Positions 1-64,000 of a stretch of DNA of 64,000 nt are shown piece after piece. This stretch comes from Chrysomallon squamiferum (Eukaryota > Mollusca > Gastropoda > Neomphalida > Peltospiridae). The stretch's first letter is position 1. Every line of letters starts with the position of its first letter. Below the pieces are notes generated by a model. The model did not search any database. It worked only from the letters and a program-made list of their open reading frames with translations, and had not been told where the DNA came from. Location: the NCBI GenBank assembly GCA_012295275.1, contig CM022665.1:46848595-46912594 (forward strand), read 5' to 3'. Both the position numbers and the translations under genes were made by a program.

Positions 1-271
1 ATTATAATATGAAGAGGTAAAACTGGCTAAAAATTCCAAGGAATTGTTTACAAGGAAATGAATCAACAGTACTAATTCTGAATCTAAGACTTAAAGGTGT
101 ATTATATACTAGTTTAAAATCATGTCTAAATTGAGGTGACATGTGAAAACATAGTAATTAGAATATATATGTTTTATGAACAATATTAGTAGTTTTCAAT
201 TACTGTTTATATCTTTTTGTATTTCAATTTATTATTTTTTTATTAAAAATGTCTCTTTTTGATTTACACAG

Positions 272-1123
272 GACCTGACATCCTTATCTCCTAATCATCC
301 AAAATTACATTCAGCAATGGATGGGAACCGAGTGAAGAACAGATACACCAACATTCTACCATGTATGTAGACTAGTGAGACTAATTTCAATGTTTTCATT
401 TTCTCAGAAAGATAAATTTATGCATACCAATAATATGAGGTCAATTATGTTAATGTATTAATAAGCTATGTCTCAAAGCCTTTGAAATCTGAATTGTGGA
501 TCATGATGTACACAGGAAAGAAAAATTAAATAAGTAAAAACTGCAGCATATAGACTAATTACTTGTTAGTCTTGTAGACTTTTATTAAAAAGTATTTGTT
601 TTATGTTACATTATAATGCAAAGGAGTGTTTATACTGTAAAAAGTTGAGTTTAATATCGTTTATATTCATTTTTACCATTACAATGTTTTTGTTTCAGTT
701 GACCACAGCCGAGTAAAACTTAGTCCACTGAATGACGATGCAGAGAGAGGATATGATATCACAGACTATATAAATGCTAACTACATTCCTGTAAGTTGTC
801 TTTTTAATAAATCGATCAGATAGTTATGAAATCTCTAAATTCACATCTTTGCATGTTATTTTAAATCGATAAAATGTTTAAACCATCAAATATTTATAAA
901 AACAAGGTCCTGCATTATGCAGATTGGTCAAGAGTAAAAAACACACTTTAACTGTTAACTAAATCTAACAGTTGCACACACAGATATTTATTAGTCGTAG
1001 TTTACATCTGGGATCTTTGTATAGACTGACAAACAACACTAACTTAAGAAACTTGTTTTTACAGACTTGTTATTGTGTTGACAGAATGTGGCAAAGCCTG
1101 ACACTTTTTCTGTTGTGAAGCAC

Positions 1124-1165
<42 letters not shown>

Positions 1166-4100
1166 TATATTGTACCAAGTGATTTTTTTCAGGGCTACAA
1201 AGGACCTCGTGAATACATTGCTACTCAGGGACCCATGACAGGCACAATTGCTGATTTCTGGAGAATGATGTTGGAACAGCACTCCACCCTTATTGTGATG
1301 TTGTCAGATCTCCACGAGAAAGGAAGAGTATGGATAAAAATAATATATTGCTATTATTATTTTTTTAACAGTATATTGAGATGTTACACATTTTACTAAT
1401 TTTGATATCAAATAAACACAGCACTAAATTATTACTGATATTTTTTCTCAAATCTTATAACATAACCATACCATCAGAGATACAATTTATTATAATAAAC
1501 AATTAAATTTTGTGTATATACTAATACTCTTTTTCTCTCAGCATTCCAAATTTAATTTTTTACTGAAGAACAGGTTGGGACAAGCTTAATGATCATTTAT
1601 ATTTACATATTAATTTTTTTCATTAACTGGATAGATGTTAGAATTAAAGTAACTAAACTATACAGTAGTAAGAGTTCTTCATCTTTCTCTTTTGTTAATA
1701 CTGAGAAAATATTTTGTTTTAGCACTGCAAAAAACCCACAAAAAAACCAAAAAAAATCATATAAAATTGTTGTTATATTACAGCCCAAGGTAGATATGTA
1801 CTGGCCTGGCAACTTACATGAACCTGTAAAATATGGGGAGATCACTGTTGAACTGACTAGTGATTCTGTACTGAGCAAGTTCACTATCCGAATATTCAAA
1901 ATATCACTGGTAATAATTTAAACACTCAATTTTTCTGTATCTCACTCTGTTTGTAAGTTGTCCTTCAAATTATTATTAATATTATTTATCTTTGGAAGAA
2001 ATAACATAATTAAATAATGAATGTTATTATAAATTAATCATAATAGTTATGCTTATGAAGACAACAAAATAAATTATTATAAGGCCATTTCTTTGTAAAA
2101 ATGCACCTGCCTTCATCTTGTCACTGATCATGTTGTAAAAATCTGTGGCCAACATCTTAAGAGTTCTTTAGAAATTGAAAAATAAATGACCAAGCAGCCT
2201 GGAAGAAATGTTCTTAAACATGCATCATAATCTTAAAGTATTACTTTACCAGCCTGCAATAAACTGAATTTTCCGTTAAAGGAGTATACAATCTTATAAA
2301 CTGACAATTCCTTTATCTTTGCACCTTAAGTTATGGATCACATGCCAGGAGTAGTTTCACGACGCGTAGATCACAAACCAAAGTAACATCCAATTTGTGA
2401 GTTTTCCCAAGTAAAAAGACTTCATCACTGGTCAGTATTTTGAAAAAACAACCCAAAAAGAAATTATAAAATTATTATTATAATTATTATTATTATTATT
2501 ATTGTTATCATCATCTGATCAGGGCAAAGAGGAGAGACTGGTTAGACAGTATTTCATTCCTGGCTGGGAGGACTACAGTGCCAACCTGACATCAGAAGAT
2601 GTCATAAACTTTATTCAGACAATTCGTAGAGAAATTCGACCCACATCTGACTCCGGACCTATTGTAGTTCACTGCAGGTTAGTGATTTAGTACATTAACA
2701 TTTTGCTTTTCTATGAAAATTAGCATTTAATGTTTAGTACATCTATCTGTACTTTTATTTAATGACTTAGATTTTAAGGTTTCAAAAGTTACTGTGACTT
2801 GTCTAGATACGGATCTACATGTTTGAATAAACATCAAACCAGAAGAACACTGTACTTTTTACTTAAGAAAGCTAACCTTGATGACTTAGACTTTAATGTT
2901 TCTAAAGGTTCTCAGTTTTAACTACATGTCAACTGCTATAGTTAATTATTTATGAGTGATTGCTAATTTCAATTGAAGATGTGTTTATGAGGTAAACTGA
3001 GATTCATCAATAATTTTATTTAAATGCTGGATTTATTAATATATTGTCATTAATTATCTGGTACTGATATATCTGTAAACTACACATTCATGAAGTTTTT
3101 TTTTTAAAACTCTCTAACTAAATGGGCATAATGCTAGAACTGAAAAATATTTTAGTAAATTTATACAAAATTACTACAGTGCTAGACATAAATCAGTAAA
3201 TAAATTAAAAAAAATTAAACAAAATTAACAGTAAACACATTGTTACAGTAATGATAATAAAGGTTACTGTGACTTGTCTAGATATGGATCTACATGTCTG
3301 AAAAACTTTCAAGCCAGAATAACATCAAACTTTTATTTAAGAACATTAACCTTTACATAGCTTCTGTCATTAACCATGCACATGCATGTGTTCAGTTTAA
3401 ATGGCAATATCAAAGCTACCGAAGTGATACTGATAAAATGTCTTGATAAATAAATAAATATACTGTTACTTACAGTGCTGGTGTTGCAAACATGCAACAG
3501 ATAATTATAAATAAATATACTGTTACTTACAGTGCTGGTGTTGTAAACATGCAACAGATAATTATAAATAAATATACTGTTACTTACAGTGCTGGTGTGG
3601 GAAGATCAGGGACTTTCATAGCTCTTGATGTCTTCCAGCAGTGGGTTGATGAACACGGACTTGATGATGAACTTGACGTGTTTGAGTATGTTCTGAAAAT
3701 GAGAAACAACAGACAACATATGGTGCAAACTGAGGTAAATGTTTTGTGAACTTGCTTGCTAACACTGATTTCATTTTAAACTGACATATGTAATTATATC
3801 CATATCCTTAAAAGTCTATTTGTATACAAATCTATCAGAGAACTTACTATTTTATTTTAAAGTGTATTTAACAAAGATACACATTTTAAAATCTAAACCT
3901 GTCAAATTGTCAGCATTTTGCAAAATCTTACTAAAACAAATGAATGGTATCATCTAATATTTCCTACTGCAAGGCATTTGTTTAATCAAAGATAATATTG
4001 TATAATTCCAGTACAGAAATACCCAACTAGAGTGATGGTTCATTTTACATAACTGCAGCATAATTAGTAGGAGATACTTATTGGATCTATTTCACAGATT

Positions 4101-4491
4101 TCTTCAGTTTAATTAATGTATTTTGAAATTTAGAAACAGTACATCTTCATCCATGACACTCTGAGTGAAATGATAGAAAAGAGGAAGAGTGATCTGTGTC
4201 CACCTGCAGAAAACATCTATGAAAACAGAGATATGTTTGACAACAACGCATTTCGTAAGTACTTCCCATGATGAAGTGTTTCTTTTCTTTTTAAATAAAA
4301 TAATTTTAACCATTCTCCTACAATTTTAATTGTTACCTAAATCCGAAGTTTGCCATGTACTGAAATTTTTTATTTTTATGTTAATAATAACAACAACAAC
4401 AACAATAATAATAATTTAAATTTTTTCAGAAGCTGAAGATGAAAGTGTTTATCAGAATGTTACATTTTCCTCGGGATCAACAGTGATGTAA
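272..4491 (+). CDS. Gene A: receptor-type protein tyrosine phosphatase, 3' end (PTP domain and tail)
   Basis: Eight exons: 272-362, 699-790, 1193-1327, 1784-1909, 2523-2677, 3590-3734, 4134-4254 and 4430-4491. They join in one frame to 308 residues and a TAA stop. The 5' part (ectodomain, helix and start of the PTP domain) lies left of the window. Family motifs appear in order: KNRYTNILP, DYINANYIPGY, TQGPM, YWPGN, a changed WPD loop reading GWEDYS, the catalytic HCSAGVGRSGT and the Q-loop MVQTEKQY. Known of the family: the Cys attacks phosphotyrosine, the Arg binds phosphate, and the Asp of the WPD loop is the general acid. All three are present, but Pro of WPD is Glu. The tail ends with YENR and YQNV, both pYxN type. 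No stop or frameshift is seen in these exons. It is a close paralogue of gene B, with matching exon sizes and phases throughout. Confidence 0.86.
1122..1162. repeat. (AC)n microsatellite next to a gene A splice acceptor
   Basis: Uninterrupted AC repeats about 30 bp before the acceptor at 1192. The gene B equivalent (37070-37086) is only a few repeats long. Confidence 0.9.
1193..1327 (+). CDS. Gene A exon: PTP core, GYKGPREYIATQGP segment
   Basis: A 45-codon exon, phase 0 at both ends, encoding the conserved strand and helix around TQGPM and DFWRM. Its acceptor (TTTTTTTCAG) lies about 30 bp downstream of an (AC)n microsatellite that is much shorter in gene B. Confidence 0.85.
2523..2677 (+). 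CDS. Gene A exon: WPD-loop region ending at catalytic Cys
   Basis: Encodes GKEERLVRQY, then GWEDYSAN where most PTPs have WPDHGVP, and ends on IVVHC plus two bases, so the catalytic Cys is the last full codon. The next exon completes Ser and begins AGVGRSGTF. Confidence 0.87.
3458..3589 (+). repeat. Three-copy minisatellite duplicating the splice acceptor in gene A
   Basis: Three near-identical copies, starting near 3460, 3508 and 3561, each with AATATACTGTTACTTACAG|TGCTGGTGT. The first two run into GCAAACATGCAAC or GTAAACATGCAAC instead of GGGAAGATCAGG. Confidence 0.82.
3590..3734 (+). CDS. Gene A exon: PTP P-loop (AGVGRSGT) and Q-loop
   Basis: Begins with one base completing Ser, then AGVGRSGTFIALDVFQQW and further on RNNRQHMVQTE. 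The true acceptor is the third of three near-identical TTACAG|TGCTGGTGT sites; only this one continues into GRSGT. Confidence 0.88.
4134..4491 (+). CDS. Gene A last two exons: end of PTP domain and tyrosine-bearing tail
   Basis: Exons 4134-4254 and 4430-4491. KQYIFIHDTLSEMIEKRK closes the PTP fold. The tail has NIYENRD and VYQNVTF and ends STVM, then TAA at 4489-4491. Both tyrosines have Asn at +2, the Grb2 SH2 preference (established for that family). Their use here is inferred. Confidence 0.85.
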
Positions 4492-6600
4492 CTAGCACAG
4501 AAACTGTCAAGATTTTTCATCAACAAAATAAACAAAAGAATAAATTAATATATAAAATGGAAAAAAGTAAAAACCATACAACTTTAATCAGAAATAAAAC
4601 CCTCAGAATTACAACTAAAGTTATATCTATAGCAGAACATGCATTTTATTATTTGAGAAGTTTGCATTAAATTTCATTAAAAAGAAAAAAAGGAATAAAA
4701 GGCATGAAATTTAAATTTATGAATGTTATCCCAGTTTTTATATTAATTGACATTTGATAATTTTCTGGGTACCATCATTATTGTCTGTTTAAGATTTGTA
4801 ATAATTCACTATAATATTAATAATAGCTAAAAACTTTTGTTAATGAAACCATCATTTTCATTTAATTAATTGCATAACAAGAACAATGAGAATAAAATAC
4901 AATTTTAATGGTTTATGTTTTTAATATGTACCTCTGTTATTGTATATACTTATCCTAAATGCCTAATTCCTTATCATTTTGTCTTCATTACCATCATTCC
5001 AGTCTCAGTATTTTAATCTATGAAAATATATTTTCTACTTTTCTAATGTTATCTTATACTAGATATATTTACTTGTATATAATTTTCTACCTAATATATG
5101 TATTGATTTATTGATTTATCAATTTACGTATTTTTTTTTTTTAGTATAAATGCATCCGTTGTTATTTTTCATTTTTCAAAGTTGCTCTCAAAATGTAGTT
5201 CACAATAATAGTAATTTACTTTATGTAGTTTAATGAAACTATAAGATAACAAAAATAATGTTAGTGCTCAAAAGATGGAAATTAAATTTTAATAAACTGT
5301 TTTTATTAGGACAATTTGTCTTTGATTTCAATAATCAAAATATCATTCTTTGTATATTATATATGCCATATCTATATTATTTATGAAATATATTTAATAA
5401 TAAAAAGTAAGTTTTTAATTGTGAGAATGTTCAGCCAGCCATTTCTAAATCATTTTTAAAACACAATTTTGTTATAATCAAGTTTGCAATTTTTTTTACA
5501 TACTGCTTTGAACAATGTTATAAGAATATAATTTTACATTTTCAAATAACTGTTCAAAATTCATTTTCTTCATAATGTTATTTAATTATTTGTTTCCTGT
5601 GAGTATTTTGTATAAAGACTGATTTGTTTTTAAATGCTAATAAAAAATAACAATAATCAGATAATTTGAATGTGCTGATGTTAATAGAATTTCATTCCAT
5701 GAACATGTATACATAATAGTCAAATATATATATACATATATATAAATATAAATTTCATTACATCTTATATTAATAAAATGTTTGATATTTTAAAAGTATC
5801 TTTTAATTATTATTTACAAAAACAGTATTCAAAATCATTTAAGATTAAAATGCATTAGTTGAACTGTTATTTTATCTACATTTTATTTTAAATACAACTG
5901 TTTCAGAACAGTGAATTGTTAAATTGATCTGTTGATTTTTGATATTATAGCGACATTAAATAGCACATTTTTTGTATCCCAGTACCACCGTGTATGGTAG
6001 CATTGATATATATGCTTTTTATTATCATATTCTTAATAAATAAACGCTGAAAAATGTAAATACTGTTTGTTTATTTATGTAAATTATACACACTACACCA
6101 CACTGAAAATATGCTAGCTTACTGTGTGTAAAGTTACACACTGCTACAAGCGGAGGTTTCTTAACATTATCACAAAATGTTCACAGTACGCCGATTATTA
6201 ATTGCAATATTATTATTCAAATACTTATATTGGTAGGAAAGGCATTTATACAAACCTAAACACTTGTTTAATTGGTTGTTGGTTTTCTCCCCACAGCTCA
6301 ACTTAGGAAATATTTCATGAGATTAACGCCGGCTGCGTTCCTTAATTCGGCCATAATTTTTAATTCGACGCCCAGAAAGTTCAGTAAACCAAATTATTGT
6401 CGGTGTAAACCGTGTAAGAATATAGTGCATTTATAAACGGGTTTTATTTTTTATTATTGTTTTTTCTTCATGGATTCTTTGTTTAAACAAAGCAACATTT
6501 GCTACAATAGATCATTTGAAAAAATCTTAAATTGCAATCTACGGCACTGTATGAACTTCGCCCCAAAGTCGTTGTTTTGATCTAAAACTCAAGCAGCACA
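4492..6600. other. 3' flank of gene A, duplicated downstream of gene B
   Basis: No coding sequence seen. The segment is recognisably homologous to 40255-42380 over nearly its whole length, including the stretch around 6320-6430 (matches 42100-42230). The duplication that made A and B therefore included about 2 kb of 3' flank. Confidence 0.7.
6035..6040 (+). terminator. Candidate poly(A) signal for gene A
   Basis: AATAAA inside TTCTTAATAAATAAACGCTGAAAAA, which is conserved at 41824-41829 downstream of gene B. Using it implies a 3' UTR of about 1.5 kb. Nearer AATAAA strings also occur, so the site is uncertain. Confidence 0.3.
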
Positions 6601-7345
6601 TGTTAAAGACCATCAAAGGGCCTTCTTACTGTCTTATCTCTGACGAACAATTAGTTTCTCCTTTATTTTTGTTTATTGATGCATTTTAGCATTAAATGTT
6701 AAATCTGACATCAGTTGTATAAAAACAAGATAATGTTTTTAATACTGTGTTGATTAGCTGAACACAACTTCTTCCACATTAACATTCATCGACACTGAAC
6801 TGGTATTTGAACATTAGTTATTATAATAATTAAATTAATTTAGGCGTAATACAATCATACGTCATCTTCAGATTGTAATACATCTGAAAAATGTCTTCTG
6901 TCAATTGGGTTAATATTCATAAATTTTCTAAACTTTTAAAAATAACACTTTACCTGTCAATAATAATAATAATAATTATTATTATTATTATACATGGCCA
7001 TAACTAGACTCTTTTAAATGAGGCAAAAACACTTAATCGCCGAGCGGAGCGGTTCAAATCAGATTCGGGCGAGAGGAAAAAAAAAAATCGTCAGTTTCCT
7101 TATGAGGCATTTCGTTTTCACAGAGTGCATGAGTGAAAAAATAATGTGCTAATCGGAGCAAGCTGTCGTGAAGCACATCTGCGACAGTCATGTTCTGATA
7201 AAGCCTATCTGTGGCAGGATCTTTTCAGTTTCATGACTGCAGTGCGACGCGAAAAGGAAGACAACTCTGCTTTGAAGTTCAGCGGTTCGGTAATCGTTTT
7301 TCAGCAGATACCACGTAACGATCTTCTGTGTAACGGACGAATAAC

Positions 7346-7350
<5 letters not shown>

Positions 7351-7421
<71 letters not shown>
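7351..7421. repeat. (GA)n microsatellite
   Basis: About 35 GA repeats between genes A and B. Open frames across it are simple-repeat artefacts. Confidence 0.95.
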
Positions 7422-7423
<2 letters not shown>

Positions 7424-7749
7424 TCTTAAACTCATTTTTACATTTACAAGTATATTTGTCTCTACATGTATAATAACACATATATTTAAAATAAGTATAT
7501 AATTATGCAAATCAGAAATATTATAATAAATATGTTTTATATTTCATTTATATATCAACAAAATATGTAGACTTTGTAAGCTTAAATATAATTTAAACAA
7601 TATTTATAGTAGTTATGTATTTTGGACGAGTTACTGCAGATCATTTATAAATAAAAGTTATTATATTTTTATTCTGGTTGTTTTAAACTGTTAAAAGTAA
7701 TTATTTTTACTGTTTTGTTTAAGTTGGTTAAATTGTGTGAGGGTGTAGG

Positions 7750-7863
<114 letters not shown>

Positions 7864-10439
7864 TGTGTGAGAAAGATAGTGTGTGTGTTAAAGAAAAGAC
7901 AGAGGAAAAGAAAGACATGCAAATGGTTTGACATCTTTTTCTATTAAAATTTCCTTACACGGCTGTTTGGTTGTAAACATTTATTATAAAAAATAGTCTC
8001 TTCTTTTCCTTTCAATGTCGCAATCACAGTATCCACGTTTAATGGAAAGACGTCGCTCAGTGTTATCACATCTCTTGAAACACAAATAAATGTACACCAT
8101 GTAGCTACTGGCCCGCTTATCTGTTGTCTAGAAAGGACCTTCCTGCTTATTTGTATAGCCTTTAGGAAAACGTAATTTTGATCCGACCGCTTAGAGTAAC
8201 TGATAAAGACATGGAAATGAAATTCATGCCAAAGCGATAACTTACTGATTTGTGTATAATTGGGAAGGCCAGACCTTTCAAAGTTTGAAATGAAATGTGT
8301 AACAAAGATTGGTTTTTCAAGTATCAGACAAAAGCAAATGTTATGTTATGAACTTTAAAGTTCAATACCTTTGTAAAACTCAAAACTGAATTTTAAAGGT
8401 GCTAAACACAAATCATACACACACAAACACACAGACTCATTCACCCTATATATAAATTTTAGGTATATGTTTTAATAGATATGTTTTATTATGTGATGTT
8501 ATTATGTAAGTATGTATGTATGTATGTATGTATGTATGTGTGTACGTTTGTATGAATGTATGTATGTGTGTGTATGTATGCATGAATATATATATGCATG
8601 TATGTTTAAGATAGATTTTCTGATGAATTTTGACTTGTTTCGTTTTTTTATTTTATTTTTTTTTATTTATTTTTCGTTTTTCTGATAACAGATAATGATC
8701 AAGAAGATACATTGGACATGCGAACATTAATGGAAAAAAAACTTCAGTGGTGTTGTGTTTGACCCAACGAAGACATTTCATCATTCTTGAACTTTGGCAG
8801 AAAGTCTAAATGTTTGGCTGAAACAAGAGAGTGTTAGCAGAGTCAGCAGTTTGATAAGACTGAAATGAAATACAATATCTTCTAAAGATAAATATAAAAC
8901 GTTCGCAAATCCATGAAGGGAGTACGGATGGATTATAGGAACTGCTAAATTGAAGTTTAATGGATTATTTGAATAAGAAGAAGAAGAAAATTCTCTTCAA
9001 GCGGAAAGAACGCGACTAGCCAATTAAGGAAAACAACACTATGATGACGGTGTACATACATGTGAGTCTAACTAGCGAATCAGAATTACGGACGTTCCGA
9101 TAACAGCTTATGTCCTTATTGGTGGAAGTAGCCAATCAGAAATGGGGAAACTTTGACAGAGCGTTTACGTTATGTGAGAGAAAAGGACACTGATATCATG
9201 CACTCAGACATTTATGAAAAAATAAAATACAAAAAAAAGAATACAGAGGATTGTTGTATAGGCACACATATTTGTGTCTCTGTGTGAGGGGAGGACGTTG
9301 TTAAACTAGAAATAAAACTTCTTCATTGTGAAAACTTTTATCTCCAATCTTAGTATTGAGGTCACTTATCTTAGAGAGATTGATCCGTTCGTTATAAATG
9401 TTTATCTACGTGTCAAATGACTTGCCCAGTTTTTGTTTTTAATAAAGTTGATATAAAGTATTTTGTCATTCAGTCTAAGAAAGCTTACGAAGTAACCAGA
9501 ATAAATAAATTAATAGAAATAAATAAATAAAAACCAAAAGAATAATAATAAAAAATAAAATTTAAATAAAATAAATAAATTAAAAAATAAATAACTTAGT
9601 AAGTGAGTAAATAAATAAATAAACAAATAAAAAATAAATAAATACTACTATTAAAAGTACTACCATTACTACTACTACTAATAATAATAACAATGAAAAC
9701 AAAACATCATTTAAGTATAAGAACTTATATAAAGTATTATGATTATGTAATTATTTATTTCAATTATTCTGCAGTAGAAAAAGAAGGAGAAAAAGATTCT
9801 TAAGAAAACAAACAGTTTAGTGTTGTGTATTAATAAAAAAACAAACAATGGCTGTTTTGATAACTGATTAGAAAAATCAACTGGAAGTTAATCAAAACTT
9901 CATATTATGATTATTATTTCTTCAAAAAATCTTGTAATATATCTATATATATTTCAGTAATCCTTCATCTAACGTAATTATTTTTTACAGAAAATTAAAA
10001 AAAATTATTTATTTATTTATTTATTTATTATTTTTAAAGAAACTATTGCCCTAATTTTACTTTTCAATATATAAAGTTTCAATAATTCTCTTTCCGTCCT
10101 GTATCAGACAAAATGTTTGTCAAAACATTTATTATATATTGCCCCGTCTATGAGAAACTGCAAATAAAACATTCTCCTTCCAAACAGAAAACGAAACGGC
10201 ATTAATATTAATTCTTGGTTATCACAGTCATGCAAGAAACACATGACTGATAATCTTTAATATTAAACGGGTTTGAGGTAGGCTTCTAAACAATTAATCA
10301 TGAAAACAGGTATCTGCGATATATACAGACAAAGGTCTCTGATAAAAATTACTTCAAGGAAGATACTACAGATAAAGAATCGTGTATTGGGATATAGTAC
10401 ACAGATAAAATAAAATAAAAATCTGTACATACAATCACA

Positions 10440-10676
10440 TGATGATATCACTAAGAAATGATTGTTTGTAAGTGTAAGAAAGTCAACTAAACGCATTCGG
10501 AGGGTTGAAATAAGTAGACATATTTTAGTTGATGTTAAATATTACTGTTTAATCAGGTATATAATATAAAAAGTCGTTATATAAACTATTTTCTAACGTC
10601 ACTGAAGAACGTCTGGGTACTATGAGGCAATGTATATCCACTAAGAAATTGTAAAACACTGTCAACGGACGGCGCC
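10440..10676 (+). promoter_or_regulatory. Putative core promoter and 5' UTR of gene B
   Basis: A TATATAAA box at 10578-10585 lies about 95 bp before the ATG. The stretch from about 10545 to the ATG is almost base-for-base the same as upstream of gene C (reverse strand, 61958-62090), including AACGTCACTGAAGAAC and the GACGGCGCCATG start context. Weaker similarity continues to about 10305. Conservation between paralogues that differ elsewhere supports a functional promoter. Confidence 0.55.
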
Positions 10677-10748
10677 ATGTTTTCTTCAAAATTCATTCTA
10701 CCTGGATTATTCTGTGTCACTGCTCTCATCTTCACCTGCTGTATTCAG
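10677..10748 (+). CDS. Gene B exon 1: signal peptide
   Basis: Encodes MFSSKF, a hydrophobic core ILPGLFCVTALIFTCC and IQ, then GTAAAT. It has 24 codons, phase 0. It is almost identical to exon 1 of gene C. Confidence 0.85.
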
Positions 10749-13700
10749 GTAAATTTATGTTTGAAATTTTACCTGTCTGCCTACTAGTTCAACTTTGATC
10801 TCAACATTTTTAAAAGATATACTATTTTCATTAATTTGAAGTGAGATTATTTACTTACTTACGTATTTACTTATTTATTTACTTTGTTACTAAGTTTGTC
10901 AGTTATTTGTTTATTTATTTGTTACTTTAATCCACTTTGTCAAATTACAGGACTTTACAGTACATTTTAAATAAGTTTTGAAAAAAATAAATTATTAGTA
11001 AAAATTATTTTTATTATTATTATTATTATTATAATTCTACTACTACTGAAGGACAACGTGTTATAAAGAAACTTTGAAATTTTTGAATAAACCTAAATAA
11101 TGAAATTTTTAATAATACAGTCTTTGATAGTAATTAACAATGTCAACAAAAATGAATGGATTTTTGGAAATAAACTGTGTTTATTTAATCATCACTATAA
11201 TTAAATACAATTAAATCGGAAAATATTAATTTATATTTTTATATACAATTTATGACAGATTTAGCAATTAATTTTAAAATGCAAAAATAAACAAAAATTA
11301 GGGAGAAAATAACCGTTCGTAACAGATAAGACGGCCCTTTGCGGTGTTTGCCGGTTATAGCGATATTTTAGCTATTTCAGCCAAATAAGTTTGATGTCGC
11401 ACTTTTGATGTGTGATGTTTCTGAATGTTCTGGACATTCGAAACTTATCATGAAATAAACTGTATTTATGCTATGCAAATGTAATTCATAATTCATATTT
11501 CAGATGTATACAATAGCATTATACATTACGTTCTGATTATTGTAACATATAGATTTCTTTTCATATCACCAGACTCATCCGACCAGAGTAGGCAGTTACA
11601 ATATGATGGTCTTTAACATGAACAAATGGTTTCAAACTGTCTTCTAGATCTTAAATTATGAATAAATAAAAGTGGGACTTTGAATTAGTAATAAAATATC
11701 CATTTACGTACCATTTTCCAAAAATACTGATGTGAAAAATTTGAGAATGGATTACAGGTGTAAAAAAACACCAAGCAGAAACATATTCTAACAAAACAAA
11801 ATAAAACTAAACAACAACAAAACAATGACCATCCAAACGATCAGTGCTGTTAATCACAGAAATATTAACACAGCTGAATATTTTTTTTTATTACTAATTC
11901 TCCTATGCAGTGTAGTTTTTATAAAATCATAAAAATCTTCTTTTCACCACTTTCAAAAACTTTATTTCTGTAAAAAGCATCACCATCATCATCATCATTC
12001 TGATTGTTATTGAATACAGCTACAAATGAGATTATTCGATATATGATTTTACTTATACTACATTTATTAGCATTTCAAATCTAAAATATTAAAATGACTA
12101 ACATTCTTATTAAAGCACTGAAATATCTGGCTATATAACAATAGCTGAATCTTAGAATACTGTTTTGTATTTACTAGGTAAGTTTTAAAAATCTGCTGTG
12201 TTTGTTACTGAAAACAATATATATTTAATTTAGTGTGTTTCAGATTTCTGTCTGTTCTTCGGGTGTCGAGTGTAAAACAAAAGACAACTGTACAGTACAT
12301 AACAGCTTCTGTAACAACACAGAATGTGCAGGTTAGTGATGGTTTCTATCAACAAAACACAACATGTTTACCTAGTAAGTCATTTCAATAATATGTATGT
12401 TCATAATTTTAATATTAAAATGTTATAATAACAGGTATCTGTGTTAAAAGTACATCTATATTGGGTTGGGTTGAAAGGCTAATAAAGGATATGTTAGTTT
12501 AATGTGCAGAGACATGAGAACTGTTTTTCAGTCTATTCTAGAATGTTAATTATTTACTTTTTCATGATTTTTGTTGTTTGCATATCATGCTTCAGTTTTT
12601 GGTTCTTTTATATTTTGTTTTTATCTCTTGGATGAATATATTTGAGAAACCCAGTATCAGCCTTTCATAAAACTAATAATGAAAATTGTGTATTTATTTT
12701 GCTAAGCAAGTCTGTGAGAATGATAGTGGGTAATAGCCATGACATATATAATGCTATTATTATTATTATTATTATTATTATTTTTGTATGCAAATAACCT
12801 GCATTGATTAGTACTACTAAATGTATTTAAAACTATTCTTTTTCATATATGTTTTTTTGAAAAAGGAATTCTATCTTTACTTGCTAGTACAATAATTATT
12901 GCTGAATCATTCCTTGCATATATAGTGAGAGGTTTGATGGCCTGAACAATAATAAATATTATATAGGATTAAGACAATAATTTAGTAACGATTATTGCAT
13001 TATCAGCAAACTCTGTTACCAACTTTGTACATGTTTACATCGATAAAGGTGTTTATTGAATCTGCAGAATGAAAGCTGATTTTGTATGAAATGAAATATT
13101 TATATGTTCACTTGAAATTTGATTTCCAGATTCCATTTTTGTATATTTTCTATGTCAAATGGTTGCCATATGACTCTTGTCCATTTTACATATCTTTTGA
13201 CAAATATTTATCATGGTAGTCTAAACTTGTTCTTTATATGTTTAATGGTAAAGAAACGTATGCATCAAAAGATGTTTGGCTTATGAAATTTTAAGTCCAG
13301 ATTAGTTTTACTAATAATAAATTCATGAAATGTAGATAGTATTTAGGAGCTTTTGGCCATACTGAACTTATTTTCAAACTAAGTATTAACTTTGCGCCAA
13401 CATACACCTAGAACCCTTTCTAGTTTTGCCTTGTTACATTTGAAATACCTCATCAATATTCATTTGATAACTCAAGTCATTATTTTGGGTACCAAGGTGC
13501 ACAATTTGCAGACGAATATCAACCAGGAAAATCAGATTAGTAATGGAAATTAATAACCTGGAAAATCATGAGAAGGGTGGAAAGAAGGAGAAGAAGAAAA
13601 AACAGAAGAAGAAAAAGAAGAAAATAATTAATAATTAGAAAAAAAAACACCTTATAAAATAGTAACATGACGTCAAATATTATTTGCTGAAGGAAATAAA

Positions 13701-16700
13701 ACAATATATATATTTTTTAATTTATAAATCGGTTGACAAACAAATTAAAAAGATGATCATAATAAAAAATAAAAAAATAAAATAAAATAAATAAACAATC
13801 AACCAAAACATAGCAGATTATTACTCTAAAAGTACTGCTTGTCTTAAAAGTGAGTAAAATTGTCAATTAAAAAATAAAATGATTCTAGAACGCAAAATGT
13901 AATTATAGAACCCATGACTCTCTATATAGAGAACAAAAGATTTCACTGTTGCTTTTGACATCGCCTTGAATTATATTTATACTTTTGCAAAAAGAATTAA
14001 GACAATATTTTTTTGGTTCCTGAATATAACTTACTGATGTTTGTAGGAATGTTTCTGAGAAATACATATAGAAATTATAATTCTATAAGGAATATATTGC
14101 TATAGAATAATATAAGATATATTTTCAGAAAAAAGTCTTGAAGAAAAATGTATAGGAACCAAAGAATGTGAACAGGAACATACTGAATGTGTTAAAGATG
14201 GTTCTGGCGTTAAGACGTGCCTGTGTCAACTCCGGTTTTATCCAACACAAGACATTTGTAAGAACAGTAAGTAACTGACTGATTAATGTTATGAAATTAT
14301 GAAACAATAAAGAATTATTTGAAAAATTGCATGTTTCCTAATAGATATACATCCTTTAATTACACAGTTTCTATTTTCTAATTTCTAGTTTTATCTAAAA
14401 AAGAAATATATATATATATATATATATATAGTTCTATGACAAATGTTTATTTGCATTACATGAAGAACTTTAAAAGAGTTATGTAAGCTTTGTAATTATA
14501 AAATGCTTCATTGGAAATATGTCTCCTTTCTGGAGGAAGATGGTATTCGTACCACAACTGTGTCTAAAAAGTTATGGTTATTTCACTGACTGTAAAAAAT
14601 AAAATAACATTTTAAGACTATGTGTTACATGATTTTGTAACATTATGATTGATTCAGTTAATTACTATTTTGTTACAGCTGAAAATCTGAAGGTAAGAAA
14701 TGTGCAGCAGAAATTCGCTAATGTAACATCAGTAACAGTACAGTGGACTGAACCAACAGATATGTCTGTAGTAGATTCTTATATCTTGTCATTGCAACCA
14801 GCAACTGACAATAACAATATCATTGTACTTAAAGGGAAAAATGAAACAGAAATAAATAATCTTCAGCCAGGACGTTTGTACACTGTAAATGTCACAACAA
14901 TTATTTTGTATAAAGAACAGCAAGTGTCAGTGAAAAATATACAAGTTAGAACTAGTAAGTATTGTTTTCTCAAACTCTGTTTAGTGCTGATCCATGAGTT
15001 TATTGACATTTCATGCTATTTGTTTCATTGTATTAGTTTTCTTATTTATATGTCTGTAGGATGTCAAAAGTATGTAATATTAAAATACACTGGTTAAGAT
15101 GTCAAAAATGTAAAGCATTTAAGAGCAACTATCAGCAAAAACATAACTGACTATTGCTTAGTATCACATTTGTAATCTATATGAAGCTTGAAAGTTCTGA
15201 GTTGATTTCGAATATAGTTGTCAATTCATTTGCAATAATTGACTGCCCTTCCTTTAAACATTACCAACGAGCTAACAAAATGTTATCTAATGAAATGTGA
15301 CGTCACACAAATTAAAGCAAAGATCAGTACCATCATGTACAAGAAAAACAGCAAATAATGGTACTTGAATTGTAGACTGTTTTAAATATGCAACAATAAT
15401 AAAGACTTACACGAAAAATGCACTCCATAAATTTGTAAAAGATTAGACATCAGGGTAATCACGGAAGCAAAATGTTAACTGCAAAATTAAAAAATAATAT
15501 ATAAAATATACAAAAATAAACAAATGAGTTGACAGTGCATAGAAATACTCTAAAAATGGCTTAAATTTAACAAATTGCATTGTATTTTCTTTATTATTAC
15601 TTTTTGTTTAGGATATTCATATCTGGACACTGATGTGGTTATTTGCATAATTCAAAACTAGATATCTGATCCTTTCTAGGCCATGTAAATGTATTATGGA
15701 CAGATAAGGAATTAAAATATGTCTTCAGAATTTTTGTATGACATCACATACATGAGACATGATGTAACTGACCCAAATTATGTAATATTTACATACAAAT
15801 TACAAGTCAGTTGTCAGAGACGATGAATTTATTCCTTTATTGACTATTGGAATGATGTTTGGTCTGTTTAATCCTGCAGATTGGAGGAATCGATCATTAA
15901 AACGTTTTTATCTCAGATAATAATTCGGAGACTTGTGACATGTTGCACTGACCTACCATATGCCTGTGAGGTAAACTTCAGAACTGGAATGCACAGTTGT
16001 TATGCACATCATATATGATCTATCAAACACAACTTTGAAGCAACTGCTGTAACTGATCTTGTTCATGAAATATCAGAGACATGCACTGAACCATATTGTC
16101 CAAAGTATATATGTCAGAAATTATTTGACTACTTTGGAGACTGTGTACTGATCACCACAGACAGGATGTTGTGACATCCAGGACTGCATCAGTGCAGATT
16201 CTGCATTATTTTTATGATGTGCCTGAAATGGATAGTGATCTCAGCAGAACTCATTAAATCTGACCTTAAAGATGTTGACAGGTTAAAAGGTGAAAACACA
16301 GATTCATTTCAAATAAGATATCTTGAATGTATTTTAAGCTAACTGCCTGAAACCATTTGGCTTTTTTTGTAGGATTGTTTCCCTGGAAAGACATCTGGTC
16401 TTAAAGTCGCTAGTTGGCATATGTATCATACAAAATGCAAGGCCTAGAAAAATTGTTGTACCTATCTTTTCAGTATAGGTGTGCAGTTGCATCATTTGCA
16501 TGTTTCAAGGATTTCAAACTGTACAGCAAGGTTTCATGATAACTACCCGTTAACAGGTCACTTTGGTCACTATACTGTTGCCAATGACGAACATAACCTA
16601 AGCATGTTAGATGATTTTGTCTGCAAGATATCGTTTCCACTCTGTCCTATGAGGCCAGAGAAGTCAGAAATGATGGAGGCTTATACATGGTTGACCATAA

Positions 16701-19700
16701 TGGTAAATCATCTGTTCACTTCCTCCCCATGACTGATATGGATCACACCATTTTATCTTGTGTATATTACACTTTGCTATTTGTTGTCTCTGTAAAAAAG
16801 CATAGCTGAATTCCAATCCTGATCTTTGATCAGCCTTTATGATTAAAAGTATGGACAATCATTCATCGTGAACTTAAGACAGTAGTCTTAAAATTAGGTG
16901 GTTTTTACACCCTGATGATGTGTGCCCTGAGGTTTTAGGGAAATGCTTGAATTGATCTATGCTGTAAATGTAATACACTAAATGGTATTTTGGAAACATA
17001 CGCGATATAATGCAATGCTCAATTCATTACATATATCAGAAGCATAACACCTCTTAATATCATGTGTTGGATGAAGAATTATTCCTTCACAGAAACCACT
17101 TTAAGATAATCCTGGCATAATTTTTGATGGATATTCACAAGATCCATCCACCAAAAATATTACCCTTGAAAGGTGAACAAACAGAAAAGCTGGTCCAATG
17201 ATTTTAGTGCAGATGGCAATGCTGATTTCATGATAGTGAAAACCTGTGTTAAGTATTCGTCTTCAGCCTGCATCCACCTAATATGTAAAGATATAGACGA
17301 CTGTGTTGTTTCTACTGCCCTGATGATAAAGAAATCGGAAAAAAAAACTAAAAAGAAGAATCTGGGATCTTGTATACCTGAGACAGCAGTTAGGAAAGGA
17401 ATTATTGAATGAACTGCCAGTGATTTGTCATTAAAGGATGTGACACAACATCCAGGATATTAAGAATGATGAAAGGGGCATCTCCCAAGAAATGCATAAA
17501 TGCCGAGTTCAAGGTATTTCTGAATATTCTGATTTGAGGGGAACTTGAAGCAGGTGAGCTTGAAATGTCAGGAGAACAAGTTATTTTTTTTTTTGTTATT
17601 TGGTGGAAAGACGGAAGAAAAAGTTTTCAGAAAAGGTTGCCACCAGTCCTAAGTATGTTAAAGTTCAGACATTGTGTTACTTTGCATTGCTCCTTACTTA
17701 AAAATGCAACTGATTGGTCCATTTCGAACACAGGTTGCAAAGGTTCGCTATAGTAACACTACTGATGTTGCTCTTGACACTGATTATGAAGAATTAGATC
17801 AAGTGTTTTAAGAAGATGGCAAATAGAACCATATATAAATATCTATACCAACCTCTTTATCCTGCCTCCAGAAATGGTTTGAGAGAAGGGATGGTCCCAG
17901 TATAGGCAGAAACGAAACTTAATATTGGTTCACAGTTTCCATGTAATGGTGATATAGCATACAGTTTGTAATTCATTTGTTTTACCAACTGCCAGTGCTT
18001 GTGAATACTTTTTCATCACGTGGGTTATTTTCATTTGCATGAATACATTTGACTGAAAATTTATCTCTTTCACATTCTATCTCCAACTGATAATATTTAT
18101 AGGACAGGTTGAAACTTAATATCCATTAAAAACAAAGTGTTTTCATAAAGACATTTTATAAATACCCTGCAACAGATCAAAAGAAACACTTTACAAGACT
18201 GAGCAAAACCAGAGATTTTCATTGAGGCAAATTATAAAACTAGTTGTAATAAAACAACAGGAGACCAAACATAGCATTATAAATAATATTTCCTTCCATA
18301 AATATAAAAAAAGTATCTTAATTGCTCTTCTATAGATCCAACGTACCTGCAATATTTGAGTAAAAATGTATTTATAATGAAAAGAATTAATGTATTTACA
18401 GTTTTCTAATTTAAATATTTGTTATCAATACTAACTCAACAGGTCTGTTAAAATTAATTTAAATAAAGTTAATCCCACAGTGATGTTTATATATCTGATT
18501 ATAATTTAATATTATTGAGTATTATTCTTTTCTACAATTTTCTTTTAATCTGTGTCTGTCTAGAAACTGAGTACAATCAGAGTTGTATACAAGGAGCTGT
18601 GTGTTTTTATAACAATACTTCTTGTAATAACAATCTTAATCGGTGTCTGTGCACTCACAACTTTTTCTGGAATGGAGAACAATGTCAACAAGGTAAGTAA
18701 AATGATAACACAATTAGCCTAATACTGTTATAATTAAGAAAATAATGCATCCAGTATTATATGTATTTTGTAATTTTTAAATTCATAATATTATTAATAA
18801 TTTGAAACTTTTAAAGACTAATATTTATCGCTAAATCCGAATTAAAAAAAAAAAATGTATTTGGTATCATTTTTGTTTTGGTAAAATCATTAAAGGTCAG
18901 CAGAAAATGGCATCAGTTGTCTAAAAATACCATTTAATATGAAAATGTTTTCGATGAGAAAATTGTGCTTTCTAAGATCAGCAGTTAACATAGATTCAGT
19001 TCTAAGGAACATAATTAAAATCCCTGCCCATGTTTGAAAATAATGAAATTTGTGTGATGAGAAATAGTAATGTTCCTTTCAACTGTAGCTTTTTAAACTG
19101 CTTGACTGTTAAATGAAACAAATATACAGAACATAAAAAAATTCCATATGAATATAAATAGGATTTGATGCTTTTTAACAAAGACAAGTAAACACTCAGC
19201 TATTTCTTTAACAGTGACTGATCTCAAGCCAAAGAAAATTAATTTTACAAATATTAATCGTAAAAACATCACAGTGACATGGCAAAAAGAAACTGAGGTT
19301 TCTGTAATATCCTGGTATGAAATATCATGGACACCATTCAGTGGCAAAAAGAGTGAACTGAATAGGTCAAGAGAATCAGTAGTAATAACCATGTTGAAAG
19401 CTGGAACGAAGTATACAGTGACTGTAACAACAGTTGTTAAAGATAACTCGAAAATACACAGAATTAACAAAACAGCGACAGTTACAGCAAATGATTGGTG
19501 TTTGTCCTTTTGTTCATCTAAATGTTAAATCACACTAAAATAAATGGAAGACATCCGTGCTTGAAATTTCTAGAAAATATTCATGTATTTATATATAATT
19601 TTAAAGTAAAAACTGAAGAATTCTGTTTAATGCTTGTTACAAATACAGACATTGACACCATTTTTAAATGCATTCAATTATTTTTAAAATAAATAAATAA

Positions 19701-22700
19701 ATAAATGATAGTGTTTAATAATAAACAATATCTATTGTCACCAGTACAAGCTCTGAAAGGAACCTGCACAAATACAGCACAGTGTGGAAAACAGTATTTT
19801 GCTGAATGTTTTGATGGAAGATTTTGTCGATGTATTTCTGGACGATACAGAAATATTGATGGAGAATGTCATTTAGGTATGTGACATAAACACAGTATCA
19901 GTTTTCATTTCAATACAGCAATTTGTATTTAGAAATGACATTCTAGAATATTAAGTAGATGACTGAGGCAAATAAAACACTTTTTGTGTTATAATATGTA
20001 GACTGAGCTGAAAATAACATTTCCAGTCTTTTTAAAGAAACAATCTTTCAGCCAAAAATATAAAATGAAGAGAAAATATCTGATGCATGAAGTAAACAAC
20101 ACAAACAAACAAGTGAATAGCAATTATAAACCTTGCTGTTGTTTCAGAGATGGCAAACTCAAACCACAGTGATTAATCTTTATGTTTCAGTCGAAGAGTT
20201 AGGAGTGATTTCTTTTAATCACAGCCAAGATGCACCATGGAGTGAGAAATTTACATGGAAGACATCGACAAACCTTTCTACAGCAGCTAAACTGTCCATC
20301 ACTTACCAGATTACAGTTACTCCTGGAAATATCACAAACAACACATCTGGAGATTCAATGACAGTCCAGAATCTGAGAGCTGGAACGAAATATTCTGCTC
20401 AGTTTATCACAATGTTTGAGCAGGATGAAAAAACGGAAATTGTCAACAAACAAACAATTGAATTTACAACAAAAAGTAATAATCTATTATATATTTAAAT
20501 CTCACATTTATTTCAGGTAGTCTTTGAATCTGGAAAAGATGTGCAACTGGTGAATCTATAATGGATCAAAACGATACATTTTTTTTCTCAGTGTGAAAAT
20601 CTTGAAAAAAGCATAAACTATTTTTAATTATTTTAAAATCATTAAAAATATTACTGGCATGAAGTTTGGCATTTAAATATTAAAGGCTGATAACACTGAT
20701 TTTGCTTGTTAAATTTTATACAGTTCACTGATGCAAGGTCTTACATACATATTACATAAATGAAAATTATTAATGACAGATTACATAAATGAAAAAATTA
20801 TATATAGATCATGACAATTATTTTGTTTTTGTGATTGAAAACTATATATAATAATTTACAGAAATAGCAAATAACGAGACATGTAAAGCTGGAGATGTGT
20901 GTTCGGACTCGAATGCCTCTTGTAGTTTGACAAATCCTACACGATGTCTGTGCAAAGAAGGATACTTCTGGGGTCCAACACCTCTCAACTGTACACCAGG
21001 TATAACTAGTGTCCTTACCTTGTGTCATCAATTAACTATAAATCTGACTTCAACAAAATGTTAATTATTATAAAGACCAGCGAAGAAATGATTATTTACT
21101 GCAAACTGAAGTAAATGAATCTCTGTGATTTCTAGTTGCTTTTAATGTTTAGCAAAATATTGAAAAATCATGTGCAGTACATATATATCAAAAGAAACGT
21201 GTTTTATGGCATGTCAAGTGAAAGATATATTAATAAATGTAAATCACATACTTATTTATTTTGGTTAACAGTCACCAGTCTCAACCCAAAGAACATCAAG
21301 TTTCCCATCATTAATCGTGAAAACATCACAGTGACATGGCAACAAGACGGTGAAGATTCTCAAGTATCTGGGTACAAAATATCGTGGACACCAGACAAGG
21401 GCAGCAATAATGAGTCGAAATCATCGAACACGTCAGTTATAACCAAGTTGAAAGCTGGAACAGAGTACAGGGTGACTGTAACAACTGTTATTAATGACAA
21501 GACAAGAATACAGAAAATTAACAAAACAGCGACAGTTACAACAAGTGAGTGGTGTTTGTTCTTTTGTTCATTTAAATGTTAAATCACACTAAAATAAACA
21601 GAAAACTTCCATGTATGCAATATCTACATAATGATACATGTATTTATATAAAATTTTAAGGTAAAATCTGAAGAATTCTGTTTAATGCTTGTTACAAATA
21701 CAGACATTAACTACATTTTTTAAATGCATTCAACTAATTCTAAAATAAATAAATAAATAAATAATAGTGTTTAATAATAAACATAATTTGTTGTCACCAG
21801 TACAAGCTCTGAAAGGAACCTGTACAAATACAACACTATGTGGAAAACAGTATTTCGCTGAATGTTTTGATGGAAGATTTTGTCGATGTATTTCTGGATT
21901 TTATAGAAACATTGATGGAGAATGTCATTTAGGTAGGTGACCTAATCACAGTATGAGTTTTCATTTCAGTGTAGCAAATTAGATTTAGAAGTGACACACC
22001 AGGAAATTAAGTAGATAACTGAAGCAACTAAAACACATTGTATTATGTAGACTGAGTAGAAAATACCATTTCAAGCCTTTTAAAGAACAAATCTTTCAGA
22101 CAAAAAAGATAAAATGAAGAGAAGATACCTGATGCATGAAAGAAAAAAGGAAAAAAAAAGGATTAGCATTAGCAATTTTAATTTTTTTTTTTGTTTTAGT
22201 TTGTTTCAGTGATGGCTAACTCAGTGTCCAATGATTATATTTGTGTTTCAGTTGAAGAGTTAGGAGTGAGTTCTTTTAATCACAGCCAAGATTCACCATG
22301 GAGTGAGAAATTTACATGGAAGACATCGACAATCCTTTCTAAAGCTCCTGACCTGTCCACCAATTACCAGGTTACAGTTAATCCTGGAAATATCTCAAAC
22401 AACACATCTGGAAATTCAGTCACAGTGCAGAATCTCAGAGCTGGAAAAAATTATTCTGCTGAATTTATCACAACATTTGAACAAGATGAAAAAACTGAAA
22501 TCGTCAACAATGAAACAATTGAATTTTCAACACAAAGTAATGATATTATTTGAATTCATACATTTATTTTGACTTTGTCCTTGACGCTGGAATGAATTTA
22601 CAATTGGGGATGTTAACTTGGATAAAAGAGTATATTTTAAAGAATTAAAACATATTACAAGCAGGAAGTCTTGCATTTAAATATTAATGTGCTTGTTAAA

Positions 22701-25700
22701 TTTAATATAATTATTGCTGCAAGGACTTGTTCAGTACAGAACAACTTGTAGCTATATATCCTTACATTAATGAACAAATTATACAAAGATCATGATATTA
22801 TCATTTAGTTTTTTTTGTGATTTAAAAGTATATATTATAATAAATTACAGAAATAGCAAATAACGAGACATGTAAAGCTGGAGATGTGTGTTCTGATTTG
22901 AATGCCTCTTGTAATTATACCAATCCTACACGATGTCTCTGTGATGTAGGATTTTTCTGGGATCCAACACCTCTCACATGTACACCAGGTATAACATTAT
23001 TACTAATGTTTACATCTAAAACACTTGTTTCAATAACTTCAGTAAACAGATTTTAATCTGACTACTGTATAAAAGTATTTGTTAATTAAATTTGATACAT
23101 TAAATATGAATATGTTCAAAAAGAATAAACGAAAAATCCATGAACTGATGTGCATATACTAATTAATATTATCGCTGTTCAAAACGAATATCATATATTT
23201 TTATTTATTGATATGTGGATGCTGAAATTTAATATTTCCTAAATCACATTTCAAACACAGTTATTAAGGGTAGAGTAGAATACTTTAGTCAATATTCTTC
23301 CTATTCTCTCTACTTTTGGAATATTTAGCTCTTTTTTTCTTCAGTGTCTGAATTAAAACCACAAATTAATCAAGTATCCAGAAGTGGCACTACTTCTCTT
23401 CAGGTGATCTGGACACCGGCTACTCAGTATGGTCAGTATGTGACTAAATATGATATCATGTGGACACCACTGGACAAGGGTCCATGTTTTGTCTATTTAA
23501 ACCACACAGGTGATATAAAAGGTTTAGTACCTGGAAAACAGTACACTGTTCTAGTGAGAGCTTTCATTATCCAAGAAGGAAGAGTACAGTTTGTAGATTC
23601 AGCTAATATTTCACAGAGAACATGTAAGATTATAAAGTATTTCACTTATCATTGCTAATTTTCTCTGTTAATGATACATTTTATTACTTATATATCCAGT
23701 ATAAAAAGTGTTATTTCTAACATACACATAAAACATACTCAGAAAAATAGCATGTATAGTAAGAGTGATTTTGAAGTCAAAATTACTTTCTTCTTTTCAA
23801 AATGTTTTACTGTTACTTTCGGATTCTCTCTTTACAGGTGTTACAGTTTTGAAAAAGAAAAATAGAAATAATTTAAACATTTATATCAGATAATAAAAAA
23901 ATTGAAAAAACAAATTAACAAAAACAAACATTTACTGGTATTTCTTGATTTCAGTTCCAGACATACCAGGCCCATTTGATGAAGAAAAAAGTAATTTAAC
24001 AGCACCAAACATCACGCTGTATTTTAATAAATCTGAAGGAATTGTTGATTACTACATAGTAACTTTAATTGGTGACTCTGACTTTTACAACAAGACTCAA
24101 AATGTGACGTCAGCAGAAAAATATCCTAAACTTGTGTTTAAGGACATAACTGCTGGCAGTTATTACACTTTAAATATCACTGCAGTCAGCTCTGGAGTTT
24201 ACAGTGAAACCTACACATATAGTAAAATTCGTGGCTCAGTAAAAGGTAAATACAATTTTTAGGTTGAATTATTGTACCTTCTATAAAAACATTTGTTTTA
24301 GATTTATTCTGGTTTGGTTTCTTCTGGCAAATTTTAAAATGTTTATCTTATTTAATGCATTTTAGTAGTTTTAACAGAACCTTTGGTTGAATAAAGATGG
24401 CTCTATTAAAAACAGTTCTTTTAAAAAATATAACTACGGAATTTAGTACAAATGTTAAAACCAGATGAAATAATAAATGAATAAAAATAATTAATGTGAA
24501 ACGAAATGGTTTAAATGTTCTACTTTTAATACGTTTTAATAATTAAACAAATAATGTATTTTAAGGATTATTAATAGGTATGTTGGAATTTAATAGAAGC
24601 AGTGAATAAATAATACACAGAATTATATAAAAGGACATTCTGAATATTTTCAAAGCCAATATTAAGGAAACTGTATGATCAGGGAGGAAAAATAAATAAA
24701 AAGAAACTACTTTAGAATTCAAAACATAAATATTTGAATTTTTCTCTATTTAATGTGGTATTTTTGCAATAAAGTAACAAAATGAAAAATAACGTACTGC
24801 AGAGCATATGTGCTACTTTTTTTTGTTGTGCCTAAACAATACTTATTTGTTGTTTTCTGTTGTTGTGATAAATGTGTATATCCAGATAATATAAATTGTA
24901 ATGACAAACTTAGGTGCCACAAAAAGAAAGAAAACAACAACAACAATAATAATAATAATAATAAAAAAAATAAAAATAAAAATAAATAAAATTAAAATTA
25001 AAAATTAAGTAAAACATAAAACAATAAATGAAAGTAATTTGGATATCAGCTGCTACCTACATTTTAAGCACTAATTTAAATATATATGATTTCTGTTGGT
25101 TATTCCATCTCTGCAGATTATGTTTATACATTAATATTTTTACTTGCAGCACCTGGAAATGTGTCTCACCTCAGTGTATCAAACATAACCTACAGTTCTA
25201 TGTTTGTGTCCTGGAATCGTCCTCACAACCCCAATGGTGTTATATTTGCTTACATTTTAACTCTTAAACTAATTTCAAATGATACTTGTCAACAGAAAGT
25301 TGTCTTTTACTGCAGTGACTGCACAAACATGAGTAACGTAAGATATTTTAATTTATTATTAAAGGTCTTTTTTTTAAAATGTTGTTAACATTTGATGACA
25401 ATCCTTGATTTATAATAGTTTTAATAATAATTAGTGTTATCGGTAATTTTAAATGAAACTCTAGGTTCAGAACAGAAAACAAAATATTAAGGAACGCAAC
25501 TGCATAAACTGTCTAGATAAGAGAAGAACCACAACACACCAAACAAAAAGTGTATTCTGAATCTATTATTTTACAAATAAAGTAACTATCAACAAAAGCT
25601 TGGGTGAAATTTAATATTTACTAATAAACTGGAGACAGAAAAAAAAAAAAAACAGTATTCATGAAACAAAATTAATGGTTTTAATATATATTTCCTATTC

Positions 25701-26114
25701 TCAGTACTTTTTGGTAAAAATCTATCATTACTTCACATATGTTTAAGAAATTTTTATTTTCCATAATATCTTGTCTTTAACTTTTTAACAGAAGGCTAAT
25801 TTAAATAGCAGATATCGTATTTAATAAACTGCTTGTTTTAAAATTGTTTAATCACAGATGGAGATACAGTAATTGCATACAGTTTACATATATTTGAACA
25901 ATAATATATTTTTTATTACACACTGGGATTTTAAAGCACATGCAGAAACTACCTGGATGAAAAGTATAACCCCAACCCATTAAAATAGAAGTGTATTCTG
26001 AAATCATTTAGAAATTATTTGTCAAATAAAGTAAATATAAATAAAAGCTTTTTGAAAGTTTATATTTACCAATACATTTAACAGAATAAAAAATAAAAAA
26101 ACCAACCTCAAAAG

Positions 26115-26185
<71 letters not shown>

Positions 26186-28705
26186 ATAAATAAATAAACC
26201 AATAAAATAATTTAAAAAAAACAAGCCAGATAAAAAAAAAATATACCCATGAAAATTTAAAAAACAAAATTAACGTTTTTATATATTTCTTTCCTATTCT
26301 AAGTACTTTTTAGTGAAATTCTATAGAAATCTGTCATCACTTGAGATGTGTTTAACAGGCTATAAATGAAAATTGTCTTTTCTTCACTATCTTCTCTTAC
26401 ATTTTTTAACATAAGGCTAATGTAAACAGTAGGTATAATATTTAATCAACCTTTTGTTTTCAAATTGTTTAATCATAGATGAAACACAGTAATTGATAAC
26501 ATATTACATAAATATTTGTATTAGATTTTGCTTTTATTTTAACATTTATGAATGTAGGTTGACAGTGACGCACATTGTGAAGGCGTTAAGCCAGTCAAAG
26601 TGAATATTAGCAGCAGTGTACTGAATGATGCTGAAGAAGAATTCAGCTACAACCTGACACATCTTTTACCTTTCACCTACTACACAGTCAGTGTGTTTAC
26701 TTACAATGAATTAGATTATGGACCAACATCAGAGATGCACCAAATGTCAGAAACCAAATGTAAGGAATAACTATCATTATATACATTTTAATTAAATATT
26801 TGAAATAAATAAAAATAACAATAATTGTAGTAAATAAATAAACAAACCAATTAACAAACTAAAATAAATAAATAAATAATAAAATAATAAAATACCTGCA
26901 TTTTGAGAATAAAAAGGAGTTATTATTATTATTTGTTTAAACTTTCTGTCTTGTTTAATTATTCTGTTTATATTTTACAATCTGTATTTAAGTTTTACAG
27001 ATTTCAACTGTAATAATTGCAGTGTTTAATTTCTCCAATTTACATTTATCAGATTTTCATTAAGATATATATTAAATAAGCATGACCATTGTATACTTTG
27101 GTTTTAAATCTTTTCCAATTTGTTGCTTTTGTTATTTTAGCTGCAGCACCACCAGACAACTTTAGAGTGAGTGAAATAACTAGTTCTTCCATAACAGTGA
27201 CTTGGTCACCAGAGTCTCCAAAACCAGGAAAAACTGACTACAATTTGATTGTTTACGAGAAAGCAGAAAATGGAAAATCAGATATGACAATAAAAAATGA
27301 AACTATCAAAGGTTAATATCCATATACACATCTGTCTATCTGTATGTCTGGCTGTGTGTCTGTCTGTGTGTCTGTCATCTATCTATCTATCTATCTGTCT
27401 GTCTCTCTATCGATTTAATTAACAATTAAACATGACTCTATTGCATAACTGTTGCTGAAATACCTTTAAACATTTTAGTTAAATTATTATAACTTATTTT
27501 AAAACAATCTAACAAATAATGTCTTTATCTGAATAAATAATAATAATAATTAGAAGAAGAAGAAGAAGAAGAAGAAGAAAAGAAGAAGAAGAAAGCATGA
27601 GAAGAAGAAGCAAGAGGAATGGAAAAAGGAGATATTATTGCTGTTATTAAATAAATTATTTAATAATTGAATGTGTATTAACAATCATATAAACTGTTAT
27701 AATTTTAGGGTGGAGTTCAAACCGTTACACTGCTCAAAATCTGTCTAGTTACTGGGATTATAAGTTTGAGCTAACAGCAAACACATCAGCTGGAGAATCA
27801 CAACCTGTGTGGATAGATTACATAAAAACAAACCAATCAGGTAAAGTTTAATTGATTGTAGGTATTGTATTTATGAGGGCTAACCAACTTCAGAAGTTAC
27901 AATTTAATTTAAATAATAACACCATAAAAAAGCTAATGTATATTTTGTAATTAAAAAAGTAATAATAACACCCCCTCCCCCCTCCCAAAAAAAAATGAAT
28001 AAAAAGCTAAAACTCAGAAGTTAATAATTTTTGTTTGATTGTCTTCCATCATTTAAAATTATGCTTATACATTATGTTTTTTACTTGCAGCACCTGGAAA
28101 TGTATCTGATCTCAACATATCAGACATCACCTACAGTTCAATGTTTGTGTCTTGGAATCATCCTGACAAACCCAATGGTGTTATTTTTGCTTACATTTTA
28201 ACTCTTCAACTAAAGTCAAATGACAGTTGTCAACAGAAAGTTGTCTTTTACTGCAATGATTGCATGAACATGAATATTGTAAATAATTTTTTACTTACTA
28301 TTAAATTTTATTTTTAAATTTTTAATCAAATGTTGATGACAATATTTGAATTAAAATGGTTTTAATAATAACTTGTATTATTGGTATTTTACTTGAAAGT
28401 CTTGGTTTAGAACAGAAAAAGAAAAATCAAGGAAAGCACAAGCATAAACTCTCTAAATGAAAAGAAGAACTCCAACCCACTAAACAAGAAGTTTATTCTG
28501 AAACTATTTAACAATTATATTTCAAACAAAGTAAATATAAACAAAAGCATGTGTGAAATTTAATATTTACTAATAAATTTAACATAGGAAAATAAAATAA
28601 TAAAGTATAAAATACCCAAGATAAAAAAAAAAAAAAATAAAAAAAAAAATAAAATAAAATAAAATAAAATAAATAAAATAAATAATAAATAATAATAATA
28701 ATAAT

Positions 28706-28753
<48 letters not shown>

Positions 28754-30372
28754 AATAAATAAATAAATAAATATCTATGAAACAAATAAAATTAATGGCT
28801 TTAATATTTATTTAATATTCTAAGTACTTTTTGGTGAAAATCTATCATTACTTCATGTGTTAACAGGCTATACATTTTTATTTTCTTCAATATCTTCTCT
28901 TTAATAGAAATGTTTTAATAGAAGGCCAATGTAAACAGTATATATCTTATTTAATAAACTGCTTGTTTTAAAATTGTTTAATCACAGATGAAGATACAGT
29001 AATTGCATACTGTTTACATAAACATTTTTCAGTGATATATTTTTATTAGATGTTTTATTTGTTTAATCATTTATGAATGTAGGTTGACGGTGACATGAAT
29101 TGTGAAGGTGTTACACCAGTCAAAGTGAATATTAGTAGCAGTGTACTGAATGATGCTGGAAAAGAATTCAGCTACAACCTGACACATCTTTTACCTTTCA
29201 CAAACTACACTGTCAGTGTGTTTACTTACAATGAATTATATTCTGGACCAACAACAGAGATGTATGAAATGACAGAAACCAAATGTAAGACATAACTTTC
29301 ATTAGATACATTTCAATTAAATATTTAACAGGATATATATATATATATATATATGTTTGTATATATAAACAACAACATTAACTGTAGTGTATAAATAAAC
29401 CAACAAACTAAAATTAAATAATTGTTATCTCTTGTTTAATCTTTCTGCTTATATTTTATGATCAGTATTTAAATTTTACAGATTTCTGCTAATAGATTCT
29501 AGTCATTAATTGAAGTGTTAAATTTTTCCAATTTCCATTTATCAGATTTTCATTGATATATGTTATGTAAACATGAACATTGTGTAATTTGTTTTTGAAA
29601 CTTTTCTGATTTCATTTTTTTTTATTATCTTAGCTGCAGCACCACCAGACAACTTTAGAGTGAGTGAACTAACTAGTTCTTCAATAACAGTGACTTGGTT
29701 ACCAGAGATGCCAAAACCAGGAAAAACTGACTACAGTTTGATTGTTTATGAAAAAGCAGAAAATGGACAATCAGATAAAATAATAGAGAATGAAATTATC
29801 AAAGGTTAATAACCACAAACAGACACACGCATCTATCTATCTATGTATCTCTATATATAATTATCCGTTAAACACGACCATACTGTATAACAACTGTTGT
29901 TGAAATAAGTTTAAAAAATTTATATCAGATTTAAATTGAATTTATAATAAGGTGATAAATAGTTTCTTTATGTGAATAATAATAAGAAGAAGAAAAAGAA
30001 AATGAAGAAGGATGAGAAGCAGCAGCAAGAGGAAAAGAAAAAGATGATTATGATGATATTATTGATGTTATTATTAAATAAAGTTTTTAATAACTGAATG
30101 TGTATTAACATAACTCTATAAACTGTTGATAATTTCAGAGTGGAGTTCAAACAATTACACAGCAAAAAATCTGTCCAGTTACTGGGATTATAAGTTTGAG
30201 CTCACAGCAAATACATCAGCTGGGAAATCACAAGCTGTGTTGATAGATTACATAAAAACAGAACAATCAGGTAAAGTTTAATGATTGTTGCTGCTGTATA
30301 TATAAGGGTAAATCACATTTAGAAGTAACAACTCTAACTTAAATAAAAGAAATTCCAACAATAAAAGGGAAA

Positions 30373-30407
<35 letters not shown>

Positions 30408-33400
30408 ATCATTAAATAAATAAATGAAATGGATGAGCTACAAGTCACACGTTACTAATTATCCTATTTTATTTTCTTGTAATGAAATATTAAATGCATG
30501 TATATATAAAATCATTCAATAATATTAATGAATAAAGAATTATTGTAAAATAATTTTATTGTATAAATGAAGTTATAATAAAGTATATGTACTTTTTTTG
30601 TATTTTGTGAATTTTATAAATCCAAGAACAAAGATTTACTTGCTATGTATATATATATATATAAATATATATATATTTTTTTAACAGCACCAACAGCACC
30701 TATAAATTTTAATGTAAGTCACATTGACAACAACTACACTGCTGTGATGGTTACTTATGACTGTCCTAAACAAAAAGATGGCAGAAACGGAATTATAAAT
30801 AGTTCATTTTTAGTCTACAACACAACCATGGTATGTACAGACACATATTTTTATTTTATTTTATTTTGATTCCATCTCTTTTTAAAAAAGTACTGAAAAC
30901 TTATGTTTTCTTGTGGAATAAGATTATTTTATGTTTCTGTATTGATGTGCAGATTATATAGTTTAAATTTTTTTCTTTTTTTTTCCAGAAAAATATTGAT
31001 GTTATTACGAACAGTATTTCGATTGAAAACAGAAACAACTGTCACTTCTCAGTCAGTGTACCTGTAACAGCAGAAATCAAATATAATTTCTATGTGAGTA
31101 TTTGCTGTTTTTGATTTAAAATATTTTACAGTAATATATACAGCAGACTAATAAAGATTTTTAATATATTTGTTGAACATTTGTTTACCTTTCAAATCTT
31201 TCTGATTAGAGAATAATTATATTGGTGTTTTATTTCATATGTTTAGAAGTTACATCTGCTTCAGTCTTGAATTGTTGTTTCATATATTCATCAGTTTAGA
31301 ATTTAAATTTCAAATCTTTTTTTTTTTTTTTTTTTTTTTTCTATTTGTATAGGTTTATCTGAAGACAGTTTATGATGGAGAAAAGGCTACTACATCATTT
31401 TACACCCCATCTGGACGTATGTTTTAAATATTTCACATTAAATATTTAATTATTCATTTTACATTCATATGATGTTAATTATATGTAGACAAATCATTAA
31501 AAGTGAATTCAGACTTCATATTCTTGTTTATTAAAAACAAAACAGTTTCAAAACAAAATATTTGTAATTTGTCGAACATGAAATTAAGCACGATATAATC
31601 ACAATTATTGCATTTTCAATTCAACTCTGATCTTTAAGAATATATATATAAATTTAATAAATAGTAAATAACTAACTAAGTAACTAACTAAATAAATAAA
31701 TAAATAAAAACAAATAATTAAAAATTCTGTCAATGTTTATATTTTCATACTGGCCATCTTTTTCATTCCTGATTGTTATATGTATGTAATCAATTGTATT
31801 TACAGCACCAATTCTAGTTATTCAATCTACAATTACGATGCCTATGAAAACCTCTCCATTTGAAAATGGCTTTGTTATGGACATCTGCCCTAAATGTCTT
31901 TATCAGCCAACTACTGGGGAAGTTGTACTAACTGGTATTATTGTCACCAAACAAGACAAACATATAAAAGGTAGAACCTAAATATATTTCTCAAGAATCA
32001 TTAAACACTATTATGGATTTATTGAAGTATGCATACACCAAAATCTGATATTTTGAAACTGAATATTAAATTCAAAAATCATTTTCAGCAAGCATATTTA
32101 ACAGGCATTTAATTATTCCAACTCATCCTTTTTTATTTTTTTTTTATTTTTTTTAATAACCTTTTGATTATAATTCTTTTGCTGTTATTGAAACTGATGT
32201 TCAAAATATTTTTATTACTTTTTGGTTTAAATTAATATTCATTTTATTCTTATTATTTTTTCAAAACAGCAAATGTTAGAAAAACATGTACTAAATATTG
32301 TATTAATATCTGTCATACATTAAATAAATATCCTTTCCTCTCAACAGCCAATCGACATAAAAGAGAACTCAGTTATAAAGATTATGCAAATTATACAAAT
32401 TGGTTCACGGCCAAGCAGAAAAACTTCAAAATTCCTTACAGAGCAACAAATGACAGCTGGATAGACAAAGGTAAAGAGTCTGTTATTTAAACATGTTTAT
32501 ATGAAAACCGATGTTTAAATCTATATTGTCACCAGGTTGTAGAGTAATTCAGTAAGGTAATGAAACAGTACAAAATACATGTACAGCTGAAGCAGTTTCA
32601 GTGGACTTTATTTGCAAGTATCATCTGTGGTAGTTTGCTAGCAATTGGAGCTGACTTTAAAATAAAATAAACGAAAATAAATTAAAACAATTTGTTGTTG
32701 CTGAGGTTTCAGCATATCTCATACATGACCTCGGAATAAAAGTTATTTTCCATCAGACTTGTGAAACTGCTTTATCATCTTTGAAAAGTGAATGAAAGTA
32801 TTAAATGTACTGGTTGAAGTACAGCACAGACGTGCATTTGATTCAGCATATCATATTTATATGTATGTGTGTATGTAATTGAATATTTTGTGTGGCAAAT
32901 GTTAATACATACTGGGATGATACTGAAACAGTATAAGGTGACTGCATTGTCATTTAAGATAACTTCATTCTATGTTAGACATTTGTCAAATATTAGCCTT
33001 AAGTAAGAAAGAAAATAAAGATCACTGCTGCTTTATTGTATAGTACCTTTAAGTTGATCGTAGTGTAATAAACACATAAATAAATAAATAAAAACTTAAC
33101 AAATTGTATAGTTTTTCTTAAATATTATTTTTATTTGTAGATTTAGAAAAATACAAGTATCGAATAGGAGACATGGACTGTTATCAGAGACATGATTTTT
33201 GTAATGGGCCACTACCAGATGGGTTAACATTTGTGTAAGTTTAACATTTAAGTTGTTCAGGAAAATAACTTTGTATCTTTTACACAGTATCTAACAACGA
33301 AAAAAGAACAAAACACGGTATCTATGCAGTTATAGGAACTAATATATAGAAACCTATACAATGAACTCATAAATGAAAAATTGTTTCTTAATAAGCTAAC

Positions 33401-36400
33401 TGGGAAGAACACTGGATGTAAAATGTAAATAATCTCTTGCTTCTAATAATTATTTGTTTTCCTTTCTATGGGAAGGTATATTTAAAAGGTCTCATGATGC
33501 CTTTTGATAGTAATGACATCTGCAAGAAAACATTCACAAAACAAACATAACTACCACTGAACTTATCTGTTCTACACTAATTCATCACACTATACTTTTG
33601 ATGGAATAATTTAATTGAAAATAATTTTAGTTAAGTTTTTTTTTAATTTAACAATTTTGTCTTTGTAATTAGGTAGATTTGAACTCAAATGGTATAATCA
33701 TTAGCATAAACTAGATAAATTTTACTTTACAGAGTTGAAATTTTTGCCAGTACTAAAATTATTTATTTAACTTTAACTTCTCTGAAACATGATGTGGTTA
33801 TTGTATCGTTTCTTGACGAGCTAACTGGGCAGAAAGCTGGATGTAAAATGTAAAACATCTCTTGCTTCTAATAATTATATATGTTTTTATTTCTATGAGA
33901 AGGCTCATTAAAAAAATTTCTTGATGCTAGCAACACATGTATTTATAACAGCCCATTTTTCCTAGTACTGACATCTACAAGAAAACATTCACAAACCATA
34001 CCTGACTACCAGTGTACTGATTTGTTGTACTCTAATTACATGTACTTCTTCTGGAATAATTTAACTGAAAATAATTTTAAGTTCCCTACTTGCCTTTGTA
34101 AGTAGGATGATTTGAACTGAAACTATACAATCAGTAGCATGAAGTAAGCAAATACTACTTTTACAGAGTTGAAATCTTTGCCTGTACTCAAGGTGGATGC
34201 ACCCAAATAAGAGGCCCCTCTTATGAAACCAAGAAGAGTAAGTTTAAACAACAAAATTTTATTTTTAGTTTTTTTAATTAAATGTATTTGGAATTATAAC
34301 TTGAAACCAAAATGTATTAAGAAACTACTGCCTATTTCAGTGCATTTACAGTTTTTGAAATTTTTTATTTTGGAAATTTACTATTGTTTCTAGTTTATAA
34401 TAACAAACAAAAATGTAAATTTACTACAGGTGATCAGTTTTAGAAACAAAAATAATTGAGACTGAGAAAAAAATGTCAAACATCTACTAATGTGAAAAAA
34501 TATTATATCTGTGTTCTACTTACATTAGCTGTTGTGTGTATACAAACACAAATACTCTATACACTCAGTGGTAAATAATAATGTTTATGTGCAACAACAT
34601 TGATGTATTTTTTGATTTACAGAGGAAACCAGCAAAGTTGGTCTGATTACTGGCCTGATTATAGCCTTTGTTGTTATTACTGTTCTGGTCATCGTCATCA
34701 TCGTGCTTATCAAAAAACGCAAAAGGTTGATTATAGTTTGTTTTAATATTTTGTTATTGAAATTACTATTCACAATAGCATATTCATCAATGTTTTTAAA
34801 TGCAGGTTTCAAATGAAGACTTCAGTGTAATTTATAAAAATTAACCTATCAAGTTTGGAATTGTTGTACAACTGTCTAATAGTTTTCAGTGGATCAACAC
34901 ATATTTTAAAGAAAATATTTTAAATAAATAAATAAATAAATAAATAAAATACACAAAGAGAACTAAATTTTAAATACAAAATGATTCTTGACTTAATGAA
35001 CATTTTTCTTTTATTGTTTCAACACTAAATATTACTTAATAAAACACTTCCAAAATTTTTTAAAAGATTATTCACAAGTTTATAAAATACAGAATAAATT
35101 ACCATTTGCTTAAATTATTATATGTAGTGCTAGAAGGTGATGAAAATTAATATTAATAAAATATTTATATTCTTTATACTGCTTTCTGATTTTAACTGGA
35201 TCATTTCCAGACATATTAGCCTGTCATATTTAGATTATTGTTTTAAAATTTCATGTTTCAGTAATAATTATGCTGAGCAGGAAGATACGTCTGAAGTAGA
35301 AGAACTTTCACAAATAAACAAAAAAAGGTACTTCATGACATTATCTAAACTTCTAACTAATATTAACTAATAATTCAGTTTTTGGATAACCACTAAAAGA
35401 ACCGAAAAACTGCACTGGAAATAAATTTATTTATATTTTCTAATTTTAATATCTGTCATTCATATTAAATTTTCAAAGAAAACAAATTCTGGAATATTCA
35501 TTGGGATTAAAACTTACTTATTATGTCTGACCATTTCTATTATATTTGCCATTGAAATTACTACTCACTACTGAAATACTGATTTGTCACTATCCTAAAT
35601 AATTAAATGATTTGTTTGGATGTTATTTTAAGTATCATTAAAAAAATGTTTAAGATTAAATATAAAGTCATTTAAAAAAATAATTTATCTTTTTCTACAA
35701 TGAATCATATATATATACATACACACATTTTAATTACAGACTAATTTTAAACTGCATATCAATTCCATAATCAGTTCCTTATTATCTTTAAAAAATGTTT
35801 ATCTTTTAACACAGACCTATCACAATGGTTGGCTTCAAAGAGCATCTTGAAACATTACACAGAGACTCCAATCTTCTGTTTACACGAGAGTATGAGGTAA
35901 GTCTTAGTTTATAAACCGTTTACACACATTTTACATTCTGCATTATTTGCAGTGTTATATATAAAGCATTTTACAATGTTTATGTTTCTGCTCTTGTTTT
36001 ATGATTACTTTTCTCCCATTCTTGATGCAAAAGATATAAAAATGTGAAATAGGCCAAATAATATGTTGATTTGCAGATGCTAAAATTGGCTAAAAAATTC
36101 CAAGGAAGTGTGTACAAGGAAATGAATCAACAATACAAATTCTGAATGAAGGAGTTAAAAGTGTATGATATACAAGTTTAAAATCATGTCTAAAGTGAGG
36201 TGACATATCAACAATATTGGCAGTTCTTAATTAATATATATATTTTTTGGTTCAATTTATTATTATTTTAATTAAAAATATCTTTGTTTAATTTACACAG
36301 GACCTGACATCTTTATCTCCCAATCATCCAAAATTACATTCAGAAATGGATGGGAATCGAGTGAAAAACAGATATGTCAACATCCTACCATGTATGTAAA

Positions 36401-37262
36401 CCTATTGAGAATAATTCTGAGAATATTTCTATGTATTTATTTTCTTTATAATTATCAGAAATTATCTTTGAAATCTGAATTATGCATCATGATGTGTACA
36501 GAGATGAAAAGCTATAATAACAAAATTTCAGCATTTGGATATTTGGAATACTTGTTAGTCTTGTAGACCTTTTTTGAATTGTAGTGGTTTTATGTTACAT
36601 CACAACTCAAAGCAGTGTTTGTATTGACATTTATTTTACTATTACAATGTTTCTGTTTCAGTTGATCACAGCCGAGTAAAACTCCTGCCACTGAATGAGG
36701 ATGCAGACAGAGGATATGATATCACAGACTACATAAATGCTAACTACATCCCTGTAAGTTGTCTTTTTAGTAAATTGATAAATTAGTTACGAAATCTTTA
36801 TCTTCATTTCTTTCCACATTATTTTAAATCGATAAAGTGCTTAAATCATCAAATATAAGAACAGGATCCTGCATTATGCTGGTCAAGACTAAAGCCACAC
36901 TTTAACTGTTAACTAAATCTTATAGCTGCACACACAGGCTTTTAGTTGAATACTCACAGTATATGTTTGGGATTCTTGTACAGATTCATAAGCAGCATTA
37001 CATTAAGAAACCATGTGTTGTCAGACTATTGGCAAAACCTGAAATTTTCTGTTGTGAAGCTCTATTGCATCACACACACAGACACAGAATTTATTGTGCC
37101 AAGTGATTTTTTTCAGGGCTACAAAGGACCTCGTGAATACATTGCTACTCAGGGACCCATGGCAGGCACAATTGCTGATTTCTGGAGAATGATTTGGGAA
37201 CAGCATTCCACCCTTATTGTGATGTTGTCAGATCTCCAAGAGAAAGGAAAGGTATTGTTGAA

Positions 37263-37308
<46 letters not shown>

Positions 37309-39924
37309 TATTATTATTATTATTATTATTAAGTTAATGCTACTGCTATATTACATATTTTAAGATGTCATAACACTTAATTGAATTTCACATAATTAAA
37401 TTTCACATTTATTGTTTTACTGAAGAAAAGAATAAGACAAGCTTAATGTTCATTTTACATATTCATTTCTTCATTAACTGGACAGATTTTAGAATTAAAG
37501 TAACTGAACTAGACAGTAGTAAGATTTCTTCATCTTTCTCTTTTGTTAATACTGACAAATATTTTTTTTATCACTACAAACAATCATAAAATTGTTATTA
37601 TATTGCAGCCCAAGGTAGAAAAGTATTGGCCAGGAAACCTACATGAACCTGTAAAATATGGTGAGATCACTGTTGAACTGACTAGTGATTCTGTACTGAA
37701 CAAGTTCACTATCCGATTATTCAAGATATCACTGGTAATAATTTACACATTTTCAATTTTTCTGTACTTCTGTTTCTACATTCTCCTTCAAATAATAACA
37801 ACAATAATAATAATAATAATAATATGATTATTAATATTATTATTATTAATCTTTGCAAGAAATAACATAATTACATAGTGAATGTTATGATAAATTAATT
37901 GTAATAATTATGCTTACAAAGAAAAGAAAATAAATTGAAGGAATTAACTTTGGCTCTGTAGTTGTTAAAAAGTAAAATAATTTTTTAAAAATTAACTTTT
38001 TGTTGAACTTTTTTCTATCCTAAAAATGAATGTAATTAATTTGTGAATGTTCCCATTTTAAAAGGCTTCATCACTGATCAGTATTTACACACAATCCACA
38101 GATTATCAAAAAGAAATATATAAAATTATTATTATTATTATTGTCAGGGCAAAGAGGAGAGACTGGTTAGACAGTATTTCATTCCTGGCTGGGAGGACTA
38201 CAGTGCCAACCTGACACCAGAAGATGTCATAAACTTTATTCAGACAATTCGTAGAGAAATTCAACACACATCCGACTCTGGACCTATTGTAGTCCACTGC
38301 AGGTTAGTGATTTAGTACATTAACCTTTTACTTTTATGATTTATGATTTAATGTTTCTACTGCATGTCAACTCCTGTAATTTTTTTAATTATGAGTGATC
38401 CTTTCAATTGAAGAATAGAATAGCCATGTGCATTATTAACAAGTATTTATGAGGTAAATTGGGAGTCATCAATACCACACAGTTATTTAAATACTGGATA
38501 TATTAGTATTTTGCAATTAATTATCTGATACTGATATATCTGTAAACTAAATTTTTATGTAAAAACCAAACAAACCCCACACACTTTCTAACTTAAAGGG
38601 CATAATCCTAGAACTGAAAAATACTTTAGTAAATTAATACACTGTATATATGCTTATCACTAAAAATATTGTTACAGTAATGATAATAATGATTACTGTG
38701 ACTTGTCTAGATATGTATCTGCATATTTGAATAAACTTCAACCTAAAGAATACTAAACTTTTCACTTAAGAACACTAACCTTGACATAGCTTCTGTCATT
38801 AACCATGTTCACGTATGTGTACAATGAAAGTGGTAAAATTAAAGATCTGAAGTAATACTGATAAAATGTCTTGATAAATAAATAAATATGTTGTTATTTG
38901 CAGTGCTGATATTGTAAATTGTAAGAGATAATTATAAATAAATATACTGTTACTTACAGTGCTTGTGTTGTGAATATGTCAGAGATAATTAATTATAAAT
39001 AAATATACTGTTACTTACATTGCTGTAAACATGCAACAGATAATTATAAATAAATATACTCTTACTTAAAATACTGATGCTGTAAACATGCAACAGATAA
39101 TTATAAATAAATATACTGTTACTTACAGTGCTGGTGTTGGGAGATCAGGGACTTTCATAGCTCTTGATGTCTTCCAGCAGTGGGTTGATGAACATGGACT
39201 TGATGATCAGCTTGACATGTTTGAGTATGTTCTGAAAATGAGAAACAACAGACAACATATGGTGCAAACTGAGGTAAATGTTTTTGTGAACTTGCTTGCT
39301 AACACTGATTCATTTTAAACTGACATATGTAATTATATCCATATCCTTAAAAGTCTATTTGTATACAAATCTATGAGAGAACTTACTATTTTATTTTAAA
39401 GTGTATTTAACAAAGATACACATTTTAAATCTAAAGCTGTCAAATTCTCAACATTTTGCAAAATTTTATTAGAAGAAATGAATGGTATCATCTAATATTT
39501 CCTACTGCAAGGCATTTGTTTAATCAAAGATAATGTTGTATAATTCCAGTACAGAAATACCCAACTAGAGTGATGGTTTGTTTTACATAACTGCAGCATA
39601 ATTAGTAGGAGATAGTAGCTGGACCTGTTTCAGATCAGATTTCTTCAGTTTATTTAATGTAACTGTGCTTTGAAATTTAGAAACAGTACATCTTCATCCA
39701 TGACACTCTGAGCGAAATGATAGAAAAGAGGAAGAGTGATCTGTGTCCACCTGACGACAACATCTATGAAAACAGAGATGTGTTTGACAACAACGCATTT
39801 CGTAAGTACTTCCCATGATGAAGTGTTTCTTTTCTTTTTAAATAAAATAATTTTAACCATTCTCCTACAATTTTAATTGTTACCTAAATCCAAACTTTGC
39901 ACTCTACTGAAATTTTTTAATTTT

Positions 39925-39955
<31 letters not shown>

Positions 39956-40254
39956 TGATGATGATGATGATGGTAATAATAATAATAGTAAAAAAATATG
40001 CACTGTACTGAAAGTTTTTGTTTTAATAATAATAATAATAATAATAATTATAAAATAATTAAATATATAAATATATAAATGAAATAAAAAAGAAAAACAA
40101 ATAATAAAACAAAATTTAAAAATCATTTGATTTGATAATATAATTATTAGTGTTGCTATTACTGTTGTCACAGTCGATTTTAATTTTTTCAGAAGCCGAA
40201 GAGGAAACTTTTTATCAGAATGTTACACTTTCCTCTGGATCAACAGTGATGTAA
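10677..40254 (+). CDS. Gene B: receptor-type tyrosine phosphatase with EGF-like and FN3 ectodomain (complete)
   Basis: Forty-one exons, listed module by module below, sum to 6,261 nt: 2,086 residues plus stop, with every phase matching. Order: signal peptide (1-24), seven Cys-rich EGF-like modules alternating with FN3, then consecutive FN3 modules (twelve in all, to about 1543), a membrane-proximal domain with a furin-like RHKR site (1601-1604), a helix (about 1700-1724), a basic juxtamembrane stretch, one PTP domain (about 1757-2045) and a tail with YENR (Y2055) and YQNV (Y2074). Catalytic Cys1977, Arg1983 and Asp1943 are present. Role inferred from the family: plasma-membrane phosphotyrosine phosphatase whose activity is coupled to an extracellular ligand. 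It resembles single-domain FN3-rich RPTPs (R3-like). The start is fixed by the signal peptide and a good ATG context. Oddities: the first EGF module is truncated and one FN3 exon lacks its donor. Confidence 0.85.
12244..12331 (+). CDS. Gene B exon 2: EGF-like module 1, truncated
   Basis: Encodes ISVCSSGVECK and on to NNTECAG. The gene C equivalent (60297-60432) runs 48 nt longer through CLCSDGYY. In B one extra base just after the Cys codon shifts that part out of frame, into TAG. A GTTAGT at 12332 gives a phase-1 donor that keeps the gene in frame but drops the last cysteines. The ancestral donor is still visible at 12375 but would be out of phase. Confidence 0.6.
14129..14266 (+). CDS. Gene B exon 3: EGF-like module 2
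   Basis: A 46-codon, phase 1-1 exon with six cysteines, including the closing CLC pair followed by an aromatic residue and a last Cys. No counterpart exon was found in gene C. Confidence 0.75.
14679..14954 (+). CDS. Gene B exon 4: FN3 module 1
   Basis: A 92-codon, phase 1-1 exon. FN3 signature: VTVQWTEP on strand B, DSYILSL on strand C, and L-Q-P-G-R-L-Y-T-V-N-V on strands E and F. Several N-linked glycosylation sequons. Confidence 0.8.
15830..17800 (+). mobile_element. Degraded repeat-derived coding relic inside a gene B intron
   Basis: Less AT-rich than its surroundings. It carries short coding-like stretches in all + frames, broken by stops and frameshifts. Recognisable pieces: YCPKYICQKLFDYFGDCV near 16100, a segment at 17197-17320 around ADFMIVKTCVKYSS, and KGCDTTSRI at 17434-17460. 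I recognise the GCDTTSR and related strings from a repetitive protein family scattered in invertebrate genomes. I cannot name the transposon class, and no terminal repeats were identified. It makes this the longest intron of the gene (14955-18563). Confidence 0.42.
18564..18692 (+). CDS. Gene B exon 5: EGF-like module 3
   Basis: A 43-codon, phase 1-1 exon. Cys spacing CIQGAVC, CNNNLNRCLC, FFWNGEQC gives the six-Cys EGF-like pattern shared by all short modules here. The acceptor is TGTCTAG. Confidence 0.8.
19215..19490 (+). CDS. Gene B exon 6: FN3 module 2, donor site destroyed
   Basis: A clear 92-codon FN3 exon (ITVTWQKE, WYEISWTP, LKAGTKYTVTV). The paralogous exon at 21272-21544 ends ACAA|GTGAGT; here the same place reads GCAA|ATGATT. 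The exon is phase 1-1, so skipping it keeps the reading frame. The coding sequence itself is intact. Including it would need a new donor, and the nearest GT (19498) is out of phase. Confidence 0.6.
19745..20999 (+). CDS. Gene B exons 7-9: EGF-FN3-EGF of tandem cassette 1
   Basis: Exons 19745-19876 (EGF-like: TCTNTAQC, CFDGRFCRC), 20191-20475 (FN3: WSEKFTWKTS, LRAGTKYSAQF) and 20862-20999 (EGF-like: ETCKAGDVC, CLCKEGYFWG), all phase 1-1. With exon 6 they form one four-exon cassette repeated immediately downstream, introns included. Confidence 0.82.
21272..22988 (+). CDS. Gene B exons 10-13: FN3-EGF-FN3-EGF tandem cassette 2
   Basis: Exons 21272-21544, 21801-21932, 22252-22536 and 22851-22988, phase 1-1. 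Each is highly similar to its partner in cassette 1, and the intervening introns align as well, e.g. after both FN3 exons GGTGTTTGT, TTTTGTTCAT and AAATGTTAAATCACAC. Here the FN3 donor is intact (GTGAGT). Confidence 0.82.
23345..23623 (+). CDS. Gene B exon 14: FN3 module
   Basis: A 93-codon exon: LQVIWTPAT, YDIMWTPLD, GLVPGKQYTVLVRAF. Orthologous in position and sequence to gene C 49938-50216. Donor GTAAGA, phase 1-1. Confidence 0.82.
23955..24245 (+). CDS. Gene B exon 15: FN3-like module
   Basis: A 97-codon, phase 1-1 exon beginning VPDIPGPFDEEKSN, with DYYIVTL and DITAGSYYTLNITAV. It lacks the usual strand-B Trp but keeps the C and F strand pattern. It matches gene C 49098-49391. Confidence 0.78.
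25150..26759 (+). CDS. Gene B exons 16-17: Cys-containing FN3 module X1
   Basis: Exons 25150-25337 and 26558-26759 encode one FN3 split by a phase-0 intron. MFVSWNRP and AYILTLKL are followed by a cysteine insert (TCQQKVVFYCSDC, then HCEGV), then NLTHLLPFTYYTVSVFTYNEL. The same split and cysteines occur in X2 and in gene C. Confidence 0.8.
26118..26182. repeat. (AAT)n microsatellite in a gene B intron
   Basis: About 20 uninterrupted AAT-type repeats within the intron that splits module X1. Confidence 0.92.
27141..27840 (+). CDS. Gene B exons 18-19: FN3 module Y1
   Basis: Exons 27141-27311 and 27709-27840. The module begins AAPPDNFRVSEITSSSITVTW, split by a phase-1 intron, and ends LSSYWDYKFELTANTSAGES. 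No Y-type module was found in gene C. Confidence 0.78.
28091..29284 (+). CDS. Gene B exons 20-21: Cys-containing FN3 module X2
   Basis: Exons 28091-28278 and 29083-29284, a close copy of X1 in sequence, split position and cysteines. The internal intron carries long AAT and AAAT simple repeats (about 28617-28775). Confidence 0.8.
28617..28775. repeat. Poly(A), (AAAT)n and (AAT)n compound tract
   Basis: Mixed A-rich simple repeats in the intron that splits module X2, the paralogous intron to the one above. Confidence 0.9.
29634..30270 (+). CDS. Gene B exons 22-23: FN3 module Y2
   Basis: Exons 29634-29804 and 30139-30270, a close copy of Y1 (SSITVTWLPEMP, SSYWDYKFELTANTSAGKS). X1-Y1 and X2-Y2 form a tandem duplication of roughly 2.5-2.9 kb. 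Confidence 0.8.
30688..31416 (+). CDS. Gene B exons 24-26: last FN3-like module
   Basis: Exons 30688-30830, 30989-31093 and 31353-31416 (143, 105 and 64 nt) join in frame. APTAPINFNVSHID is an FN3-type start and CHFSVSVPVTAE a strand-F-like part. It is more divergent, split in three, and has no counterpart found in gene C. The last acceptor follows a long T tract (about 31317-31340). Confidence 0.72.
31806..34237 (+). CDS. Gene B exons 27-30: membrane-proximal extracellular domain with furin-like site
   Basis: Exons 31806-31970, 32348-32470, 33141-33234 and 34167-34237 (residues about 1544-1694). The second starts ANRHKREL, an R-X-K-R proprotein convertase consensus. Then KIPYRATNDSWIDK and, near the membrane, FCNGPLPDGLTF and FACTQGGC, the pattern of the membrane-proximal FN3-like domain of receptor PTPs. 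Gene C keeps FCNGPL, FACT, GC and ETK despite wide divergence. The last intron is internally duplicated and holds a decoy copy of the last acceptor and exon start (33733). Confidence 0.78.
33380..34195 (+). repeat. Roughly 430-bp intron duplication carrying a decoy exon in gene B
   Basis: About 33380-33765 and 33808-34195 align (GCTAACTGGG, TGGATGTAAAATGTAAA, AAGAAAACATTCACAAA, then TTTACAGAGTTGAAAT). The left copy reproduces the acceptor and the first codons of the exon at 34167, but diverges after GTTGAAATTTTTGCC. Confidence 0.75.
34623..34725 (+). CDS. Gene B exon 31: transmembrane helix
   Basis: About 24 hydrophobic residues (VGLITGLIIAFVVITVLVIV and on), followed by the stop-transfer KKRKR. 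Phase 1 in, phase 2 out, the same phases as the transmembrane exons of C and D. Confidence 0.88.
35262..35896 (+). CDS. Gene B exons 32-33: juxtamembrane segment and start of PTP domain
   Basis: Exons 35262-35327 (acidic: AEQEDTSEVEELSQ) and 35815-35896 (FKEHLETLHRDSNLLFTREYE, the helix that opens receptor PTP domains). The Arg-Pro joint is made across the phase-2 junction. Confidence 0.8.
36301..39273 (+). CDS. Gene B exons 34-39: PTP catalytic domain
   Basis: Exons 36301-36391, 36662-36753, 37117-37251, 37609-37734, 38148-38302 and 39129-39273. KNRYVNILPFDHSRVKL, DYINANYIP, TQGPMAGT, YWPGNL, GWEDYSAN (Asp1943) and HCSAGVGRSGTF (Cys1977, Arg1983). Exon lengths equal those of gene A exactly (91, 92, 135, 126, 155 and 145). 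The WPD loop has Glu for Pro and Tyr-Ser for His-Gly, as in gene A. Catalysis is plausible but may be altered. Confidence 0.88.
37263..37332. repeat. (AAT)n / (ATT)n palindromic microsatellite
   Basis: AAT repeats turn into ATT repeats at about 37308, so the tract can fold on itself. It begins about 10 bp after the donor of the gene B exon 37117-37251. Confidence 0.88.
38880..39128 (+). repeat. Tandem decoy acceptor repeats before the gene B P-loop exon
   Basis: Degenerate copies of a roughly 45-60 bp unit, ATAAATATACTGTTACTTACAG followed by TGCTGGTGTTGTAAACATG and ATAATTATAA. Several copies have lost the AG or its context (TTACATTGC, TTAAAATAC). The functional acceptor is the last, at 39128. 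Confidence 0.75.
39681..40254 (+). CDS. Gene B exons 40-41: PTP C-terminal helix and tail
   Basis: Exons 39681-39801 and 40193-40254. KQYIFIHDTLSEMI, then NIYENRD (Y2055) and FYQNVTL (Y2074), ending STVM and TAA at 40252-40254. Both Tyr have Asn at +2. Confidence 0.86.
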
Positions 40255-41142
40255 GAGCTAACTAGCACAGAAACTGCACTGTCAAGATTTTTCATCAACA
40301 AAACAAACAAAAGGATAAATTAATATATAAAATGGAAAAAAGTAAAAGCCATACAACTTTAATCAGAATTACAACTAAAGTAACAGCAGAACGTGCTTTT
40401 TTTTTATTTCAGCAGTTTGCATTAAATTTCATTAAAAAGAAAAATGAAAAAAAGGCATGAAATTTAAATTTATGAATGTTATCGCTGCCTGTTAATATTA
40501 TGACAAGTGCAAACTTTTGACATGAAGGTATAGAAATTTTTAGCAATTTTTACATTAATAGAGATTTAGTAATTTTCTGGAACAATCATTATTATCTATC
40601 TAAGATTTGTAAATATTCATTATTAATATTTATAATATCGAACACCTTCTTTTAATGAAACCATCATTTTCTTTTAATTAATTGCATAAGAAGAACAATA
40701 AGAATAAAGTACAATTGTAATGGTTTATTATTTCAATATATACATCTATTATTGTGTATACTTATTCTAAATAACTTAATTCCTTATCATTTTGTCTTCA
40801 TTACAGTCAATGCAGTCTCAGTGTTTTAATCTATGCAAATATATTTTCTACTTTTCTAATGTTATTCTATGCTACACATATTTACTTGTATATAATTTTC
40901 TACCTAATACATGTATTAACTAGTTGATTTTTCAATTTACATTTTTTTTTATTAGTATAAATGCATCCATTTTTGTTATTTTTCATTTCAGTAACTTGCT
41001 CCTAGAATTTAGATCACAATAATAGTAATTTACTTTATGTAGTTTAATGAAACTATGTGATAACAAAAATAATGTTAATGTCAGGAAGATCTAAATTAAG
41101 TTTTAAAAAAAACTGATTTTATTAGGATCATTTATCTTTGAT

Positions 41143-41145
41143 TAA

Positions 41146-41196
<51 letters not shown>
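41143..41196. repeat. (AAT)n microsatellite
   Basis: About 17 AAT repeats in the 3' flank of gene B, absent from the matching flank of gene A. Confidence 0.9.
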
Positions 41197-41197
<1 letters not shown>

Positions 41198-41563
41198 TAT
41201 TTGTGGTGAAATATATGTAATAATAAAACATAAGCCTTTTTTTTTAAAGAGTTCAGCCGACCATTTCATGCATTATCGTGTTTGGATCATTTTAAAATAA
41301 AGTTTTGTTATCATCAGCTTTGTAACTTTTTTGCATCCTGCTTTGAAGTGTTTTATAATGATGTAATTTTAGATTTCCAAATAATTGTTCATTTTCTATA
41401 TTATTTGGTTGTTCTATTATGTTACTCATTTGTTTGCTGTGAGTATTTTGTATAAAGACTGATTTGTTTTTAAGTGATAATAAAAAATAACTTCAGTCAG
41501 CTAATTTGAATGTGATGATGTCATAAGAATTTCGTTCCATGAACATGTACAATTGATAATCAC

Positions 41564-41599
<36 letters not shown>

Positions 41600-41823
41600 G
41601 ATTTTCATTATGTTTGATATTTTAAAAGTATGTATTATTTATTGCTTATAAATAAATCTGTATTTAAAGTCATGGAAGACTGAAATGTAATAGTCGAACT
41701 GTTTATTTATGAAAGTTTTAAATTTTAGACATAACTTTTTGAGAGCTGTGAATTTTGATGTTATATAGGCGCAATTATAGCGACATATTTTTGTACCCCA
41801 GTATCATGTACGGTCGTTTTCTT

Positions 41824-41829
41824 AATAAA
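41824..41829 (+). terminator. Candidate poly(A) signal for gene B
   Basis: AATAAA in a context conserved with 6035-6040 downstream of gene A (CTTAATAAATAA, then CTGAAAAA). It would give a 3' UTR of about 1.6 kb. Confidence 0.3.
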
Positions 41830-43140
41830 TAATCACTGAAAAAATAGTGCATTGTTGGTTTGTTTACATGAATTACACACATTACATCATACTAAAAATA
41901 TACTTACTCAAAATCAGTGTAAAGTTACATAGAGAAAGTCCCAAGGAGGGGGGGTCTTAAGAATGTCACAAATTTTCACAATATAATTAATTATTTAAAT
42001 ATTTATATTGGTAGGAAAGGTAAATAGGCATTTATACAAACCTAATGACCTGTTTACTGTTTTTCCACACGTCTGTAGTTAAGAAAAATATTTCCTAAGA
42101 TTAACGTCTGCGGCGTCCTCTAGTTCGGCTATAATTTGTAATTCGATGCCTCAGAAAGTTCTGGAAACCAAATTACTGTCAGTGGAAACAGCCTAAGAAT
42201 ATAGTGCATTTCTAAACGCGTGTTATTTTTATTATGATTTCTTCGTTTTGAATTCTTTGTATAAACAAAGCAACGTTTGCTACAAAAGATCATTTGAAAA
42301 AATCGTAATTGTAATATAGGGCACTATGTGAATTTCGCCCCAAAGTCGTTGTTTAGATATAAAACTCAAGCAACACGTCATAATTCATTTTGTCATCGTA
42401 GTTTATCACGAGTTCGAATCAGTAGTACTTTTTAACAGTCAGCAACACGATATATTTGTTTACTATAATATTATGCAATAAATTTTTATTTTATGTAGTC
42501 TCGAGGTCTGCGGAAATTTCTATCGTTCTTGTATAATTTCGCACTACATCGTATTTAGTTAGGTATAATCGTGTGGGTAATTTGTTCATGCTTCCGGTTG
42601 CGGTAAAACGGCCTCAGTTTTATCCATCAATGAACCCGTAACAAATACGACAGTAATTATTAATTTTACTTTAGTTCGAGTTTCTATTAACAGAAAATAT
42701 AATGTGGATATAAAATACTCACGAATTGTAATAAATGAAGAATATGATAATTAAATATGATGGGAATTATAATACAAATTAAAACGTAAATTTGTCAATT
42801 CCGAATTTGCCCGGATATTTCGAATTAAGTAACGATCATAAAATCCATTCATTCACCTCCAGTTAAATAATCATCAAAGAATTTTCAAAGATTTGTAATT
42901 AAATCATATCGGTAAGAGCATATCCAAACTTAATTTTCTGATTTAATAGCCTGAATTTAAGAGGGACCATCCAGATAAATAAATAAATAAATAAACAAAT
43001 TAATAAAAGGAAAAAAAAAAGAGAAAAGGTAGAAAATAGAAAATGTTAAATTATTAAATAAAGAAGAATAATGAGAACCCCCCACCTAGTTTTTAACGAT
43101 AGATGTTGACTTGCTTTTGACAAATACAACCATAATAATA

Positions 43141-43224
<84 letters not shown>

Positions 43225-43240
43225 TACAGACACACACACA
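43141..43240. repeat. (CT)n-(CA)n compound microsatellite
   Basis: About 30 CT repeats followed by CA repeats; inverted counterpart of 7750-7861. Confidence 0.92.
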
Positions 43241-43863
43241 ATTTAACCAACTTAAACAAAACAGTGAAAATAGTTACTTTTAACAGTTTAAAACAACCAG
43301 AAAAAAAATATAATAATTTTTATTTATAAATTATATTTGAACATAAAAAGTGTATATATTTTGTTGATATATAAATGAAATATAAAACATATTTATTGTA
43401 ATATTTCTGATTTGCATAATTATTTTCCTATATTAAATTTATGTGTTATTATACATGTAGAGACTATTGTGTTTAAATTTTTAGATAGCAGTTTCCTTCT
43501 GTTTGACATTTTTTGCATATAAAAGGTACCATCACATTAATTACAATTATTAAATTAATATATCGGGAAGGCAAACCAAACAAAATAACAAATTATAAAA
43601 GACTGTGAACTTTAATTCTATATATCTCACAAATCATAGTTTGAAACTTTAGAAACTTTTAATTTTTTATTTTGTTTTATTTTTTTTTTTACAAAGTGCC
43701 AAAAAATTAAAATTTTATATCGAAAATCGTAGTTGCAAAATCATCAGTGTATCTCTCATTTTCCCTGCAGAGCGTTCAAAGTCATTTTCTCCATGATTAA
43801 ATGCAGCTGCTTTATCTCTTTGGTCGTCCAGTTATCACTTTTCTTTCCGTGGATCCTGTACTT

Positions 43864-43899
<36 letters not shown>

Positions 43900-44365
43900 G
43901 CCTTACGTAAAAAATACAGGAGATATTTTGGTCAATAATGGCTTTTTGAGATATAACATTTAAAACTTTTTCCCCTCTAGAATGTACTCTAGAATATTAT
44001 CAAGCTTTTTAACTTGAATGTTGAACTATAAGCAATGAAAGTTTTAATAAATTAGTACATGAGAAATATATTTACAAGCCTGTAACATAAAAGGTAAAAA
44101 AGGATATAGCCTTTCAAAATATACAGTGTAATATTAGATAATAAAATAATATTTTCCATCTTTCCTTAAGATTTTCTTAGTATTAAGAAATGAATACAAA
44201 CTATATTAATATTAATATCATAATATATGAATAGACAATATATATTTACATAGAATAAAGTTAATATCAATATCAAGCACTATTTCTGAGAAGCTGGTCT
44301 ATTTTCTGAGTGCAATATGAAACCAAATTGTTTCCCATTTTATAAAATAAATATCGAGACTACAT

Positions 44366-44672
44366 TTATGTTAGTTTGCTGTAGACATTTTGAGAGGGTG
44401 CTGTAGAACCCAGTCTTTCATATTCATTTTCACCAGCAGCAGCCTGTCTAACGTTAACGTAACCGTCATTTCCGAACGTGCTTGTTCCAATCTGCTGCGT
44501 GTCTTCTGCTTGTTCTGACAGCGGCACATTGTAGATGCCACTGACTTCTCTGTTTGAGAGATTTCCCACGTGACCACCATCTTGGACACTGCTCATCATT
44601 TCATACTGGTCATTTTGTAAGTCACTGTTTCTTTTTGAAAATCCCCGTTTTGCTCTGTGTCTTCTGACGTAC
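44366..44672 (-). CDS. Gene C exon 26: tyrosine-motif cytoplasmic tail
   Basis: A single 307-nt exon with stop TAA at 44368-44366. No kinase or phosphatase domain. Five tyrosines: QYEMM, IYNVP, GYVNV, EYERL and VYSKL. YERL and YSKL are separated by nine residues, one more than the classical ITAM spacing of six to eight. The nearby TM exon is likewise shared with gene D. Confidence 0.84.
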
Positions 44673-46107
44673 CTGTTAGAACATAGAATAATTATTTAAT
44701 CATTTATCTAGAAGGCAAATATGCCAACTCATATCCCGAACATTCGTAATAATTTACAGCTGAATCACAGATGAATACTTGGAGTAGGATGTAGCATGAT
44801 GGTGCAATGTTGGTCTCATGGCAAATTGGTTCTAGATTCTAGATTCACCAGTGCAACTATCAATATCTCATGGTTATTTTATAAAACCTACCTAGTCATT
44901 GGTATATATTTAAAAAGTTCTTTTTTGCTAATTGATAAATGAGTAGTCTGTGATGAAACTGCGTGGGTTTCTTCTGTTTATCAAATGTGTCTTTAATTAT
45001 AGGTATAAAATAAAACCATGTTACAAGCAAATTGTTAATAAAACATTAATGCTATTAATGCAGGCTATTTCAAAACACTGCTTATTATTTTTGTAAGTGT
45101 TCCAAAGTGAAAAGACTTCATCACTGGTCAGTATTTTTAAAAAACAATCCACTGTTTATCAAAAAGAAATTATATCAGAAATAATGTAAAACATATTACT
45201 ATGATAAATGAAAATTCTCTTCATTAAATTGTAAACCAAAACAAATTCTCACCAGAACAAAATTCCACTGACAACAACCAACAACAGGAAAAGTATCACT
45301 GTCACCACAGAGAAGGCTGTAATAGCTGAACTGACTTGATTTTCTTTTTCTGATTTAGCTGTAAAATAAGAAGACATATAATGATGTTTATTTAACACAC
45401 ATATACTGACACATACATAAACACACATAGTCATATTCCTAAATAGTCCCCAATGTACACATTTATATACAGATATTTACATAAGCTCATCTTCTCAGAC
45501 ACATATTCTCATATACTGACACATGCACACACCTACATAAACACAATACAGACACAAATACACATGCTCACAGATGCACATATTCTGACATGCCAACACA
45601 TCCACAATACATGCAGACTTAAATGTGAATATCAAATACAGTTTAGTCTACACAAACCTGTTTTAGTTTCAAACTGAATTCCAGAACTTTCCTGGCAGCC
45701 AACATCAGTACAAGCAAAGAGAACAGCTCTGAAATCAGACAAACTTGAGTTTTATTTTCTGTTTCTAGAGTCGTAAACTAATAAAAGACAATGACATGAT
45801 AATATTTAATAGCCAATCTGTTAATATTTAATTGTTTATATCCTTAAAAAGTTTATATAACTGTAACAGACTAACTAATCTGCTTTACTCAAGTTTGCTG
45901 TAGTAAAAACAAAAAAACAAAAAAAACAAACAAAAACAAAACAAACACGAATGAATGGATGTTTAATGAGAACCCAGCACGAAAATAAAATAACAAGAAC
46001 AAGTATATTGTTATAATTATTATCTTTGATTTTGCTGTCACCTGTCAAATATTTATTTTATTTTCTGACCTGTTTTCGCGTTTTTATGAAATATAAGTTA
46101 ACACACA

Positions 46108-46160
<53 letters not shown>

Positions 46161-49100
46161 TAACTTATATTTCATAAATAAACATATTTTGAATACATTA
46201 CTTAATTAATAGCAAACTGACATCAATTTCTCCATATAATCTATATAAACAAAACAAACGAAAGTGAGATATGAATAATGATAAAAATTACAAACGTGTA
46301 TTTGGTTGCAGGTTTCAGTGGTCCATTACAGAATAAGTGCTTTTCTATGCTACAGTTCATTGATCCCACCACATATTTCTCCAGTTCAAGATCTATAACA
46401 ACAACAACAACAACAATAATAATAATAACAACAACATTAACAATAATGTTAGTAATTACTAAATTTGTACATAGATGTTAGGCACAACAATTATATCAGT
46501 CTGTCAGTCAGTCGATCAATCAATCAATCAACCAGTCAACAAACCTGTCAATCAGTCGATCTGTCTGTCAGCCAGCCAATGAGTCAGTCGATCGATCAAT
46601 CAGTGTCTTTCTGAATAGACATAATTTACCTTTATTAATCCAGCTGTCATTTGTAGCTCTGTATGGAAGTTTGAAATCAGTGAGATTTGAAATGTACCAG
46701 TTTGTGTAGGAACTGTAGTAATCTGTAGAGTGAGTGCTTCTGCGAAATCGTCTTTCTGTGAAAATCAATGATTGGTAATCTTATAATAATATGATAATAC
46801 ATTTCTATAGATGAAAAGAGTCTAATTTCAGCAGTTCAAAGTATATTGTTTAAACACATAAATCTGAATGATTGAACAGTCTAATAGCATAATTATGACA
46901 CGTCTGTAAGTTTCGTAAGAGATTAAAATGTCAGATACGTGAAAAAAATATGCTTCAAATACTTTAATCTGAATAAAAGATATCTCCATAACATGCTGAA
47001 CATAGTCCTACACAAAAAATAAACATATACATAAAATAATTTACTTTCAAATTTGAAACATAGAATATGAAAACGGATATTTATAATAATTTAATATGTT
47101 CTCAAAGGATTAAGAATATTTGAAGAACACTCATAAATGGTTAATAAATATTTCAGATAGCGAACGTAACGTAAATGTTTACGTTACCTGCAGTGTAAAC
47201 ATCTTGTCTAAAAACAATGATTCCAGCCAGTTTTACGTGACCTGCTACGTTTTTGTAGACAGAACGAGGATGGACTATCATTACAAACTGTCTCTCGTAC
47301 AGAGTCTCTTCTGAAGGTTTTCTTATTACCGACTCCAAATCTAGTGCTAGAAAAAAAAAAAGTATATTAAAAGTTTATATTTAGAAACTACATTTTAAAA
47401 CTGAATCAGTGTAAAAAAAATCTTTACAACTGTAAGAAAATCTAAACACTTTGAACACTATATACCATTACAACTGTAATAAAATCTAAACATTTTGAAT
47501 CTTTGATTTTATTACAGTGTTAATTCAAAACAAAACTAAACAGTTTCTTTAGAAATTGCCTATACTGGACGAATTGTAATTTAGGAGTAGAAGGATTAAT
47601 CATAAACAAAATTTACATTTTGTTAAGAAAAAAAGAAAAGAAGAAAGCAGTTAAAGTTTTTTGAACTTATTAACATTTTAAAAATGTCAAAACATACATT
47701 TGCTTTCTGTCATTTGGTACATCTTTGATGTTGGTCCAGAATCTAATTCATTGTAAGTAAACACACTGACAGTGTAGTTTGTGAAAGGTAAAAGATGTGT
47801 CAGGTTGTAGCTGAATTCTTTTCCAGCATCATTCAGTACACTGCTGTTAATATTCACTTTGACTGGTGTAACACCTTCACAATGCATATCACTGTCAACC
47901 TACAGATGAATTGATAAATGTTTTAAAAATTAAGAAGAAAATGTTATTACAAATATTAATGTAACATTTTTACAATATGAAGACAAGCTGAGCTATTTCT
48001 AGTAACTGTAACTATACTGATCTATTTGTGGTTTTCCATCAAAATATTTACTTTTTCTTTTATTAACAAACCGAAAAGTTACAATAATCATGAAAATAAA
48101 CAAACAATCAAAGAAACAAAAACAACAACAAACAAACAAACAAACAAACAAACAAACATAAATAAAACATAAATAAATAATGTTAATAAAATTATTTGAT
48201 TTTATTTAATTAGGTGGTTATTAGAATATCTTGTACTCATAATCTTACCAGAAACTTGAAATAACAACCCCAAAACAAATGAATGTAATATTAATGATTT
48301 TTAGTTTTGTTTATAATGTTTTATTTATTTATTTATTTATTATAGTTGTTCTTTTTTTCTATTCGGATGCTTTGTTCTTCTGATCTAAAATAGAATCACT
48401 CAAGAAAATCCTCCCTCTCCACTATAAAAAGCTATCTTACATTCCTCATGCTGGTGCAGTCACTACAGTAAAATTCAACTTTCTGTTGACAAGTCTGATT
48501 TGAAATTAGTTGAAGAGTTAAAATGTAAGCACATATAACACCATTGGGACTGTCAGGACGATTCCAAGACACAAACATTGAACTGTAGGTGAAGTCTGAT
48601 ACAACGAGACTCTTCACTTTACCAGGAGCTGAAATTCAAATATAAATTTGGAATAATTAATATGTAACATGCCATAGTGGAATAAAGATATAAACATCAA
48701 ATTATAAATTATTACAATTATTACACCAGTACCTAACCATGTTCAACATTGATCAGTGTTCATCTGTCGTGTTAAGAATGTTTCAGACACAATGTCTAAT
48801 GTATGTTTCCACTCAAAGAACTATTTGAAAATGTTATTTTGTGACAGTTTTCATTTAAAACTTTTTCCTTTGGCGATACTTTATATATATATTTATGTAT
48901 CTATGTATGTATGTATGTATGAATGTATGTTTGTATGTATGTATGTATGTATGTATATATGTATATATGTATGTATATGTATGTGTATATATAGTTTCTT
49001 TAAAAAAATAATTTTGTGATTGTTTCAGAATTGCTTTAACAAAGATAAACATTGGAAAAATGCTTAAAGAAAATAGGAAAATAGAAAATATATATACGTC

Positions 49101-52100
49101 TTAATGAGCCACGAATTCCTCTGTATGTGTAAGTTTCACTGTAAACCGAAAAGCTGACTGCAGTGATATGTAAAGTGTAATAATGTTCAGCCGTTATGTC
49201 ACTGAAGTACACAAATTGAAGATGTTTTCCTGATGGTCTCACATTATGAGTCTGTTTGTAAGAGTCAGAGTCACCAGTCAAAGTTACTATGTAGTAATCA
49301 ACAATTCCTTCAGATTTCTTAAAATACAGTGTGATGTGTGGTGCTGTTAAATTACTTTTTTCTTCATCAAATGGGCCTGGTTTGTCTGGAACTGAAACAA
49401 AGGAAATATATATATTCTCTCTTCTTTTATGGCAATACTAAAAATAACAGAAAAAACTAAAGTAAACTACAGTAAGTAAGTAATATGATGCATCAAATGA
49501 GGGTACAATTGATTTATTATCCCGATAAAAAGATAAGAAAAAAATAGTAATAACAAAAGCAATTTACAAATACAAGAAAGACATAGAAAACAGATTAAAA
49601 ACACATCACACAATGAAAAAGGTTTATTAATACTATTTTTATTGCGATTTGTTTATCCTGTACTAGAACTTTAATGCTAAAGACTTGAATAAAAACATTT
49701 AATGGGAAATTTAGATATAACACAGAACGTTGGTGATAGACGTTTTCAGTTAATTATAATAATCAACTCACTATGAGGAATTACAGATTGTGTGTCCTTC
49801 GAGAGGTAATGTAACAGACAGTCCGCAAATACTTGATTTTGCAACATTTAATACACTAGGGAAAGATAAACATTACAAATATGAAAACAAAGAAAACTGC
49901 TCAAATCACTAATAATTGAGATAATTTTAAATCTCACATGTTCTCTGTGAAAAACTTGCTGAATCTACAAACTGTTCTCTTCCTTCTTGAACAATGAAAG
50001 CTCTCATTAGAACACTGTACTGTTTTCCAGGTGTCAGATCTCTTATATCACCTGTGTAGTTCTGATAGACAAAATCTGAACCCATGTCAACTGGCGTCCA
50101 TATAATGTCATACCTGGTCACATACTGACCATACAGAGTAGCTGGTGTCCAGTTTACTTCAAGGGAAGTTGTGCCAGTTCTGGACACTTGATTAATTTCA
50201 GGTTTTAATTGAGACACTGCAAACAAAACAAAACTCATTTTGCACAAAGCACTAATGGTGAAAGATAAAATGATATTTAAAATTCTGCAATGAGTAAATT
50301 ATTATGAAATTCTTTACGAAAGCCATAGCTAAAATAAAAAGTGAACAGTTGTGTCCAATACTAATATGACCCTAAAAACTGAAAATCAATTAATATTCTT
50401 TAGGCTTAAAATCCTGACTTAGTTTCTACTGTATTTTGTGGATTAGTTTTAGTTTCAATACAGAGACTCTGATTTGATAAATCTCTTAAAAATGTTGACG
50501 TTTCATTAATAAAATAAATAGCTGTGAAAATTGATGAAGAAAATGCAATCATTATTTGCTCATACAACTGACAAAAACAGTTAGTGGAAAAACAAATTTT
50601 ACCTGATGTACATGTGAGAGGTGTTGAACCCCAAAAGTATCCTTCATTACACAGACATCTTGTAGGATTTGTAAAACTACAAGAGGCATTCGAGTCTAAA
50701 CATACATCTCCAGTTTTACATGGCTCGTTATTTGGTATTTCTACAATATCAATATAATAAAATGTATGGATTTGAATATTTGAAATCTATAAATGCATGC
50801 ATATATCTGAATACTGACAATATTGTTTCTAATGGTCATAACAATTCTTGATGAATAAAGCATTAATATTTACTATTGAATTATTTCATTTTCTAATAGC
50901 CTTTGTAATATGTCTCCATCAGATATGAATGATTAATATTTGATATTTAGAAAAACAATTATGAAAATTATCTATTTTCTTACTTTTGGTTGTGAATTCT
51001 GGCGATTCGGTGCTGTTAGTACGTTCAGATTTACCATCTTGATCCAGAATTGTTACAATATTTGCTGTGTACAACATTCCCGCTTGCAATCCAGACACAG
51101 TTACCGATGTTCCAGACAAACTATTCTGACTGCTGCCAACACTGACCTCGTATGAAATGGTGGAATCTGCTGCTTGAGAAATGTAATCTGACTGGTTCCA
51201 TGTTAGTTTGACACTCCAAAATGACACTTCCGTGTCAGTAAACGTGTTTGGTTTCAGCTCATCCACTAACAGTAGAAAGTAATACCAAAAGATAGTTTTT
51301 TATTTTACTTTGATTAAAATAACAAATTAAGATATATATTTTGATGTACAGCGCCTTTATCCTATGACAAAACTCAGATCAAATGTTTACACATTCAGAA
51401 ATTGTTTGTAAAGTAGAAGGCTATTTTTTTCGGTGTAATACAGTTTAAAATGAAATAAAAAATACAGAACAAATATGTAACAAATTTTAAACATTGGCTC
51501 GTAATAACTGCTAATAAAATTGTTTATTTTCTGTTGTAAAGTCTTTATGATATTCAGCTTTTTTTTCTCTGATATCTAAATATATTTTATTTCCAAAACA
51601 TTAAACTAACTACATCTGAAATTTTTATTAATTATCTACCATTATTTTAGATGCATACCAACCTGGATGACACTTTCCATCTTTGTTTCTGTACTTGCCA
51701 GAAACACATCTACAAACTCCTGTCTCAGAACACTCAGCAGAATACTGTTGTTGTCCACATTCTCTTGTAGGATTAGAACAATTCTTAGTGAGAGCTTGTA
51801 CTGAAAGTAAAAGATTATTTATTCATTCATTCATTATTCATGTATACAGTTTCTGGGATTTGGGCTTCTTTTTAATATTTTAAATAACAAATAGCTTAAA
51901 TGAATGTTAATATGTTCTTTTAAAGTATTTCTTCATTATTCAAATAAATAAAGAATTGACAACAACACATAGACTGGACTAAATAGAAATAGATAAATAC
52001 ATTTTTAGAGATTGATAAAGATCTGAGATAATTATTTAAAAGAAACTTTTAATTACTGTGTAGATGTTTTTAAACATATGTGTAACGATGTACATACGGG

Positions 52101-54359
52101 TACATACATATTCATAGAAACCCCCTCAGTTTATTACGTCATTCGGATCAGACAATCCGTTGTATTCACCTAACCAATACTAGAACTCCTCTTAAAGAAG
52201 TATAATAAATTGAAGAAGAAACACTACTCACTTGTTGTAACTGTCGCCGTTTTGGGGTTTTTCTGTATTTTGTTGTTGTCATTAACAACTGTTGTTACAG
52301 TCACCGTGTACTCTGTTCCAGGTTTCAAGTTGGTTATTACTGATGTTCTCGATGTACTTGACTCAGTCTTATTGCCATTGTCTGGTGTCCATGATATTTC
52401 ATACCTGGATATTACAGAAACATCACCCTCTTGTTGCCATGTCACTGTTGTGTTTTTGCGATTTATATTGATAAAATTGAGGTTCTTCAACTTGAGATAA
52501 GTGACTGTTAAAGAAAACAACAACATTAAGTATGTGATTTACATTGATCAATATATCTTTTACAGGACATAGCAGACAACACATTTAAATATGCTATATA
52601 TGTATTTGATATGGTTTTACATTTTGCTAATACTAACCGCAACTGGAAATGTTAAAGGAATAATTATTTGTTTTCAGTCAGTAATTATTTCTTTTTCAGT
52701 TGTCTCATAAATTTATAATTTATAATTAATTGAAGATTCAAGTTAAGAAAACAAATTTTACCTGATGTACATGTGAGAGGTGTTGGACCCCAGAAGTATC
52801 CTTCATTACACAGACATCGTGTAGGATTTGTAGAACTACAATTGGCATTCGAGTCCAAACACACATCTCCAGCTTTACACGTCTCGTTATTGGGGATTTC
52901 TACAATTTAATGAAAAGATGAAGTTTTATAATCAAACAAAACTTTCAGTCTCTAGATCATACTAGCTTTTTAGAATAATATCTATAAAATAAACACTAAT
53001 ATATTAATATAATAAAATGTACAGATTTGAATGTTTGAAATCTGTACATGTCTGAATACTGACAAGATTATTTTTAACAGTCATCAAATTTCTTGATGAA
53101 TAAAGCATTAATATTTATTACTGAATTATTTCATTTTGTAATAGACTTTGTAATATGTCTCCATCAGATATGAATTAGTAATATTTGATATTTAGAAAAA
53201 AACAATTATGAAAATAATCTATTTTCTTACTTTCAGTTGTGAATTCTGGGGATTCTATGCTGTTAGTACGTTCTGATTTACCATCTTGATCCAGAATTGT
53301 TACAATACTTGCAGTATACAACATTCCCGCTTGCAATCCAGACACGGTTACCGACGTTCCAGACGAACTATTCTGACTGCTGCCAACACTGACCTCGTAT
53401 AAAATGGTAGAATCTGCTGCTTGAGAAATGTAATTTGACTGCTTCCATGTTAGTTTGACACTCCAAAACGACACTTCAGTGTAAGTAAACGAATTTGGTT
53501 TCAGCTCATCCACTAAAAGTAAAATGTAAAGTAAAAAGATTATCTTTTATTTTACTTTGATTAAATAAACAAATTAAGAAATATGTTTCAGTGTACAACG
53601 CATTTATCCTATGACAAACATCAGACGTAATGCTTACACATTCATAAATTGTTTGTAAAGTAGCAGGTTCTTTTTGTCAGTTTAGTGCAGTTTAAAATGA
53701 AACATAAAGATTAGGTGGCTGGTCTCACGTAACAAATATGTGACAAATTGAAAATGAAAGATTCACTGTTAAACACTGGTACGTAATCACTGGAAATAAT
53801 GTTACGTCTTTCAATGTGTATTTTCTATGTAAAGTTTTTAAGATATTCAGCTTTTTTCTCTCACTATCATCTGAATACATTTTATTTCCAAAACATTAAA
53901 TAAACTAAACCTGAAACATTTGTAGATTATCTACCATTATTTTAGAAATATACCAACCTGGATGACACTTTCCATCTTTGTTTCTGTACTTCCCAGAAAC
54001 ACATCTACAAACTCCTGTCTCAGAACACTCAGCAGAATACTGTTGTCCACAGTCTCTTTTAGGATTAGAACATTTCTTAGTGAGAGCTTGTACTGAAAGT
54101 AAAATAGTATTATTTATTTATTTATTCATTCATTATTCATGTATACAGTTTCTAGGATTTGGGTTTGTTTTTAATATTTTTAATAAAAATGCCTTAGATG
54201 AATGTTAATATATTCTTATAAAGTATTTCTTCAATATTTAAATAATTAAAGAATTGACACAAAATTTGCTCTGGACTAAATACAAATAGATAAGTGAATT
54301 TCAAAAATTAAGATCTCTGATAATTATTTTGAAGAAACCTTTTATTACTCTCTATCTTT

Positions 54360-54416
<57 letters not shown>

Positions 54417-57400
54417 CTTAGAAAGTGGAAATGTGTAAAAAAAATTAATAATAACATTGTTTTAAATTTAAATGATTTATTACAAATATAATTTTTACTT
54501 TTCACACCGTATATTTTAGCTGTCTGCTTTATTCAAAATCAAGTAGAAAATTCTTTATGCAACGCTGTACATACGTGTACATATATATTCATGAAAAAGA
54601 AATTAATATTAGCTCGTTACATCTTTCAAATCAGTCAGTCTGATGTGTTCACGTAACCAGTCGTAGATCCTCTCTTAAAGTCAGAATAAAAAAAGTGAAG
54701 AAACACTACTCACTTGTAGTAACTGTCGCCGTTTGGTTAATTTTCTGTATTTTCATGCTGTCATCAATAACAGTTGTTACAGTCACTGTGTACTTGGTTC
54801 CAGGTTTCAACATGGTTATTACCACTGATTCATTTGAGGTACTAGATTTATTCTTACTGCCATTGTCTGATATCCACGATATTTCGTACCTGGATATTAC
54901 AGAAACCTCACCCTCTTGTTGCCATGTCACTGTGGTGTTTTCACGATTTGTATCGATAAAACTAATCTTCTTCAGCTTCAGATGATTGACTGTTAAAGAA
55001 AAACGATATTTACAGTGTGTCCTTGTATGTCAGAGTGTATGTCACTGCATTCTATACTTCCTTTGCAGGATATACACGTTTATGTTGCTGCATATCAGTA
55101 GCACTGACGATGTTTCAGCTAAGTTTAACATTGCTTACAGAACTACTGACCACAGAGGGCCATTTATCTCCATATTTTAAATAAATAATCTTTTATTCTT
55201 CACTGGCCTTTCAAATATCACATTTTCATGTGTGAATTTAAATTTAAAGGCGTTAAATAAAAAAGCAAAAAATGCATGTACATTAGTTTACAGCCACCAG
55301 AGCCAGACAGATTTTTCATTTTAAACAGACTGTTCAGAGAATTACCTTGGATTATGCAGATTATATACAGAAGTATTTCTTTAAATGATTATTCAGATTT
55401 CCAAAACGGAATTACCTTGGATTATGCAGATTATATACAGAAGTATTTCTTTGAATGATTATTCAGATTTCCAAAACGGAACTGAAGTACAAATGAGAGA
55501 TTGGGCATAAATTATTAATTCATTTGGTTTGTAACATTTTCCATCTAGATATGAAATATTAGGAAAATTTGTAAATTATACCTGGTGTACAGTTGACAAG
55601 TTTTGGACTCCAGAAGAATCCTTCATTACACAGACATCGTGTAGGATTTGTAGAACTACAAGAGGCATTCGAGTCAGAACACACATCTCCAGCTTTACAT
55701 GTCTTGTTATTGGGTATTTCTACAATTTAATGGAAAGATGAAATTTTACAATCAAACTAAATTTTCAGTTGTTTTATAATAATACCAAGCATGAGATTAT
55801 GAATTCATTGTTCTTAAATTTTCACAAAAGTATTTAATTGTTTTATAGAATGTAAAATAAATACAAGAGGCATATATGATAAAATGAATAGATTTGAATA
55901 TTTGAATCTATAAATGTACGCACATATCTGAATACTGACTATATTGTTTCTAATGGTCATAAAAATTCTTGATGAATAAAGCAGTAATATTCATTATGGA
56001 ATTATTCCATTTTGTAATAGGCTGCCTAATATATCCCCATCAGATATGAATGAGTAATATTTGAAATTTAGAAAAGCAATTGTGAAAATAATCTATTTTC
56101 TTACTTTCAGTTGTGAATTCTGGGGATTCTATGCTGTTAGTACGTTGAAATTTACCATCTTGATCCAGAATTGTTACAATACTTGCAGTATACAACATTC
56201 CCCCTTGCAATCCAGACACGGTTACCGACGTTCCAGACGAACTATTCTGACTGCTGCCAACACTAACCTCGTATGAAATGGTAGAATCTGCTGCTTGAGA
56301 AATATAATCTGACTGGTTCCATGTTAGTTTTACACTCCAAAACGACACTTCCTTGTAAGTAAACGAGTTTGGTTTCAGCTCATCCACTAACAGTAGAAAG
56401 TTATATTAACACATAATCTTTTATTTTACTTTGTTTAAATAAACAAATTAAGAAATATGTTTTGATGTACAACGCATTTATCCTATAACAAACATCAGAT
56501 GAAATGCTTACACATTCACACATTGTTTGTAAAGTAGCAGGCTCTTTTTGTCAGTGTAGTAAATTTTAAAATGAAATATAAAGTTCAGGTTGTTAGTCTC
56601 ACGGAACAAAAATGTGACAAATTGAAAATGTTAAACATTGGCACGTAATCACTGGAAATAATGTTACGTCTTTCAGTGTTTATTTTCTCTTCTAAAGTTT
56701 TTAAGATATTCAGCTTTTTTTCTCTCACTGTCATCTGAATACATTTTATTTCCAAAGCATTAAACTAACAAAATCTGAAACATTTGTAGATTATCTACCA
56801 TTATTTTAGAAATATACCAACCTGGATGACACTTTCCATCTTTGTTTCTGTACTTCCCAGAAACACATCTACAAACTCCTGTGTCAGAACACTCAGCAGA
56901 ATACTGTTGTTGTCCACAGTCTCTTGTAGGATTAGAACATTTCTTGGTGAGAGCTTGTACTGAAAGTAAAATAATATTATTTATTCATTTATTATTTTAC
57001 TATTCATGTTTCTAGGAATCATTTTTTTAAATATTTTAAATAAATAGCTTAGATTAATGTTAATATATTCTTCTAAAGGATTTTTTCATCTTTCAGATAA
57101 TTATAAAATTGACAACAAAACATGTAGTAGACTAAAAACAAATAGATAAGTTAATTTTAAGAATTGATAAAGATCTGAAATAATTTATTGAAGAAAACTT
57201 TTATTTCTATGTGTGTACTTATATATCTTAGAAAGCTGAAATGTGTAAAAGAAATTAATAAAAACATTGTTTTAAATTTAAAAAGTAATTGATATATTAC
57301 AAATTTAATATTTTATTTTTACACCATATTATTTGGCTGTCTGCTCTGTTGAATATCATAAAAAACATTGTTTATGCAATGATGTACACACATGAACATA

Positions 57401-60400
57401 TATATTCGTGAAAAAATATAAAATCAGTTTCTTACATTATTCAAACCATAGTCTGATGTCTTAATCTTTCCAATACTAGAACCCTCTTAAAGATAACATA
57501 AAAAAATTAAGAAACACTACTCACTTGTTGCAATTGTTGCTGTTTTGTTAATTTTCTGTATTTTCATGCTGTCATTAATAACCGTTGTTACAGTCACTGT
57601 GTACTTGGTGCCAGGTTTCAGTTTGGTTATATTTGACGTGTTCGATGATGCTGACTCATTCTTGCTCCCCTTGTCTGGTGTCCATGATATTTCATACCTC
57701 GATATTACAGAAGTATCACCGTCTTGTTGCCATGTCACTGTGGTGTTTTCACGATATGTATTGATAAAACTGATGTTCTTCACCTTCATACGAGTGACTG
57801 TTAAAAAGAAAAAGGTGTTTTAACAATGCCTATGTGTGTCACTACGTTCAATACTTCCTTTACAGGGCATGTTGCTGTGTATCTGAACTGTTGGTGATGT
57901 TTCAACTACGTTTAATGTTGCTTGCAGAACTACTGACCACAGAGGGACAGTTAAATAAATCTTATTCTTAACGAGCTTCTCAAATGTAACATTTTCATGC
58001 ATAAAATTAAATATAGAACTGAATCAAGAAACAAGAAATGCATGTACATTTGTTTACAGCCACCAAAGCTGGTCAGATTTTACATTTTAAACAGACTGTT
58101 TTCAGATAAAGAATTCAAATCAGATCTAGTGATAAAATTCCACAACAAATATTTTTTTATATATACTTTACTGAAAACAAAAGTTCAGAGAATTATATTG
58201 GATTATGCAGATTCCTACATAATTATCTCTTTAAATGATTGTTCTTACTTCCAAAACAGAACTGAAGTACAATTGAGATTGGGCATAGATTGCTAATTTA
58301 TTTAGTTTCTAACATTTTATTAATGAATGAAATATTTTGCGAACTGATAAATTATACCTGGTGTACAGTTGAAAAGTTTTGGACTCCAGAAGTATCCTTC
58401 ATTACACAGACATCGTGTAGGATTTGTAGAACTACAAGAGGCATTTGAGTCAGAGCACACATCTCCAGTTTTACAAATCTCGCTAATCGGTATTTCTGTA
58501 ATTTATTTTAATATACACTTTCTAATCATAAAACCAAATATGTCAAGATCTTTTTATAATTTTTTGAAATAATGAAATAATGGTATCTTTAATAAAAATC
58601 GTGTTTATTTTTCATGTTGAGAATTGTATAACCATTTACCTTTCTGTTTACATTTATCAACAGTTTGATATTCATTAACTAGGACATATACATATAATTA
58701 TTACATTCAACAAGCAATTGCTTGAAGATTTCACGTTTTAAATATAATATTTTCTGCTGGTAATTTTTTAGTCTTTGTAACTTAAAATATATGTTTCCTT
58801 TGATAACATGTTCTACATTCAGAATTTTTATTTTATTTTTCGCTGTGTTAATTTAGTAATTATTCCGCCAACAGAATCTGTAAATAGACATAAGAATATA
58901 TACATATATATATATAACGTTTACTATTTCACTGAAGATTTCGCAATGAGAATAAATTATTTTCCTCAGCTTCTTTATTTTAAACGAATTATTTTCACAT
59001 ATATTTGAAGCCCAAGATCAGCAGAACACAAATACATGAAATATGACAAAACAAATTATTACTTTGTGTTGTAAATTCAATTGTTTTGTTGTTGAGAACT
59101 TCAGTTTTTCCATCTTGTTTAAATATTGTGATAAAAGTAGCAGAGTATGACTTTCCAGCTTTCAAATTCTGCACTGTCACTGATTCTCCGATTGTACTGT
59201 TTGAGAGGCTTCCAGGATTCACAGTGACGTGGTAACTGATGGAATAACTAGGTAATTCAGGAAGATTTGCTGATGATTTCCATGTAAACTTTTCACTCCA
59301 TGGTGAATCTTGGCTGTGATTGAAAGAACTTGCCTGAATCTCTTTAACTGAAACACAAATATTATCAGTTATAATTTTGTCAGACCTAAACATAAAACAT
59401 AAGGTTGTAATTTGTGTCTGATAAATAAGTACGCTTTTTCAGTATTTTGTTTGTTTGTTTACTTGCTTGTAAATTTTGACTGAAATCAAATAACTAACTG
59501 CTTTGACTAACAAAACTTGCACATAATCATTCAACTGAAAACAAATACGCGAGTTAATCTTGATACTGGTAATACGATGATGTAATATTTACATAAAAAA
59601 TATAGTTAGGTGTGATATTGTACGTTTTGATATTATACACAGAATACAGTGGATAACAAAGTGAATGGAGATTAATTCATTTCTTCTTGATGTATCAGTT
59701 ATCTAATTTAGGTTTTGGAAGTTTGTGTGTGATTGCGTGTGTTTCTGCCTGAGAAAATGAACTTACATTTTCTTGATATAAGAGCTACATTACAATAATC
59801 TATATGGATAAAGAAATATTTCACTTGTATTTATATTGTTGGATGAAAATATCTTATATATTTATAAAATGTTTTTTAAATCTTGACTCTAAAAAGGTGT
59901 AAAGTTGATATAAATATGATTAATAAAACTCGTAATTTATTTGTATCCTTACAAAATACAGAACACCTTTCAGTTAACTGCTGTCAAAATGAACATAGAA
60001 TATGATGAACTCTCTATTTCAATTTTATTTTAGGCTGATTCCTAGCATCTTGCACTCTTATCCTTTTAGTTACAAGCTAACAAAAATAACTTCATATATT
60101 CTCCAAGGATGATATTAAAATCTACAAAAATGGTGTCCTTAAGAGATGTCTCAAAAAATCTCAAACGTGACCAGTGTCCACTAGTTTTTAGTGAAAGACA
60201 GACAGAGATACCTTTCATTAAGATTTCGCCCCAAAATGAAGAGACTGGCACAGATATATTTTTTAACACAGAAACCTATTTATTAAAGCAACTTACTAGG
60301 TAAACAGGTTGCGTCTTGTTGATAGTAGCCATCACTACACAGACACACACTGTTGTTACAGTAACTGTTGTCTACTACAGATGTACAGTTGTTGTCTGTT

Positions 60401-61957
60401 CCACACTCTACATCCAAAGAACACACAGAAATCTGAAACAATATACAAAATGAATTATTGCGTTTGTTTTTAGTAACGTTATACTTAACAGATATTTAAA
60501 ACGTATCTAGTAATCACAAAACAGCATTCTAAGATTCAGTTGTAGATATAGCCAGAAATTCCAGTGCTTTAATAATAATGTTATTCACTTTAAAATCTTA
60601 GATTTGAAAAGTTCAAGTAAAGCAATATAATTATAATTATATATCAGTTTTTCTTATTTGTAGCTGTATTCAATAACAATCATAACAATAATGATGCTTT
60701 TAACTGCATAAGGAGAATTAGGAATAAAAAAATATTCAGCTGTTTAAATAGTTCTGTGATTAACAACACTGACTGTTTTTGTTTGTTGTTTTTTTACACC
60801 TAAACCCCATTCTCAAAACGTGAGCCATAAAGTTTTAGTCAGTACTTTTCAAATGGTTTGTATATGAAAAGTTTTACTTTTATCTATTCAGAATTTAAGA
60901 GCTAGAGACCATTTTTTGATGTTAGACACCATTACATTGTGTCTGCCTACTCTGATCGGATGTGACTGATGACATGATAATCAGAACATGATGCATTGAC
61001 TAACAGGATTGATTGGACTATTATAGATATCTGAAACATGAATTATGAGTTTTATTTTTGACTGATTTTTTAACGGAAAATGTCATCACTAATGTGCAAC
61101 CAGGGTATTTGTTTGTTTGTTTGCTTCACACTAAATATAAACTTTAAGTTTGAAAGCAATACAAAACTAAAGTTTTTACACATCATAAAGACAGTTTATT
61201 TCATGATACATTTTTACAGTCTGAAAAAAGCCGTGATATCACACATTACAAACGCAGCATCAAATTTATTTGGTTCAAGAAGCTTTTGCATCTAAAATAT
61301 AGCTGTAATCGGTAAATACCGCAAAGGACCGTATTATCTGTCACAACAATTATTTTCTCCCTTAATTTTGTGTATTTTTACATTTTGAAATTAAATGCTA
61401 AATCTGTGATTAACTGGATATAAATAAATAATAATAATAATAAAAAATCATTTATTTACCGATTTAACTGTATTAATAGTCTGTTGATTAGATGAACGGA
61501 GTTTCTTCCAACAACTTCGCATTAATTTTTGTCGACATTGAACTGATATTTGAACAGAACTTCTAATTATAATTAAATTAATGTAGGCATAATACAATCA
61601 TGCATCATTGTCTGACTGCTGAATTATAATGAGAACGAAAATGACTGTCATTGCTGTTTAGATACGAAGAACTCTACGAAAATCATCTACGACAAAGTGG
61701 ATTAAGCCAACAATAAATAACTTAATAACTGACAAACTTAGTAACAAAGTAAATAATAACTAAATCAGTAAGTAAGAATGTAAATAATCTCACTTCAAAT
61801 TAATGATAGTAGTATATCTTCAAAAAATATTGAGATCAAAGTTGAACTAGTAGCCAGACAGGTAAAATTTCAAACATAAATTTACCTGAATACAGCAGGT
61901 GAAGATGAGAGCCGTGACACAGAATAATCCAGGCAGAATTGATTTTGAAGAAAACAT
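44366..61957 (-). CDS. Gene C: phosphatase-less EGF-like/FN3 receptor with ITAM-like tail (complete)
   Basis: Twenty-six exons sum to 4,953 nt: 1,650 residues plus stop, with all phases matching. Order: signal peptide (1-24), eight six-Cys EGF-like modules alternating with FN3, ten FN3 in total (to about 1362), a membrane-proximal domain with RRFRR (1417-1421), a helix (about 1525-1549) and a tail of about 100 residues. The ectodomain is homologous to gene B module by module, but the tail has no PTP domain. It carries YEMM (1572), YNVP (1596), YVNV (1620), YERL (1633) and YSKL (1646). Known motif meaning: YxxM binds PI3K p85, YVNV binds Grb2, and paired YxxL motifs recruit tandem-SH2 kinases. 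Inference: a non-catalytic, tyrosine-phosphorylated signalling receptor forming a functional pair with phosphatases such as B. I know no named orthologue. Confidence 0.85.
45253..45358 (-). CDS. Gene C exon 25: transmembrane helix
   Basis: SSAITAFSVVTVILFLLLVV and on to LFW, about 25 hydrophobic residues, then YVRRHRAKR in the next exon as stop-transfer. Phase 1 in, phase 2 out. Confidence 0.86.
45658..47346 (-). CDS. Gene C exons 21-24: membrane-proximal domain with furin-like site
   Basis: Exons 47188-47346, 46630-46755, 46296-46392 and 45658-45728. The second exon begins ERRFRRST, matching R-X-R-R, at the position of RHKR in gene B. Then LPYRATNDSWINK, FCNGPLKPATKYT and FACTDVGC. Exon phases equal those of gene B, so the two genes share this domain by descent. 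Confidence 0.78.
46083..46178. repeat. (AC)n flanked by a perfect 19-bp inverted repeat
   Basis: Left arm 46083-46101 (TTTATGAAATATAAGTTAA) and right arm 46160-46178 are exact reverse complements, enclosing about 58 bp of AC repeats in a gene C intron. Confidence 0.88.
46495..46605. repeat. Degenerate TCAG/TCAA/TCGA tetranucleotide repeat
   Basis: Imperfect 4-bp repeats (CAGTCAGTCGATCAATCAAT) in a gene C intron just beyond the 46630 exon end. Confidence 0.8.
47698..48628 (-). CDS. Gene C exons 19-20: Cys-containing FN3 module X
   Basis: Exons 48441-48628 and 47698-47899 with the same phase-0 split as in gene B (MFVSWNRPDS, CQQKVEFYCSDC, then HCEGVTPVKVN and LPFTNYTVSVFTYNEL). C has one X module and no Y module. 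Confidence 0.8.
49098..50216 (-). CDS. Gene C exons 17-18: two consecutive FN3 modules
   Basis: Exons 49938-50216 (LEVNWTPAT, YDIIWTPVD, DLTPGKQYSVLMRAF) and 49098-49391 (VPDKPGPFDEEKSN, DYYIVTL, YYTLHITAV). They correspond one to one with gene B exons 14 and 15. Confidence 0.82.
50603..52504 (-). CDS. Gene C exons 13-16: FN3-EGF-FN3-EGF cassette 3
   Basis: Exons 52232-52504, 51663-51800, 50984-51265 and 50603-50740, phase 1-1. Donors GTGAGT, GTTGGT, GTAAGA and GTAAAA. The unusual GTTGGT donor is shared by the equivalent exons of all three cassettes. Confidence 0.82.
52762..54989 (-). CDS. Gene C exons 9-12: FN3-EGF-FN3-EGF cassette 2
   Basis: Exons 54714-54989, 53958-54092, 53231-53512 and 52762-52899, phase 1-1. 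The EGF exon 53958-54092 is one codon shorter than its partners (one Gln less before QYSAEC). Introns align with cassettes 1 and 3, apart from a (GT)n tract at about 54366-54415. Confidence 0.82.
54366..54415. repeat. (GT)n microsatellite
   Basis: About 25 GT repeats in the intron after the first FN3 of gene C cassette 2, absent from the same intron of the other cassettes. Confidence 0.92.
55341..55480. repeat. 70-bp tandem duplication in a gene C intron
   Basis: Two adjacent copies of a 70-bp unit starting ATTACCTTGGATTATGCAGA at 55341 and 55411, nearly identical, so recent. A single diverged version is at about 58190-58262 in the cassette 1 equivalent. Confidence 0.85.
55582..57797 (-). 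CDS. Gene C exons 5-8: FN3-EGF-FN3-EGF cassette 1
   Basis: Exons 57525-57797, 56822-56959, 56105-56386 and 55582-55719, all phase 1-1. FN3 strand B is TTVTWQQDG and SVKLTWNQS respectively; EGF-like cysteines include CSDTGVCRC. It is followed by two further cassettes with similar exons and introns. Confidence 0.82.
58358..59347 (-). CDS. Gene C exons 3-4: FN3 and EGF-like module 2
   Basis: Exons 59063-59347 (FN3: SFNHSQDSPWSEKFTW, LKAGKSYSATF) and 58358-58495 (EGF-like: ICKTGDVC, CLCNEGYFWS). They match the third and fourth exons of the gene B cassettes, so they look like the second half of a cassette. Confidence 0.82.
60297..60432 (-). CDS. Gene C exon 2: EGF-like module 1
   Basis: A 136-nt exon ending in phase 1: ISVCSLDVECG, then CNNSVCLCSDGYYQQDATC. 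It is the intact version of the module that is truncated in gene B. The intron to exon 1 is about 1.45 kb and holds the segment shared with 6590-6860 and, inverted, about 11280-11350. Confidence 0.82.
61886..61957 (-). CDS. Gene C exon 1: signal peptide
   Basis: ATG at 61957-61955 in the context GGCGCCATG. Encodes MFSSKSILPGLFCVTALIFT, then CCIQ, 24 codons. It differs from gene B exon 1 by only a few bases, and the 5' UTR is equally conserved. Confidence 0.86.
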
Positions 61958-62230
61958 GGCGCCGTCCGTTGACAATGTTTTACAATTTTTCAGTGGATAT
62001 ACACTGCCTCATAGTACCCAGAAGTTCTTCAGTGACGTTAAAAATAGTTTATATAACGACTTTTTACATTATATACCTGATTAAACAGTCTGGATTTACC
62101 ATCAGTTAAAATATTTCTGCTTATTTAAACTCTCCGAGTCAGCGTTATGACAAATACGTTTAATTGACTTATACTAGCTGTTATAACGATACTATCATGT
62201 GACTGTATACTCAGATTTTTAATACAATTT
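61958..62230 (-). promoter_or_regulatory. Putative core promoter of gene C
   Basis: TATATAAA on the minus strand (62055-62048), about 91 bp upstream of the ATG. The flanking GTCGTTATATAAACTATTT and AACGTCACTGAAGAAC are shared with gene B. Weaker similarity to B extends further, with GCGATATATACAGA and TTCAAGGAAGATACTACA near 62420-62500. Confidence 0.55.
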
Positions 62231-62659
62231 TTTTTTTATCTGTGTACTATTTCCCAATTCACGGTTGTTTATCTGTAGAAATTGTTATCAGAGACCTTTG
62301 TCTGTACATCGCAGATAACTATTTTAATACTGCTCTGTGTGATTGCTGAAATAAAATATTCAACAATAATTTGTGGTTTATAAAAGAATGGTTGTATTTA
62401 CAGGTGTTTTCGTTCCCAATAGACGATTCTTTATGTGTAGTATCTTCCTTGAAGAACGTTTTATCGGTGACCTTTCTCTGTATATATCGCAGACGTTCTT
62501 AAGCCAGAAATAAAACTTCCTCTTCTGTGTGAATATTTTTATCTCTAATCTTAGTATCGAGGACACTTATCTTAGCCTGACTTGTCTGTTGTAAGTGTTT
62601 ATCTACGTGTCAAATGACAATACAAGTTTTTAACACGGCTGATATAAAATATTTCTAGA

Positions 62660-63037
62660 ATATAAACATCTGCCTCAGGCTTTCTAAGTTGAATATTCGA
62701 CTATAAGCAATAAAAGTTTAAATAAAAATCACTACATCAAAAATATATTTACAAGCCTATATCATAAAAGGAAAAAAAAAACAGCTAGCTTTTCAAAATA
62801 TAGTGTAATATTAGATGATAAAATAATATTTTCCATCTTTCATTAAGAATGTCTAACGATTAAGAAATGAATACAAAACTATATTAATATTAACATCAAA
62901 CTGTGTGAGTAGACAATACATATTTACACAAAACAGAAGTTAATACAGCATCAAGCACTATTTCTGAGAAGCCAGTTTTTTTCCTGATTGCAGAGTGAGA
63001 ACAAATTGCTTCCCATTTTATCAAATAAAAATCTAGA
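62660..63037. other. 3' flank of gene D, upstream of gene C
   Basis: No gene seen. About 62690-62850 closely matches the C 3' flank (43990-44170) on the same strand, marking the duplication that produced the C/D tandem pair. Confidence 0.6.
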
Positions 63038-63969
63038 CTACATTTGCTTTAGATTGCTGTAGACATTTTGAGAGGATGTCGCAGGACCCAGTTTTTCGTA
63101 TTCATTTCCACCAGCAGCAGCCTGTCTAACGTTAACATAATCATCATTTCCAAACGTGCTTGTTTCAACCTGCTGCGTGTCTCCTCCCTGGTGTGGCACA
63201 TTGCAGTAGTAGCCACTGACTTCTCTGTTTGAGAGATTTCCAACGTGACCACCAGCTTGGACGTTGCTCGGTCCACTCATCATTTCATGCTGGTCATTTT
63301 GTGAGTTCACAAAGTCACTGCTTCTTCTTGGAGATTCCTGTTCTGCCCCGTGTCTTCTGAGATACCTGAAAGAACAGCGAGGAATTATTTAATCAGATAT
63401 TTTAAAGGGAAATATGATAACTTACACAATGAACAGTCCTGATAACTTAACGCTGAATCCCAGAAGCATATTAAAAGCATTAGGCTGTGGTTTGATGGTA
63501 CGATGCTGGCCTGAAGACCAAACCTTACCAGGATCTCACGTTTACTTTACGAAAGAGTTGTGGTCTTGTCTACCCATTGGTTGGTATATATTAAATAATC
63601 TTTTCTTGCTAACTGAAAAATCAGTAGTCTGTGATGAGACAGGTGTGTTTCTTCTCTGTTTATCAAATATGTCTTTCATTACAGGTATAAAATAAAACCA
63701 TGTGACAAGCATACTGATAATAAAACATTAAAACGTTTTGTATATCAGTAATGGAGTGTTTTTCGAAAGATTGTTGATTGTATTTCAATATCAGATACAA
63801 TGTAAAGCAAATGATGATTGAAAATTGTGGTCATTAAATTTGAAATTAAAGTAAGATTTTTACCAAAAGAAAGCACCGCTGACAACAACCAATAACAAGA
63901 AAAGTATCACTGTCACCACAGAGAAGGCTATAATAGCTGAACTGACTTGATTTTCTTTTTCTGATTCAG
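63038..63969 (-). CDS. Gene D: C-type receptor, transmembrane and tail exons (5' part outside window)
   Basis: Exons 63864-63969 (transmembrane: SSAIIAFSVVTVILFLLLVV) and 63038-63365 (tail, stop TAG at 63040-63038). The tail is homologous to gene C but eight residues longer. QHEMM replaces QYEMM, so the YxxM site is lost; YYCNVP replaces IYNVP; YVNVR is kept; YEKL and YSNL keep the nine-residue spacing. D lies in tandem with C on the same strand; its ectodomain is right of the window. Inference: a second phosphatase-less signalling receptor. Confidence 0.82.
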
Positions 63970-64000
63970 CTGTAAAAGATAAGCAGAAATAAAGACGTTT

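Follow-up and report, generated by a model that had tools for sequence, protein, structure and literature searches.

Putative paired receptors with an R3-like receptor phosphatase as scaffold in a cluster of phosphatase and tyrosine-tail genes

Closest described systems

Paired activating and inhibitory receptors are a core principle of natural killer and myeloid cells in vertebrates, in which the inhibitory arm borrows a cytosolic phosphatase. Vertebrate paired receptors (FcR/KIR-like, e.g. Xenopus XFL) are built of Ig domains and recruit the phosphatase through an ITIM, whereas the cluster described here has no Ig domains and one member of a pair carries a PTP domain of its own. R3-type receptor PTPs (PTPRB, PTPRJ/CD148, PTPRO, PTPRH and fly PTP10D) are like the cluster in having a single PTP domain, FN3 domains, a membrane-proximal domain (matched by PTP_tm in siblings C and D) and a C-terminal tyrosine in YxN context, which is the form that the phosphorylatable C-terminal tyrosine of R3-type enzymes takes. 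The cluster differs from them in being expanded and in possessing EB/EGF-like cassettes, tyrosine-tail siblings without a phosphatase, and WED in place of WPD.

Draper, according to passages of two reports, exists in one organism as an activating ITAM form (Draper-I) and an inhibitory ITIM form (Draper-II) and signals through Src42A and Shark (PMC4503800, PMC8092387). Draper/MEGF10 thus resembles the cluster in the activating and inhibitory forms of one receptor, as well as in the homology of the tail of gene C to tails of EGF-like receptors on another contig, C4. Its forms are splice forms which recruit Corkscrew, whereas here there are separate genes with a built-in phosphatase, and no NPxY motif is present in B, C or D. 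In the SudRes1 region of Biomphalaria sudanica, associated with schistosome resistance, MEGF domains are described for 10 of 23 genes, three of these being receptor phosphatases, and the main text of that study uses none of the words ITAM, inhibitory, activating or tail (PMC12297450). These MEGF receptor phosphatases resemble the C4 cluster; the present cluster (C1) has FN3/EB ectodomains instead. Botryllus fester/FcoR and Hydractinia Alr are invertebrate allorecognition receptors with hemITAM-, ITAM- or ITIM-type tails, and the passages of the source that concern them describe no partner with a built-in phosphatase (PMC12065747). No pairs of a receptor phosphatase and a tyrosine-tail receptor were named in the open-access literature searched, which is no proof of their absence.

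It is probable that the locus encodes a group of clustered recognition-type receptors, built on the scaffold of an R3-like receptor phosphatase, which signal according to the scheme proposed below. In an invertebrate-type genome, like sensing domains would then apparently have been fitted with a kinase substrate in some genes and with a phosphatase in others.

Phosphatase genes and their phosphatase-less siblings

No fewer than eight genes make up the cluster, which spans about 235 kb and extends past the window (the whole stretch of 64,000 nt). Genes A, B, E, G and H, all on the + strand, each code for an R3-like receptor phosphatase, and C, D and F, all on the − strand, are siblings lacking the PTP domain, so that A and D repeat the two classes of B and C, as originally proposed, and E, F, G and H extend them. 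Gene models were finished for B, C and D, with their transmembrane (TM) exons set by hand, and A, E, F, G and H were judged by module matches in a tblastn map of 294 kb (including 5.4 kb of N), from which matches with E > 0.02 and less than 80% of the module covered were dropped. The three models are open with one stop each, and every internal exon edge is AG|GT.

Gene B (10677..40254, + strand) has 39 exons with GT/AG introns and codes for 1951 aa. The signal-peptide exon (10677..10748) is followed by the distal ectodomain of EB/EGF-like and FN3 exons (12244..24245), the split-FN3 exons FN6-FN8 including a Cys-bearing one (25150..31416), the membrane-proximal exons MP1-MP4 (31806..34237) with a furin-type RHKR in MP2 (32348-32470), the TM exon with a phase 2 end (34623..34725), the exons of a single PTP domain with the HCSAGVGRSG loop and WED as the WPD loop (35815..39801), and the C-terminal exon with YQNV (40193..40254). 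Pfam finds nine fn3 stretches, the EB/EGF-like modules being additional to them, and one stretch of PF00102 (254.8 bits). The ectodomain carries two lesions relative to its paralogues. An FN3 exon at 19200-19497 which has lost its donor is omitted from the model, and the first EB exon enters it in shortened form.

Gene C (44366..61957, − strand) consists of 26 exons with GT/AG introns and one stop and codes for 1650 aa. Its distal ectodomain of EB-FN3a-EB2-FN3b cassettes and FN4 (49938..60432) is mostly nearest to that of gene A; exons MP1-MP4 with a furin-type RFRR (45658..47346), a TM exon with a phase 2 end (45253..45358) and a tail exon (44366..44672) containing YEMM, YNVP, YVNV and YERL-x9-YSKL follow. 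Gene D, with 17 exons and 897 aa, has its tail exon at 63038..63365 (YCNV, YVNV, YEKL-x9-YSNL) and its TM exon at 63864..63969, both on the − strand, and its body runs past the window to 74038. In agreement with the claim that B ends in a phosphatase and C in an enzyme-free tail, Pfam detects no PTP domain in C or D. PF18861 (PTP_tm), the Pfam entry for the membrane-proximal domain of PTPRJ, for which B, C and D were scanned, exceeds the cut-off of 26.3 bits in C (27.5) and D (28.7) and stays under it in B (20.1).

The ectodomain types shared by B and C were also found as described. The starts of the genes lie at 10677 and 61957, and their signal peptides are nearly identical. Besides EB/EGF-like and FN3 modules, each contains a split FN3 with a cysteine (read from the sequence), and up to and including the TM exon their last five intron phases agree (1,1,2,1,2). 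The furin-type RX[KR]R occupies the same place in 8/8 genes. From −200 to the ATG, B and C are 84% identical, and identity among A, B, C and D is 73-92% against 13-45% in 10 random pairs; the promoter of G is unlike these four (42-48%).

Each of the five phosphatase genes has one set of PTP exons according to the module map, which also places FN3 modules in the ectodomains of A, E, G and H. In gene A, the phosphatase exons and the YQNV exon lie at 272..4488 (+ strand), and the signal peptide is situated outside the window, to its left (−27585). All 5/5 PTP genes retain the C-terminal YQNV. The catalytic signature of PTPs consists of the HCxxGxxR loop, the WPD Asp and the Q-loop; the P-loop, the WPD Asp and QTE-KQY are retained in A, B, G and H. 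Since E has a broken catalytic exon and all five genes read WED for WPD (Pro to Glu), phosphatase activity is regarded as predicted. The PTP exons have dN/dS values of 0.15-0.31 in 10/10 pairs, calculated for 7 of the 8 PTP exon modules with the catalytic one excluded and, like the membrane-proximal rates given below, from the first copy of each module per gene. In a PDB search with the PTP domain of B, the best match with a single PTP domain was PTP10D (251.7 bits), then CRYP-2, PTPRO and PTPRB; two-domain receptor PTPs outscore PTP10D because two stretches are summed.

In gene E the first-EB exon occurs twice and there is an N gap of 200 bases; this locus may hold more than one gene. F and H yielded no signal-peptide exon in the tblastn module map, and the candidates for E were weak ones.

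Mosaic structure of the tail genes

The tail genes are mosaics, the distal part of which is nearest to the phosphatase genes of the cluster and the proximal part to other tail genes. In three distal blocks, introns included, the nearest gene was a PTP gene in 67/67 matched 400-bp bins, and over the last ~3 kb it was another tail gene in 25/25. Among modules represented in both classes, 27 of the 30 distal ones are nearest to a PTP gene and all 12 membrane-proximal ones to a tail gene; four FN3b and five FN7-FN8 modules without a tail-class competitor stand outside the 30, and wrong-strand matches, including an orphan MP2 exon at 115051, were dropped. The exceptions are FN5 and FN6a of C, nearest to D, and FN6a of D, a tie. 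In the MP1-4 tree the tail genes form a clade with 100/100 support, and groupings of A with C (AU 4.6e-49) and F with G (AU 5.0e-7) are rejected. For FN3a, a single clade of the tail-class modules is rejected (AU 6.6e-78).

The partners assigned in this way are C-A, D-E/A/B and F-G. B had been put forward as the partner of C; however, the nearest distal ectodomain, both by modules and by 400-bp bins, is that of A, so A is the closest partner. At the level of predicted genes, similar distal ectodomains are joined to one of two cassettes. The PTP cassette consists of the membrane-proximal domain, a helix, a single PTP domain and YQNV at the C-terminus; in the tail cassette a class-specific membrane-proximal copy and a different helix lead into a tail that has YxN and YxxL-x9-YxxL motifs and no enzyme. 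As in paired receptors, the genes are clustered, their ectodomains are closely similar and their TM and cytoplasmic parts differ. The proposed paired-receptor layout, with a receptor PTP as its scaffold, is borne out and strengthened by the three tail genes having PTP-nearest distal ectodomains, the one tail clade in the membrane-proximal exons and the second cluster of similar design on C4. Exons and introns still show that ectodomains passed between the two arms, and the pairs A-C and F-G offer direct test cases for ligand sharing, for the tuning of a signal when substrate and phosphatase are clustered together, and for what may underlie snail-type resistance loci.

Towards the 5′ ends the pattern varies. 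The two 5′-most usable bins of C (62,700 and 62,300), with the promoter and signal peptide, have the other tail gene D as their nearest; those from 63,500 and 63,100 are the same DNA as two D bins and were not used. Seven bins at the 5′ end of D divide into three nearest to a PTP gene and four nearest to a tail gene, six bins of C between the blocks into one, two and three empty ones, respectively, and 16 bins of F have no match. In single F-G modules dN is nominally higher than dS.

Tyrosine tails, proposed signalling and the second cluster

Five phosphotyrosine motifs had been described for C, a count which is correct for C alone; D and F have four, with YEMM changed to HEMM and HEMS, respectively. 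The tail was also called ITAM-like, and the pair of YxxL motifs is indeed present, although a canonical ITAM has the form YxxL/I-x6-8-YxxL/I and the spacing in C, D and F is 9, which fits only the wider 6-12 form. The YxxL-x9-YxxL pair occurs in 3/3 cluster tails and 5/5 aligned C4 tails, always with this spacing, and arose in 44, 9 and 24 of 5000 shuffles of the C, D and F tails. An ITIM reading of the YxxL pair is disfavoured by the ITIM consensus, as the YxxL tyrosines of C, D and F have Asn at position −2 (read from the sequence). When C residues 1380-1650 were compared with 5.8 billion proteins, none of 1046 candidates reached E ≤ 0.001, and a PDB search with roughly the same residues gave one chance match (E 0.67).

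It is highly improbable that C, D and F arose by duplication and are now in decay, with the phosphatase lost and a chance sequence for a tail. Decay is seen elsewhere in the cluster, namely in the catalytic exon of E, the lesions of B and the orphan MP2 exon; however, the three tails are open with length changes in-frame, the splice sites of C and D are intact, membrane-proximal dN/dS is 0.24-0.40 in 3/3 tail pairs, and homologous TM and tail exons occur in another receptor family. A chance reading frame is disfavoured by the homologous C4 tails and the kept YxxL-x9-YxxL pair.

We infer ligand sharing and co-expression of the partners, as well as a signalling sign, within the following scheme. 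Partners would bind the same or related ligands and act in the same cells, a Src-family kinase would phosphorylate the tail, and the phosphorylated tail would recruit SH2 proteins, probably a Syk/Shark-type kinase at the ITAM-like pair and Grb2-type adaptors at YxN. The phosphatase sibling at the same contact may erase these marks or tune the kinase, with either sign possible. YxN suits the SH2 preference of Grb2 and YxxM that of PI3K, and with YxN in 3/3 tails, YxxM (YEMM) in C, the spacing of 9 and weak overall constraint on the tails (dN/dS 0.63, 0.68 and 1.17), the tail could instead be a scaffold for Grb2 and PI3K, or the protein a ligand sink, keeping the ligand-binding part without ITAM-type signalling. 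This is considered unlikely, as the unit of the last two tyrosines is kept at its spacing in all the cluster and aligned C4 tails despite an identity of 29-38% between the tails of C and C4.

The opposition of an inhibitory and an activating member, as stated in the original prediction, is not supported in that form. R3 phosphatases, according to passages of one report, can bind and dephosphorylate Src-family kinases and could thus also promote signalling (PMC3676743). An R3-like phosphatase might accordingly activate the kinases that phosphorylate the tail receptor, both partners pushing one way, which is compatible with most of the paired reading and differs in sign. The same passages describe several R3 phosphatases with a C-terminus phosphorylated by Src-family kinases, which they bind, controlling their activation (PMC3676743), and YQNV at the C-terminus of the five PTP genes is in line with this; the shared distal ectodomains, however, suit either sign, and the sequence does not decide. 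Such cooperation is less likely than not.

Returning to the paired reading, contig C4 carries tails homologous to those of the cluster on EGF-like receptors, among which receptor phosphatases with EGF-like ectodomains are interspersed, the homology between the two families covering the TM and tail exons, and judged by these gene arrangements C4 is a putative second use of the paired design. Its EGF pattern is presumably MEGF/Draper-like. Among the four C4 tail loci with readable EGF-like exons, these exons are near-identical to those of L039 in L035 and L036 and 40-53% identical to them in L037 (with stops) and L038. As neither of the two EGF-like frames of L039 has a Pfam match above the cut-off, the label was read from their cysteines. 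A lineage-wide logic may be advanced tentatively, in which the eraser is covalent in one partner, ligand-binding ectodomains are interchangeable between PTP receptors and their PTP-less siblings, and two unrelated ectodomain families (FN3/EB in C1 and EGF-like in C4) make use of a single homologous cassette of TM and tyrosine tail. If true in general, it could bear on the association of snail receptor-phosphatase clusters with parasite resistance.

In L039/L040 the TM-tail cassette is flanked by EGF-like exons on one side and TM-PTP exons on the other, all on one strand, as would be expected if the tail exon were an alternative last exon of a gene whose ectodomain is also spliced to a PTP domain. 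For C1 this can hardly be the case: the tails are on the − strand and 41 of the 42 PTP-exon matches in the 294 kb on the + strand, the sole − match being weak (E 0.35), so splicing of C into a downstream PTP domain, the outcome named beforehand as contradicting the prediction, finds no support in the DNA. The L039/L040 cassette itself has a stop before the helix, and its YVNA is changed to CVNA.

Gene classes and their domain content

The window occupies C1:46848595-46912594. The genome (404.6 Mb in 22 contigs) was searched, and the stretch examined consisted of the window, 200 kb to its right and 30 kb to its left. Module matches place at least eight related receptor genes in one cluster, from -27,585 to approximately 207,937 in window coordinates (contig C1). 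Phosphatase exons are carried by A, B, E, G and H, all on the plus strand; in C, D and F, all on the minus strand, a tail exon replaces them. E may represent more than one gene because it contains two first-EB (EB/EGF-like) exons and a 200-base N gap. The furin exon of the tail class also has an orphan copy downstream of E, at 115051-115173 (L014, plus strand).

The models of B (10677-40254, plus strand), C (61957-44366, minus strand) and D (74038-63038, minus strand) are predictions from a homology-guided splice search finished by hand, each with one stop and all introns GT/AG. In the B model a donor-less FN3 exon was left out and the first EB exon was used in shortened form; relative to the paralogues, one FN3 exon (19200-19497) has lost its donor and the first EB exon (12244-12380) has a +1 frame change and a possible new in-phase donor. 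In the predicted reading frame of C, the membrane-proximal exons lead into the helix (...LFLLLVVVSGILFW), which is followed by YVRRHR...YERLGSTAPSQNVYSKLT. The exon phases and promoter originally predicted to be common to B and C are indeed shared: the last five exons through the helix exon have intron phases 1,1,2,1,2 in both models, and the A, B, C and D sequences from -200 to the ATG show 73–92% identity to one another versus 13–45% in random pairs (n = 10), the G promoter giving 42–48%. A signal-peptide exon was sought for F and H by module matches in the cluster stretch, and none was found.

According to Pfam, B contains nine fn3 stretches and one PTP domain (254.8 bits), C contains nine fn3 stretches and an EB match (30.9 bits), and D contains four fn3 stretches; the scan of the predicted C and D proteins found no PTP domain, in agreement with the proposed contrast between B with a phosphatase and C without an enzyme. 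PTP_tm, described in its Pfam entry as the transmembrane-proximal domain of PTPRJ, was matched in C (27.5 bits) and D (28.7 bits) above the cut-off of 26.3, and in B below it (20.1 bits). Since it is a PTPRJ domain, the tail genes C and D retain a receptor-phosphatase-type domain without the phosphatase.

The best single-PTP-domain chains for the B phosphatase are members of the R3 receptor-PTP group, namely PTP10D (251.7 bits), then CRYP-2, PTPRO and PTPRB, with two-domain receptor PTPs reaching higher summed scores than single-domain chains. All five phosphatase genes close C-terminally with YQNV and have WED in place of the WPD loop, and the catalytic exon is intact in four of them and disrupted in E. 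A minisatellite precedes the catalytic exon of the cluster's PTP genes, at 3450-3590 and 38925-39128 in the window and at 111880-112160, 163156-163321 and 206650-206994 to its right; its unit repeats the splice acceptor and the first exon bases (VNMQQIIINKYTVTYSAG).

The five phosphotyrosine motifs originally proposed are present in the C tail (YEMM, YNVP, YVNV, YERL, YSKL) and do not extend to D and F, whose tails lack YEMM and contain YCNV, YVNV or YVNA, YEKL or YERL, and YSNL or YSKL. In all three tails the final two tyrosines make up YxxL-x9-YxxL; such a pair with a spacing of 6–12 occurred in 44 (C), 9 (D) and 24 (F) of 5000 shuffles. Canonical ITAM spacing is 6–8, so that the tail spacing of nine falls outside it. 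Pairwise dN/dS among the three tails (0.63, 0.68 and 1.17) points to weak constraint overall, the motifs being the part retained.

Mosaic structure of the tail genes

Every module of C, D and F was compared with its copies in the other genes to determine the nearest one. Among modules with copies in both classes, a phosphatase gene was nearest for 27 of the 30 distal ones and a tail gene for all 12 membrane-proximal ones. The three distal exceptions were FN6a of D, which gave a tie, and two modules of C, FN5 and FN6a, whose nearest copy was in D; nine more distal modules without a tail-class competitor fall outside the 30. Bins of 400 bp, introns included, gave the same pattern. In C, 30/30 bins at 61,900-50,300 were nearest a phosphatase gene (26 of them A) and 9/9 at 47,500-44,300 nearest D or F; in D, 16/16 at 72,700-66,700 were nearest E, A or B and 7/7 at 66,300-63,900 nearest F or C; in F, 21/21 matched bins at 132,200-122,600 were nearest G and 9/9 at 121,000-117,800 nearest D or C, and F has 16 bins lacking a match in all. 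Counter to this pattern, two upstream bins of C were nearest D, four of seven 5′ bins of D were nearest C, and six C bins between the blocks were mixed or empty.

The tree of the membrane-proximal exons MP1-4 agrees with the module and bin results, uniting the tail genes in one clade (100/100) and rejecting A+C and F+G, the distal-module partners, and the FN3a tree rejects a single tail-class clade. Between F and the nearest G copies of four FN3 modules dS is 0.015–0.108, which is small for genes with 3′ parts of different classes, so the F–G exchange or homogenisation looks recent in these modules.

The dN/dS values were 0.15–0.31 for the PTP exons (7/8 modules; 10/10 pairs), 0.48–0.73 for FN5-FN8a (6/6 pairs), 0.50–1.04 for FN5-FN6 with C included (10/10 pairs), and, for the membrane-proximal exons, 0.24–0.40 in the tail class and 0.39–0.64 in the PTP class (3/3 pairs each). 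Judged by these ratios, the ectodomains evolve faster than the phosphatase, as would be expected of recognition parts.

Paired architecture and its proposed function

The original prediction of one kind of receptor ectodomain on either a PTP or an ITAM-like tail was confirmed as an observation with the corrections described: the gene structures establish the paired architecture in the cluster, and we infer a paired function of the phosphatase and tail members. In this arrangement R3-like receptor phosphatases make up one of the two arms. Most likely, tail and phosphatase members would bind the same ligand at a single contact, and the output would be set by tail phosphorylation versus its removal by the neighbouring phosphatase, whose sign could be either way; the rival explanations are partly compatible with one another. 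Draper-I is described as signalling through its ITAM via Src42A and Shark, and its splice form Draper-II as inhibitory via Corkscrew (PMC4503800, PMC8092387). Several R3 phosphatases are reported to be phosphorylated at the C-terminus by the Src-family kinases that they control (PMC3676743).

Relatives elsewhere in the genome

Genome-wide, the C tail gave three good matches (C, D and F) and four weak ones on contig C4, and all 23 matches to the C membrane-proximal domain at E ≤ 0.01 lie in the C1 cluster. The C4 loci have a helix exon similar to that of C (E 0.001–0.04) and a tail of the type QDGGHYEIV...GGYVNA...NEYERLDPATAKQNIYEKI, which as a query hits 15 C4 sites at E ≤ 1.1e-22, including two that contain a stop. 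Locus L039 contains, in this order, two EGF-like exons, a different helix, a juxtamembrane exon (YVNV, YINV, YYNF) and three PTP exons, all three above the Pfam cut-off. Its EGF-like exons, so called for their cysteines as no Pfam EGF match exceeded the cut-off, match their counterparts in the tail loci L035 and L036 at 92% and 86–94% identity and those in L037 and L038 at 40–53%, near-identity thus involving two of four C4 tail loci with readable EGF-like exons. Five copies of the juxtamembrane exon (94–100% identical) lie at C4:10.53-10.72 Mb, which also holds nine tails, and five more are diverged. EGF-like receptor phosphatases are interleaved with EGF-like tyrosine-tail receptors at C4:10.53-10.73 Mb (L035-L037, L039, L040). 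The design is thus present twice in the genome, the two sets of ectodomains being unrelated.

At L039/L040 a tail cassette with a stop ahead of the helix and one tyrosine lost lies between the EGF-like and PTP exons on one strand, and alternative 3′ ends are possible at this site. In a Biomphalaria sudanica region associated with schistosome resistance, 10 of 23 genes are reported to encode EGF repeats, three of the 10 being receptor phosphatases (PMC12297450).

Diverged relatives of the C4 tail (35–41% identity) occur in a third place, C12:2.27-2.35 Mb and 1.12 Mb. Among the matches listed, many more PTP exons stand in a row at C14:16.68-17.34 Mb and 18.78-18.82 Mb, probably another receptor-phosphatase expansion, and three two-PTP-domain copies at C8:8057681-8092123 (L001-L006), each a single uninterrupted frame of 650–902 codons, look like intron-less PTP genes. 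Retroelement open frames lie in the first 3 kb, in gene orientation, of L040 (C4:10594500-10602499), beside the C4 receptor genes.
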